Assembly: GCF_000455205.1 (NCBI RefSeq)
Contig: NZ_AUWQ01000085.1
Coordinates: forward strand, 1-47,159
Reading direction: 5' to 3'
DNA from: Mycobacterium sp. UM_CSW
Lineage (GTDB): Bacteria; Actinomycetota; Actinomycetes; Mycobacteriales; Mycobacteriaceae
DNA: 47,159 nucleotides
Below, in pieces: positions 1 through 47,159 of this stretch. Each line of letters starts with the position of its first letter. Position 1 is the stretch's first letter. The translations under genes and the position numbers were made by a program. The notes under the pieces were generated by a model. The model saw nothing but the letters and a program-made list of their open reading frames with translations. It was not told the origin of the DNA and did not search any database.

Positions 1-529
1 CGCCGGCCCCGCCGGTGCCGCCGTGGCCGAACAGGCCTGCCGGCCCGCCGGCACCGCCGTCGTGCCCCAGCGCGCCTGACCCACCGTTGCCCCCGTTGCC
101 CCACAAGATTCCGCCCGGGCCGCCAGCCTGCCCGGTACCCGGTGTCCCGTTGGTGCCGTCGCCGATCAACGGGCGTCCCAACAACAGATTGGTGGGCGCA
201 TTGATCAAACCCAGGACGTCGTCCTCCAGGGTCTGCAGCGGAGACGCGTTCGCCGCCTCGGCGACCGCATAGGCGCCCTGCGCCCCGCGCAGGGCATGCA
301 TGAACTGGGTATGAAACGCCGCCGCCTGGGCGCTCAGACCCTGATAGCCCTGGCCGTAGTCGGAAAATAGCGCCGCGATGGCCACTGACACCTCATCGGC
401 GCCCGAAGCCAGCACCGTGGTCGTCGGGGCGGTCGCGACCGCGTTCGCTGCGCTGAGCGTCGAACCGATAGCCGCCAAATCCGTCGCCGCTACCTCCATC
501 GCGCTCGGCGCCGCGACCACAAACGACAT
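1..529 (-). CDS. PE_PGRS family protein, 3' end outside the window
   Basis: The gene is read leftwards and runs off position 1, so only about 176 residues are visible. The ATG at 529 follows a clear GGAGG and opens [18 protein letters not shown], the start of a PE domain of about 95 residues. A linker containing [10 protein letters not shown] follows, then the first Gly-Gly-Ala/Gly-Gly-Asn repeats ([21 protein letters not shown]) of the PGRS region. PE proteins are mycobacterial surface or secreted proteins that often depend on type VII secretion. The specific role cannot be told from the sequence. It shares the PE domain and the LLGRPLIG linker with the PE_PGRS gene at 780-2009, in the same orientation. 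Confidence 0.93.
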
Positions 530-610
530 GCCACACCTCCCAGCAAACCGGTCAGAGTCGTTGGGACTCGAACACGATTGTTGAGCAGTGGCCGTCCGGT
601 GGCCTGAGTA

Positions 611-783
611 GCCGTCTACCTAAGTTGCGGTGCCGTCGTCGATCCAATACTTGCGCGCACCGCGGTGTGCATTGAGGGCACGTTGGTGAGGGCTTCCGAA
701 ACAGGGCGGCGACGTCGCACACCGCCGGGGAAACGCCGGAGCTGCTGACCCGGTTCCCGAAGGAACTGGCGATCCTGACCTAG
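611..783 (+). pseudogene. pepQ: Decayed 3' end of pepQ (Xaa-Pro dipeptidase)
   Basis: No complete gene is present, but two reading frames carry successive pieces of a prolidase C-terminus. From 611 the frame reads [12 protein letters not shown] and then VCIEGTLV, matching the PepQ region that normally reads like GSVVTVEPGV...GVRIEDTLVV. After about position 694 the match moves to another frame and reads [20 protein letters not shown] up to TAG at 781-783. In M. tuberculosis pepQ (Rv2535c) lies directly upstream of efp (Rv2534c) and ends, from memory, in nearly this peptide. Here the remnant is about 2.0 kb upstream of efp with PE genes between. It has a frameshift, and the His/Glu metal-ligand regions upstream are missing. 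The stop shares the CTAG at 780-783 with the stop of the opposing PE_PGRS gene. Confidence 0.78.
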
Positions 784-2009
784 CTGGTGCCGTTGGCCCC
801 GTGTGCGCCGAACAGTAGCCCGCCCCTGCCGCCGGGGCCGCCCTGGCCGTCGACGATGTCGATTCCGCCGTTGCCGCCGTTGCCGCCGTTGCCGACCAGG
901 ATCGCGTTGCCACCGGTGCCGCCGGCCCCGCCGCCCAGGCCGCCGCTGCCGTTGCCGCCGCCGCCCCCGTTACCGAACAGCGCGGCCCCGCCGCCGTTGC
1001 CGCCGGCCCCGCCGTTGAGTGCCGGGCCGCCGGGACCGCCCACTCCGCCGTTGCCGAACAGGGCGCCGGCCGTACCGCCGTTGCCTCCCCGGCCGCCTAC
1101 GGGGGCGTTGTTCGGGTCGGTGGCTTGGCCACCCCCGCCGCCGGCGCCACCGTCGCCCGCGAGGACGCCGCCGTGCCCTCCGGCGCCCCCGGCGCCACCG
1201 TTGTCTATGCTCGTGCCGCCAACGCCGCCGCCACCGCCGTTGCCGTAGAAGAAGCCGCCGTTGCCGCCGGCACCGCCGCCGCCGCCGGGTTCGAGGCCGC
1301 CCACGCCGCCCGCGCCGCCAAGCCCCCCGTTACCGAACAGACCGGCCGACCCACCGGCGCCGCCGACGCCGGCGGTTTGCAGCACGCTCGGACCGCCCGT
1401 CCCGCCGGCGCCGCCGGCACCGTAGATGAGGCCGCCGGCCCCGCCGCTCCCGCCGCGTGCGGATCCTCCTCCACCGCCGCCGGCGCCGCCATTCCCGAAC
1501 AGCCCGGCGGGCCCACCGGCGCCGCCGGACACGAAGTTGGCGGTGCTGGTGCCGCCGTTGCCGCCGTTGCCCCACAGGATTCCACCGGCCTGGCCGGGCG
1601 TGCCGACGCCGTTCGCATCGGTGAACCCGTTGGCGCCGTTGCCGATCAGCGGGCGGCCCAGCAGTATCTCGGTGGGCTCGTTGATCACTGCGAGGATGTC
1701 CTGTTCGAGGGTCTGCAGCGGGCCGGTATTGGCGGCCTCGGCGGCGGCGTACTGTGCCGTTCCGGCGTTCAGCAACTGGACGAATTGCTGGTGGAACTGG
1801 GCCGCCTGGGCGCTGAGCGCCTGATAGGCCTGCCCGTGCGCCCCGAACAGCGAGGCGATGGCCGCCGACACCTCGTCGCCGGCGGCCGCCAGCACGTTGG
1901 ACGTCGGGGCCGCGGCTGCGGCGTGGGCGGAGCGCAGCGCCGACTCGATGTTGGCCAGATCCGCTGCCGCCGACGACATCAACTCCGGCGCTGCAACAAC
2001 AAACGACAT
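780..2009 (-). CDS. PE_PGRS family protein, complete
   Basis: The protein has about 409 residues. Translation is placed at the ATG at 2009 ([18 protein letters not shown]) rather than six codons further upstream, because PE domains start with MSFV. The PE domain covers roughly residues 1-95. A linker with [13 protein letters not shown] and [10 protein letters not shown] follows, then a low-complexity Gly/Ala/Asn PGRS region to the C-terminus, built of GGAGG and LFGNGG units. The end [13 protein letters not shown] lacks a recognisable extra domain. Proteins of this family are exported and cell-surface associated. The gene is separate from the divergent PE gene at 2184 by 174 bases. The PGRS part makes long spurious open frames on the opposite strand, which I did not annotate. 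Confidence 0.95.
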
Positions 2010-2183
2010 GTCATCCCACCTATCCACTCGGGCCGTATGCCGGTGACGCTAACGGCCGCGAGCGTCGGCGCGAATCAGGGATTTCCCTACAATTCCGCGC
2101 AGCCGGTTGCCGCGAGCGCGACGCCCAAAGTTGGCCCTTTGTTAAGCTCCCGCGGGCTAGGCTGACCGGATGCGAGAGCCGAC

Positions 2184-2696
2184 ATGCCGTATTTGACCGC
2201 AACGCCGGAGGTAATCGCTTCCGCGGCAACGGATTTGGCAGGCATCGGCTCGAATCTCAGTGCCGCCCACGCCGCGGCGGCCACCCCGACCCTCGCGGTG
2301 TCGCCCGCGGCCGCCGACGAGGTGTCGGTGACAATCGCGAACTTCTTCTCCCGGCACGCCCAGCAGTACCAGGCGCAAGCCGGGCAGGCGGCGGCGGCTC
2401 AGGAGCAGTTCGTGCAGCAGCTGACCAACGGCGCGGGCTCGTATGCGGCCGCCGAGGCCGCCAACGCCGCATTGCTGCCGCCCGCGGAATCGATTACCGG
2501 CGCCATATCGGCCCTATGGGGCGATGTGCAGAATTTCTTCACAGGCGCCCTCACCACTTTCGAGCAGATGCTCAATCAATTGGCGGGATTTCTGCTTCCG
2601 TTGATTCGCGAAGCCATCGCCTTTTCGACTGCGTTTTTCTTCGTGTTCGTGCTGCCGACGATCGACATTGCGCTGAATATCCTGGTCGCCCTGTAG
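2184..2696 (+). CDS. PE family protein with hydrophobic C-terminal tail
   Basis: The protein has 170 residues. The N-terminus (MPYLTATPEVIASAATDL) and the following Ala-rich helical hairpin (AAADEVSVTIANFFSRHAQQ) match a PE domain of about 95 residues. There is no PGRS repeat. Instead the last 60-70 residues form an amphipathic or hydrophobic segment (QLAGFLLPLIREAIAFSTAF, then FVFVLPTIDIALNILVAL), which suggests membrane insertion. PE proteins usually act with PPE partners exported by ESX systems, but no PPE gene adjoins this one. It lies between the PE_PGRS pair and efp, where M. tuberculosis has pepQ next to efp, so it appears to be part of a PE insertion. Its function is unknown. Confidence 0.85.
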   Translation: MPYLTATPEVIASAATDLAGIGSNLSAAHAAAATPTLAVSPAAADEVSVTIANFFSRHAQQYQAQAGQAAAAQEQFVQQLTNGAGSYAAAEAANAALLPPAESITGAISALWGDVQNFFTGALTTFEQMLNQLAGFLLPLIREAIAFSTAFFFVFVLPTIDIALNILVAL

Positions 2697-2821
2697 GGCC
2701 CGGGGTGCGCGTGATCACGGGCGCACGGTTCGGACCGGCGCCGCGACGCGGGTAATCTGCATGGGGCGAACCGACAGCGAAGTTCGCCGAGCACTGCCAT
2801 CCCTTAGGAGATACACCGACC

Positions 2822-3385
2822 GTGGCTTCGACTGCCGACTTCAAGAACGGACTGGTGCTGGAGATCGACGGCCAGCTATGGCAGATCGTCGAGTTCCAGC
2901 ACGTCAAACCCGGCAAGGGGCCGGCCTTCGTGCGCACGAAGCTGAAGAACGTGCTGTCCGGCAAGGTGGTCGACAAGACGTACAACGCGGGCGTCAAGGT
3001 GGAGACGGCCACCGTAGACCGCCGCGACGCGACCTACCTGTACCACGACGGCTCGGACTTTGTGTTCATGGACAGCCAGGACTACGAGCAGCACCCGCTG
3101 CCCGAGTCCCTGGTCGGCGACGCCTCGCGGTTCCTGCTGGAGGGTCTGCCCGTTCAGATCGCGTTCCACAACGGGGCGCCGCTCTACATCGAGCTGCCGG
3201 TGTCGGTCGAGCTCGAGGTCACCCACACCGAACCGGGCCTGCAGGGCGACCGGTCCAGCGCCGGCACCAAGCCGGCCACGCTGGAGACCGGCGCGGAGAT
3301 CCAGGTGCCGCTGTTCATCAACACCGGGGACAAGCTGAAGGTGGACTCGCGCGACGGTAGCTACCTGGGGCGCGTCAACGCGTGA
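2822..3385 (+). CDS. efp: Elongation factor P
   Basis: The protein has 187 residues, the usual EF-P length, and starts at GTG 2822 after TTAGGAGATACACC. EF-P binds ribosomes stalled at proline-rich sequences and promotes peptide-bond formation. The three beta-barrel domains can be followed: a KOW-like N-terminal domain, a middle OB domain and a C-terminal OB domain ending [10 protein letters not shown]. The domain I loop reads PGKGPAF at residues 30-36, placing Lys32 at the tip between two prolines. This is the actinobacterial form reported to work without lysine modification. It is followed after 9 bases by nusB, as in M. tuberculosis. Confidence 0.98.
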
Positions 3386-3394
3386 GCGGGCCGC

Positions 3395-3853
3395 ATGGCT
3401 GCTAAGGGACGCCATCAGGCGCGCAAACGCGCCGTCGACCTGTTGTTCGAGGCCGAGGCCCGGGAGCTGACCCCGGCCGAAGTGGTCGACGTCCGCACCG
3501 CGCTCGCCGACGCGAATCCCGACGTGTCGCCGCTGTACCCGTACACCGCCGCCGCGGCGAGGGGTGTCGGTGAGCACCTCGCCCACATCGACGACCTCAT
3601 CAGTTCCCACCTGCAGGGCTGGACGCTGGACCGGCTGCCCGCGGTCGACCGGGCGATTCTGCGCGTCGCGGTGTGGGAGTTGCTCTACGCCGACGACGTC
3701 CCCGAGCCCGTCGCCGTCGACGAGGCCGTGCAGCTGGCCAAGGAGCTGTCCACCGACGAGTCGCCGGGCTTCGTCAACGGGGTGCTCGGCCAGGTCATGC
3801 TGGTCACCCCGCAGATCCGCGCGGCCGCCAAGGCGGTCCGCGAAGAACAATGA
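3395..3853 (+). CDS. nusB: Transcription antitermination factor NusB
   Basis: The protein has 152 residues. It begins [20 protein letters not shown], the basic all-helical N-terminus that binds boxA RNA. The C-terminal NusB signature follows ([20 protein letters not shown], then [12 protein letters not shown]). NusB with S10/NusE assembles the antitermination complex on rRNA leaders in the cytoplasm. The gene lies 9 bases after efp and its TGA overlaps the start of the next gene (ATGA at 3850-3853), so the three are very probably co-transcribed. Confidence 0.97.
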
Positions 3854-4236
3854 CCCGGTTGGAGCTGCGCGTCGCCGTCGCGGCCTTCCTGGCCGCGACG
3901 GTGGTGCTGGGCGCCGTCGTGTGCGCGGCCTACGGGTGGAGCATCGTCGCGTCGGCGCTCGCGATCTACGCGCTGGGCGTCGGAGCCTGGCTCTACCACT
4001 CGATCGAACGGCTCATGGTGGCCCGCCGCATCAGCACGGTCCGTTCGGCCGCCCGGCCGCTGCAGCCGCTGCTGCCGGTGATGGCCGCCATCATGGGTTT
4101 GACGCAGGCCGTGGTGCGCTCGCTGAGCGACGTCACCGAGCTGCCGGCGCGCAGCCGGGAGTTCCCCGTGCTGCGCTGGATGGACTCGAGGGCAAACCGG
4201 CGGATCGTTGATGCCGACGACGAACTGGACGGCTGA
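3850..4236 (+). CDS. Rv2532c-like small membrane protein
   Basis: The protein has 128 residues starting at the ATG that overlaps the nusB stop. Two hydrophobic stretches lie near the N-terminus ([20 protein letters not shown] and [18 protein letters not shown]), so two membrane spans are likely, followed by a cytoplasmic tail rich in Arg and Asp. Its place directly after efp-nusB and upstream of the adi locus matches Rv2532c of M. tuberculosis. No enzymatic motif is visible and the function is unknown. Confidence 0.85.
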
Positions 4237-4250
4237 ACCGGGAGCGGCTC

Positions 4251-5771
4251 GTGATCACTTTGGACCGCTTGGTCAACGTGCTGGGGGGTTACGGGGTCAG
4301 GTTGCGATGGTCTTCGGTGCCGAGGTCGACCGAACTGCGCAGCGTGGTGATTCACGAGTCAGCTGCCGCGCGTCCGCCCGTGGGCGACGTGTTGCTCGCG
4401 ATCGGGGCCGGCTCCATGCGGGAAGCCGTCGACTGGGCGGCGTCCGCCCGCGCGGTGGTGCTGTTGGCGCGCGGCGACGAGGAGCCGACGCCGTCCGACG
4501 GCGGTGCCGAGCCCGGCGCGGTGATGGTGCTCGACCCGTTGGTGTCGTGGAGCGAGGTCGCCGCGGTGGTCTACGGGCTGGTGCTGGAGGGCCGCGAGAC
4601 CGAATCCGGGCGCGGCCCAACGGATTTGTTCGCGCTGGCCGACAGCCTGGCCGTGTCGACCGGCGGTGCGGTGACTATCGAGGACGGGCGGTTGCGGCTG
4701 CTGGCGTATTCGCGGCCGCAGCAGCACGCCGACCCGGCGCGCGTCGAAACGATCCTGGGCCGCCAGGCCCCCGAGCGGCTGCGGGCGCTCTTCGAGGAGC
4801 GGGGCGTGTTCGCACACCTGGCCGCCTCCGACGACCCGGTGTTCGTGGGCGCCGACGCAGAGCACGGCCTGACCGGGCGCATGGTGGTCGCGGTGCGGTC
4901 CGGACGGGAGCTGCTGGGCTCGGTGTGGGTGGCCTGCTCGGCCCCGTTGGACGGCGCCGAGCGGGACGCGCTGACCGACGGCGCCCACACGGTGGCCCTG
5001 CATCTGCTCCGCTCCCGAGCCAGCGCGGACTTGGAGCGCCAGGTCGAATCCGAGCTGGTGATTCGCTTGTTGGAGGGCACCATCGAGGCCGCGACGCTGG
5101 CCAGCCGACTGGGCCTGCCGCGCGGACCGCTGCGGGTGATCGCGCTGCAAGCGGTCATCGACGGCGAGCGCGACGCCGCCTTGCTGTTGGCGTTCGAGCG
5201 CGCCACCGCGGGGTTCGGTTGGTCCCGACCCGGTCGCAGCGCGCTGGCCGGAAACACCGTCTACACCGTCCTTCGCGCCGAGCCGGTCGACTCGGCGCGT
5301 CGCTGGATAAGCGATCTGACGGCGGCCATGCCCGAAGCCGTGGGCGTTGCGGCCGGGATCAGTGGGCCGGCCGACGTGGCGGACCTCGTCGCCGCGCGCC
5401 GGGAAGCCGACGAGTGTCTGGCGCTGCACGAATCGGGCGGCGGGGTGCCGCCGGCGTACGACGAGGCGTGGGACGAGATCCTGCTGCAGCGGCTGCGCAC
5501 CGCGGCGCGAGCCGGTCGGCTGCCGGACGGTGGACCGGTCGCCGAATTACGTCGCCACGACCGGGCGAACTCGACCGACTATGTCGCCACGCTGCGGGCC
5601 TGGTTGGAGGCCCAGGGCGACCCGGTGCGCGCGGGTGAGCGGCTGGGGGTGCACGAGAACACCGTGCGATACCGGCTGCGCAAGATGGCCGAGATAACCA
5701 ACCTGCCGCTGGACGACGCCAAGAAGCGGCTGGCTATGACGATCGAGTTGGCGGCCACCGACACGGATTGA
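4251..5771 (+). CDS. PucR/CdaR-type transcriptional regulator
   Basis: The protein has 506 residues from GTG 4251, with GGGAGCGG just upstream. The N-terminal part (about 1-160) resembles a purine-catabolism PucR sensor domain. The middle (about 150-350) resembles a GGDEF-like/CdaR region. The C-terminus has the PucR helix-turn-helix (LGVHENTVRYRLRKMAEITN, near residue 470). This family usually activates nearby catabolic genes in response to a small ligand. It is 14 bases after the Rv2532c-like gene. This gene is not present at the corresponding site in M. tuberculosis as I recall it. The regulated genes and the ligand are unknown; adi, 1.4 kb downstream, is a possible target. Confidence 0.88.
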   Translation: MITLDRLVNVLGGYGVRLRWSSVPRSTELRSVVIHESAAARPPVGDVLLAIGAGSMREAVDWAASARAVVLLARGDEEPTPSDGGAEPGAVMVLDPLVSWSEVAAVVYGLVLEGRETESGRGPTDLFALADSLAVSTGGAVTIEDGRLRLLAYSRPQQHADPARVETILGRQAPERLRALFEERGVFAHLAASDDPVFVGADAEHGLTGRMVVAVRSGRELLGSVWVACSAPLDGAERDALTDGAHTVALHLLRSRASADLERQVESELVIRLLEGTIEAATLASRLGLPRGPLRVIALQAVIDGERDAALLLAFERATAGFGWSRPGRSALAGNTVYTVLRAEPVDSARRWISDLTAAMPEAVGVAAGISGPADVADLVAARREADECLALHESGGGVPPAYDEAWDEILLQRLRTAARAGRLPDGGPVAELRRHDRANSTDYVATLRAWLEAQGDPVRAGERLGVHENTVRYRLRKMAEITNLPLDDAKKRLAMTIELAATDTD

Positions 5772-5900
5772 CGCCGTCCGCACTGTCGGAACGCGACAAT
5801 GCGCGCCGCCCGTGTTGTCCGGCCGGCGCAAAGCCTTTGGCCCGCATCCCGGCCACGATGGAGTTGTCAACCAATGCCCCGGTTTTGAGGTGACCGTACC

Positions 5901-6503
5901 ATGACCACTCCGCGCCCCGACGAGATGGAAACGCTCGAGGTTCCCGCGCGCATGCCGCCGCTGCTCGTTCGGCTTTTCGGGCGGAATCCGTTGGTGCGCA
6001 GCACCGACCGCGTCGAAGCGTTGCTTCTGGTGTTCGCGTTCGTGGTGTCGATCATCGCCCTTCCCGTCGCGGCCGCCGTCGGGACCGCGGTCCACGACAG
6101 TCGCAGCCGCGTCTACGCCGCGCAGGCGCAGACCCACCAGAAAGCCACCGCGACGATCACGGGAGATCCCCGGGCCGACCGCAATCTGTCCAGCCCGACG
6201 GTAACCGCGCCGGCGCGATGGGTCGTCGCCGGCGACGAACACGCCGGCCTGGTTGTCGTCGATCGGGCCACCAAACCCGGCGAGCGCGTTGATATTTGGG
6301 TAGACGAGCAAGGCCTGCCGGTCGGCAAGCCGGTGTTCTCCGCGAAGGACGAAGCCGTGGCGACCGGGACGGCCATCTGGTTCGGCGTCGTCATCGGGGC
6401 GGCGGTGCTGTTCGGGATGGCGCGCATCTTCCTTGACCGCAAGCGCCATGCCGGCTGGCAGCGAGACTTCGACCGCATGGTCGGCGACCGCACCGCCGAA
6501 TAG
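5901..6503 (+). CDS. Rv1733c-like two-span membrane protein
   Basis: The protein has 200 residues. The N-terminus carries the family motif LFGRNPLVRSTDRVEALLL, followed by a first membrane span (FAFVVSIIALPVAAAVGTAV, about residues 50-70). An external region of about 90 residues comes next. A second span follows (TAIWFGVVIGAAVLFGMARI), then a basic tail (DRKRHAGWQRDFDRM). This layout matches the Rv1733c family of probable conserved transmembrane proteins, several of which belong to the DosR dormancy regulon in M. tuberculosis. The reaction or partner is unknown. No DosR box was identified in the upstream 129 bases. Confidence 0.8.
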   Translation: MTTPRPDEMETLEVPARMPPLLVRLFGRNPLVRSTDRVEALLLVFAFVVSIIALPVAAAVGTAVHDSRSRVYAAQAQTHQKATATITGDPRADRNLSSPTVTAPARWVVAGDEHAGLVVVDRATKPGERVDIWVDEQGLPVGKPVFSAKDEAVATGTAIWFGVVIGAAVLFGMARIFLDRKRHAGWQRDFDRMVGDRTAE

Positions 6504-6622
6504 CGAAGCCCTGCAGAATCTTCGAAGACCTGCCCACCGCGGGCGCCGAGTCGTCAGGGGCGGTTGCCCCGCTGCGGCCCGTCCCTGACGACACTTCCTG
6601 GAAATGAAGGAGATCAACGAAA

Positions 6623-7078
6623 ATGCGCGACCAACAAGGAATTTGCCTGACCCGACACGAGTACGGCCGCCTGCTGAACGAGCTCGCGGCGCTGCGCTCG
6701 CGGCGCAGCATCGAAGTGCCGGACGACTTCATGGATTACGACGCCAACCGGATAGCGCGCTACTCGGCGCGCCGGGCGCGCATCCGTGAGATCGAGGATC
6801 TGCTGGCTCGTGCGATCGTGACGGAGGACAGGAACGCCGCCGAGCCGGGCACGATCGTCACCATCCGCTACGAGGGCACCGGCGAGACCGAAACCTTTCG
6901 GCTGGGCCGGTACGGCGCCAACGACGACAACATCAAGGTGTACTCGACGCTGTCGCCGCTGGGCCGCGCGATTGCCGGTGCGCGCCCCGGGGAACGACGG
7001 GTCTACTCGATTCCCGACGGCGCCGACCTGATCGTGACGCTGATCAGCGCGGTGCCCGACGTCGCCGTGGTCGCATGA
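6623..7078 (+). CDS. GreA/GreB-like RNA polymerase-binding protein
   Basis: The protein has 151 residues. An AAGGAG lies about 11 bases before the ATG. The N-terminal half (about 1-70) is charged and helical, consistent with the Gre coiled coil (LTRHEYGRLLNELAAL; RRARIREIEDLLARA). The C-terminal half matches the Gre FKBP-like domain (TIVTIRYEGTGETETFRLG; LSPLGRAIAGARPGERRVYS). Gre-type factors enter the secondary channel of RNA polymerase and may rescue backtracked complexes. The acidic tip appears as VPDDFMDYDAN rather than the canonical GreA DLSENAEY type, so cleavage activity is uncertain. It may be closer to Rnk/Rv3788-type proteins. Its stop overlaps the start of a small membrane-peptide gene. 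Confidence 0.85.
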   Translation: MRDQQGICLTRHEYGRLLNELAALRSRRSIEVPDDFMDYDANRIARYSARRARIREIEDLLARAIVTEDRNAAEPGTIVTIRYEGTGETETFRLGRYGANDDNIKVYSTLSPLGRAIAGARPGERRVYSIPDGADLIVTLISAVPDVAVVA

Positions 7079-7176
7079 TCCTCGAGCTGGTCGACCCCGT
7101 GGCCATGCTGTTTCTCTTGATGGCGACGGCCGGGCTCGTCGTGGCCGTCGCCTACGGCAAATCGGACGGCCGATAA
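7075..7176 (+). CDS. 33-residue single-span membrane peptide
   Basis: The ATG at 7075-7077 overlaps the TGA of the GreA-like gene in an ATGA arrangement and reads 33 codons to TAA at 7174-7176. The peptide starts MILELVDPVAMLFLLMATAG and continues into LVVAVAYGKSDGR. This gives one predicted membrane helix of about 20 residues with a short polar tail. The coupling and the clean hydrophobic pattern argue for a real gene, but there is no homology evidence. No function is proposed. Confidence 0.5.
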   Translation: MILELVDPVAMLFLLMATAGLVVAVAYGKSDGR

Positions 7177-7214
7177 TCATCGCGCCCGCGGCGAGGCCGG
7201 GCCACAATGACCAG

Positions 7215-10058
7215 ATGAGTCCAGAATCTGCCCGCCCGCGGCGACTTCGCGTGTCCGCGCTGGCGGCGGTCGCCAACCCGTCGTACACGCGCGTCGACAC
7301 CTGGAACCTGCTCGACGACGCCTGCCGTCACCTGCGCGACGTCGACCTCGCCGGGCTGGACAAGACGCACGACATCGCCCGGGTGAAGCGCCTGATGGAC
7401 CGCATCGCCGCGTACGAGCGCTACTGGCTGTACCCCGGCGCGGCCAACCTCGCGACGTTTCGCGCCCACCTCGAGGGGCTTTCGACGGTGCGCCTCAGCG
7501 AGGAAGTGTCGCTGGCGGTGCGCCTGCTGAGCGAATACGGCGACCGCGCCGGGCTCTTCGACACCACCGCGTCGCTGGCCGAGCAGGAGCTGGTCGCCCA
7601 GGCCAAACAGCAGCAGTTCTACACTGTGCTGCTCGCCGACGACGCCCCGTCGACGGCCCCCGACAGCCTGGCCGAGTGCCTGCGGGCGCTGCGCACCCCG
7701 TCCGACGACGTGCAGTACGAGCTGCTGGTGGTGGGCAGCATCGAGGACGCCATCACCGCGGTCGCGCTGAACGGCGAGATCCAGGCCGCGATCATCCGCC
7801 ACGACCTGCCGCTGCGCTCCCACGACCGGGTGCCGCTGATGAACACGCTGCTGGGCGCCGCCTGCGAAGACGCCGAGGACGTGGTGGCCAGGAACACCCA
7901 GGACTGGGTCGAATGCGCCGAGTGGATCCGGGAGCTCCGGCCGCACATCGACCTGTACCTGCTCACCGACGAGTCGATCGCCGCGGAAACCGAGGACGAA
8001 CCCGACGTCTACGACCGAACGTTCTACCGGCTCAACGACGTCACCGACCTGAACAGCACCGTGCTCGCGGGCCTGCGAAACCGTTTCGCCACACCGTTTT
8101 TCGACGCGCTGTGCGCCTACGCGGGCGCCCCGGTCGGCCAGTTCCACGCGCTCCCCGTCGCGCGGGGCGCCAGCATCTTCAACTCGAAGTCCCTGCAGGA
8201 CATGGGGGAGTTCTACGGCCGCAACATCTTCATGGCCGAGACCTCGAGCACCTCCGGCGGCCTGGACTCGCTGCTGGACCCGCACGGCAACATCAAGAAG
8301 GCGATGGACAAGGCCGCGGTGACGTGGAACGCCAACCACACCTACTTCGTCACCAACGGGACCTCCACCGCCAACAAGATCGTCGTGCAGGCCCTGACGC
8401 GACCGGGCGACATCGTCCTCATCGACCGCAACTGCCACAAGTCGCACCACTACGGCCTGGTGCTGGCTGGGGCCTACCCGCTGTACCTGGACGCCTACCC
8501 GCTGCCCGAGTACGCGATCTACGGGGCTGTGTCGCTGCACACGATCAAAAAGGCGCTGCTGGACCTCGAGGCGGCCGGCCAGCTGGACCGGGTCCGCATG
8601 CTGCTGCTGACCAACTGCACCTTCGACGGCGTCGTCTACAACCCGCGCCGGGTGATGGAGGAGGTGCTGGCGATCAAGCCGGACATCTGCTTCCTGTGGG
8701 ACGAGGCGTGGTACGCGTTCGCCACCGCGGTGCCGTGGGCGCGCCAGCGCACCGCGATGGTGTCCGCCGAACGCCTGGAGCAGATGCTGGCGTCGCCGGA
8801 ATACGCTGCGGAATACCGGGATTGGGCCGCATCGATGGAGGGAGTGCAGCGTTCCGAGTGGGTCGATCGGCGGCTGCTTCCCGACCCGGCCCGCGCGCGG
8901 GTCCGCGTCTACGCGACGCATTCCACGCACAAGTCCCTGTCGGCGTTCCGGCAGGCGTCGATGGTCCATGTCCGCGACCAGGACTTCAAGGCGCTCACCC
9001 GCGACGCGTTCGTCGAGGCGTTCTTGACGCACACCTCGACATCGCCGAACCAGCAGCTGCTGGCGTCGCTGGACCTGGCGCGCCGGCAGGTCGACATCGA
9101 GGGCTTTGAGTTGGTCCGCAACGTCTACAACATGGCTCTCGTCTTTCGCCACCGCGTCCGCAAGGACCGGCTGATCGGCAAGTGGTTCCGCATCCTCGAC
9201 GAGTCCGACCTGGTGCCCGACGAGTTCCGCGCGTCGTCCGTCAGCTCCTACCGCGAGGTCCGCCAGGGCGCCCTGGCGGAGTGGAACGAGGCGTGGCGCT
9301 CGGACCAGTTCGTCCTGGACGCGACGCGCGTCACCCTGTTCATCGGCAAGACCGGCATGAACGGCTACGACTTCCGCGAGAAGATCCTGATGGAGCGGTT
9401 CGGAATTCAGATCAACAAAACCTCTATCAACAGCGTGCTGCTGATCTTCACCATCGGGGTCACCTGGTCAAGCGTGCACTACCTGCTCGACGTGTTGCGG
9501 CGCATCGCAACCGACTTCGAGCGCAGCCAGAGCATCGGCGGCAAGGACGACCGTGCCCTGCAGCAGCGCCGGGTCGAGGAGATCACCGAGGACCTGCCGC
9601 ACCTGCCGGATTTCAGCGAATTCGACATGGCGTTCCGCCCGGTCGACGCCTGCATGTTCGGCGACATGCGGTCGGCCTTCTACGCCGGATACGAGGAGTC
9701 CGACCGCGAGCACGTGCTGATCGGCATGGCGGGCCGGCGGCTCGCGGAGGGCCGGACGCTGGTCTCCACGACGTTCGTGGTGCCCTACCCGCCGGGCTTC
9801 CCGGTGCTGGTCCCCGGCCAGGTGGTCTCCAAGGAGATCGTCTATTTCCTGGCCCAGCTCGACGTCAAGGAGATCCATGGCTACAACCCCGACCTGGGGT
9901 TGTCGGTGTTCACCGACGCCGCGCTGGCGCGCATGGAGGCCCAACGCAGCGCGGCGACGGCCGCGGTCGGTTCGGCGTACCCGGCCTTCGAGCTGCCGGC
10001 CGACGCGTCGGCGCGCAACGGCGACAGCGTCGTGCAGGCGGTGAGCGGGGGCGGCTGA
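7215..10058 (+). CDS. adi: PLP-dependent Orn/Lys/Arg decarboxylase family protein (Rv2531c-like)
   Basis: The protein has 947 residues, the length I recall for Rv2531c. It has an N-terminal wing/receiver-like domain (about 1-270), a fold-type I PLP core, and a C-terminal decarboxylase domain (about 760-920). The core includes ETSSTSGGLDSLLDPHGNIK, NGTSTANKIV, LLLTNCTFDGVVYNP and DEAWYAFATA. The PLP-binding lysine is Lys573 in YATHSTHKSLS (codon at 8931). The family decarboxylates basic amino acids to diamines such as agmatine, cadaverine or putrescine in the cytoplasm. The exact substrate cannot be assigned. It is transcribed in the same direction as efp-nusB, as in M. tuberculosis, but with four extra genes and the small peptide between. 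Confidence 0.95.
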   Translation: MSPESARPRRLRVSALAAVANPSYTRVDTWNLLDDACRHLRDVDLAGLDKTHDIARVKRLMDRIAAYERYWLYPGAANLATFRAHLEGLSTVRLSEEVSLAVRLLSEYGDRAGLFDTTASLAEQELVAQAKQQQFYTVLLADDAPSTAPDSLAECLRALRTPSDDVQYELLVVGSIEDAITAVALNGEIQAAIIRHDLPLRSHDRVPLMNTLLGAACEDAEDVVARNTQDWVECAEWIRELRPHIDLYLLTDESIAAETEDEPDVYDRTFYRLNDVTDLNSTVLAGLRNRFATPFFDALCAYAGAPVGQFHALPVARGASIFNSKSLQDMGEFYGRNIFMAETSSTSGGLDSLLDPHGNIKKAMDKAAVTWNANHTYFVTNGTSTANKIVVQALTRPGDIVLIDRNCHKSHHYGLVLAGAYPLYLDAYPLPEYAIYGAVSLHTIKKALLDLEAAGQLDRVRMLLLTNCTFDGVVYNPRRVMEEVLAIKPDICFLWDEAWYAFATAVPWARQRTAMVSAERLEQMLASPEYAAEYRDWAASMEGVQRSEWVDRRLLPDPARARVRVYATHSTHKSLSAFRQASMVHVRDQDFKALTRDAFVEAFLTHTSTSPNQQLLASLDLARRQVDIEGFELVRNVYNMALVFRHRVRKDRLIGKWFRILDESDLVPDEFRASSVSSYREVRQGALAEWNEAWRSDQFVLDATRVTLFIGKTGMNGYDFREKILMERFGIQINKTSINSVLLIFTIGVTWSSVHYLLDVLRRIATDFERSQSIGGKDDRALQQRRVEEITEDLPHLPDFSEFDMAFRPVDACMFGDMRSAFYAGYEESDREHVLIGMAGRRLAEGRTLVSTTFVVPYPPGFPVLVPGQVVSKEIVYFLAQLDVKEIHGYNPDLGLSVFTDAALARMEAQRSAATAAVGSAYPAFELPADASARNGDSVVQAVSGGG

Positions 10059-10064
10059 GCGCCG

Positions 10065-10289
10065 CTATCCGGTCACTGCCGGCCAGTCCGACAGGCCCTG
10101 CTGGATTCCGCGGGCTATCTCGTCCTGCCGCGCCGGGCTGCCGACGGAAGCCGTTCGTTGGCAGCTGCAGCTTAGTGCGCTGAACGCGCTAGGGTCGGCG
10201 CTCGCCGTCGCCGATCCGACGACGCCGGCACCCACGCAAATGGCAACGCCGATCAGGATTTTGCTGGTCAATATCGTCAACTTTCCCAT
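10065..10289 (-). CDS. Small secreted protein
   Basis: The protein has 74 residues and begins with a signal peptide: MGKLTILTSK, a hydrophobic core (ILIGVAICVGAGVVGSATAS) and a probable cleavage site in ASADPSAF. The mature peptide contains a Cys-x-Cys (ALSCSCQ) and GIQQGLSDW. Small mycobacterial exported proteins with an ADP..F..LSCSCQ mature start are common, and none that I know has a defined function. The gene lies head-to-head with nothing and ends 7 bases from the adi stop, in convergent orientation. Confidence 0.75.
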   Translation of the reverse strand: MGKLTILTSKILIGVAICVGAGVVGSATASADPSAFSALSCSCQRTASVGSPARQDEIARGIQQGLSDWPAVTG

Positions 10290-10343
10290 GACGATTCCAG
10301 CGTAGGCGCGGATCGCTGGGAATCTGCTGGGAAGCCCTGTGAC

Positions 10344-11138
10344 TCAGGGGGTTTCCGCCGCCGCGCGGTCTTCCGGATGACCGGGGTGGCGTCCCGGACG
10401 CTGCGGCAACACGATGACCAACGCGACGACGATCGCGGCGATCACCGCCGACGCCAGGGGGCGGCTCAGCGCGAGGCCGCCGTCGGCGACCGGCTTGTCG
10501 ATGAAGTCGCCGACGGTCGCGCCCAGCGGCCTGGTGAGGATAAAGGCCACCCAGAACAGGGCGACACGCGAGATGTCGGTCCAGTAGTACAGGGCCACGA
10601 CCACCAGCAGGGCCGCGCCGAACACCAGCGCGCCGCGTTCGTAGCCGAATCCGCGGGTGTCGGCGAGCCAGTCGCCGAGCGCGGTGCCGAGCGTCTGCGA
10701 AAACGTGATGGTGGCCCAGTAGAACGCCTCGACCTTCGGCGTCGACACGGTACTCACCGACACCGTGCCCTGCGTCCAGCGCCACAGCCCCAGGGTCGCC
10801 AGGAGGAGACTCAACAGCAGCAGCGATCCGCCCGTGTAGCCGATCCCCAGTTGTCGGTCGGCGAAATCGGCCAGCGTCGTGCCGAACGTCGTCGAGGCCA
10901 CGATGGTGGCCCAATACAGGCTCGCGTGGAATTGCTTGGCGAAGATCTGCGCGACGACCAGGGCGACGAGCGCGACGCCGAATAGCGCGACCCCCGCGGC
11001 GTAACCCCAGTTCAGCGTCATCGTGACGGTGTCGCCACCCGTCTCGCCCAGCGTCGTCGCCAGGATCTTGATCACCCAGAAGCCCAGGGTGACCGCAGGA
11101 ACCTTGGTCAAGGCGTGTTTGGCCGCGTCATCAGTCAC
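10344..11138 (-). CDS. COG4705-like multi-span membrane protein with four internal repeats
   Basis: The protein has 264 residues from GTG 11138, preceded by GGGAGGATC. About eight hydrophobic helices are arranged as four repeats. Each repeat carries a small-residue/acidic signature: TTLGETGGD, TTFGTTLADFAD, QTLGTALGDWLAD and RPLGATVGDFID. The pattern suggests a symmetrical membrane channel or transporter assembled from four similar hairpins, with conserved Gly, Thr and Asp lining a path. The best family match I can recall is the predicted membrane-anchored COG4705 group, whose function is unknown. It is divergent from the MFS gene with 204 bases between. Confidence 0.75.
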   Translation of the reverse strand: MTDDAAKHALTKVPAVTLGFWVIKILATTLGETGGDTVTMTLNWGYAAGVALFGVALVALVVAQIFAKQFHASLYWATIVASTTFGTTLADFADRQLGIGYTGGSLLLLSLLLATLGLWRWTQGTVSVSTVSTPKVEAFYWATITFSQTLGTALGDWLADTRGFGYERGALVFGAALLVVVALYYWTDISRVALFWVAFILTRPLGATVGDFIDKPVADGGLALSRPLASAVIAAIVVALVIVLPQRPGRHPGHPEDRAAAETP

Positions 11139-11342
11139 GTAGTTGATCCTCCCACGGCGTCCCAGGCTATGCGTCCCCTATGAATTTCGTCGTGCCGATA
11201 AGGCGTTCAACATGTTTCAGGCCGCGCGTGACCGCGCATATCGGTGTCCACATTAAACGGCGTTATGAAAAACCTTAACGTTCAATAAGTTTGGCGCGCC
11301 GCGATCCCGGGTGCCCGCCAAACGCTGTGGCAACATTGTTGA

Positions 11343-12560
11343 ATGGGTGCGCGGTGGTCGATCATGGCCGTCTCGTTGGGGGTGACGGCGACGTCCTTCC
11401 TTTTCATCAACGGCGTGGCGTTCCTCATTCCCTCGCTCGAGTCGCGCCGCGGCATGTCGCTGCCGACGGCGGTCCTGCTGTCGTCGATGCCCAGCTGGGG
11501 CATGGTGGTCACGCTGGTCTTCTGGGGTTACGTGCTGGACCGGGTCGGTGAGCGCACCGTGCTCACGTCGGGCTCGGTGCTGACGGCGGCCGCCGCCTAC
11601 GCGGCCGCGTCGGCCCATTCGGTGCTCATGATCGGTGTGTTCCTGTTTATCGGCGGGATGGCCGCGGCGAGCTGCAACACGGCCGGCGGCCGGCTGGTGT
11701 CGGCCTGGTTTCCGCCCCGCCAGCGCGGCCTGGCGATGGGCATCCGTCAAACCGCGCAGCCGTTGGGAATTGCCTTGGGCGCGTTGGTGATACCGGAGCT
11801 GTCCGAAAGCGGACCGCACCGCGGGCTGATGTTCCTCGCGGTGATGTGCACGATCGCGGCGGTGGCCAGCGCGATCGGAATCGTCGATCCGCCAAGGAAA
11901 TCCCGCACGGCGGCGGCGGTGGAGGAGCTGGCCAGCCCGTATCGCGGCTCGTCCGTGTTGTGGCGCATCCACGCCGTCGCCGGCCTGCTGATGATCCCGC
12001 AGACGGTGACCGTGACGTTCATGCTCGTGTGGTTGATGCATCGCCACGGTTGGTCGGTGGCAGCCGCGGGCGGCCTGGTCACCCTGACCCAGGTGCTCGG
12101 CGCCGCGGGCCGAATCGCGGTGGGGCGGTGGTCCGATCGCGTCGGCTCGCGAATGCGCCCGGTGCGCGCGATCGCCATCGCCGCCGCGGTGGCGCTGTTC
12201 GTGCTCGCCCTCACCGACGGCACGGGTTCGGGATACGCCGTGTTGCTGATGGTCGCCATCTCGGTGCTCGCCGTCCTCGACAACGGGCTGGAGGCCACCG
12301 CGATCACGGAGTTCGCCGGGCCGTTCTGGAGCGGACGGGCGCTGGGCCTGCAGAACACCACGCAACGGCTGATGGCCGCGGCCGGGCCGCCGCTGTTCGG
12401 CGCGGTGGTCGCGGCGGCCGAATACCCGGCGGCCTGGGCGCTGTGCGGGCTGTTCCCGCTGGCGGCGGTGGCGCTGGTGCCCGCCGGGTTGGTGCCGCCG
12501 GGCCTGGACAGCCGGCCGCCGCCGCCGGAGCGAGAACTGGCCGGCGCGTCGCGACCGTAG
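11343..12560 (+). CDS. MFS transporter
   Basis: The protein has 405 residues with about 12 hydrophobic helices in two halves. The start (MGARWSIMAVSLGVTATSFL) leads into the first helix. The loop between helices 2 and 3 carries a degenerate MFS motif A (GYVLDRVGERTVL), and the matching loop in the second half reads GRWSDRVGSRMRPV. The family moves small solutes by proton symport or antiport across the inner membrane. The substrate is not deducible. Upstream is an A/T-rich patch (about 11250-11290) that probably holds the promoter. Confidence 0.9.
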   Translation: MGARWSIMAVSLGVTATSFLFINGVAFLIPSLESRRGMSLPTAVLLSSMPSWGMVVTLVFWGYVLDRVGERTVLTSGSVLTAAAAYAAASAHSVLMIGVFLFIGGMAAASCNTAGGRLVSAWFPPRQRGLAMGIRQTAQPLGIALGALVIPELSESGPHRGLMFLAVMCTIAAVASAIGIVDPPRKSRTAAAVEELASPYRGSSVLWRIHAVAGLLMIPQTVTVTFMLVWLMHRHGWSVAAAGGLVTLTQVLGAAGRIAVGRWSDRVGSRMRPVRAIAIAAAVALFVLALTDGTGSGYAVLLMVAISVLAVLDNGLEATAITEFAGPFWSGRALGLQNTTQRLMAAAGPPLFGAVVAAAEYPAAWALCGLFPLAAVALVPAGLVPPGLDSRPPPPERELAGASRP

Positions 12561-12736
12561 TTTTCGCTCACCGGGATCGCAAAGACGTCGCCGTTCGCCA
12601 GGTGGCGCAATAGGGCGGTGGGTGCGGCTTTTTGCTGGTCGCCACCGAATCGCGCCCGGCGCAATGCTTCGATGCGGTCCCGGGGGCCGCCTTTGACCAC
12701 CCCGGGCGGCCCGCCGGGCCGCGTTAGCGTGACGGC

Positions 12737-13486
12737 GTGGGGCAACCAGTACCGATTCGCGGCCCTTTAGAGGGGTCCCGATCCGACCGTGCCCGCCGGG
12801 TGGCCGACGTGTTGCGCCAGCAGATCCACGCCGGCGCCTACCCCGACGCGCTGCCGGCCGAGCACGAACTGGCGGCCGAATTCGCGGTGTCGCGCAACAC
12901 CGTTCGCGAGGCGCTGGCGGTCCTGAAGAACGAGGGACTGATCGACCGCGGCCCGAAGGTCGGCACGCACGTCGCCCAGCGCAAGTATGCCCACGGGCTG
13001 GACGCGCTGCTGGGGCTCAAGGAGACGTTCAAGCACCTCGGTGAGGTGCGCAACGAGGTGCGCGCCGCCATGCCGGTGACCGCCCCGCCGTCGGTGGCCC
13101 GCCGGCTGGGGCTTCAGGCGGGCGGGCAGGCGGTGTTCGTCGAGCGGTTGCGATACCTTGGCGACCTGCCGCTCAGCCTCGACCTGACCTACCTGGCCCC
13201 GGACATCGGAAGCCGGATCCTGGACTACCCGCTGGAGACCAACGACATCTTCGCGCTCATCGAGGAGGTGAGCGGGCAGCGGCTGGGTTCGGCGTCGCTG
13301 GCGCTGGAGGCCATCCCCGCCGACGCGCACTCGGCGGCCACACTGCAGGTGCCCGACGGGGCGGCGCTGCTCATGCTGGAGCGGCTCACCAGCCTCGACG
13401 ACGGCAGGCCCGTCGACCTCGAGTACATCCGGATGCGTGGTGATCGAATCACCATGCGCGGCAGTTTAATTAGGAGCAAGCCATGA
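12737..13486 (+). CDS. GntR family regulator (HutC/UTRA type)
   Basis: The protein has 249 residues from GTG 12737. Residues about 18-80 form the winged helix of GntR proteins (ELAAEFAVSRNTVREALAVL, then IDRGPKVGTHV). Residues about 95-245 form a UTRA ligand-binding domain (VERLRYLGDLPLSLDLTYLA; LMLERLTSLDDGRPVDLEYI). Its stop overlaps the start of the ferredoxin gene in an ATGA, and the next five genes are also coupled, so it is the first gene of a six-gene operon. It probably senses the operon substrate or a derivative and represses its own operon. UTRA proteins commonly bind small acids or phosphosugars, so the ligand is open. Confidence 0.92.
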   Translation: MGQPVPIRGPLEGSRSDRARRVADVLRQQIHAGAYPDALPAEHELAAEFAVSRNTVREALAVLKNEGLIDRGPKVGTHVAQRKYAHGLDALLGLKETFKHLGEVRNEVRAAMPVTAPPSVARRLGLQAGGQAVFVERLRYLGDLPLSLDLTYLAPDIGSRILDYPLETNDIFALIEEVSGQRLGSASLALEAIPADAHSAATLQVPDGAALLMLERLTSLDDGRPVDLEYIRMRGDRITMRGSLIRSKP

Positions 13487-13710
13487 CGCTGGTCAACAAC
13501 CGTGCCGACGTACCCGTCACGATCGACGAGTCGCTCTGCATCGACGGCTGCACCCTGTGCGTCGAGGTCTGCCCGCTGGACGCGCTGGCCATCAACCCCG
13601 ACACCGGCAAGGCCTACATGCATGTCGACGAATGCTGGTACTGCGGCCCCTGCGCGGCCCGCTGCCCCACCGGCGCCGTCACCGTCAACATGCCCTACCT
13701 CTTGCGCTGA
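13483..13710 (+). CDS. Dicluster ferredoxin (8 Cys), partner of AprA-like flavoprotein
   Basis: The protein has 75 residues and AGGAG lies 7 bases before the ATG. The Cys are at 19, 23, 26 and 30 (CIDGCTLCVEVCP) and at 51, 54, 57 and 61 (CWYCGPCAARCP), enough for two [4Fe-4S] clusters. The first set has C-x3-C-x2-C-x3-C-P spacing, one residue longer than the usual C-x2-C start. Small ferredoxins next to an AprA-like flavoprotein recall AprB of adenylylsulfate reductase, but this one lacks the AprB C-terminal tail. It probably passes electrons to or from the flavoprotein encoded four genes downstream. It overlaps both neighbours. Confidence 0.9.
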   Translation: MTLVNNRADVPVTIDESLCIDGCTLCVEVCPLDALAINPDTGKAYMHVDECWYCGPCAARCPTGAVTVNMPYLLR

Positions 13711-15098
13711 TGAAACGCCAAGCCGCGCGGCTGATCTCGATCGCCGCCGTTATCGTCGCCGTCGTTTCCGGCTGCTCGCTGGAGTCGTTCTCGCAATCCT
13801 CCGGCGTGGTCAACGTCGTGGTGGGGTACCAGTCCAAGACCATCAACACCGTCACCGCGGGCACGCTGCTGCGCGCGCAGGGGTACTTGGAGCACCGGCT
13901 CGCCGACATCACCACCCGCACCGGGACCCGATACGCGGTGCGCTGGCAGGACTACGACACCGGCGCCCCGATCACCGCGCAGATGCTCGCCGAGAAGATC
14001 GACATCGGCTCGATGGGCGATTACCCGATGCTGATCAACGGCTCCAAGACGCAGGCCAACCCGCTGGCCCGCACGGAGATGGTGTCGGTCACCGGCTACA
14101 ACCCGCGCGGCGCGCTGAACATGGTTGTGGTGGCTCCCGATTCGCCGGCGACCACGCTGGGCGACCTGGCCGGCGCCAAGGTGTCGGCCAGCGTGGGTTC
14201 GGCAGGCCACGGCACGCTGGTGCGCGCCCTGACCAAGGCCGGCGTCGGCGGCGTGGAAGTGCTCAACCAGCAGCCCCAGATCGGCGCGTCCGCCCTGGAA
14301 TCCGGTCAGGTGCAGGGGCTTTCGCAGTTCGTCGCGTGGCCGGGGCTGCTGGTCTATCAGGGCAAGGCCAGGCTGCTCTATGACGGCGCTGAGCTGAACC
14401 TGCCCACCCTGCACGGCGTGGTGGTGCGGCGCTCGTACGCGTCGGCCCACCCGGAGGTGCTGGCGGCGTTCCTGCAGGCGCAACTGGACGCGACCGATTT
14501 CCTCAACTCCAAGCCGCTGGAGGCCGCGCGGATTGTCGCGCAGGGGAGCGGGCTGCCGCAGGAGGTGGTGTACCTATACAACGGCCCCGGCGGCACCTCG
14601 TTCGACACCACACTGAAACCGTCGCTGGTCGATGCGCTGAAAAGCGATGTGCCGTACCTGAAGTCGATCGGTGACTTCGCCGACCTCGACGTGGGAAAGT
14701 TCGTCGTGGACGCACCGCTGCGCGCGGTGTTCGCCGCCCGCGGGCTCGACTATGACGCGACGCGGGCGCGCGCCGTCAACCCCTCGGTGCTCGCCGGCGA
14801 CCCCGCGCTGGCCAGCGAGCTGTGGCTGGACGGCTCCGACATCACCCAAACCGTCGCGAATCCCACCGCTCTGCTGCAGGCGATCAGGGATGCCGCCGCC
14901 CGCGGTGCGAAGGTCCGCGCGGCCTACGTTCCCGACGCGGAGCTGGGAACGCGGTGGTTCGCCGACAAGGCGGTCTGGGTGCGGGACGGCCAGACCTATC
15001 TGCCCTTCGGCACCGTCGCCGGGGCCCGTCGCTACACCGCTGCCCATCCCGGCAGCGTCGCCGTGAATTACCAACAAGCACTGGGAGGTTCGGTATGA
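13710..15098 (+). CDS. ABC transporter substrate-binding lipoprotein (TauT/NitT type)
   Basis: The protein has 462 residues. The ATG at 13710 overlaps the ferredoxin stop (TGATG) and gives a lipoprotein signal peptide with lipobox VVSGC, so Cys22 would be lipidated after cleavage. The body matches substrate-binding proteins of nitrate/sulfonate/taurine importers (MLAEKIDIGSMGDYPMLING; LAGAKVSASVGSAGHGTLVR; FLQAQLDATDFL). It is about 130 residues longer than TauA or SsuA, with the extra part at the C-terminus (about 340-462). The protein should capture the substrate at the outer face of the membrane and deliver it to the permease. The substrate is unknown. Confidence 0.9.
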   Translation: MKRQAARLISIAAVIVAVVSGCSLESFSQSSGVVNVVVGYQSKTINTVTAGTLLRAQGYLEHRLADITTRTGTRYAVRWQDYDTGAPITAQMLAEKIDIGSMGDYPMLINGSKTQANPLARTEMVSVTGYNPRGALNMVVVAPDSPATTLGDLAGAKVSASVGSAGHGTLVRALTKAGVGGVEVLNQQPQIGASALESGQVQGLSQFVAWPGLLVYQGKARLLYDGAELNLPTLHGVVVRRSYASAHPEVLAAFLQAQLDATDFLNSKPLEAARIVAQGSGLPQEVVYLYNGPGGTSFDTTLKPSLVDALKSDVPYLKSIGDFADLDVGKFVVDAPLRAVFAARGLDYDATRARAVNPSVLAGDPALASELWLDGSDITQTVANPTALLQAIRDAAARGAKVRAAYVPDAELGTRWFADKAVWVRDGQTYLPFGTVAGARRYTAAHPGSVAVNYQQALGGSV

Positions 15099-15958
15099 CC
15101 GCCGAATTGAGCGAACGGGTCGTGGGTGCCGTCCCGCTGCCCGCCGTGGCGACCCCGCGCCCGTCGGCCTGGACGGGGCGGTCGTGGCGGTCGTGGCTGG
15201 TGCGGGTGGCGTCGGTGGTCGCCGCCATCGGGCTGTGGCAGCTTCTCACCGCCGGCAAGGTGCGGGCGGTGCTGCGATTCGATACCCTGCCGACGGTCAC
15301 CCAGATCGTGACCGCGCTGCACCGCCGGCTGGGCGCCTACGAGTACTGGCTCGACCTGGCGCAGTCGCTGCTACGGATCCTCACCGGGTTCGGGCTGGCC
15401 GCGGTGATCGGGGTGGCGACCGGGGTGCTGCTGGGCCGCTCAAGGCTTTTCGCCGACGTGTTCGGTCCGCTGACGGAGTTGGCCAGGCCCGTCCCGGCCA
15501 TCGCGCTGGTGCCGGTGGCGATCCTGCTGTTCCCCACCGACGAGGCCGGGATCGTGTTCATCACCTTCCTCGCGGCCTACTTCCCGATCATGGTCAGCAC
15601 CAGGCACGCGGTGCGGGCGCTGCCCACGCTGTGGGAGGACTCGGTGCGCACGCTGGGCGGCGGCCGGTGGGAGGTGCTGAGCCAGGTCGTGTTGCCGGGC
15701 ATCCTGCCGGGCGTGTTCGGCGGGCTCTCGGTCGGCATGGGGGTGGCGTGGATCTGCGTGATCTCCGCCGAGATGATCTCCGGTCGGCTCGGCGTCGGTT
15801 ACCGCACCTGGCAGGACTACACCGTGCTGGCCTACCCCCAGGTGTTCGTCGGCATCATCACCATCGGCGTGCTCGGCTTCGCGACGGCGGCCGCCGTGGA
15901 AGTGGTGGGCCGCCGGGTGACGCGGTGGCTGCCGCGGGCACAGGAGGAGGCACGATGA
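15095..15958 (+). CDS. ABC transporter permease (TauC/SsuC type)
   Basis: The protein has 287 residues from an ATG overlapping the lipoprotein stop. It has about six hydrophobic helices. The conserved binding-protein-dependent transport loop lies near residues 175-205 (RTLGGGRWEVLSQVVLPGIL, the EAA motif). Earlier, ARPVPAIALVPVAILLF is typical of TauC/SsuC proteins. It forms the membrane channel of the importer with the ATPase encoded next, again through an ATGA overlap. Confidence 0.93.
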   Translation: MTAELSERVVGAVPLPAVATPRPSAWTGRSWRSWLVRVASVVAAIGLWQLLTAGKVRAVLRFDTLPTVTQIVTALHRRLGAYEYWLDLAQSLLRILTGFGLAAVIGVATGVLLGRSRLFADVFGPLTELARPVPAIALVPVAILLFPTDEAGIVFITFLAAYFPIMVSTRHAVRALPTLWEDSVRTLGGGRWEVLSQVVLPGILPGVFGGLSVGMGVAWICVISAEMISGRLGVGYRTWQDYTVLAYPQVFVGIITIGVLGFATAAAVEVVGRRVTRWLPRAQEEAR

Positions 15959-16704
15959 CTTCGAAAAACCGGGGCATGAGCCTCGAGCTCGATCGAGTCC
16001 GGTTGTCCTACACCGGTTCTCCCGTCATCGACGAGCTGAGCCTCACGGTGCGGCCGGGAGAGATCCTGGTGCTCACCGGGCCGTCGGGCTGCGGCAAGTC
16101 GACGGTGCTGCGGGCGCTGGCCGGCCTGCTGGCGCCCGGCGACGGCCGGGTGCTCGCCGACGGCGTACCGGTCACCACCACCTCGGGCGACCGCGGCATG
16201 GTCTTCCAGGACAGCGCGCTGCTGCCCTGGCGCACTGTGCGGTCCAACATCGAGTTGGCGCTGCGGCTGCGCGGCGAACCCCGCGCCACCCGGCGCGCGG
16301 CGGCCGAGCGCTGGATCGACGAGCTCGGGCTCACCGGCTTCGGCAACTACCTGCCCAAGAGCTTGTCCGGCGGGATGCGCCAGCGCGTCCAGTTGGCCCG
16401 CGGCCTGGCCGGGGCGCCGCGCGCGGTGATGATGGACGAGCCGTTCGGGGCGCTGGACACCCAGACCCGTGCCGCCATGCAGCGCCTGCTCGTCGACACC
16501 TGGCGCACCCATCCGACCACGATCGTCTTCGTCACCCACGACGTCGACGAGGCGCTGACGCTGGGGGACCGGATCGTCGTGCTGGGCAAGGCCGGCGAGC
16601 CGGTGCGCGCGGTGCTCGACGTGCCGGATCCGCGCCTGGACCGGCCGCGTCCGGAACTGCGCGCCGATATCATTGCGGCACTTGACCATTCGGTGGCGGC
16701 ATGA
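15955..16704 (+). CDS. ABC transporter ATP-binding protein (TauB/SsuB type)
   Basis: The protein has 249 residues. Walker A is GPSGCGKST, the Q-loop is [11 protein letters not shown], the signature is LSGGMRQRV, and Walker B is [12 protein letters not shown] with a following H-loop ([13 protein letters not shown]). All catalytic parts are intact. The LLPWRTV sequence after the Q-loop and the overall order are those of nitrate/sulfonate/taurine importers. It powers uptake by the permease encoded upstream. The stop overlaps the flavoprotein start (ATGATGG), which ties import to the oxidoreductase. Confidence 0.94.
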
Positions 16705-19385
16705 TGGATGTCCCGGATCTGACGCCGGTGCGCCTCGACTGCGACGTGCTGGTCATCGGCGGGGGCACCGCCGGCACCATGGCGGCCCTGTCCGCCGCAG
16801 AGCACGGCGCTCAAGTGCTGCTGCTGGAGAAGGCCCACGTCCGGCACTCCGGTGCGCTGGCGATGGGCATGGACGGAGTCAACAACGCCGTCATCCCCGG
16901 CAAGGCCGAACCTGAGGACTACGTCGCGGAGATCACCCGCGCCAACGACGGAATCGTCAACCAGCGCACCATTTATCAGACCGCCTCCCGCGGTTTCGCG
17001 ATGGTGCAGCGGCTGGAGCGCTACGGGGTGAAGTTCGAGAAGGACGAGCACGGCGAGTACGCGGTGCGCCGGGTGCACCGCTCGGGCTCCTATGTGCTGC
17101 CCATGCCGGAGGGCAAGGACGTCAAAAAGGCGCTCTATCGGGTGCTGCGGCAAAAGTCCATGCGCGAGCGGATCCGCATCGAGAACCGGCTGATGCCAGT
17201 GCGAGTCCTGACCGACGGGGGCCGAGCCGTTGGTGCCGCCGCGTTCAATACGCGCACCGGCGAGTTCGTCGCCGTCGGCGCCAAGGCGGTCATCCTGGCC
17301 ACCGGGGCGTGCGGGCGGCTGGGCCTGCCCGCGTCGGGCTATCTGTATGGCACGTACGAGAACCCGACCAACGCCGGCGACGGGTATGCGATGGCCTACC
17401 ACGCGGGCGCCGAGCTGTCGGGAATCGAGTGTTTCCAGGTCAATCCGCTGATCAAGGATTACAACGGGCCGGCCTGCGCCTACGTGGCCAACCCGTTCGG
17501 CGGCTACCAGGTCAACGCGCACGGCGAGCGGTTCGTCGACTCCGACTACTGGTCGGGGCAGATGATGGCCGAGGTGAAAAGCGAGATCGACTCCGCCCGC
17601 GGGCCCATCTATCTCAAGGTGTCGCACCTGCCCGACGAGACGCTGACTGCGCTGGAGAACATCCTGCACACCACCGAACGCCCGACCCGCGGCACCTTCC
17701 ACGCCAACCGGGGCCACGACTACCGCACCCACGACATCGAGATGCACATCTCCGAGATCGGCTTGTGCGGCGGCCATTCCGCCTCGGGCGTGTGGGTCGA
17801 CGAGCACGCCCGCACCACGGTGCCGGGCCTGTACGCGGCGGGGGACCTGGCCTGCGTTCCGCACAACTACATGATCGGGGCGTTCGTGTTCGGCGACCTC
17901 GCCGGCACCGACGCCGCCAAGTCGCTGCCCGATGTCGTTGCCCCACAAACGCTCCCGGAGGACCAGCTGCGCGCCGCGCACGAGCTGATCTACTCACCGC
18001 TGCGGCACCCGGACGGGCCCCCACAGCCGCAGGTCGAATATAAGCTGCGGCGCTTCGTCAACGACTATGTGGCGCCGCCGAAGACGGCGGCCAAGCTGTC
18101 CATCGCCGTCCGCACCTTCGATCGCATGCGGGCCGAGATTGCCGAGATGGGCGCGCGCGACCCGCACGAGCTGATGCGGGCGGTGGAGGTGTCGTTCATC
18201 CGCGACTGCGCCGAGATGGCCGCCCGCTCCTCGCTCACCCGCACCGAATCCCGCTGGGGCCTCTACCACGACCGCGCCGACCTGCCCGGCCGCGACGACA
18301 ACCAATGGGGCTATCACCTGAACCTGCGCAAGGGTGCGGACGGCGAGATGGCCTTCCTCAAGCGGCCCGTCGCGCCGTACTTCGTGCCCGTCCCCGAGCT
18401 GGACGGCTTGCCGCCGGTGGACCAAACCGTGCGCGAGGTGGAGCAGCCGCCGCTGACCGGGGGTCAGGCGCCGGCCACCGTGGCATCCCGGATCGCCTCG
18501 CCCGCAACGGCGTTCGAACCCCCGTCGCCGCGCATCGCCGAGGTCCTCGCCCTGGAGGAGCCCACGATCGGCGACCTGGCGCCGTACCTGGCCGACACCG
18601 ATCCCGGCGTGCGCCGGACCGCGGTCGCCACCCTGACCGAGCACATCCCCGACGGGTACGCGCCCGCGCTGTTCGCGGCGCTCGACGACGCCGACGCCGC
18701 GGTCCGCCGCACCGGCGCTGAGGGCATCCGGGAGCTGGTGGAGGTGCTGCCCGACCCGGCTGGCGCCGAACCGCATCTGGCGTCGCGGGATTCCGTGGTG
18801 CGCGCGGCCGCCGTCTACCTGCTGGCCGCGCGCCGGGCCGGCGACGCCGCCCAATACCGCGGCGCCCTGGACGATCCCGACCACCGGGTGCGCATTGAGG
18901 CGGTGCGCGCGCTGGTGTCGGTCGACGACGTGGCCGGCGTCGTCGCGGCCACGGCGGACGAGAGCCGGGAGGTCCGCATCGCAGCGGCCGGTGCTCTGGC
19001 GACGCTGCGCGACGGCGCGCCGGCGGTCAGCGCGCTGGTCGCCGATCCCGACCCCCTGGTGCGAGCGGCCGCGCTCGCCGCCCTGGGCGAATTGGGCTGC
19101 GGCGACGGTGATCTTGGGGCCGTCGAAAAGGCGCTGCGCGCGCCGGCGTGGCAGGTGCGCGAGGGCGCGGCGCGGGCACTAAAGGGCGCCAGTGCCGCGG
19201 TCGCGGTGCCGCTGCTGGCGGAGGCGCTGTCCGACGCGCACCTCGACGTGCGCAAGGCGGCGGTGCTGAGCCTGACCCGCTGGGCCGCCGAACCCGCCAC
19301 CCGCGACGCCTTGAGCATCGCGCTCAAAGACGGCGACGCCGACGTCCGCGCCTACGCGCGGCGGGCGTTGGAACGGGACGGGTAG
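16701..19385 (+). CDS. AprA-like flavoprotein fused to HEAT repeats
   Basis: The protein has 894 residues. Residues 1-600 belong to the fumarate reductase/adenylylsulfate reductase flavoprotein superfamily. The FAD motif is DVLVIGGGTAG (15-25) and a second FAD contact is GLYAAGDLACV. AprA-like segments include GALAMGMDGVNNAV, EPEDYV, YAMAYHAGAEL and QVNAHGERFVDSDYW. From about residue 625 to the end there are about nine HEAT repeats with the pattern D-x4-VR-x2-A (DPGVRRTA, HRVRIEA, REVRIAA, LDVRKAA, ADVRAYA). It is the last gene of the GntR/ferredoxin/ABC operon. I infer an FAD enzyme that oxidises or reduces the imported compound using the ferredoxin, with the HEAT array as a partner-binding scaffold. 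The substrate, perhaps an organosulfur compound, is unproven. Confidence 0.88.
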   Translation: MMDVPDLTPVRLDCDVLVIGGGTAGTMAALSAAEHGAQVLLLEKAHVRHSGALAMGMDGVNNAVIPGKAEPEDYVAEITRANDGIVNQRTIYQTASRGFAMVQRLERYGVKFEKDEHGEYAVRRVHRSGSYVLPMPEGKDVKKALYRVLRQKSMRERIRIENRLMPVRVLTDGGRAVGAAAFNTRTGEFVAVGAKAVILATGACGRLGLPASGYLYGTYENPTNAGDGYAMAYHAGAELSGIECFQVNPLIKDYNGPACAYVANPFGGYQVNAHGERFVDSDYWSGQMMAEVKSEIDSARGPIYLKVSHLPDETLTALENILHTTERPTRGTFHANRGHDYRTHDIEMHISEIGLCGGHSASGVWVDEHARTTVPGLYAAGDLACVPHNYMIGAFVFGDLAGTDAAKSLPDVVAPQTLPEDQLRAAHELIYSPLRHPDGPPQPQVEYKLRRFVNDYVAPPKTAAKLSIAVRTFDRMRAEIAEMGARDPHELMRAVEVSFIRDCAEMAARSSLTRTESRWGLYHDRADLPGRDDNQWGYHLNLRKGADGEMAFLKRPVAPYFVPVPELDGLPPVDQTVREVEQPPLTGGQAPATVASRIASPATAFEPPSPRIAEVLALEEPTIGDLAPYLADTDPGVRRTAVATLTEHIPDGYAPALFAALDDADAAVRRTGAEGIRELVEVLPDPAGAEPHLASRDSVVRAAAVYLLAARRAGDAAQYRGALDDPDHRVRIEAVRALVSVDDVAGVVAATADESREVRIAAAGALATLRDGAPAVSALVADPDPLVRAAALAALGELGCGDGDLGAVEKALRAPAWQVREGAARALKGASAAVAVPLLAEALSDAHLDVRKAAVLSLTRWAAEPATRDALSIALKDGDADVRAYARRALERDG

Positions 19386-19443
19386 CGTTTATCCCCCGTG
19401 ATTTCCCCCGTCAGGCCCAGGTGAAATCCAGTAGAGTCACTGT

Positions 19444-20514
19444 GTGAGTTCGGGATTGGGCGCGGCAACCTTGGCCGAGGAGCATGACTGTGTGCTGCTC
19501 GACCTCGATGGCACGGTCTACCGGGGCGCGGTCCCGACCGCCGGTGCCGTAGAAACCCTGGAAGGTCTACGGGTTCGTACGCTGTTCCTGACCAACAACG
19601 CCTCCCGGAGCGCAGTCGAGGTCGCGGACCACATGCGCGACATGGGCTTTGCGGTCGACCCGGCTGACGTCGTGACCAGCGCACACACCGCCGCACGCCT
19701 CATGAGCGATAAGTTGCCGCAAAGGTCCAAGGTTTTGGTGATCGGCACCGACGCGCTGGCCGCCGAGGTGGCCGACGCCGGCCTGGCACCGGTGCGCTCC
19801 TGGGACGACGGGCCCGTAGCGGTGGTGCAGGGTCATTCGCCGCACACCAACTGGGCCGGACTGGCGGAGGCGGCCTTGGCTATCCGCGGCTGTGCGCTGT
19901 GGGTGGCATGCAACATCGACCCGACATTCCCCACCGAACGCGGTCTGCTCCCGGGCAATGGCGCAATGGTCGCCGCCCTGCGCGCCGCCACTGGCGCCGA
20001 GCCCATTGTCGTCGGAAAGCCCGAGTCTTACATGGTCCGAGATGGTTTGGGGCGCGGTCGCTTCGAATCACCGCTGGTGGTCGGTGACCGCCTCGAGACG
20101 GACATCGCCGGCGCGACGGTGGCGGGTCTGCCCAGTCTGCTGGTGTTCAGCGGCGTCGCCACCGCCGCCGATGTCGTTTATGCCAAACCCGATTGCCGGC
20201 CGACGTACATCGGGGAGGACTTGACCGCCCTCGCCGAGCGGAGTGACGCGTTGCGCGTCGCCCCACAGCCCGGCTGGCATGCGCAGGCCGGCCGCGGCGC
20301 GGTGACCGTCACGTCGACGGGCGAAGGCGGCCAGGACTGCGGGTTGTCCATCGTACGAGCCGCCGCGCACGCCGTCTGGAGCAGCGAATCCGCCCGCCCC
20401 CCGGTGGTTCTCGCCGGGGATGACGACGCGCGCCGCGCGCTCGAGAAGTGGGGCCTATTGGACGACCGACAGGCCCGGGTCGATCCGGGCGCGAACCGCG
20501 ACGGACGCACATGA
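19444..20514 (+). CDS. HAD-IIA phosphatase, Rv1692-like (glycerol-3-phosphate phosphatase family)
   Basis: The protein has 356 residues from GTG 19444 (an in-register choice over GTG 19442). Motif I is LLDLDGTVYRG with catalytic Asp20 and Asp22. Motif II lies in FLTNNASRS, the cap reads ALAIRGCALWVACNIDPTFP, and motif IV is LVVGDRLETDIAGA. Both the order and the C-terminal extension (VAPQPGW; GLSIVRAAAHAVW) match Rv1692, which dephosphorylates D-glycerol-3-phosphate in lipid recycling. It could be a paralogue with another substrate. It begins 58 bases after the AprA-HEAT stop, in the same direction. Its last 60 bases overlap the convergent gene that ends at 20455. Confidence 0.87.
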   Translation: MSSGLGAATLAEEHDCVLLDLDGTVYRGAVPTAGAVETLEGLRVRTLFLTNNASRSAVEVADHMRDMGFAVDPADVVTSAHTAARLMSDKLPQRSKVLVIGTDALAAEVADAGLAPVRSWDDGPVAVVQGHSPHTNWAGLAEAALAIRGCALWVACNIDPTFPTERGLLPGNGAMVAALRAATGAEPIVVGKPESYMVRDGLGRGRFESPLVVGDRLETDIAGATVAGLPSLLVFSGVATAADVVYAKPDCRPTYIGEDLTALAERSDALRVAPQPGWHAQAGRGAVTVTSTGEGGQDCGLSIVRAAAHAVWSSESARPPVVLAGDDDARRALEKWGLLDDRQARVDPGANRDGRT

Positions 20515-21285
20515 CGCACGCACGATCATGGCCGCGTCGGAGTCGGAGCCCTTGGGTATCTGGATCGCCGCGCTGTCGGGGTCCTCGCGGTGTGCCATGA
20601 GCCAGTCGTAGAGCAGCCAGTCCAGCGCACAGGCCACCGCGAACGGGTCCGCCTCGTCCGACGCCGCGCCCGCGACGCAGGCCTCGATGGCCTCACGGTG
20701 TTCCCGCCTGGCGGCGTCCTTGTTGACTCCCGAGCTGTCGAACAACATCGTCGACAGCGTCAGCGGATAGCGTTGGCCGGTCTCGGATTTCAGCACCCAC
20801 CGACCGCCCCTCCAGGGTTCCTGCGGGTTGACAAGAACCATCTCGCCGAAGCCGCTGATGACCCCCGGCGACGGCTCACCGAGCTCGCCGTCGAACGGGG
20901 CCGGGCCGAGCAGGCCCACCGGAAAACGAGCGCGGAGCGAAAACAGGGTGGCGGTACCGACGATCTTGCCCGCCCGCACGTCCGGGACGACGCCGGTGAT
21001 CTCCGCCGCCAGCGCGTAATCCCGCACCAACAGGTCCAGGCAGCGGTGCAGGACAACCAGGTCGGCGCGCTCGTCCGGATCGGGGCGCTTGCCCCCGCCG
21101 AGCAGTTCCCCGAACCGCGCCGCGGCGATGATCAACGCGTCGTCAAGAGCCTCGAGGTGCGTCGCAATCAAGCGGTCGGCCTCACCATCCCCGATGACCA
21201 GGTCGGGCAGCGTCGTGGCGGCGCCTTCCGGTGTGCACCAGTAGAAGCCGATCTGGCCCTCCGCCTGGGTGATTCGCGGTCTCAT
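20455..21285 (-). CDS. Uncharacterised protein, last gene of the hydrogenase operon
   Basis: The protein has 276 residues. The start is the ATG at 21285 (MRPRITQAEGQIGFYW), overlapping the preceding stop in an ATGA. It appears soluble and mostly acidic, with no signal peptide, no membrane span and no Cys cluster. Recognisable segments include ATTLPDLVIGDGEADRLIAT and LVNPQEPWRGGRWVLKSETG. I do not recognise the family. Its position after hypD and a DUF6390-like gene at the end of the hydrogenase operon suggests a role with the hydrogenase. The 3' end overlaps the convergent HAD gene by 60 bases. Confidence 0.75.
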   Translation of the reverse strand: MRPRITQAEGQIGFYWCTPEGAATTLPDLVIGDGEADRLIATHLEALDDALIIAAARFGELLGGGKRPDPDERADLVVLHRCLDLLVRDYALAAEITGVVPDVRAGKIVGTATLFSLRARFPVGLLGPAPFDGELGEPSPGVISGFGEMVLVNPQEPWRGGRWVLKSETGQRYPLTLSTMLFDSSGVNKDAARREHREAIEACVAGAASDEADPFAVACALDWLLYDWLMAHREDPDSAAIQIPKGSDSDAAMIVRASCASVAVRARIDPGLSVVQ

Positions 21286-22034
21286 GGCGCCTGCGCCCGC
21301 AGCCTGCGGTTGGTGGCCGCCAGTTGCCGGTGCGTGCTGTCCTTGAGCCTCGCCAACTGTTCGGGGATGAGGCGGTCGCACACCCAGCCCCAGTGCATCG
21401 CGACGAGATCGCCCCGCCGGACCGCGATCGGCCTTCCCTCGCCGGTGCGGACCCCGACCCGGCGCGTCCGCGGCCCGGACAGCGACAGCGAGGATCCCGT
21501 GAAGCACAGCTGCTGCGACACGACCAGCGCCGTATCTCCGTCCGTCGACAGGACGGTGCCCCAGGAGATGCGGCAGTTGTCCAGGACGGACACCGGATGC
21601 TCGTCGACGCCCCTGCCGAGCAACCGCGACCAGGGGTAGACGCCGAACACGTGGAAGCCGTGATTCGCCGCGGCCTCCTCGGCGAGGTCCTCGGTGAGGT
21701 GCGCCCAGTAGTGCCCGGCCTGCGGGGCGATGATCGCCATCAGCTCGGCCGTGAAGGCGTGCGAATCCATCGTCGAGCCCGCGCCCCCGCCCAGCCAATA
21801 GGATTCGACCAGGCGGAGGTCGAGGGGGTCGGGGATTCCGGTCAGCCGCGACATCACCCGCAGATACGGCCACGCCCCCGTGAATCGCCGTGCCGCACGC
21901 TCGATCTCGGCCCGCCCACCGTTGAGGAGGGCCGATGACTCGCGGGGCCCGCAGTAGCCGAGCTGGTTGGGTGCGTAGGCGTACCGCGCGAACATCTCCG
22001 CACCGCGGGTGTCGGTGATGTCGGCGATGGTCAT
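21282..22034 (-). CDS. DUF6390-like hydrogenase-cluster protein
   Basis: The protein has 250 residues. The start is the ATG at 22034 (MTIADITDTRGAEMFARYAY), overlapping the hypD stop. It contains APNQLGYCGPRESSALL, SYWLGGGAGSTMDSHAFTAE and NCRISWGTVLSTDGDTALVV. From memory it matches DUF6390, a family found in actinobacterial hydrogenase gene clusters; I cannot confirm this here. No catalytic motif is known. The segment GHYWAHLTEDL and two Cys (Cys28 region and NCRI) might matter for metal or cofactor handling, but this is speculation. Confidence 0.75.
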   Translation of the reverse strand: MTIADITDTRGAEMFARYAYAPNQLGYCGPRESSALLNGGRAEIERAARRFTGAWPYLRVMSRLTGIPDPLDLRLVESYWLGGGAGSTMDSHAFTAELMAIIAPQAGHYWAHLTEDLAEEAAANHGFHVFGVYPWSRLLGRGVDEHPVSVLDNCRISWGTVLSTDGDTALVVSQQLCFTGSSLSLSGPRTRRVGVRTGEGRPIAVRRGDLVAMHWGWVCDRLIPEQLARLKDSTHRQLAATNRRLRAQAP

Positions 22035-23176
22035 GCTCGCGCGCCCTGCCCGATCAGCGTTGCGGCGTCGCGGTGCAGCCTGCCGAAGTTGTAGTACGCG
22101 GCGCACGCGCCCTCCGGGGAGACCATGCAGGTGCCTATCGGGGTCTCCGGGGTGCACGCCGTTCCGAACACCTTGCACTCCCAGGGTTTGAGCACGCCCT
22201 TGAGCACCTCGCCGCACTGGCAGGCCTTGGGGTCGGCCACGCGCACGCCCGGCAGTGCGAATCGGCGTTCGGAATCGAAGTCCGCGAGCTCGTCACGCAG
22301 CCGCAAGGCGCTTTGCGAGATGAATCCCAGTCCACGCCATTCGAAGTGGGGGCGCAGCGCGAAGACGTCGGCCATCAGGGCGAGCGCCGCCGGGTTGCCC
22401 TCCTCGGAGACGACCCGCGAGTACTGGTTTTCGACTTCGCAACGCCCCTCGCGGATCTGGCGCAGCAGCATGGCGATCGATGCGAGGATGTCCAGCGGTT
22501 CGAATCCGGCAACCACCAGCGGCCTGCCGTAGACGGCGGGAACGAACCGGTAGGGCCGGGTGCCGACGACAGTGGACACGTGGCCCGGGCCGAGGAAACC
22601 GGACAGCCTAAGGTCGGGCGACTCCAGGATCGCCTTGATCGGCGGCACGATCGTGACGTGATTGCAGAATACGGTGAAGTTCTCGATCCCGAGCTCCCGC
22701 GCCCGCACCAGCGTGACCGCCGTTGACGGGGCGGTGGTTTCGAAGCCGATCGCGAAAAAAACGATGTGCTTGTCCGGGTTCTCGGTCGCGATCTTCAGCG
22801 CGTCCAGTGGCGAGTAGACGAACCGGACGTCGGCGCCGCCGGCCTTGGCATCCAGCAGACTCCCGTCCGAGCCGGGCACCCGCATCATGTCGCCGAAGCA
22901 GGTGAAGATCACGTCCGGTTGGCGCGCCAGCCAGATCGCGTCGTCGACACGGCCCATCGGGATGACGCAAACCGGGCAGCCGGGACCGTGCACGAGTTCG
23001 ACGTTGTCCGGCAGCAGGTGCTCGACGCCGTGGCGGTAGATCGTGTGGGTGTGGCCGCCGCACACCTCCATGAACTTGAAGTGCTCGTCTCCGGAGCCGG
23101 CCCCGGCCAGCGACTCGATGGCCGCCAACAGCTTTCGTGCCGAGGCGGGGTCTCGGAATTCGTCAACAAATCGCAT
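22031..23176 (-). CDS. hypD: Hydrogenase maturation factor HypD
   Basis: The protein has 381 residues, starting at ATG 23176 (MRFVDEFRDP). HypD with HypC carries the Fe(CN)2CO unit of the [NiFe] site while cyanide from HypE/HypF is attached. The conserved motifs are present: CGGHTHTI, HGPGCPVCVIP, CFGDMMRVPGS, FAIGFETTAPS and GPGHVSTVVG. A C-terminal Cys-rich [4Fe-4S] region follows (CQCGEVLKG, WECKVFGTACTPETPIGTC). Nothing is missing. It follows hypC after 14 bases and overlaps the DUF6390-like gene by four. Confidence 0.97.
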   Translation of the reverse strand: MRFVDEFRDPASARKLLAAIESLAGAGSGDEHFKFMEVCGGHTHTIYRHGVEHLLPDNVELVHGPGCPVCVIPMGRVDDAIWLARQPDVIFTCFGDMMRVPGSDGSLLDAKAGGADVRFVYSPLDALKIATENPDKHIVFFAIGFETTAPSTAVTLVRARELGIENFTVFCNHVTIVPPIKAILESPDLRLSGFLGPGHVSTVVGTRPYRFVPAVYGRPLVVAGFEPLDILASIAMLLRQIREGRCEVENQYSRVVSEEGNPAALALMADVFALRPHFEWRGLGFISQSALRLRDELADFDSERRFALPGVRVADPKACQCGEVLKGVLKPWECKVFGTACTPETPIGTCMVSPEGACAAYYNFGRLHRDAATLIGQGARA

Positions 23177-23190
23177 CGCAGTCTCCCCGG

Positions 23191-23463
23191 TCAGATGATC
23201 GACGACGTGTCGAACGCGTCTATTTCGTCGGAATACGTTTGGCCCAACTTCTGCACGGCGGCAAGGGTGAGCAGCGCCTCGGTTTCGTCGATCTTGGCCA
23301 TCGCGAAACCGACGTGGACCAGCACCCACTCGCCCGGCGCGAGCATGTCGTTCTCGAGCAGCCGCACGCTGATGATGCGGCGCACGCCGCTGACATCTAC
23401 CTTGGCCAGACAGTTTTCGGCGTCGGTGATCTCGATGACCTGTCCGGGGATGCCCAGGCACAT
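23191..23463 (-). CDS. hypC: Hydrogenase chaperone HypC (copy 1)
   Basis: The protein has 90 residues. The start is the ATG at 23463, giving MCLGIPGQVIEI, because HypC needs Cys2 directly after the initiator Met; an in-frame upstream start would bury it. The rest matches the OB-fold chaperone (VSVRLLEND-like strand, WVLVHVGFAMAKIDE). HypC binds HypD and the large-subunit precursor during iron delivery. It lies between hypE and hypD. A second, divergent HypC and a HypC-like domain in a fusion protein occur in the same operon. Confidence 0.94.
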   Translation of the reverse strand: MCLGIPGQVIEITDAENCLAKVDVSGVRRIISVRLLENDMLAPGEWVLVHVGFAMAKIDETEALLTLAAVQKLGQTYSDEIDAFDTSSII

Positions 23464-23478
23464 ATCTCTCAAGTCCTC

Positions 23479-24591
23479 TCAGCAGATTCGGGGCAGCGGG
23501 TCGCCGACGAGCATGTCCACGATGCGGGTGCCGCCGAACGCGGTGCGCACCAGCACGGTGGCCGCCGGTTCGTCGGCGATGCGTCCGATTTCGGCCGCGT
23601 CGCCACCCGCGGGGTGCGAGCGCAGGGCGTCCAACGCGTCGTCGGCCTCAGCGGGGTCGACGACGGCCAGGAACTTGCCCTCGTTGGCCACGTAAAGCGG
23701 GTCGATGCCGAGCATTTCGCAGGCGCCCGCCACGTCGGATCGCACCGGTAGCCGGTCCTCCTCTAGCACGACCGCCAGGCCGCACGCCTGCGCCAGCTCG
23801 TTGCACACCGTCCCGACGCCACCCCGGGTGGGGTCGCGCAGCCACCGCGTCTTGGGGGCCGCCCGCAGCAGACGCTCCACGAGGCCGGTCACCGCGGCGG
23901 TGTCGGAGTGGATGTCGGCTTCGATCGCCAGGTCGCCGCGTGCCAGCATCACCGCCATGCCGTGGTCACCGATGGTCCCGGAGGCCAGCACCCTGTCGCC
24001 GGGCCGCACCTTTCGCGGGGACAGGTCCCGTTCCGACGGAACGACTCCCGCTCCGGCGGTCGTGATGAACATGCCGTCGGCCGCGCCCCGGGGGACCACC
24101 TTGGTATCGCCGGTGACGATCTGCACACCGGCCGCCCGCGCGGCGGCGGCCATGTCGGCGACGATTCCGCGCAGCTCTTCGATCGCAAAGCCCTCTTCCA
24201 GGACGAAGGCCGCCGTCATCCACGACGGCACGGCACCGGCCATGGCGAGGTCGTTCACCGTGCCGTTGACGGCCAGGTCGCCGATCGATCCGCCGGGGAA
24301 TCGAAGTGGCTGCACGACAAACGAATCAGTGGACATCGCCAGCCGCGGCCCGCCGGGCATCGCGATGACGGCGCCGTCGCCCAGCGATTCCAGCTGAGGG
24401 TTGCGAAAGGCCTCCAGGAAAACGGCGTCGACCAATGCGGCGGACGCCTTGCCGCCGGCACCGTGAGCGAGCGTCACGACGGTGTCGCGCAGCCGCGGCC
24501 GCCGCCTGCGGAACGCCTCGATGCGGTCGATGACCTCGCCCTCGCCGAACGAGGGGCCGGAGGTGAGGTATTCGGCAACATGTTCTCTCAT
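23479..24591 (-). CDS. hypE: Hydrogenase maturation factor HypE
   Basis: The protein has 370 residues from ATG 24591. HypE dehydrates a carbamoyl group on its C-terminal Cys to thiocyanate, the cyanide donor for the active-site iron. The PurM/AIR-synthase-like fold is visible (LAHGAGGKAS; MSTDSFVVQPLRFPGGSIGD; VTGDTKVVPRG; RDPTRGGVGT). The protein ends PRIC, with the essential C-terminal Cys370. The start overlaps the SIS gene stop (ATGA), and hypC follows after 15 bases. Confidence 0.97.
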   Translation of the reverse strand: MREHVAEYLTSGPSFGEGEVIDRIEAFRRRRPRLRDTVVTLAHGAGGKASAALVDAVFLEAFRNPQLESLGDGAVIAMPGGPRLAMSTDSFVVQPLRFPGGSIGDLAVNGTVNDLAMAGAVPSWMTAAFVLEEGFAIEELRGIVADMAAAARAAGVQIVTGDTKVVPRGAADGMFITTAGAGVVPSERDLSPRKVRPGDRVLASGTIGDHGMAVMLARGDLAIEADIHSDTAAVTGLVERLLRAAPKTRWLRDPTRGGVGTVCNELAQACGLAVVLEEDRLPVRSDVAGACEMLGIDPLYVANEGKFLAVVDPAEADDALDALRSHPAGGDAAEIGRIADEPAATVLVRTAFGGTRIVDMLVGDPLPRIC

Positions 24592-25250
24592 CGGACTCCC
24601 ATTTGCGCATGCACGGCGGACCACAACCGATATCCCAACGCCGCCTGCGACTCCTGGATTCGGTGCACGCTCTGGGACCGGACGACAAAGCACACGTCGA
24701 CGTCGGCGCTGTCGGCGAAGGCGCCTCCGTCGTACCCGGTGAACCCGATCGTGTAGACGCCGCGGCGATGAGCCTCGCGCATCGCATGCAGCAGGTCCGC
24801 CGAATTGCCGCTGGTGGACATCGCGACGGCGATGTCGCCGGCCCGCGCCCGGGCGATCAACTGCCGGGCGAACACCAAGTCGAAGCCGACGTCGTTGGCC
24901 AGGGCGGTCAGCACCGCCTGGTCCGATGTCAGCGACCACGCCGGCAGCGGCCGCGCGGCGCACTGCTGGGCGAACAGCATCGCCAAAGTGGCTGCGTCCG
25001 TGGCGCTTCCGCCGTTACCGAAGGTGAACAGCCTGCCGCCAGCCGCGAATCGGCGCGCCATCTCGGCGGCCGCGACGGTGATCGAAGCGTCGCACGATTC
25101 CAGCGTGGCCGCGCGCAACGCGGAGCTTTCGGCGGACTTGGCCAGCGCGGAGTCCACCAGGTCGGTCAGCAACGGGCCGGGGTCGCGTTCGTCGCCGTCA
25201 ATGAACGGATAGAGGAAGTTGGTCGCCTCGCCGATGTGATTCTTGCTCAT
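24588..25250 (-). CDS. SIS-domain protein, GmhA/phosphoheptose isomerase-like
   Basis: The protein has 220 residues. The SIS domain runs from about residue 55 to 200 with the phosphosugar-binding loops FGNGGSATDAA and AMSTSGNSADLL. Annotation pipelines usually call this sedoheptulose-7-phosphate isomerase (GmhA). Here it is embedded between a SIS-HypC fusion gene and hypE in a hydrogenase operon, and no heptose-synthesis genes are near. I infer a role linked to hydrogenase maturation or its regulation. The ligand is unknown. Confidence 0.88.
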   Translation of the reverse strand: MSKNHIGEATNFLYPFIDGDERDPGPLLTDLVDSALAKSAESSALRAATLESCDASITVAAAEMARRFAAGGRLFTFGNGGSATDAATLAMLFAQQCAARPLPAWSLTSDQAVLTALANDVGFDLVFARQLIARARAGDIAVAMSTSGNSADLLHAMREAHRRGVYTIGFTGYDGGAFADSADVDVCFVVRSQSVHRIQESQAALGYRLWSAVHAQMGVR

Positions 25251-25256
25251 GGGCTT

Positions 25257-25958
25257 TCAGGCTTCACCCAGCTTGCTGATCGCCAGGCCGGCGTGCACTA
25301 GAACGACGTCGCCGGGGGAGAGCGGGCCGATCAGATCGGTGGCCACCGTCTCGGTGCCCTTCGCGGTGCGCACCGGGGTCAACGAAGTCGCGGTGCCGTG
25401 GGTGCCGGGCAGAACCTCGGCGGGCCGCCCCTCGTCGGCGCAGGTGATGCACACGTCGTCGGCGCAGTCCTGGGGCCGAGGGACCAGCAGCCCGGGATGC
25501 TCGAAGCACACATGGGTCAACTCCCACAGCAGGTGGTAGAGCAGTACGAACTCGCCGGTCGCGGACAGCACCGGATCCGGATCATCAAGCCACAGCACGT
25601 GATCCGCGGCGCCGGCCGTCGGACGTTCGCCGTTGCCGATCCAGATCGTCGTGACACCCCACGCGGCGCCGCGACGCATGACCGCGCATACGTCGGGGTC
25701 CGCGGCGCCGGCGACGGCGATCACCACGTCGCCGGCGCGGGCCGATACCCGCACCTGCCCCACCAGGTCGTGCCCGGTGAGGGCGACCGCCGGCAGGGCG
25801 CGCTTCCCGACGATCACCGGGTGCACGAATTCGACGGCGACGTGCTGGGCGTGCGGGGCAAGGGCCGGGGCGACGCACCACATCGTCGCGCCGGCCGAGA
25901 AGCGCTGCGCCAGCGCGAAAGAGGCCTGGGCCAGGTCGGCCGCAAGATCGGGCGTCAT
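25257..25958 (-). CDS. SIS-like domain fused to a HypC/HupF-like domain
   Basis: The protein has 233 residues from ATG 25958, overlapping the hypC stop by one base (TGATG). Residues 1-160 resemble a degenerate SIS domain (LAQRFSAGATMWCVAPALAP; AQHVAVEFVHPVIVG; VSARAGDVVIAVAGAADPD), without the clear GNGGS loop of the next gene. Residues about 170-233 form a HypC/HupF-like domain: DVCITCADEGRPAEV, then SPGDVVLVHAGLAISKLGEA. Cys in CITC may replace the Cys2 of HypC. Such a fusion would link phosphosugar-type sensing or binding to iron-site assembly, but its role is not established. Confidence 0.78.
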   Translation of the reverse strand: MTPDLAADLAQASFALAQRFSAGATMWCVAPALAPHAQHVAVEFVHPVIVGKRALPAVALTGHDLVGQVRVSARAGDVVIAVAGAADPDVCAVMRRGAAWGVTTIWIGNGERPTAGAADHVLWLDDPDPVLSATGEFVLLYHLLWELTHVCFEHPGLLVPRPQDCADDVCITCADEGRPAEVLPGTHGTATSLTPVRTAKGTETVATDLIGPLSPGDVVLVHAGLAISKLGEA

Positions 25959-26221
25959 CACGGCCGCGCCTCCAGATCCGCCTCGAGGTCGCCGAACACC
26001 CCGTACTCGCGCATCGTCTCTAGGGTTACCCGCGCGGACTCCTCGTCGATGCGGGTGAGCGCGAAACCGGCGTGCACGATCGTGTAGTCGCCGATCGCCA
26101 AATCGGGAAGGTATGCCAGGCAGGCGGTCTTGATCTCGTCGCCGTAGGCGACCGCGGCAAACCGCCCTCCCTCGGGGGCGTCCCAGACCTCGGTGATCCG
26201 GCCGGGAATCCCTAGACACAT
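25958..26221 (-). CDS. hypC: Hydrogenase chaperone HypC (copy 2)
   Basis: The protein has 87 residues from ATG 26221, reading MCLGIPGRITEVWDAPEGG with Cys2 in place. The OB-fold core ends in DYTIVHAGFALTRIDEESA, followed by a longer charged tail. It overlaps the 3' end of hypF by 10 bases and is followed by the SIS-HypC fusion through a 1-base overlap. Two stand-alone HypC proteins suggest one for each step or for two clients, but only one hydrogenase is encoded in this window. Confidence 0.94.
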   Translation of the reverse strand: MCLGIPGRITEVWDAPEGGRFAAVAYGDEIKTACLAYLPDLAIGDYTIVHAGFALTRIDEESARVTLETMREYGVFGDLEADLEARP

Positions 26222-28593
26222 CGCGCGGTCCTTTCTTCCGACGCCGCGGTCAGTATCGAGATCGCGGCCTGGCCAAGCGCCAGCCCGCCGTCGTTGGGGG
26301 GAACGAGACGGTGGGTGAGGACGGTGAAACCGGCATCCTCCAGCCGCCGGCGGCATTCGGTCAACAGAAACACATTTTGGAACACCCCGCCCGTCAGCCC
26401 GACCGTCGATGTGCCCCCCGCGACCCGGCCGACCGCTACCGTGACGGCAATCGCGACGGTGTGGTGGAACGCCGCCGCCAGGTCGCGCTTGTCGGCGCCG
26501 CTTGCCAGCGCGTCGACCATCGCGGTGATCATCGGTGCGGGATCCATGATCCCGTCGGCGCTTACCGCGATAGGCAGCTGAATCGACGGTTCGCGGTTGC
26601 CGGCGGATGCGGCCAGCGCCTCCAGCTCGATCGCGGCCTGGCCTTCGTAGTCGATGCGCTGGCGCACCCCGAGGATCGATGCGACCGCGTCGAACAACCG
26701 GCCGACACTCGTGGTCGGCACACAGCCGCGCCCCGCCGTGAACTGCGTTCGGAGCAAACGCAATTCGGCTGGGCTGGCCGCCTTGACCGGGGCCAGGTCG
26801 GCGTCCCACGGAGTGCGGGCGCTCCACAGGTGGGCCAGCGCCATCCGCCACGGGTTGCGCACGGCCGCATCACCACCGGCCAGCGGCACGTCGGCAAGGT
26901 GCCCAACCCGAGTGAAGCGGTGACTGTCCCGGCCAAGCCGCAGGATCTCGCCGCCCCAGGCGGCACCGTCGAGCCCGTACCCGGTGCCGTCGAAGGCGAC
27001 GCCGATGATGGGCTCGTTCAGCATTTCGTGCTCGGCGAGCAGCGACACCACGTGCGCGTGATGGTGCTGGATAAGATCCAGCGGTCGGTCACCGGCGTTG
27101 CGCTCAGCCCAGTTTCGCGTCAGGTAGCGCGGATGCAGATCGGCGGCCAGCCGCACCGGCTGCGACCGCATGTCAGCGAGCTGCCGCACCGAGTGGGTGA
27201 ACGCCTTCAGCGTGGCGACGGTGCCCATGTCGCCGATGTGGGCCGAGCAGTACGCCCGCCGGCCGTCGGTCAGGCAAAAGGTGTTCTTGAGCTCCCCGCC
27301 GACCGCGAGCACCGGAGGGCTGTTCCGGCCGAGGTCGACGGGGAGCGGTGCGTAGCCGCGGGATCGCCGGATAGGCAGCTGGCTGGCCTTCTTGCGGGCG
27401 GAACCGGCAGTCTCTTCCCGGATCACCCGCACCACGGAGTCATCGCACGGCACGTGGATCGGCCGGTCGTGGTCCAGGACGGCGTCCGCGAGCTCGGGCA
27501 GCCGCTTGGCGGCGTCTTCGACGGTGTAGCAGATGGGTTCGTCGGATCGGTTGGCGCTGGTCAGCACAATCGCCTGGGGCGACGGCGTGTTCGAACCCGG
27601 GACGGGGGCCAACAACAGGTGATGGACCGGCGAGTACGGCAGCAGCAGCCCGATCAGCGGGTTGTCCGGTGCGACCGTCGCCGCGACAGGCGCGCCTCGC
27701 CTACGCCGGAGCAGCACCACCGGACGCGACGGGCTCAGGAGCGCCGCGGCTTCCGACTTGCTGATGTGCGCGTAGCGCCGCGCGACTTCAAGGTCTCGGA
27801 CCATGACGGCGAAGGCCTTGCCGTGCCGCGCCTTTCGCCGCCTGATCGCCCCGACTGCAGCGGCGTCGTCAGGCGCACACGCGAGGTGATATCCACCGAT
27901 GCCCTTGATGCCTACGACGCGGCCGTCGGCCAGCGCGCGCTGCGTGGCGGCCAGCGCGGCGTCGACTTGGGTGATGCGCACGCCGTCGCCTCCGGTGAAC
28001 CACATGGAAGGGCCGCAGGCCGGGCATGCGATGGGCTGGGCGTGGAACCGGCGGTCGGCGGGGTCGTGGTATTCGGTGGCGCAGTCGCCGCACATCGCGA
28101 ACTCCGCCATGGTGGTGGCGGGCCGGTCGTAGGGCAGTGCGCGGATGATCGTGAACCGGGGACCGCAGTTCGTGCATGTGACGAACGGATGCCGGTATCG
28201 GCGATCGGACGGGTCGAACAGCTCGGTCACGCAGTCGTCGCAGACGGCGATATCGGCGGGTATCGCGCTCGCCGTGGCACCGGAGTTGCGGCTGGCGACG
28301 ATGCGAAACCCGCGAGAACCGTTGGCTTCGTGCGGCTCTCCGTTGAGCTCGGCGCAGGCCACGTCGCTGATCAGCGCCAGCGGGGGAGCGTCGGTGATCA
28401 GCCGGTCGCCGAATTGCGCGAGCGCGTCGGGTCTGCCCTGGACCTCGATGAACACCGCCGACGCGTCGTTGCCGACAAAGCCGCTCAACCCCAACTCGGT
28501 GGCCACCCGGTGGACGAACGGCCGAAAGCCCACGCCCTGAACCACCCCGGTCACCAGGTAGCGGCGGCGCCGCGTGGTTGTGAGCGGCGTCAT
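26212..28593 (-). CDS. hypF: Carbamoyltransferase HypF
   Basis: The protein has 793 residues using ATG 28593, which overlaps the NHL gene stop as ATGA; a GTG at 28605 would add four residues. HypF makes carbamoyl-adenylate from carbamoyl phosphate and ATP and carbamoylates HypE. The domains are in order: acylphosphatase (GVVQGVGFRPFVHR near the N-terminus), two zinc fingers (CDDC...CTNC and CGDC...CPAC), a YrdC-like domain (VVGIKGIGGYHLAC) and a Kae1/TsaD-like C-terminal domain (QHHHAHVVSLLAEH; GVAFDGTGYGLDG; LTGGVFQNVFLL). All look intact. Confidence 0.97.
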   Translation of the reverse strand: MTPLTTTRRRRYLVTGVVQGVGFRPFVHRVATELGLSGFVGNDASAVFIEVQGRPDALAQFGDRLITDAPPLALISDVACAELNGEPHEANGSRGFRIVASRNSGATASAIPADIAVCDDCVTELFDPSDRRYRHPFVTCTNCGPRFTIIRALPYDRPATTMAEFAMCGDCATEYHDPADRRFHAQPIACPACGPSMWFTGGDGVRITQVDAALAATQRALADGRVVGIKGIGGYHLACAPDDAAAVGAIRRRKARHGKAFAVMVRDLEVARRYAHISKSEAAALLSPSRPVVLLRRRRGAPVAATVAPDNPLIGLLLPYSPVHHLLLAPVPGSNTPSPQAIVLTSANRSDEPICYTVEDAAKRLPELADAVLDHDRPIHVPCDDSVVRVIREETAGSARKKASQLPIRRSRGYAPLPVDLGRNSPPVLAVGGELKNTFCLTDGRRAYCSAHIGDMGTVATLKAFTHSVRQLADMRSQPVRLAADLHPRYLTRNWAERNAGDRPLDLIQHHHAHVVSLLAEHEMLNEPIIGVAFDGTGYGLDGAAWGGEILRLGRDSHRFTRVGHLADVPLAGGDAAVRNPWRMALAHLWSARTPWDADLAPVKAASPAELRLLRTQFTAGRGCVPTTSVGRLFDAVASILGVRQRIDYEGQAAIELEALAASAGNREPSIQLPIAVSADGIMDPAPMITAMVDALASGADKRDLAAAFHHTVAIAVTVAVGRVAGGTSTVGLTGGVFQNVFLLTECRRRLEDAGFTVLTHRLVPPNDGGLALGQAAISILTAASEERTARCV

Positions 28594-29783
28594 GTCAACC
28601 GCCACAGAATGATCCGGTTGTTGCCTGAGTCCGCCACGGCGAGCCGGTTACCGCGCAGCCAGATTCCGTACGGCCAGCAAAGTGAATCGTGGGTCACGGC
28701 GCTCCACCGGTTTTCGCCGTTGGCCTCGAATGTCGGCTGCGCCAGGACGTGATCGGCGCCGCGGCCGTCGTCCGGGACGCCGTCCCAGAGCAGGACGCGG
28801 TTGTTGGCCGTGTCGGCGACCGCCAGCCGGTCGACGGTGCCTTCCGTGCTGTCCAGGCTGACCGCGTAAGGGAAGCGGAACCGATCTGCGCACTGCGGTC
28901 CGTATGGCCATTCACGGGCGGTGCGGAAGTCTGGTTGGCCGAGGAGCCGGTCGGCCGGCCGGTCGCCGTCGGGCAGCGGTGTCCACCCGAGCACGCGATG
29001 ATCACCTGCATCGGCGACCAGAAGCAGGTCGTCACGTCCAGTGATGGCATGCGGCCAACGAAAGCTGGCGGGACCCACCTGCGCCCCGCGGTTCTCTTCA
29101 CGGCTAGCGGCGTCGGGTTGGCCGAGCACGATGTCGGCAGGCTGGCCGGGCTCGGGCAGGCCGCCCGTCCACCCCAGCACCCGGCGGTTGCCGGTGTCGG
29201 CGACCCAAAACATCGAGCCGACCACCGCGACGCCGAACGGCCAATAGAACGACGAGGCCGAACACTCGCCGCCGGCGTTCGGCTCGACCGTGCAGTCATC
29301 GGTCTGGCCAAGTACGAAATCCGGTGGTGTCGAGCTTGTTTCGGGTACCGAGTTCCACACCAGGATGCGATGATGCCAGGCGTCGGCGACGATGAGCCGC
29401 CCGTCGTGCACCAGCACACCGGCGGGAAGGTTCATCCCGTTCCGCGGACCGCGCCCGGCCGCCGCGCGTCCCTCGGTGGTGCCATCCGGCTGCCCGAGCA
29501 CGACATCGGCGGGCTGTTCGTCGCGGGCGGGCAGGCCGTGCCAGATCAGCACCCGATGGTTGCCGGAATCGGCGACGACTAGATGCTTGTCATCGAAGAA
29601 CACGCCGCGGGGCGAGTACATCCACGCCAAAGTGGGTGTCGCCGCGGGCAACGCCAGGCCGCCGGGTGCCGGCGCGCCCAGCCATACCTCGGGCACCCAG
29701 CCACCGGACAGGTCCGGCGCAGTCGGAGAGTCGGCGCGCGGTGGCCGTGGCAGCAGACTGGTCCGCACCGTCAGCCGTGTCAC
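28590..29783 (-). CDS. NHL-repeat protein, six-bladed propeller, in the hydrogenase operon
   Basis: The protein has 397 residues. GTG 29783 overlaps the HucE-like stop as GTGA. Six NHL-type blades are seen, each with the core VADxxxxRVLxW: VADSGNHRVLIW, VADAWHHRILVW, VADTGNRRVLGW, VADAGDHRVLGW, VADTANNRVLLW and VADSGNNRIILW. Five are joined by ADxVLGQPD linkers. There is no signal peptide, so it is probably cytoplasmic. Such propellers serve as binding platforms. Its place between the NifU-Rieske gene and hypF suggests it assists the hydrogenase complex, but there is no evidence for a specific partner. Confidence 0.9.
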   Translation of the reverse strand: MTRLTVRTSLLPRPPRADSPTAPDLSGGWVPEVWLGAPAPGGLALPAATPTLAWMYSPRGVFFDDKHLVVADSGNHRVLIWHGLPARDEQPADVVLGQPDGTTEGRAAAGRGPRNGMNLPAGVLVHDGRLIVADAWHHRILVWNSVPETSSTPPDFVLGQTDDCTVEPNAGGECSASSFYWPFGVAVVGSMFWVADTGNRRVLGWTGGLPEPGQPADIVLGQPDAASREENRGAQVGPASFRWPHAITGRDDLLLVADAGDHRVLGWTPLPDGDRPADRLLGQPDFRTAREWPYGPQCADRFRFPYAVSLDSTEGTVDRLAVADTANNRVLLWDGVPDDGRGADHVLAQPTFEANGENRWSAVTHDSLCWPYGIWLRGNRLAVADSGNNRIILWRLT

Positions 29784-30694
29784 TGCCCCACCCGAACCCA
29801 GATCCGCCCGTTGTCGACGCGCAGCGGCAACTGCTCGAGTTGAGCTGCCGGCGCGGTGAGGCACTCGCCGGACGCGGCGTCGTAGCAAAACCCGTGCCAC
29901 GGGCACGTCAGGGTGCCGTTGTGAGCGTCGAGCACCGCGTTATCCAAAGGCAAAGCCTCGTGGGCGCATTCGTTGACGTAGGCAGTTAGTTGTCCATCGA
30001 GGTTCACCACCAGCACCGAGACCTGCTGCCCGGAGCGCGGTGCGGTCAACTCGACCGCGACGAAATCGCCGACGGGCACGTCGTCGGTCGCACCTGCCGG
30101 CGCCCAGCCCTCCTCGACGGGGTGGCGGGCCGCGAACAGGGATTCAGCCGAAATCAGCGTGGACTCAGGCTCGTTCGGCAGCACCTCGACCGCGGTGATC
30201 GAGGGGACACCGTCGACGAGCGCCTTCTCCACCAGGTTGCGCAGCGTCACCGACGACATCGAGCATCCGTTGCAAGCGCCCTGCAGGCGGACGAACGCCG
30301 TGCGGTCCTCGATGCGCACCAGGGTGACGTCGCCGCCGTGGCCCTGCAGTTGCGGCCGGACGGCGTTGAGGGCCTTGGCGGCCTGGGTCATCGGGTCCGG
30401 ACGCACGATCTCGTGCAGCGACAGCAGCAGATGGACAACGGGATCATCGACGAGCTCGAAAAGGACTGCGCGGGCGTCGTCGTCGGCGCGCATCCGGCGC
30501 ACGATGGTCACCAATCCCACCCGATGAACCGCCTCGATCGCCCCCTTCAACTCCTCGGCCACGGCGCGCGCGGCCGGGTCCAGCCCCTGCAGCGCCGCGA
30601 TCGCGTCATCGACACGTCTCGCCAGTTCCTCGAAGGTCGGCTCCGAGGCGGCACCATGGCCGTTTGACGGCGCCTGGGTGACGGCTGTCGACAT
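29780..30694 (-). CDS. hucE: NifU-like/Rieske iron-sulfur protein (HucE-like)
   Basis: The protein has 304 residues from ATG 30694. After a helical N-terminal part, a NifU C-terminal domain carries Cys141 and Cys144 (CNGCSMSSVTLRNLVEKAL). A Rieske domain follows with ligands Cys243-x-His245 (CAHEALPLDN) and Cys264-x2-His267 (CPWHGFCYD). The same arrangement is known for M. smegmatis HucE, an iron-sulfur protein needed for H2 oxidation by Huc, which may carry electrons from the hydrogenase toward menaquinone. The symbol is by similarity and position. It overlaps both neighbours. Confidence 0.88.
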   Translation of the reverse strand: MSTAVTQAPSNGHGAASEPTFEELARRVDDAIAALQGLDPAARAVAEELKGAIEAVHRVGLVTIVRRMRADDDARAVLFELVDDPVVHLLLSLHEIVRPDPMTQAAKALNAVRPQLQGHGGDVTLVRIEDRTAFVRLQGACNGCSMSSVTLRNLVEKALVDGVPSITAVEVLPNEPESTLISAESLFAARHPVEEGWAPAGATDDVPVGDFVAVELTAPRSGQQVSVLVVNLDGQLTAYVNECAHEALPLDNAVLDAHNGTLTCPWHGFCYDAASGECLTAPAAQLEQLPLRVDNGRIWVRVGQ

Positions 30695-31947
30695 CACACC
30701 CTCCCGCCTTCTTCGGTGCTGGAAAGTACGCGCTGGCGCGCGATTTCGTCGAGCACCCCGCGCACGGTGCGCACCGAGTCGTCGTCGCCCATCTCCTCGA
30801 AGAGGAACCGCGCCTCGTAGAGCTTGGCCTTGGCGTCGTCGAACATCCCCAGGTGGGCCAGGACGTTGCCCTGGTTGGCCAACACCCGGGCCCGGCCGAG
30901 GGGCTGGGTTGCGCGGTCCCGTGTCTGCAGGACGGCCTCGTATATCTCGACGGCCTCGACCAGGTTTTCCCGGTTGTGGCGCGAGGGCGTATACACGAGC
31001 GAGTTGGCGAGGTTCAGCTGCACGCTGGCCCATTCGTCCGGGTGGTCCTCGCGGGTGTAGACGGTCAGCGCCGACCGCAACGACTGGGCCGCCACGCCCA
31101 GCCGCAGCTGGCTGGACGCCTCGACCATCGGCATGGTCAGGTAGGCCGTGGCCAACCCGGCGTGCGCGGCGGCCCACACCAACGGCGCGTCCTCGCGTTT
31201 GATCAGCTGCAGCGCCGAGTGGTAGTGCGGGATGGCCGTCGCCAGCAGCTCCGGCCGCGTCGCCGCGTCCTCGTGCAGCAGGCCGGCCAGGCACAAATGG
31301 GTTTCGGCGCGGGCGACGCGCAGCCCGTCGGCGGCACCGAGCGCACCGAGCGCCTTTCGCAGCCGGGTCTCGCAATCCGGGTCGCGAGTGTCCCGGCCGA
31401 TCGCACCGGCGGCGGCGAGCAGGGTCCCGGCCAGCGGCGCCGACACCGGCGCCGCGGCCTCCGCGGCCCGGTCGAGCAACTCGATGGCGGCGTGCGGATT
31501 TCCCTCGGCGAGGGCATGACCCGCCCGGACGGACAACACGGTGGCGGCCAGTTCACCCTCCGTGATCTCGCAATCCGGCGGCATGTCGATGCGACCCAGC
31601 GTGAACAGCACCACATCGACGAGGACCGCGAACCTGCCCAATTCGGTACGCAGTTCGTCGGGGTCGGCGCCGTCGGGGTCCAGGACGAAGCGGTTGTAGC
31701 GGGCGACCGAATCCGTGCGGTCGGCCAGCGCGGCTATCGCGGCGTCTCGCTGACCGGCGGCGGCAAGCTCGTGGGGTCGCAGGCTCTGCGGCCAGCTTTC
31801 GGGGGGCCGCCCGGCCAGCATTTCCATGCGTGCGGCTTCGGTATCGGCGCCGGCGGGAATCAGCATGTAGCCCAACGGAAGCGGGAAGAGGCCGAGCGGC
31901 TGCGGCGGCAGCGCCAGCTGTGTCCTTGCCTTCAGCGATTCAGCCAT
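30694..31947 (-). CDS. TPR-like helical protein of the hydrogenase operon
   Basis: The protein has 417 residues from ATG 31947, seven codons after a possible GTG at 31968. It is almost wholly helical, with repeated Ala-rich amphipathic pairs typical of tetratricopeptide repeats (AAHAGLATAYL; SVQLNLANSLVYTPS; RARVLANQGNVLAHLGMFDD). It begins with a Pro-rich segment (LALPPQPLGLFPLPLGYMLI). TPR proteins hold other proteins together. Stop and start overlap hucE by TGATG. It may help assemble or regulate the hydrogenase; no function is proven. Confidence 0.8.
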   Translation of the reverse strand: MAESLKARTQLALPPQPLGLFPLPLGYMLIPAGADTEAARMEMLAGRPPESWPQSLRPHELAAAGQRDAAIAALADRTDSVARYNRFVLDPDGADPDELRTELGRFAVLVDVVLFTLGRIDMPPDCEITEGELAATVLSVRAGHALAEGNPHAAIELLDRAAEAAAPVSAPLAGTLLAAAGAIGRDTRDPDCETRLRKALGALGAADGLRVARAETHLCLAGLLHEDAATRPELLATAIPHYHSALQLIKREDAPLVWAAAHAGLATAYLTMPMVEASSQLRLGVAAQSLRSALTVYTREDHPDEWASVQLNLANSLVYTPSRHNRENLVEAVEIYEAVLQTRDRATQPLGRARVLANQGNVLAHLGMFDDAKAKLYEARFLFEEMGDDDSVRTVRGVLDEIARQRVLSSTEEGGRV

Positions 31948-32212
31948 TGAGCGGCCCCCTGATGTCACGTTCGGCGGCCCGCTTGATCATCCGGGCCGAC
32001 AATTCGGCGCGGGCCTTGGTCGCGTGCGTGTCGATGCGCTTGCGCACTACGCCGTCGGCGAACACCACCACGATGTCTACGGCCCAGCGTCCGCGCTCCT
32101 CCGACACGACGGTGTCGACGCTGAGCGCCTCGTCGGCGGAGCTGTCTTCGCGCCGCCGCGTGCGGCGGTTCGGGTCCGGGTCGACGTCGGGATGCTCGGC
32201 CACGAGTATCAC
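31940..32212 (-). CDS. 90-residue protein of unknown function in the hydrogenase operon
   Basis: The GTG at 32212 overlaps the stop of the maturation protease gene (TAGTG). The 90-residue product is very polar at the N-terminus (DPDPNRRTRRREDSSAD). It has a beta-rich centre (GRWAVDIVVVFADGVVRKR) and a basic helical end (ARAELSARMIKRAAERDI). No Cys is present. I do not recognise the family. It overlaps the TPR-like gene by 8 bases, so it is certainly co-transcribed with the hydrogenase genes. Confidence 0.75.
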   Translation of the reverse strand: MILVAEHPDVDPDPNRRTRRREDSSADEALSVDTVVSEERGRWAVDIVVVFADGVVRKRIDTHATKARAELSARMIKRAAERDIRGPLNG

Positions 32213-33066
32213 TACTGCTGCTCCAGCGGAATCCGAAGCGCACCATGCTCGTCGTCCCAGAACGCACGGCGCACTCCGGCGGGGATCACATCGTCGAGCA
32301 CCTCGCGGACCAGCACCGCGCGATCGCCGGCGGGGGTGCGCTGCTTGAGCAGCAGCCCGCCATTGCGCGGTCCCCGCAGCGGCAACAGCCAGAGCTGGTC
32401 GTCGTGGACGGCTCCGACGGCGACGTGCGCGGGAAAGTGAGCCGCGGACAGCGCAGCGGACAGCCGCAAGTAGCCGTCGGCGGTGAACTGCACCGTGAGG
32501 TCGGCCGGATCGCTCGGCTCGGGCGGGCGCAGCGGCGAGATATATTCCGCCTCAATCATTTCCATCACCTCGTCCATCGCCGTGGCCACTTCGGGCGACA
32601 GTTCGGCACCCAGGGCGACGTTGGCCGCCTCGATGAGGAAGACGGTGACGTCGGAAGGGCACGCGTCTGCCAGCGCCCAGCGGGCGAACGCGATCGCGTG
32701 GTCCCAGCGGAACGAGTGGGTGTGCAGCCCCTCCAGCGGAGGCAACTCGGCCAGTTCGGCACCGGGGACGCGGTATATCGTCCCGGGCCGGGCGCCGGTG
32801 GCCGAGGCGTCGACGATCACCACTCGCTCCGCGCCGCGCATCTGAAAGGCCACGTCCATCCCGGCGGTGCCGCCGTCGACCAGCCGGAGCCCGTCGGGCA
32901 TGCCCCGTTCCCACAAGTGGCGCACCAGGATTGGGCCCACTCCGTCGTCGCCGCGCAGCAGGTTGCCGCAGCCGATCACCAGCACGGCACAGCCCGGCGG
33001 TTCCAGGTCCAGCTGTGATCCGCCGGGTTGCGCCGTCGCGTCAGGGTTGGTTGCCGTGGGAATCAC
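32212..33066 (-). CDS. Hydrogenase maturation protease with extra C-terminal domain
   Basis: The protein has 284 residues from GTG 33066, overlapping the hucL stop as GTGA. Residues about 25-175 match the HupD/HycI endopeptidases that remove the C-terminal tail of the large subunit after nickel insertion (VLVIGCGNLLRGDDGVGPIL; VVIVDASATGARPGT; HTHSFRWDHAI). These contain the acidic and His residues that bind nickel. Residues about 185-284 are an extra domain (LTVQFTADGYLRLSAALSAA; WLLPLRGPRNGGLLLKQ) not present in the usual 160-residue enzyme. The target is most likely HucL. Confidence 0.9.
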   Translation of the reverse strand: MIPTATNPDATAQPGGSQLDLEPPGCAVLVIGCGNLLRGDDGVGPILVRHLWERGMPDGLRLVDGGTAGMDVAFQMRGAERVVIVDASATGARPGTIYRVPGAELAELPPLEGLHTHSFRWDHAIAFARWALADACPSDVTVFLIEAANVALGAELSPEVATAMDEVMEMIEAEYISPLRPPEPSDPADLTVQFTADGYLRLSAALSAAHFPAHVAVGAVHDDQLWLLPLRGPRNGGLLLKQRTPAGDRAVLVREVLDDVIPAGVRRAFWDDEHGALRIPLEQQ

Positions 33067-34670
33067 ACCATTCCATTGACGACGAATTTCGAGAGTTCAC
33101 GTCCGGTCTTGCCGTCGTAGGCGTGCACGGTACAGACCAGGCAGGAGTCGAAGCTGCGGGCCACGTGGCCCAGCTCGACGGGGTCCTCGGGGTCGACGAT
33201 CGGCGAGCCGACCAACGCCTTCTCGATGGGCCCGAGGGTCTCGGCGCCGTCGCGCGGCCCGATGTTCCATGCCGTTGGGGTCACCACCTGATAGTTCTTG
33301 ATCTTGTTGTCCTCGATGACGATCCAGTCCGACAACGATCCCCGGGCCGCCTCGGTCGACCCGAAGCCCATGCCCTCGGCGTGCTCGATGGGCTTGGTGT
33401 AGAAGCTCTCCTTGAGGTTGAGCTGGTTGAGCCATTCGCGGGTCCACTTGTAATACTTCGGGGCCTCGTGCATGCGGGCCAACTGACGCACGAACACGCT
33501 GGGGCCGATCGCGTTGTAGAGATCGACGAACAACGGGTCGTCGTCCTGATGAGCAGCGGCGTTGGGACCGCCCGCGGCCATCCGCCGCGCCAGCGGTCCG
33601 GCCTCCAGCGGGACGTGCCCGAGGGTCGGGACGTCGTAGCGCGGCGACTTGGCCCAGCTGTACTTGCCCTGCTTGCGGCCTTCCTCGGGGTCGATCGGGA
33701 TGGTCTCCCCCTCAAAGGGATGCAGGGCCCCGGTGCCCTTGTAGAAGGAGTGCGTGACGTCCTCGCGAACGCGGGCCTGATCGAATTCCGACCACTTGCC
33801 GCCCGCGAAGATCCCGGATCGCCCGATCAGCGCCGCGTTGCGTCCGTCGATGGTCGGGTGCTCGTACAGCGAGGGCTCGAAATAGGTGCCGGTGGCGATG
33901 TAATTGCCGACGCCGCGGCCGTACTTGTCCAGGCCGACGTCGAGGCAGTAGCGGATGAAGAACCCGCAGTCGCTGTTGTGCTGCGCCTCGTTCTCGTCGA
34001 CCCAGTCGAGCACGTCCTGCCAGGTCTTGTTGGCCAGCCAGCGATCCACCGAGCAGCCGAGCCATTGCTTTTCGAGCCACTCGTCCTTCCAGTGCTCGAG
34101 GATCGAGATCGAGCGCGTCACGTCGGAGAGGGTGGGAGCACACATCACCCCGCCGGGCACCATGAAGCTCGAGTGGGGCCACTGGCCGCCGAAAATGGCA
34201 TACACCTCAACCGGTTTGGCTGACAGCACCACACCGGGCTGATAGCTGGCGCCGACGTAGGGGGCGAACCGTCGCACGGCTTCGGCGTACAGCTTGGACT
34301 TGGCGTAGTTCTTGTTGGTGAGATCGATCGCGAACAGTGCGTAGAAGTAGCGCGGGATCGACTGCAGCGTTTCGCAGGCCTGACAGATGTTGCGTATCAG
34401 CGTCGCGTTCTGCGGTACGTGGGTGCGCCACGCGGTGTCCAGGGCGTAGGCGGACTTGTACAGGTGGCTGCCGCCGCAGATGCCGCAGATTCGCGGCGTG
34501 ACCACCAGGCCGGCCTGCGGATCCTTTCCGCGCAAGATGATTTCGAAGCCGCGGAACATCGCGGCCTCGGTCCACGCCGAGGTCACAACCCCGTCTTCGA
34601 TGGTGACGCGCACGTCGAGGTCACCCTCGACGCGCCCGAGCGGGCTGACAAACAAATCCAACGCGGTCAT
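33063..34670 (-). CDS. hucL: Group 2a [NiFe]-hydrogenase large subunit (HucL-type)
   Basis: The precursor has 535 residues. The active-site Cys pairs are Cys62/Cys65 in RICGICGGSH and Cys510/Cys513 in DSCLVCTVH. Maturation cleavage is expected after His516, removing a 19-residue tail (AYDGKTGRELSKFVVNGMV). Most hydrogenases have DPC where this one has DSC. The long middle region (YVGASYQPGVVLSAKPVEVY; GGQWPHSSFMVPGGVM) matches group 2a cyanobacterial uptake-type and mycobacterial Huc enzymes. The enzyme oxidises H2, with Huc able to use atmospheric amounts and tolerate O2. It has no export signal and follows hucS after 57 bases. Confidence 0.96.
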   Translation of the reverse strand: MTALDLFVSPLGRVEGDLDVRVTIEDGVVTSAWTEAAMFRGFEIILRGKDPQAGLVVTPRICGICGGSHLYKSAYALDTAWRTHVPQNATLIRNICQACETLQSIPRYFYALFAIDLTNKNYAKSKLYAEAVRRFAPYVGASYQPGVVLSAKPVEVYAIFGGQWPHSSFMVPGGVMCAPTLSDVTRSISILEHWKDEWLEKQWLGCSVDRWLANKTWQDVLDWVDENEAQHNSDCGFFIRYCLDVGLDKYGRGVGNYIATGTYFEPSLYEHPTIDGRNAALIGRSGIFAGGKWSEFDQARVREDVTHSFYKGTGALHPFEGETIPIDPEEGRKQGKYSWAKSPRYDVPTLGHVPLEAGPLARRMAAGGPNAAAHQDDDPLFVDLYNAIGPSVFVRQLARMHEAPKYYKWTREWLNQLNLKESFYTKPIEHAEGMGFGSTEAARGSLSDWIVIEDNKIKNYQVVTPTAWNIGPRDGAETLGPIEKALVGSPIVDPEDPVELGHVARSFDSCLVCTVHAYDGKTGRELSKFVVNGMV

Positions 34671-34727
34671 TCGGTAAGTCCTTTCAAGGGCTTGGGCTGA
34701 GCTTCGGGAGGGCAGCGCGGGCTGGGA

Positions 34728-35699
34728 TCAGACGACGAACATGTCCTCCTTGGACCATTGCGGCGCCGCGATGCGGGCGGCCGCGGCGTGGGCCATGTAG
34801 GTGAGGTGGTCGCTGCCCTCGGGGACTTCCTTGGGGATCATGCCGCTGACCTTCTGGGTCTTGAACACCGTGCCGGGAGCCAGGTCGAAGTGTGGGAACT
34901 CGGGTTCCGTGCAGCCCAGGCACGGCATGCCCGCGCGGGTCTTCGACGATTGCCGGTTCCACAGGATCCGGTTGCAGGGGGAGTGGGTCATCGGGCCGCG
35001 GCAACCGAATTCGTAGAACAGGCAGCCCGTCCGCGTGCCCTCGCCGAAGGAGAGCGTCGATTGCTTGTATTCGAAGAACTGCACTCGGGTGCAGCCGGTC
35101 TGGGTGAACGTCTTGAAAAACGTCTCCGGCCGGTGCAATTCGTCGAGGGTGATGTCGCCGGCACGGCCGGTGGCCAGTGCCACGATGATCTGTGTGATCC
35201 AGTCTGGGTGCGCGGGGCAGCCGGGGATGTTGATGACCGGCAGGCCCATCTTGGAACGGAAGTCGGGGCCGAGGAACCCGCCCTTGCGGCGCTTGTGGAA
35301 CTGCAGGCCGGTCGAGGCCGACGGGTTGGGCTCGGTGGCGGGGATGCCGCCCCAGCAGGCGCAGTCGCCGATTGCGACGACGATCTGGGCCGCGGCGCAC
35401 AGGTCGGTAACCCAGTCCTTCATCGGCCGGTCGGCGAACATGTCCATCCGGCCGGTGCCGTTGGGGGCCTCGATGACGGAGCCCTCGAAGACGAAGATGT
35501 CCAGCGGCCGCTCGCCTCGGGCGCAGTCCCAGAACACTTTTTGCGCGTTGTCACCGAGTTCGAGGCCCAGCGACGGATGCCACAGCAAGTCGAGGCCGAA
35601 GTCGACGATCAGGTCGACGACGTTGGGTTCCTCGGCGTTGAGGAACGACATCGTGTTGCCGCTGCATGCCCCTCCCTGGAACCAAAGCACGGACGCCAT
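34728..35699 (-). CDS. hucS: Group 2a [NiFe]-hydrogenase small subunit (HucS-type)
   Basis: The protein has 323 residues, AGAGGAG upstream of ATG 35699, and no Tat signal, so it is cytoplasmic-facing. The start MASVLWFQGGACSGNTMSFL closely matches cyanobacterial HupS and mycobacterial HucS. The usual proximal-cluster CxxC reads Cys12-Ser-Gly-Asn15, so the second Cys is absent. This fits the published Huc structure with three [3Fe-4S] clusters. Other cluster-binding segments are IGDCACWGG, NIPGCPAHPDW, TQTGCTR, CLFYEFGCRGPMTHSPCN and GMPCLGCTEPEFP. It passes electrons from HucL toward HucE/quinone. Confidence 0.96.
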   Translation of the reverse strand: MASVLWFQGGACSGNTMSFLNAEEPNVVDLIVDFGLDLLWHPSLGLELGDNAQKVFWDCARGERPLDIFVFEGSVIEAPNGTGRMDMFADRPMKDWVTDLCAAAQIVVAIGDCACWGGIPATEPNPSASTGLQFHKRRKGGFLGPDFRSKMGLPVINIPGCPAHPDWITQIIVALATGRAGDITLDELHRPETFFKTFTQTGCTRVQFFEYKQSTLSFGEGTRTGCLFYEFGCRGPMTHSPCNRILWNRQSSKTRAGMPCLGCTEPEFPHFDLAPGTVFKTQKVSGMIPKEVPEGSDHLTYMAHAAAARIAAPQWSKEDMFVV

Positions 35700-35716
35700 A
35701 AAAACTCCTCTCGATA

Positions 35717-35726
35717 CCCCTTGGGG
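35717..35726. repeat. Perfect palindrome between hucM-like and hucS genes
   Basis: CCCCTTGGGG is a perfect 10-bp palindrome in the 48-base gap between the HucM-like stop (35748) and the hucS start (35699), just upstream of the hucS Shine-Dalgarno sequence. It may be an RNA hairpin or processing site that sets the ratio of HucM to HucS, or a protein site. It may also be chance in GC-rich DNA. Confidence 0.4.
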
Positions 35727-35747
35727 TGGGCTGGTTTTGGTGGTCGA

Positions 35748-36350
35748 CTAGGTGGCCGCGTGGCGGGCTGCCGGGGGCGTGTCTGCTTGTGCAAGCCTTC
35801 GACCGAAGGCCCGTGCGATCTGGATCATGAAGCCCAAACCGCGTGACACATCAGGGTCTTTCGTCACCCGCATCAGCGCGAAGACACCCTTCGGCCCGCG
35901 CGGGTCGGCGGCCGCGGCGCGTTTACCTTCCAGCAACGCCTCACCGACGTCCGCGATGATCTCGACGGTCTGCGGGTCGGCCAGGGGGGAGCGCAGTAAC
36001 CGGTCAAGCCCGGGTGTGGCGTTGACGACGGCGGCGGAGAGCCGGCTGACGCTGTCGCTGAGCGCGGCGAAGTCCACGCTGGGCCACAGGGTCTGACCGC
36101 CACCCGACGCCGCAACCCCCCTGATCTCCGCGACGCCCGACGCCACGTTGTCACCGATCACCTCGGCGCGGCGCAGCAGCCCGTCGAGGCCGACGACGAT
36201 CGTCGCCAACAGATCGGCGTGCTCGAGGAGCACCGAAAGCGACGAAGCGATCCGGGGATCCTCCAGCGCGGCGATCACCTCGTCCCCGGGGGACTCGGCG
36301 ACGAGCGCATCGGTGTCAAAGCCCTCGATCAGCGAAGCGTGTGCAGCCAC
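35748..36350 (-). CDS. hucM: HucM-like hydrogenase scaffold protein, DUF1641-like C-terminus
   Basis: The protein has 200 residues from GTG 36350, preceded by a strong AGGAGGG. It is the first gene of the hydrogenase operon. In M. smegmatis the gene just before hucS encodes HucM, a scaffold whose helices hold eight HucSL dimers around a stalk that takes quinone from the membrane. The C-terminal part here (GPKGVFALMRVTKDPDVSRG, LGFMIQIARAFGRRLAQ) resembles DUF1641 proteins. The middle is helical and alanine-rich. The assignment rests on position and helical pattern rather than on strong motifs. Confidence 0.65.
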   Translation of the reverse strand: MAAHASLIEGFDTDALVAESPGDEVIAALEDPRIASSLSVLLEHADLLATIVVGLDGLLRRAEVIGDNVASGVAEIRGVAASGGGQTLWPSVDFAALSDSVSRLSAAVVNATPGLDRLLRSPLADPQTVEIIADVGEALLEGKRAAAADPRGPKGVFALMRVTKDPDVSRGLGFMIQIARAFGRRLAQADTPPAARHAAT

Positions 36351-36368
36351 CCAATCCCTCCTAGGCCG

Positions 36369-36388
36369 GTGTGTCGGTGGTCACACAC
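36369..36388. promoter_or_regulatory. Inverted repeat in the hydrogenase operon leader
   Basis: GTGTGT (36369-36374) and ACACAC (36383-36388) form a 6-bp inverted repeat with an 8-base spacer. It lies just upstream of the HucM-like Shine-Dalgarno sequence, in the 113-base gap between the hydrogenase operon and the divergent AraC gene. It may be an operator or a leader hairpin. The evidence is only symmetry and position. Confidence 0.35.
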
Positions 36389-36423
36389 GCTAGCCCCACG
36401 AGACCATCGGGCCTATCGCATTC

Positions 36424-36473
36424 GCGCAATGACTGTCAGAATTGCGCAAACTTATGTGCGTAGATGCGCTCAA
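36424..36473. promoter_or_regulatory. Candidate AraC-regulator operator: spaced GCGCAA repeats
   Basis: GCGCAA occurs at 36424-36429 (in TTCGCGCAAT) and 36444-36449 (in AATTGCGCAAAC), 20 bases apart, in the same direction. A weaker third copy, GCGCTCAA, lies at 36466-36473. A 20-22-base period places the sites on one face of the helix, the usual arrangement for AraC-type dimers. The site lies in the divergent region between the hydrogenase operon and the AraC gene, so it could control both. It overlaps the proposed AraC start, which is weakly supported. Confidence 0.45.
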
Positions 36474-37612
36474 TACGCCGAGGAGTCTTGAATGATCGCC
36501 GCGAACTGTTCACCGAATTGTCAATTCCGTGGGTGCCCCGGGGCGGGTTGGCGCTAGTGTCTCGCCTGGCCAGGCTCGGTTTCATCGACACCCGGCGCAC
36601 CGGCAATCCGGTTCGGCGCAAGGTGCGTTCGCGCGGCGTGCCGCCCGCGCTGGCCGACAACGAGATCTTTTACACCGAAAGCGTCCGGGAGGCGGGCTCG
36701 CTGCTCAGCCGTGCGCTGGCGCCGGGCTGGATTACGTTGGGAGAGGACGCATCTGGCTTCGCCGCCACCATGCACGGGGTGCGGTTTCGCGATATCAGCA
36801 TGCTCTATCTGGATCTGCACGTCCGTTCGACGCTTGAAATCCCTGCTCTCGGCCGCTACTTCGCTGTGCACATGCCGATGAACGGGCGCGCCCGGTGCCA
36901 CCACAATGGGCACGAGTTCGAGGCCAACACCATCAACGCCTTGGTCACCAGCCCGGGGGCCGCCCTGACCATGCATTTCGACGACGATTCGCCCCAGCTG
37001 CTGATCCGCATCGAGGAGCCGGCGTTGCTGGAATACCTCACGCGCCTCCGCGGCCGAAGGCTGTCCAGGCCGCTCGTGTTTCACCCCGAATTCAACCTGG
37101 CCAGCGACGTCGCGGTGCGCTGGCATGCCGCCGTCCAGCTGCTGCACACGGAGGTCTACCACGCCGGCTCGCTGGTGCAGCGCGGTCACGGAATCAGCGG
37201 GATCGAGGAGCTGCTGATGAACAGCCTGCTGTACATCCAGCCGTCGAACTACCACGAGGAGTTCATCCGGCCGGTGACCGATTCCGGCCGCAAGGTGGTG
37301 CAGGAGGCGATCAAGTACATCGAAGCGAACCTGGCCGAGCCGATCAACATGGAGTCGATCGCCCGCAACGTCCACATGAGCATCCGCTCGATACAGCAGG
37401 GGTTCCGCGAGGAACTGGGGATGTCCCCGATGACCTATGTCCGCGACCGCAGGCTCGAGCGCGTGCACGCCGAGCTGGCCGATGCCCTGCCAGGGGATGG
37501 CGTCACGGTAACCGACGTCGCAACCCGTTGGGGCTTCAACCATCTCGGCAGCTTCGCCGTCGAATACCGGAAACGCTGGGGAATGAGTCCGTCAGAAACG
37601 TTGCGCCAGTAG
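36464..37612 (+). CDS. AraC family regulator, divergent from the hydrogenase operon
   Basis: The protein has 382 residues from ATG 36464. No strong Shine-Dalgarno sequence precedes it, so the true start may be further in. Residues about 50-270 resemble an AraC_binding_2/RipA-like sensor (AVHMPMNGRARCHHNGHEFE; LLIRIEEPALLEYLTRLRG). Residues about 285-380 hold the double helix-turn-helix (IARNVHMSIRSIQQGFREEL; TDVATRWGFNHLGSFAVEYR). Its place between the hydrogenase operon and hypA-hypB suggests it controls both. What it senses is unknown. Confidence 0.9.
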   Translation: MRSIRRGVLNDRRELFTELSIPWVPRGGLALVSRLARLGFIDTRRTGNPVRRKVRSRGVPPALADNEIFYTESVREAGSLLSRALAPGWITLGEDASGFAATMHGVRFRDISMLYLDLHVRSTLEIPALGRYFAVHMPMNGRARCHHNGHEFEANTINALVTSPGAALTMHFDDDSPQLLIRIEEPALLEYLTRLRGRRLSRPLVFHPEFNLASDVAVRWHAAVQLLHTEVYHAGSLVQRGHGISGIEELLMNSLLYIQPSNYHEEFIRPVTDSGRKVVQEAIKYIEANLAEPINMESIARNVHMSIRSIQQGFREELGMSPMTYVRDRRLERVHAELADALPGDGVTVTDVATRWGFNHLGSFAVEYRKRWGMSPSETLRQ

Positions 37613-37657
37613 ACCGCCGACGGGTGTATGGTCTCGTCTGACTCGAGGAGGCCGGCC

Positions 37658-37996
37658 GTGCACGAACTGTCCATCTGCAATTCGATGGTCGGAATCGTGC
37701 GCAAGCACGCGGCCGGCCGCGGGATCCAAACCGTGCACGTGCGGATCGGGGCGCTGCGCCAGATCGTGCCCGAGACCCTCGTCTACTGCTGGTCCCTGGT
37801 CACCGAAAGCTCCGAATTAGCGGGCGTCGAGCTCCGGGTGGAGCGCATACCCGCCAAAATCCGGTGTGCCGGGTGCGGCCGGGAAACCGTGCTCGATGCA
37901 GTCGTCATGGCGTGTTCGTCCTGCGGCGGGGCCGCGGTCGAATTGGTCGAGGGGGACGAATTCCTCATCACTTCACTCGATTTGGCGGAGGTGTGA
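37658..37996 (+). CDS. hypA: Nickel insertion protein HypA
   Basis: The protein has 112 residues. GTG 37658 is chosen over the upstream in-frame ATG because HypA needs Met-His-Glu (MHELSICNSM) with His2 as nickel ligand. The structural zinc site is two CxxC pairs, Cys70/Cys73 (CAGCG) and Cys86/Cys89 (CSSCG). HypA delivers nickel to the large subunit with HypB. It follows the AraC gene by 45 bases and is 3 bases from hypB. Confidence 0.95.
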   Translation: MHELSICNSMVGIVRKHAAGRGIQTVHVRIGALRQIVPETLVYCWSLVTESSELAGVELRVERIPAKIRCAGCGRETVLDAVVMACSSCGGAAVELVEGDEFLITSLDLAEV

Positions 37997-37999
37997 CAG

Positions 38000-38818
38000 A
38001 TGGGCAGATTCCATCGGCATGACGACGGCGGTCATCACCACGGCCACGCGCATGAGCACGACCATCCGCACGAGCACGACCATCCGCACGACCATGGTGA
38101 TCACGCCGGCTACGCGACCGGCACCGAGCGGGTGATGGTGCTCGAGCGGATCTTCGACGAGAACGACAAGACCGCGGCGGCCAACCGCGCCGACTTCGAC
38201 AACGCGGGCCTGACGGCGGTCAACCTGATGTCGTCCCCGGGAGCGGGCAAGACCACGCTGCTGGCGGAGACCCTCCGGCGGCTGCAGGGTCGGCTGCGGA
38301 TCGGCATCATCGAGGGCGACATCGAAACCAGCATCGACGCCGACCGGCTAGGCGGCTTCGGCGCGGCGGTGTCGCTCATCAACACCGCCAACGGATTCGG
38401 GGGCGAGTGCCATCTCGACGCGCCGATGGTGCGTTCGGCCCTGCCCCGCCTGCCCCTGGCCGAGCTCGACCTGGTCGTCATCGAGAACGTCGGAAACCTC
38501 GTGTGCCCGGCGGAATTCGACGTCGGCGCCCACGCGAGCGCCATGGTGTATTCGATCACCGAGGGTGAGGAGAAGCCGCTGAAGTACCCGGTGATGTTTC
38601 GCTCGGCCGACCTCGTCATCGTCAACAAACTGGACCTGATTCCGCACCTCGACTACGACCTGCCGACGTTCTACGCGAACCTGAACGCCGTCAACCCCGG
38701 CGTCGCCGTGATCGAGACGAGCGCCCGGACCGGTTCGGGCATCGACGACTGGTGCGAATGGCTCGCCGAACTCCACCGGGCGGCGCACGCCGGCGCGGCC
38801 ACCCGGCCGGCCACCTAA
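38000..38818 (+). CDS. hypB: Nickel-binding GTPase HypB with His-rich N-terminus
   Basis: The protein has 272 residues. Residues 5-35 contain 15 His in HDH/HEH/HPH units, a nickel storage tail; the CxxCGC motif of E. coli HypB is absent. The SIMIBI GTPase core has a P-loop SPGAGKTT (79-86), the metal-binding EGDIETSIDADR, a switch region VIENVGNLVCPAEFDVG and a guanine specificity motif NKLDL. It hydrolyses GTP to hand nickel to HypA or the large subunit. The tail suggests the strain may store nickel, fitting the NiCoT permease gene nearby. Confidence 0.97.
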   Translation: MGRFHRHDDGGHHHGHAHEHDHPHEHDHPHDHGDHAGYATGTERVMVLERIFDENDKTAAANRADFDNAGLTAVNLMSSPGAGKTTLLAETLRRLQGRLRIGIIEGDIETSIDADRLGGFGAAVSLINTANGFGGECHLDAPMVRSALPRLPLAELDLVVIENVGNLVCPAEFDVGAHASAMVYSITEGEEKPLKYPVMFRSADLVIVNKLDLIPHLDYDLPTFYANLNAVNPGVAVIETSARTGSGIDDWCEWLAELHRAAHAGAATRPAT

Positions 38819-38860
38819 AAGGGGGATGGCCGGCCATGGTCGCTCCGGCATCCTGCGGGC

Positions 38861-39934
38861 ATGCTTGCCGACCGCACCACCCTCGTCCAGTTTCTGATCG
38901 AGGAACGCCGCCGACATCCGGACGCGTCGGGGGACCTCAACGGCCTCATCCTCGACGTCGCCCTGGCCTGCAAGGCAATCTCGAAACGGGTGGCGGCCGG
39001 TGCGCTGGGCGGGGTCCTGGGCTCGGTCGAGCACACCAACGTCCAGGGCGAGGTGCAGCAGAGGCTCGACGTCCTGGCCAACGACTACTTCTTGCGCGCC
39101 ACCGAATGGGGTGGCCACGTCGCCGGGATGGTGTCCGAGGAGCTCGAGGAGCCCTACCGGTTGCCGGCCGAGCACCCGAGGGGCAAGTACCTGCTGCTGT
39201 TCGACCCCCTGGACGGCTCGTCGAACATCGACGTCAACGTCTCGGTCGGCAGCATCTTTTCGATACTTGCGGCCGCCGCGCCGGGCTCGGACCCCGAGCC
39301 GCGGGATTTCCTGCAGCCCGGCTCCCGGCAGGTCTGCGCGGGCTACGCGATCTACGGACCATCGACGATGCTGGTCCTGTCGGTGGGAACCGGCGTGCAC
39401 GCGTTCACCCTCGACCCGAACCTCGGCGAGTTCGTGCTGACCCGTCAGTCGATTCGAATCCCGCCGGAAACAAAAGAATTCGCGATCAACGCGTCGAACC
39501 AGCGGTTCTGGGAACCGGCGGTGCAGCGCTACGTGCAGGAGTGTCTGGCCGGACGGACGGGCCCCCGGCACAAGGACTTCAACATGCGCTGGGTTGCCTC
39601 GCTGGTGGCCGAAACCCACCGGATCCTCACCCGCGGAGGCATTTTCCTCTACCCGCGCGACTCGCGCGAGCCCGCCAAGCCGGGTCGGTTGCGGTTGCTC
39701 TACGAGGTGAACCCGGTGGCGTTTTTGATCGAGCAGGCCGGCGGCGCGGCCAGCACCGGACGCGCCCGTGTGCTCGATGTGGTTCCCGGCGAGCTGCATC
39801 AGCGGGTCTCGTTCGTGTTCGGGGCCCGCGAGGAGGTCGCGCGCATCGAGGAGTACCACGGCGAGAGCTACGAGTTGACCTCCACGCTGCCCCTGTACGG
39901 CACGCGCGGACTGTTCCGCAGCGCGGTGGGCTGA
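38861..39934 (+). CDS. fbp: Class I fructose-1,6-bisphosphatase
   Basis: The protein has 357 residues from ATG 38861. The metal and phosphate motif is [20 protein letters not shown] (114-133), with the preceding acidic cluster SEEL (92-95). It ends in segments typical of class I ([32 protein letters not shown]). It removes the 1-phosphate of fructose-1,6-bisphosphate. Mycobacteria normally rely on the class II enzyme GlpX, so a class I copy next to phosphoribulokinase suggests a Calvin-cycle role. The gene lies 42 bases after hypB and 5 bases before prk. Confidence 0.96.
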
Positions 39935-39939
39935 GCGTC

Positions 39940-40839
39940 ATGTCACGCAAGCATCCCATCGTCTCGGTGACCGGCTCGTCGGGAGCGGGCACGACGTCGG
40001 TAATGCGCACCTTCCAGCAGATATTCCGTCGGGAAGGCGTCAACGTCGCCTATGTGGAGGGCGACAGTTTTCACCGTTTCGATCGCCTCGGCATGAAGGA
40101 GGCGATCGCCGACGCCCACGCCCGTGGTGACCACGCCTTCAGCCACTTCGGCCCGGAGGCAAACCTTTTCGAGGACCTCGAGGAATTGTTCCGGACGTAC
40201 GGCGAAGCGGGGACCGGCAAGTTCCGCAAATACCTGCACGACGACGACGAAGCCAAGCCGTACGGCCAGCCACCCGGCACCTTCACGGCCTGGGAGGAGA
40301 TCCCCGAGGGTACGGACATGCTCTTCTACGAGGGGCTGCACGGCGCGATCACCACGGAGACGGTGGACGTCGCCCGCCATGCGGACCTGCGCATCGGCGT
40401 GGTGCCGGTGATCAACCTCGAGTGGATCCAAAAGCTTCACCGCGACAAGAACGTTCGCGGTTACACGTCGGAGGCGGTCACCGACACGATCCTGCGCCGG
40501 ATGCCTGACTACGTGAACTACATCTGTTCGCAATTCTCCAATACCGACGTCAACTTTCAGCGCGTTCCGGTGGTCGACACGTCGAACCCGTTCATCGCCA
40601 GGACCATCCCGACGGCGGACGAATCGATGCTGATCATCCGGTTTCGCGATCCGCACGGCATCGACTTTCCCTATCTACTGGCGATGCTGCACGACTCGTT
40701 CATGTCGCGCCCGAACACAATCGTGTGTCCGGGCGGCAAAATGGATTTGGCGATGCAGCTCATCTTCACCCCGATGATCCTCCGGCTGGTCGACCGGCGA
40801 AACGCGGAGCTCCGCAACGCGGATCTGGTGAGCCGCTGA
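39940..40839 (+). CDS. prk: Phosphoribulokinase
   Basis: The protein has 299 residues, the usual length of the bacterial octameric enzyme, from ATG 39940. The P-loop is GSSGAGTTS (12-20), followed by YVEGDSFHRFDR, HFGPEANLFEDLEELF, WEEIPEGTDMLFYEGLHGA and the kinase end HGIDFPYLLAMLHDSFMSR. It phosphorylates ribulose-5-phosphate with ATP to the RuBisCO substrate ribulose-1,5-bisphosphate and is a hallmark of a working Calvin cycle. Often called cbbP. It sits between fbp and the nickel permease in one plus-strand run. Confidence 0.97.
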   Translation: MSRKHPIVSVTGSSGAGTTSVMRTFQQIFRREGVNVAYVEGDSFHRFDRLGMKEAIADAHARGDHAFSHFGPEANLFEDLEELFRTYGEAGTGKFRKYLHDDDEAKPYGQPPGTFTAWEEIPEGTDMLFYEGLHGAITTETVDVARHADLRIGVVPVINLEWIQKLHRDKNVRGYTSEAVTDTILRRMPDYVNYICSQFSNTDVNFQRVPVVDTSNPFIARTIPTADESMLIIRFRDPHGIDFPYLLAMLHDSFMSRPNTIVCPGGKMDLAMQLIFTPMILRLVDRRNAELRNADLVSR

Positions 40840-40845
40840 TCGACC

Positions 40846-41928
40846 GTGACTACACCATCCTGGCGAACGGCATTGTCCCGGCGCGAGTGGGCGCACGTGG
40901 CGGCCATGGCCGGTGTTGTCATCGCGCTGCATCTCACCGGATGGTTAGTCCTGATCGCGTTTGTGGTGCCGCAGCACCTGAGCGTCGGCGGCCGGGCGCT
41001 GGGTGTCGGCGTCGGTCTCACCGCATACATGATCGGCCTGCGGCATGCTTTCGATGCCGATCACATCGCCGCGATAGACAACACCACCCGCAAGTTGATG
41101 AGCGACGGGCAGCGCCCGCTGACCACGGGATTCTTTTTCTCGCTGGGACATTCGACGGTGGTGTTCGTGGTGGCCCTGTTGCTGTCGGTAGGCATCAGAA
41201 CGCTGAGCGGGCCTGTCCTGAACGACGCCTCGACACTGCATAGGTACGCGGGCCTTTTCGGAACCACAGTGTCCGGCGTCTTCCTCTATCTGATCGCCGG
41301 CATCAACATCGCGGTGCTCGTGGGGATCGTTCGGATTTTCCGCCGGATGCGGCGGGGCATATATGACGAAGGCGAGTTGGAGCGGCAGTTGAACAACCGC
41401 GGGCTGGCGGCCCGGTTCCTGCGGCGCTTCACAAAATCCATTCGCAGCCCATGGCAGTTGTACCCGCTCGGAGTGTTGTTCGGCCTGGGTTTCGATACCG
41501 CGACCGAGGTTGCGCTGCTGGTGCTGGCCGGCAGCAGCGCCGCGGCGGGCGTGCCGTGGTACGCCATTCTGTGCCTGCCGGTGTTGTTTGCGGCCGGCAT
41601 GAGCCTGCTCGACACGATCGATGGTTCGTTCATGAACTTCGCCTATGGCTGGGCATTTTCGCGGCCCGCGCGCAAGGTCTACTACAACATCACCATAACC
41701 GCGCTGTCGGCGGCGGTGGCGCTTATCGTCGGCAGCATTGAGCTGGTCGGGGTGCTTGCCGACCAGCTCGGGTTGACGGGCGACTTCTGGGAATGGTTGC
41801 GCGGCATCGATTTGAATGCGGTCGGCTTCATCATCGTCGGGTTGTTCGCGTTGACGTGGGCCGTGGCGCTGCTAGTTTGGCGCTTCGCCCGCATCGAGCA
41901 GCGGTGGAGCGGGCTGGCCGAAGATTAA
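40846..41928 (+). CDS. nicT: NiCoT family nickel/cobalt permease
   Basis: The protein has 360 residues from GTG 40846, 6 bases after prk. It has eight or so hydrophobic helices. The family signature is HX4DH in helix II (RHAFDADHIAAIDNTTRKLM). Two further family motifs are present: FFSLGHSTVVF and LGFDTATEVALL. It imports Ni2+ with high affinity, which the hydrogenase requires. The cotranscription with hypA-hypB and prk joins nickel supply to H2 oxidation and CO2 fixation. Confidence 0.93.
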   Translation: MTTPSWRTALSRREWAHVAAMAGVVIALHLTGWLVLIAFVVPQHLSVGGRALGVGVGLTAYMIGLRHAFDADHIAAIDNTTRKLMSDGQRPLTTGFFFSLGHSTVVFVVALLLSVGIRTLSGPVLNDASTLHRYAGLFGTTVSGVFLYLIAGINIAVLVGIVRIFRRMRRGIYDEGELERQLNNRGLAARFLRRFTKSIRSPWQLYPLGVLFGLGFDTATEVALLVLAGSSAAAGVPWYAILCLPVLFAAGMSLLDTIDGSFMNFAYGWAFSRPARKVYYNITITALSAAVALIVGSIELVGVLADQLGLTGDFWEWLRGIDLNAVGFIIVGLFALTWAVALLVWRFARIEQRWSGLAED

Positions 41929-41939
41929 GCGGACTCCGT

Positions 41940-42536
41940 TCAGCGGGACAGCGCGCGAACGACGATTTCAGCGGCGAGCTGGGCGGTGAAGTGGCGCGAA
42001 TCCCGCGGACCGGCGAGGTCCACCAGGCGAAACTCTCCGTGCACGTATCGCCGGCTCGCCCGGGCCACGGCGTCTGCCGTGCGGGAACTGACCAGGGCGG
42101 TGGTGTCGACTTCTACGGGGCCGCAGTCCTTGTCGCGGACCGAACCGTCGAGGTCCGGCACGCGCGGGTGGCCGCAGTCGATGACAACCAAGCCCGTGAA
42201 CCGCCCCCGCTGGCTCGCGGCCAGGCTCCACGCCAACTCGCCCCCGCTGCGGTCGCCGACCAGCAGCGCGCTGCCCACCTCGAACTGGTCCAGGATGCGG
42301 ATCACCGACTTCGGGCTCAGGTCGGGGTGGGCGGGGATCGTCAGCGTCCGGAACGTCGCGACATGCAGCCGATCGCGGACGGCGTCATAGGCGTTCTGCC
42401 CGCCCGGCACCTCGTCCAGCATGACGACCACCCGGCCCCCGTCAGGACCGCTCAGCCTCACCGGCACCCGAAATCCGTCGAGTGTGTCGGCGGCGCAGAC
42501 ATATTCGTGATCCGCGGTCGACGACGGGTGGGCCAT
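41940..42536 (-). CDS. Alpha/beta-hydrolase-like protein coupled to cbbS
   Basis: The protein has 198 residues. ATG 42536 overlaps the cbbS stop (TGATG). The fold is suggested by GRVVVMLDEVPGG, LLVGDRSGGELAWSLA and LVVIDCGHPRV. At the usual nucleophile elbow (G-x-S-x-G) the sequence is G94-D95-R96-S97-G98, so the expected Ser position appears as Arg96. The next Ser (97) is out of register. It may thus be a non-catalytic relative that assists or regulates RuBisCO, or an unusual hydrolase. No homologous role is known to me. Confidence 0.7.
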   Translation of the reverse strand: MAHPSSTADHEYVCAADTLDGFRVPVRLSGPDGGRVVVMLDEVPGGQNAYDAVRDRLHVATFRTLTIPAHPDLSPKSVIRILDQFEVGSALLVGDRSGGELAWSLAASQRGRFTGLVVIDCGHPRVPDLDGSVRDKDCGPVEVDTTALVSSRTADAVARASRRYVHGEFRLVDLAGPRDSRHFTAQLAAEIVVRALSR

Positions 42537-42958
42537 CAGTCCGCGTAGCGGTGACCCGGCGGCTGCCGGGTGGCGTAGGCGAAGGTGGTGTACCCGATGC
42601 GCCGGTCAGATCCTTCGGCGCGATCGAGCCGGAAACCCGGCTCGTCGGCGGGACGCTGCACGATGAACGAGAACGCGGTGGTCTGCCGGCCCAGGCGGGC
42701 GTCGTACGCGTTGAGGCGGACGTATGCGGTGGGATAGGCGCTTCGGCAGGCGTTGACTTCCAACAGAACACCCGCGGCGTCCTTGAGGTCGAACATCGGC
42801 AGGCCCCACATCTCCCAATACACGTTGCGCGGATGCGGGTCGTCCGTGAACTCGACCGAGAGCGGCCAATCGTTGTCCAACGCATAGTTGATCTGGGCCG
42901 TGATCTCGTCGTCGGTGAAGTCCGGTAGGTAGGAGAAGGTGCCTTGGGTGATACGCAT
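42536..42958 (-). CDS. cbbS: RuBisCO small subunit
   Basis: The protein has 140 residues. Small-subunit segments include [59 protein letters not shown] and [20 protein letters not shown]. This is the family's normal start (TFSYLP) and core (YW.MWGLPMF). It caps the L8S8 form I enzyme. It follows cbbL by 18 bases and overlaps the hydrolase-like gene. Its C-terminal part ([20 protein letters not shown]) resembles actinobacterial form I small subunits. Confidence 0.97.
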
Positions 42959-42976
42959 TTCAGTTTCCGATCCGGT

Positions 42977-44450
<1,474 letters not shown>

Positions 44451-44467
44451 TCTGCCATTGAAACTGA

Positions 44468-44486
44468 AGTTATCACTTGACTAACT
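44468..44486. promoter_or_regulatory. LysR-like T-N11-A inverted repeat in the cbbL/fba gap
   Basis: AGTTA (44468-44472) and TAACT (44482-44486) are separated by 9 bases and give a T-N11-A arrangement (44471 to 44483) typical of LysR-type sites, including CbbR. It lies in the same divergent gap. The match is symmetry only. Confidence 0.45.
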
Positions 44487-44578
44487 CACCCCGCGCATCC
44501 ACCAGGTTGGTGAGGTCGGGGGGCCTCGGCCCGGATAACTTCCAACACACGACCACGTAGCAGAAGGGGCACCACCGA

Positions 44579-45577
44579 ATGACGACCTGTCGACAGACCG
44601 CCGCGCGAATGATGGAGCTCGGCAAGGGGATTCTGGCTGCCGACGAAAGCATCGCCACCATGTCGAAGCGGCTCCAAGAGGCCGGCGTCGAACCGACCGC
44701 CGAAAACCGGCGCCTGTACCGCGAACTCCTCGCCACGGCGCCCGGTCTCTCCGAGAGCGTGTCGGGCATCATCTTCTGCGACGAAACCCTCCGCCAGAGC
44801 TTCAGCGACGGAACACCGTTCGCCGAGGCGGTGCGCGGGTTGGGCATCCTGCCCGGCATCAAGGTGGACACCGGCGCCAAACCGTGCCCGGGGTTGCCCG
44901 GGGAGACGGTCACCGAGGGGCTGGACGGGTTGCCTGCCCGGCTGGCCGAGTACGCGGAGATGGGCGCGGCATTCGCCAAGTGGCGGGCGGTGTTCACGAT
45001 AACCGACGCCACGCCCAGCCGTGGCGCGATCCGGGCCAACGCCAACTCCCTTGCGCGCTACGCCGCAGCCTGCCAGGAGGCCGGACTGGTGCCGATCGTC
45101 GAGCCCGAGGTGCTCATGGACGGTAGCCACAACCGGGGCGTCTGCCGGGAAGTGACCGGTTGGGTGCACACCGCGGTGCGAACCGAACTCGCGCTGCTCA
45201 ACGTCGATTTGGCCGGCATCGTCCTCAAGCCGAACATGGTCCTCGAAGGCGAGGGCTACGCCCGGCAATCGACCCCGGCCGAGGTGGCCGACTTCACCGT
45301 GGGCGTGCTGCGGGCGTGGCCGGGCGATCTCGCGGGTGTGGCCTTCCTGTCCGGCGGCCAGTCACCCGAGCGGGCGACCGCCAATCTCGCGGCGATGCAG
45401 CAACATCAGACGCCTTGGCCGTTGACGTTCTCCTTCGGCCGGGCCCTGGTGTCGCCGGCGCTTTCGGCCTGGCGCGGGGACCCGGACCGCGTCGCCGACG
45501 GGCAGGCCGCGCTGGTCGAGCGGGTCGCCGCCAACGGGGCCGCGGTGCGGCTTCGCGGCGAACTTCAGTCGGTGTGA
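44579..45577 (+). CDS. fba: Class I fructose-bisphosphate aldolase
   Basis: The protein has 332 residues from ATG 44579, preceded by AAGGGG. The Schiff-base lysine is Lys217 in GIVLKPNMVLEG, with Lys134 (FAKWRAVF) and GILAADESIATM also conserved, so this is the metal-free class I enzyme. It condenses dihydroxyacetone phosphate with glyceraldehyde-3-phosphate or erythrose-4-phosphate in the Calvin cycle, or cleaves fructose-bisphosphate in glycolysis. Most mycobacteria also have a class II aldolase. It is divergent from cbbL, which supports a Calvin-cycle role. Confidence 0.97.
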   Translation: MTTCRQTAARMMELGKGILAADESIATMSKRLQEAGVEPTAENRRLYRELLATAPGLSESVSGIIFCDETLRQSFSDGTPFAEAVRGLGILPGIKVDTGAKPCPGLPGETVTEGLDGLPARLAEYAEMGAAFAKWRAVFTITDATPSRGAIRANANSLARYAAACQEAGLVPIVEPEVLMDGSHNRGVCREVTGWVHTAVRTELALLNVDLAGIVLKPNMVLEGEGYARQSTPAEVADFTVGVLRAWPGDLAGVAFLSGGQSPERATANLAAMQQHQTPWPLTFSFGRALVSPALSAWRGDPDRVADGQAALVERVAANGAAVRLRGELQSV

Positions 45578-45604
45578 ATCCCCGAGGCCACGGTCTTGGT
45601 GCCC

Positions 45605-46315
45605 TCACCATGCCACGCCGTCGACGACGTCAGCGGTCAGGGCGGCGGTGTAGTCGCCGGACGCCGCATCCCCGGCCGATCCGTACACGAACGCGGCTTG
45701 TGGGGTACCGACAGCGCACTCGAACGCCCGTAGACACATGTCGGTGAGGTCCGCTCGCGAGATATTCTGCGACTGGATCCATTTGACGCAGGCCGCGCGG
45801 ACGAATGCCAACCAGCCTTCGACGGCGATCTCGACGGCATCGCGCAGATGGCCCTCCGCGACAAGCTCATTGACCAGGCGCCGGCCCACGATGTTGAGCT
45901 CCTCGGCGATGATCGCCTGGATCGCCGGGTCGTCCGACAATGCGCCGCGGTTGATCGTGACGGCTTCGAAGGGATGATCGACAAACGATTGGATGTGGGC
46001 GTCGAGCGCGATGGCAAGCTGTTCGGCCAGCGGCAAGTGCGGATCAGGACTCACGCGCGCCAGAAACCGGCCACTAGCGCGCTCGAATATCGCTACATAG
46101 ATGTCCCGCTTGCTCGCAAAATAGTGATACAGAGTCGCTCTCGACACACCGGCGCGTGCGGCGATGTCCTCCATCCAAACATCTTCGTATGGTTTTTCCG
46201 CGAACAACGCTGCGCCTTCATCGAGCAGGTGTTCGCGTCGCTGGTGCGGCTTCAACCGGCGTCGTGCCACGTGCCCACGATCGCCGAACCGACGCGCGGG
46301 CCGTGGCTCGATCAC
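45605..46315 (-). CDS. TetR family regulator
   Basis: The protein has about 236 residues if the GTG at 46315 is used; a GTG at 46270 would remove 15. The N-terminal TetR helix-turn-helix reads LFAEKPYEDVWMEDIAARAG, then VSRATLYHYFASKRDIYVAI. The C-terminal ligand domain has no Cys cluster. It lies between fba and gap and is read after the 70-residue gene that ends at 46317. It might control fba, cbbLS or gap. The ligand is unknown. Confidence 0.88.
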   Translation of the reverse strand: MIEPRPARRFGDRGHVARRRLKPHQRREHLLDEGAALFAEKPYEDVWMEDIAARAGVSRATLYHYFASKRDIYVAIFERASGRFLARVSPDPHLPLAEQLAIALDAHIQSFVDHPFEAVTINRGALSDDPAIQAIIAEELNIVGRRLVNELVAEGHLRDAVEIAVEGWLAFVRAACVKWIQSQNISRADLTDMCLRAFECAVGTPQAAFVYGSAGDAASGDYTAALTADVVDGVAW

Positions 46316-46316
46316 G

Positions 46317-46529
46317 TCAGGCACGGCCGACGACCCACAGCGCGCGCCGCGTCGGATCGACCACCTCACGGCCGCCCGCGTCGTATTCGACCAGCACATG
46401 GCCGGGCGAGGTTGAGCGGATTCGCCCCAGCCGGCCGGACACACCGGACGCCACACGCACCCGATCGCCGGCCGTCGGAGCGTGGTGTGCGCGTGCGGGA
46501 CCGTGGATAGCCGCGGCGGTGCGGGACAT
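46317..46529 (-). CDS. Small basic protein upstream of TetR
   Basis: The protein has 70 residues. ATG 46529 is chosen because AAGGAG lies 5 bases upstream; an in-frame start at 46547 lacks this. After a polar tail (MSRTAAAIHGPARAHHAPTA) comes a small beta-rich domain (GDRVRVASGVSGRLGRIRST; HVLVEYDAGGREVVDP), similar in style to KOW or DUF1918 domains. Its stop is one base from the TetR start. Function unknown. Confidence 0.65.
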   Translation of the reverse strand: MSRTAAAIHGPARAHHAPTAGDRVRVASGVSGRLGRIRSTSPGHVLVEYDAGGREVVDPTRRALWVVGRA

Positions 46530-46570
46530 TTCGGCTCCTTTCGACAACGTTGCGTCGATTGTTGTCGCGC

Positions 46571-46589
46571 GGCGCCCGCCGCGGGCGCC
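46571..46589. repeat. GC-rich hairpin in the gap between the 70-aa gene and gap
   Basis: GGCGCCCG (46571-46578) and CGGGCGCC (46582-46589) form an 8-bp perfect stem with a CCG loop. There is no T-run, so a simple intrinsic terminator is doubtful. It sits in the divergent region between the 70-residue gene and gap and may be a leader hairpin or regulatory element. Further along, CCCCCTGACTGGGGG (about 46639-46653) gives another 5-bp stem. Confidence 0.35.
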
Positions 46590-46718
46590 CCCGATGGGGG
46601 GTTTTCGGGGTGGTCGGGTGTTCAGCCCTCAGAATTGCCCCCTGACTGGGGGATGCACTGGCGAAAGCGTCGGAAGACCATGGCATTCCGATGACGTGAA
46701 CGATCGATGGAGGCACAA

Positions 46719-47159
46719 GTGACGGTCCGAGTGGGTATCAACGGCTTCGGCCGAATCGGACGCAATTTCTACCGGGCGTTGCTGGCCCAGCAGGAGGCGG
46801 GGACGGCCGATGTCGAGGTGGTGGCCGTCAATGACATCACCGATAACGCCACGTTGGCGCATTTACTCAAATTCGACTCGATTTTGGGTCGGTTGCCCGA
46901 TGACGTGAGCCTGGAGGGCGAGGACACCATCGTGGTGGGCACTCGGCGGATCAAGGCGCTCGAGGTGCGCGAGGGTCCCGCGGCGATGCCGTGGAGCGAT
47001 CTGGGTGTGGACGTGGTGGTGGAATCCACCGGGCTGTTTACCAACGCGGCCAAGGCCAAGGGCCATTTGGATGCCGGGGCCAAGAAGGTGATCATCTCCG
47101 CGCCGGCCACCGATCCCGACATCACCATCGTGTTGGGCGTGAACGACGACAAGTACGAC
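46719..47159 (+). CDS. gap: Glyceraldehyde-3-phosphate dehydrogenase, 5' part
   Basis: The GTG at 46719 follows GGAGG by 5 bases. 147 residues are visible and the gene runs off the right end. The NAD-binding Rossmann start VGINGFGRIGRNFYRALL is followed by VVAVNDITDNATLAHLLKFD, VVVESTGLFTNAAKAKGHLD and KKVIISAPATDPDITIVLGV. The catalytic Cys lies outside the window. It resembles the housekeeping mycobacterial gap closely, from memory, so this may be a second copy serving the Calvin cycle or the main copy if the cbb genes were inserted beside it. pgk and tkt might follow. Confidence 0.95.
   Translation, partial: MTVRVGINGFGRIGRNFYRALLAQQEAGTADVEVVAVNDITDNATLAHLLKFDSILGRLPDDVSLEGEDTIVVGTRRIKALEVREGPAAMPWSDLGVDVVVESTGLFTNAAKAKGHLDAGAKKVIISAPATDPDITIVLGVNDDKYD

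Follow-up and report, generated by a model that had tools for sequence, protein, structure and literature searches.

The window analysed here is the entire contig C85 of the Mycobacterium sp. UM_CSW assembly (labelled G000), 47159 bases long. Genes were named from NCBIfam and Pfam scans of the window, and their places and strands agree with the original prediction. The Pfam scan finds two PE_PGRS genes at the left end, and from the association of such genes with slow growth we presume that the strain is a slow grower. Since the window ends where the contig does, gap is cut at its 3′ end. The features are as follows:

19444..20514 (+): HAD-family phosphatase with a GNAT-like C-terminus (Pfam)
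20455..21282 (-): uncharacterised protein, last gene of the huc operon, conserved beside huc
21282..22034 (-): DUF6390 protein, start approximate (PF19927, 340 bits)
22031..23200 (-): hypD, start approximate (TIGR00075)
23191..23472 (-): hypC, first copy (TIGR00074)
23479..24585 (-): hypE, start approximate (TIGR02124)
24588..25250 (-): SIS-domain protein (PF13580)
25257..25962 (-): protein with a HypC-like C-terminus, start uncertain (PF01455, 31 bits)
25958..26221 (-): hypC, second copy, start approximate (TIGR00074, 52.6 bits)
26212..28605 (-): hypF (TIGR00143)
28590..29780 (-): NHL-repeat protein, start approximate (PF01436)
29780..30700 (-): NifU-Rieske protein, HucE-like, start approximate (PF01106 and PF00355)
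30694..31968 (-): TPR-like protein (PF13424, 27.7 bits, below cut-off), conserved in huc loci
31940..32212 (-): 90-aa protein, conserved in huc loci
32212..33066 (-): hydrogenase maturation protease (TIGR00072)
33063..34670 (-): hucL, predicted group 2a [NiFe]-hydrogenase large subunit
34728..35699 (-): hucS, small subunit (NCBIfam/Pfam scan; 99% identity in genome G361)
35748..36350 (-): hucM, membrane adapter (DUF1641; PF07849)
36413..36449 (no strand): candidate AraC operator, made of direct repeats of 17 nt set 20 bp apart within a 46-bp element (36411-36456)
36464..37612 (+): regulator of the AraC family, transcribed away from huc, start uncertain (TTG at 36488 likely)
37628..37996 (+): hypA (TIGR00100, 76.1 bits, under the cut-off of 88.1)
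38000..38818 (+): hypB (TIGR00073)
38861..39934 (+): class I fructose-1,6-bisphosphatase, fbp (NCBIfam/Pfam scan)
39931..40839 (+): phosphoribulokinase, prk, overlapping the end of fbp (NF011997)
40846..41928 (+): nickel permease NicT (NF052500)
41940..42536 (-): abh, paralogue of a nearly universal mycobacterial protein (homologue in 390/396 genomes)
42536..42958 (-): cbbS, RuBisCO small subunit
42977..44428 (-): cbbL, predicted red-type form I RuBisCO large subunit, start maybe a few codons later
44428..44451 (no strand): candidate CbbR site, a perfect 8+8 palindrome in the cbbL-fba spacer
44579..45577 (+): class I fructose-bisphosphate aldolase, fba (NF033379)
45605..46456 (-): TetR-family regulator (all models under cut-off)
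46707..47159 (+): gap, 5′ part; the remainder opens contig C1, followed by nuoN..nuoA

The original prediction of a group 2a [NiFe]-hydrogenase with all Hyp factors and a nickel permease is borne out by these scans and by comparison with solved structures. NCBIfam gives no Huc name (its best large-subunit model reaches 338 bits where the cut-off is 600); the name derives from matches to the solved M. smegmatis Huc, HucL matching 7uus_A with 1082 bits over 515 residues and the DUF1641 protein matching HucM (7uus_Q) with an E value of 7e-32. Both CxxC motifs are intact in HucL. Taken with the huc-type accessory genes, these features assign the predicted enzyme to group 2a Huc. The product of 20455..21282 has no family match in NCBIfam or Pfam.

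The genes named earlier for the Calvin cycle, the carbon-fixation route of plants, are likewise found in place: class I fbp, prk, class I aldolase, the large subunit of RuBisCO and gap, the last as a 5′ part only. The RuBisCO small subunit, whose gene lies 18 bp from cbbL, had been overlooked. Thus both PRK and RuBisCO of the cycle are present in the window. The solved structures nearest to CbbL are of the red type, and its catalytic lysine motifs are intact; CbbS has about 140 residues and best matches red-type small subunits. Both subunits therefore point to a red-type form I enzyme. Comparison with G361 gives pN/pS values of 0.026 for cbbL, 0.079 for prk and 0.050 for hucL, supporting purifying selection on all three genes. 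A genome lacking tkt or rpe was among the findings said to refute the original prediction; housekeeping-type copies of both were found, tkt on contig C23 (45%) and rpe on C115 (43%). The HAD phosphatase gene is the second copy in the genome (the other, C56:3892-4890, is 60% identical), and its product is a candidate phosphoglycolate phosphatase. The abh protein, perhaps an alpha/beta-hydrolase, has no Pfam, NCBIfam or PDB match, and its structure model has a mean pLDDT of 69.6.

The hydrogenase and Calvin-cycle genes are physically joined, as had been proposed: prk lies between fbp and the nickel permease gene, on the same strand as hypA-hypB. The intergenic spacings from araC to nicT are 15, 3, 42, -4 and 6 bp, and araC, hypAB, fbp and prk probably form one operon in this architecture. 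A new finding is that huc and araC-hypAB-fbp-prk-nicT are transcribed divergently from a single region holding a tandem-repeat element. This element is kept in 49/49 genomes compared, araC is next to hucM in 49 genomes, and the repeat site is the only one of its kind within the window. It is a candidate AraC operator, although the 46-bp element also holds an inverted repeat, which counts against this reading. Our literature search on huc and AraC found no paper, and according to the accessible text of a 2026 study the direct regulator of huc is yet to be found (PMC13098282); the conserved araC gene and its putative operator are candidates for it. The palindrome between cbbL and fba sits in a block conserved among relatives, and its exact core recurs in 23 of 44 cbbL-fba regions, making it a candidate CbbR site.

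Among 396 Mycobacterium genomes surveyed, 54 have a RuBisCO-family match, 102 a close HucL and 47 both. In 45 of these 47, HucL and RuBisCO lie within 20 kb of each other; the exceptions are G041, where the contigs are split, and G392, whose RuBisCO is only 31% identical. The linkage is not due to chance. HucL and CbbL distances correlate across 38 genomes (r = 0.71; 0/2000 permutations as high), which supports co-inheritance of Huc and RuBisCO. Seven genomes have a RuBisCO match and no close HucL, a point against the main reading given below. Linked huc-cbb islands of the same gene families occur in M. gordonae and other mycobacteria (loci L021-L024 and L064), so that the combination is found again in related species, usually next to complex I genes. 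Two architectures are seen. In M. gordonae L022 the order is araC-cbbR-cbbX-cbbS-cbbL-fba, whereas in the window araC is followed by hypAB-fbp-prk-nicT, and in its relatives cbbR-cbbX lie beyond a nuo operon. We considered the window's architecture as a mark of slow growers and rejected this, since the slow grower M. gordonae has the other one and the window's occurs in Mycolicibacterium sp. P9-22 and M. lehmannii.

Both architectures have complex I genes next to the island, which is also new. In G000 the region appears to continue onto contig C1, where an island-type nuo operon abuts the gap gene of the window; the housekeeping nuo genes are on C39. The nuoF gene lies between cbbL and cbbX in 10/10 genomes of the window's architecture that have both genes on one contig, and nuo genes follow the huc operon in all 24 genomes examined (of 30) of the other. 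Among huc genomes without RuBisCO, nuo genes were beside huc in none of the 12 examined (of 55). Two NuoF copies are present in 16 of 19 RuBisCO-positive genomes and one in 3/3 negative genomes; G006, with one NuoF, and G109, with none above 41%, run against this pattern. Not every island has a complete complex I of its own, as 11 of the 24 second-architecture genomes keep only nuoL-nuoM and only nuoEF is seen in G083. In nuo trees, the island copies of G004 and G012 group with their own housekeeping copies and the others form a separate clade, indicating that island nuo genes arose more than once or were converted. It could be argued that nuo genes stand at the island by old synteny alone and do no work with Huc or the Calvin cycle; in 6 of 9 Nocardia loci, nuo lies 3.6-6.1 kb from a cbb cluster of another kind, possibly an old neighbourhood. 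We find this quite unlikely, given that the mycobacterial island genes are extra copies at two different positions, that the trees imply multiple origins or conversion, and that RuBisCO-less huc genomes lack nuo there.

Aerobes using air H2 need a source of NADH for CO2 fixation, since Huc delivers its electrons to menaquinone: the M. smegmatis enzyme is established to oxidise H2 with electron transfer to this carrier. An island that unites a hydrogenase with RuBisCO and complex I offers a testable answer to how they obtain it. Our main reading, to which as a whole scheme we give a probability of roughly 0.7, is that most of a mycobacterial island for H2-driven CO2 fixation lies in the window. 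Huc would oxidise H2 and pass the electrons to menaquinone, and respiration of part of them would yield ATP. Since menaquinol cannot reduce NAD directly, we propose that the complex I encoded next to the island works in reverse; its likely role is reverse electron flow that supplies the Calvin enzymes with NADH. CO2 would be fixed by PRK and RuBisCO, with fbp, fba and gap completing part of the cycle and the HAD paralogue perhaps removing 2-phosphoglycolate. Through its AraC-type operator the divergent promoter would govern both huc and, in the opposite direction, araC-hypA-hypB-fbp-prk-nicT, and cbbLS and fba would be controlled separately, by CbbR at the palindrome. More tentatively, and with somewhat less than even odds, complex I genes, whole or as nuoL-nuoM, may have joined the Huc-RuBisCO island repeatedly as a dedicated module that takes H2 electrons uphill to NADH or, as nuoL-nuoM alone, modifies the housekeeping complex I or powers CO2 uptake like cyanobacterial NDH-1, with the AraC protein (36464-37612) as the missing direct regulator of huc.

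Use of the island for mixotrophy or survival is more likely than life on H2 and CO2 alone. Alternatively, RuBisCO and PRK could serve redox balancing or carbon salvage in heterotrophic growth, linked to Huc only by common induction in starvation. In line with this, the accessible text on M. smegmatis describes repression of huc by organic carbon, for example glycerol, and a use of huc in mixotrophy (PMC13098282). A redox sink, however, needs no adjoining hydrogenase and extra complex I, and a 1974 paper has, by its title, M. gordonae growing autotrophically with hydrogen as its subject (cited in PMC7563442), and so we regard this explanation as rather improbable.

A red-type RuBisCO is expected to require the activase CbbX, which is absent from the G000 assembly (best match 40%), as are island-type tkt, prk2 and rpe2. 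In relatives sharing the window's architecture CbbX is present at 77-82% in 14/14. The absence of CbbX, tkt2, prk2 and rpe2 counts against a working island. Autotrophy may thus have been lost in this strain, recombination between nuo operons having removed cbbR, cbbX, rpe, tkt and prk2 and left huc, cbbLS and prk behind, either as relics or with another use; the assembly is 99.99% complete, and on C1 the island-type nuo runs into the housekeeping flank. Yet the assembly breaks exactly where the missing block is expected, C39 starting within housekeeping nuoG. Strong constraint persists on cbbL, cbbS and prk, and the candidate CbbR palindrome is perfect. We consider such a loss of autotrophy unlikely, and cbbX itself may be lost or may lie in the assembly break. 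As a separate matter, abh was rejected as a substitute for CbbX, since CbbX is encoded elsewhere in those 14 relatives and abh is a paralogue of a gene present in 390/396 genomes.

The general idea of H2-driven autotrophy in a slow grower is old, going back to the 1974 title on M. gordonae. The statement that such growth is rarely considered finds no support in view of that title, the linked cluster in M. gordonae L022 and a 2026 survey, which in its accessible text lists seven Mycobacteriales strains carrying form IE RubisCO, all of them apparently equipped with hydrogenase genes as well (PMC12999727). Of the original prediction the physical joining stands, and constraint and co-inheritance are seen as well; it made no mention of the common promoter region, the neighbouring complex I genes or the lack of CbbX in this assembly. 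In the titles and abstract openings searched, mostly of open-access papers, none reports huc-cbb linkage or a nuo link. The island marks mycobacteria, water-borne slow growers included, that may live partly on gas, and its pairing with proton-pump genes suggests how such cells might make biomass from it.

Actinobacteriota that combine form IE RuBisCO with trace-gas oxidation resemble the present case in pairing a red-type RuBisCO with a high-affinity hydrogenase (PMC9561532, PMC12999727). As far as the accessible parts of these papers go, they describe co-occurrence in genomes, whereas the window adds physical linkage, a common regulatory region and complex I; form IE is the class published for Mycobacteriales (PMC12999727), and the window enzyme is assigned here as red-type form I. 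With M. smegmatis Huc the window shares HucL, a HucM homologue, the NHL and NifU-Rieske proteins, the protease and the Hyp genes. It differs in that its huc genes are linked to Calvin-cycle and complex I genes; RuBisCO goes unreported in the M. smegmatis Huc papers examined. Finally, like the 11 genomes that keep only nuoL-nuoM, the CO2-uptake variants of cyanobacterial NDH-1 and the DAB pumps tie NuoL/NuoM-type subunits to carbon fixation, but the mycobacterial pair comes after a hydrogenase operon.

The assembly of Mycobacterium sp. UM_CSW (G000) totals 6.39 Mb in 186 contigs, one of them the window (C85), with a completeness of 99.99%. Family scans bear out the gene list originally predicted for the window. 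For RuBisCO that prediction named the large subunit, which stands, and overlooked the small subunit (42536-42958); both subunits are present. On sequence grounds the hydrogenase is Huc-type, because HucL matches the large subunit of M. smegmatis Huc (1082 bits over 515 residues) and the DUF1641 protein matches HucM. The best matches of CbbL and CbbS are red-type enzymes with one exception (entry 25hn), and active-site motifs are found in CbbL, PRK and HucL alike. Intergenic spacing, from which the transcription units were inferred, suggests three main blocks:

36350 to 20455, minus strand: huc and Hyp genes, grouped by spacing
plus strand: araC-hypA-hypB-fbp-prk-nicT, with successive gaps of 15, 3, 42, -4 and 6 bp
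minus strand: cbbL-cbbS-abh, divergent from fba

Coding constraint in these island genes is strong. Compared with G361, a relative, pN/pS is 0.026 for cbbL, 0.049 for cbbS, 0.079 for prk, 0.050 for hucL and 0.016 for hucS; the least constrained genes are nicT (0.372) and abh (0.315). The latter (41940-42536), encoded after cbbS with a frame overlapping the cbbS stop, specifies a protein of unknown function and is paralogous to a gene that 390 of 396 mycobacterial genomes carry; G004 has a further abh copy, which adjoins its second HAD gene. The window also encodes an FAD-binding/succinate-dehydrogenase-like flavoprotein fused to HEAT repeats (16701-19385), preceded by an ABC transporter ATPase and an NMT1-like gene, and an Orn/Lys/Arg decarboxylase of 947 residues (7215-10058).

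Among 396 Mycobacterium genomes, 54 have a RuBisCO-family match (just 31% identical to the window CbbL in G282 and G392) and 102 have HucL at 80% identity or more, a few of these partial. Both occur together in 47 genomes (odds ratio 35, p 6e-25, uncorrected for kinship); 7 have a RuBisCO match without close HucL, and 55 have HucL without RuBisCO. The two share a contig in 45 of the 47, spaced by 5.3 to 19.4 kb, with cbb on one constant side of huc and in constant relative orientation; the exceptions are G041, where contigs are split, and G392. Distances in HucL track those in CbbL (r 0.71 over 38 genomes; as high in 0 of 2000 permutations). Across 74 non-mycobacterial loci, viewed with flanks of at most 10 kb, a hucS match lies beside cbb only in Kineosporia (L049). 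In G013 and G278 (L195, L130) the island is bordered by another hydrogenase cluster, one distantly related to Huc (about 24-29% identity).

The linked genes take two architectures. Architecture A, huc / araC-hypA-hypB-fbp-prk-(nicT) / abh-cbbS-cbbL / fba, is found in 15 of 15 genomes, the window and 14 relatives; nicT is present in 6 of the 15, and prk and cbbL are fragmented in G186. M. lehmannii (L064) and Mycolicibacterium sp. P9-22 (L024) are of this type. Architecture B runs huc / araC / cbbR-cbbX-cbbS-cbbL / fba, with a two-component pair, rpe and tkt after fba. This order holds in all 23 annotated loci, drawn from 30 genomes with short huc-cbb spacing (5.3-5.6 kb), and M. gordonae (L022) belongs here. 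In this architecture prk and fbp are found beyond the opposite end of huc.

Complex I genes adjoin the island in both. In G361 (architecture A), the genes after fba and gap are, in order, a nuo operon (nuoN to nuoA), one for a response regulator, cbbR, cbbX, those for a sensor kinase and its neighbouring regulator, rpe, tkt, another prk and a HAD gene. In 10/10 A relatives whose cbbL and cbbX share a contig, nuoF is located between the two (G361, G013, G039, G096, G187, G252, G186, G234, G301 and G083, the last with just nuoEF seen there); in the remaining four, nuo genes adjoin cbbR. In architecture B, nuo directly follows the last huc-operon gene in 24/24 examined genomes (of 30): 13 have an operon starting with nuoA, one cut after nuoA by a contig end, and 11 have nuoL-nuoM alone with long open frames (e.g. 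L188:12752-16239). In these 11 the pair amounts to a two-subunit pump tied to the hydrogenase. Of the 55 huc genomes without RuBisCO, 12 were examined over 2.7-5.2 kb beyond the last gene of the huc operon, and nuo follows it in none of these. Two NuoF copies (at least 70%) occur in 16/19 RuBisCO-positive genomes and one in 3/3 RuBisCO-negative genomes, the independence of these complex I counts being limited by relatedness; the exceptions are G006 (one), G109 (none) and G000 (one, with a second operon that is broken). Separately, six of nine Nocardia loci (L068-L071, L073, L081) carry a nuo operon 3.6-6.1 kb from a different cluster, cbbR-cbbL-cbbS-cbbX-fbp-prk.

Trees built by a quick method place 8/9 A island copies of nuoCD-EF-G in one clade (support 93) with the copy on C1, another G000 contig, and 5/8 island copies of nuoH-N with the C1 copy (support 99); G252 and G234, whose sequences are little filled, fall outside the latter. 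Island copies of G186, G004 and G012 cluster with their own housekeeping copies. Either the second nuo copy has several origins or copies have been converted.

The window ends inside gap, and C1 starts with the remainder of this gene (88% to the island of G361); because gap is split in this way, we infer that the two contigs are adjacent. C1 continues with island-type nuoN to nuoCD and then, from nuoB/nuoA on, housekeeping flank, while a third contig, C39, starts within housekeeping nuoG and continues to nuoN and housekeeping flank. Such a layout would arise if the two nuo operons had recombined, or if the assembly were misjoined in nuoB. CbbX, present at 77-82% in 14/14 A relatives, was not found in the G000 assembly (best match 40%), which is also without tkt2, prk2 and rpe2; prk2 is missing from several relatives too. 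Loss of these four genes cannot be claimed, because C39 is broken at their expected place.

Between hucM and araC lies a 46-bp element (36411-36456), the single site of its type in the window. It is found in 49/49 aligned genomes (15 A, 23 B, 11 without RuBisCO), with 23 of 46 columns at least 98% identical versus 10 of 129 elsewhere in the region; G209 and G330 have no recognisable hucM or araC beside hucS. The element contains a 17-nt direct repeat at 20-bp spacing, the geometry of AraC-family operators. It also contains a 10-nt inverted repeat, imperfect at one position, and so the reader of this candidate element may possibly be a protein other than AraC. In the cbbL-fba region, a perfect 8+8 palindrome within a conserved block is a likely CbbR site. 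Some huc genomes that lack RuBisCO (L147, L149, L150 and L154) have genes for a sensor kinase and a response regulator next to araC and huc; these two, homologous to the pair that elsewhere accompanies cbb genes, are a second candidate huc regulator. In the portions available of a 2026 study (PMC13098282), the huc promoter is unbound by GylR, Crp1 and Crp2, direct huc regulators are termed unidentified, and the word AraC is absent. The araC gene beside hucM is the obvious candidate for a direct huc regulator.

Beside the observed gene content, linkage, constraint, regulatory element and nuo neighbourhood, we propose a mechanism. It is established that Huc feeds the respiratory chain and that red-type RuBisCO needs CbbX. 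NADH might be made by reverse electron flow through complex I. AraC could exert joint control, and the HAD paralogue (19444..20514, plus strand) may remove phosphoglycolate; a second copy of it occurs in 5/7 RuBisCO-positive and 0/3 RuBisCO-negative genomes tested. By itself, the nuoL-nuoM pair can neither oxidise NADH nor generate it. The pair may swap into housekeeping complex I, or it may serve CO2 uptake, by analogy with cyanobacteria, in which nuoL-nuoM-type proteins are so used. A limited literature search found no report of huc-cbb-nuo linkage or of the hucM-araC element. That M. gordonae shows H2-dependent autotrophy was reported long ago, as referenced in PMC7563442, and co-occurrence of form IE RubisCO with hydrogenase in Mycobacteriales is described in PMC12999727 and is related to PMC9561532.
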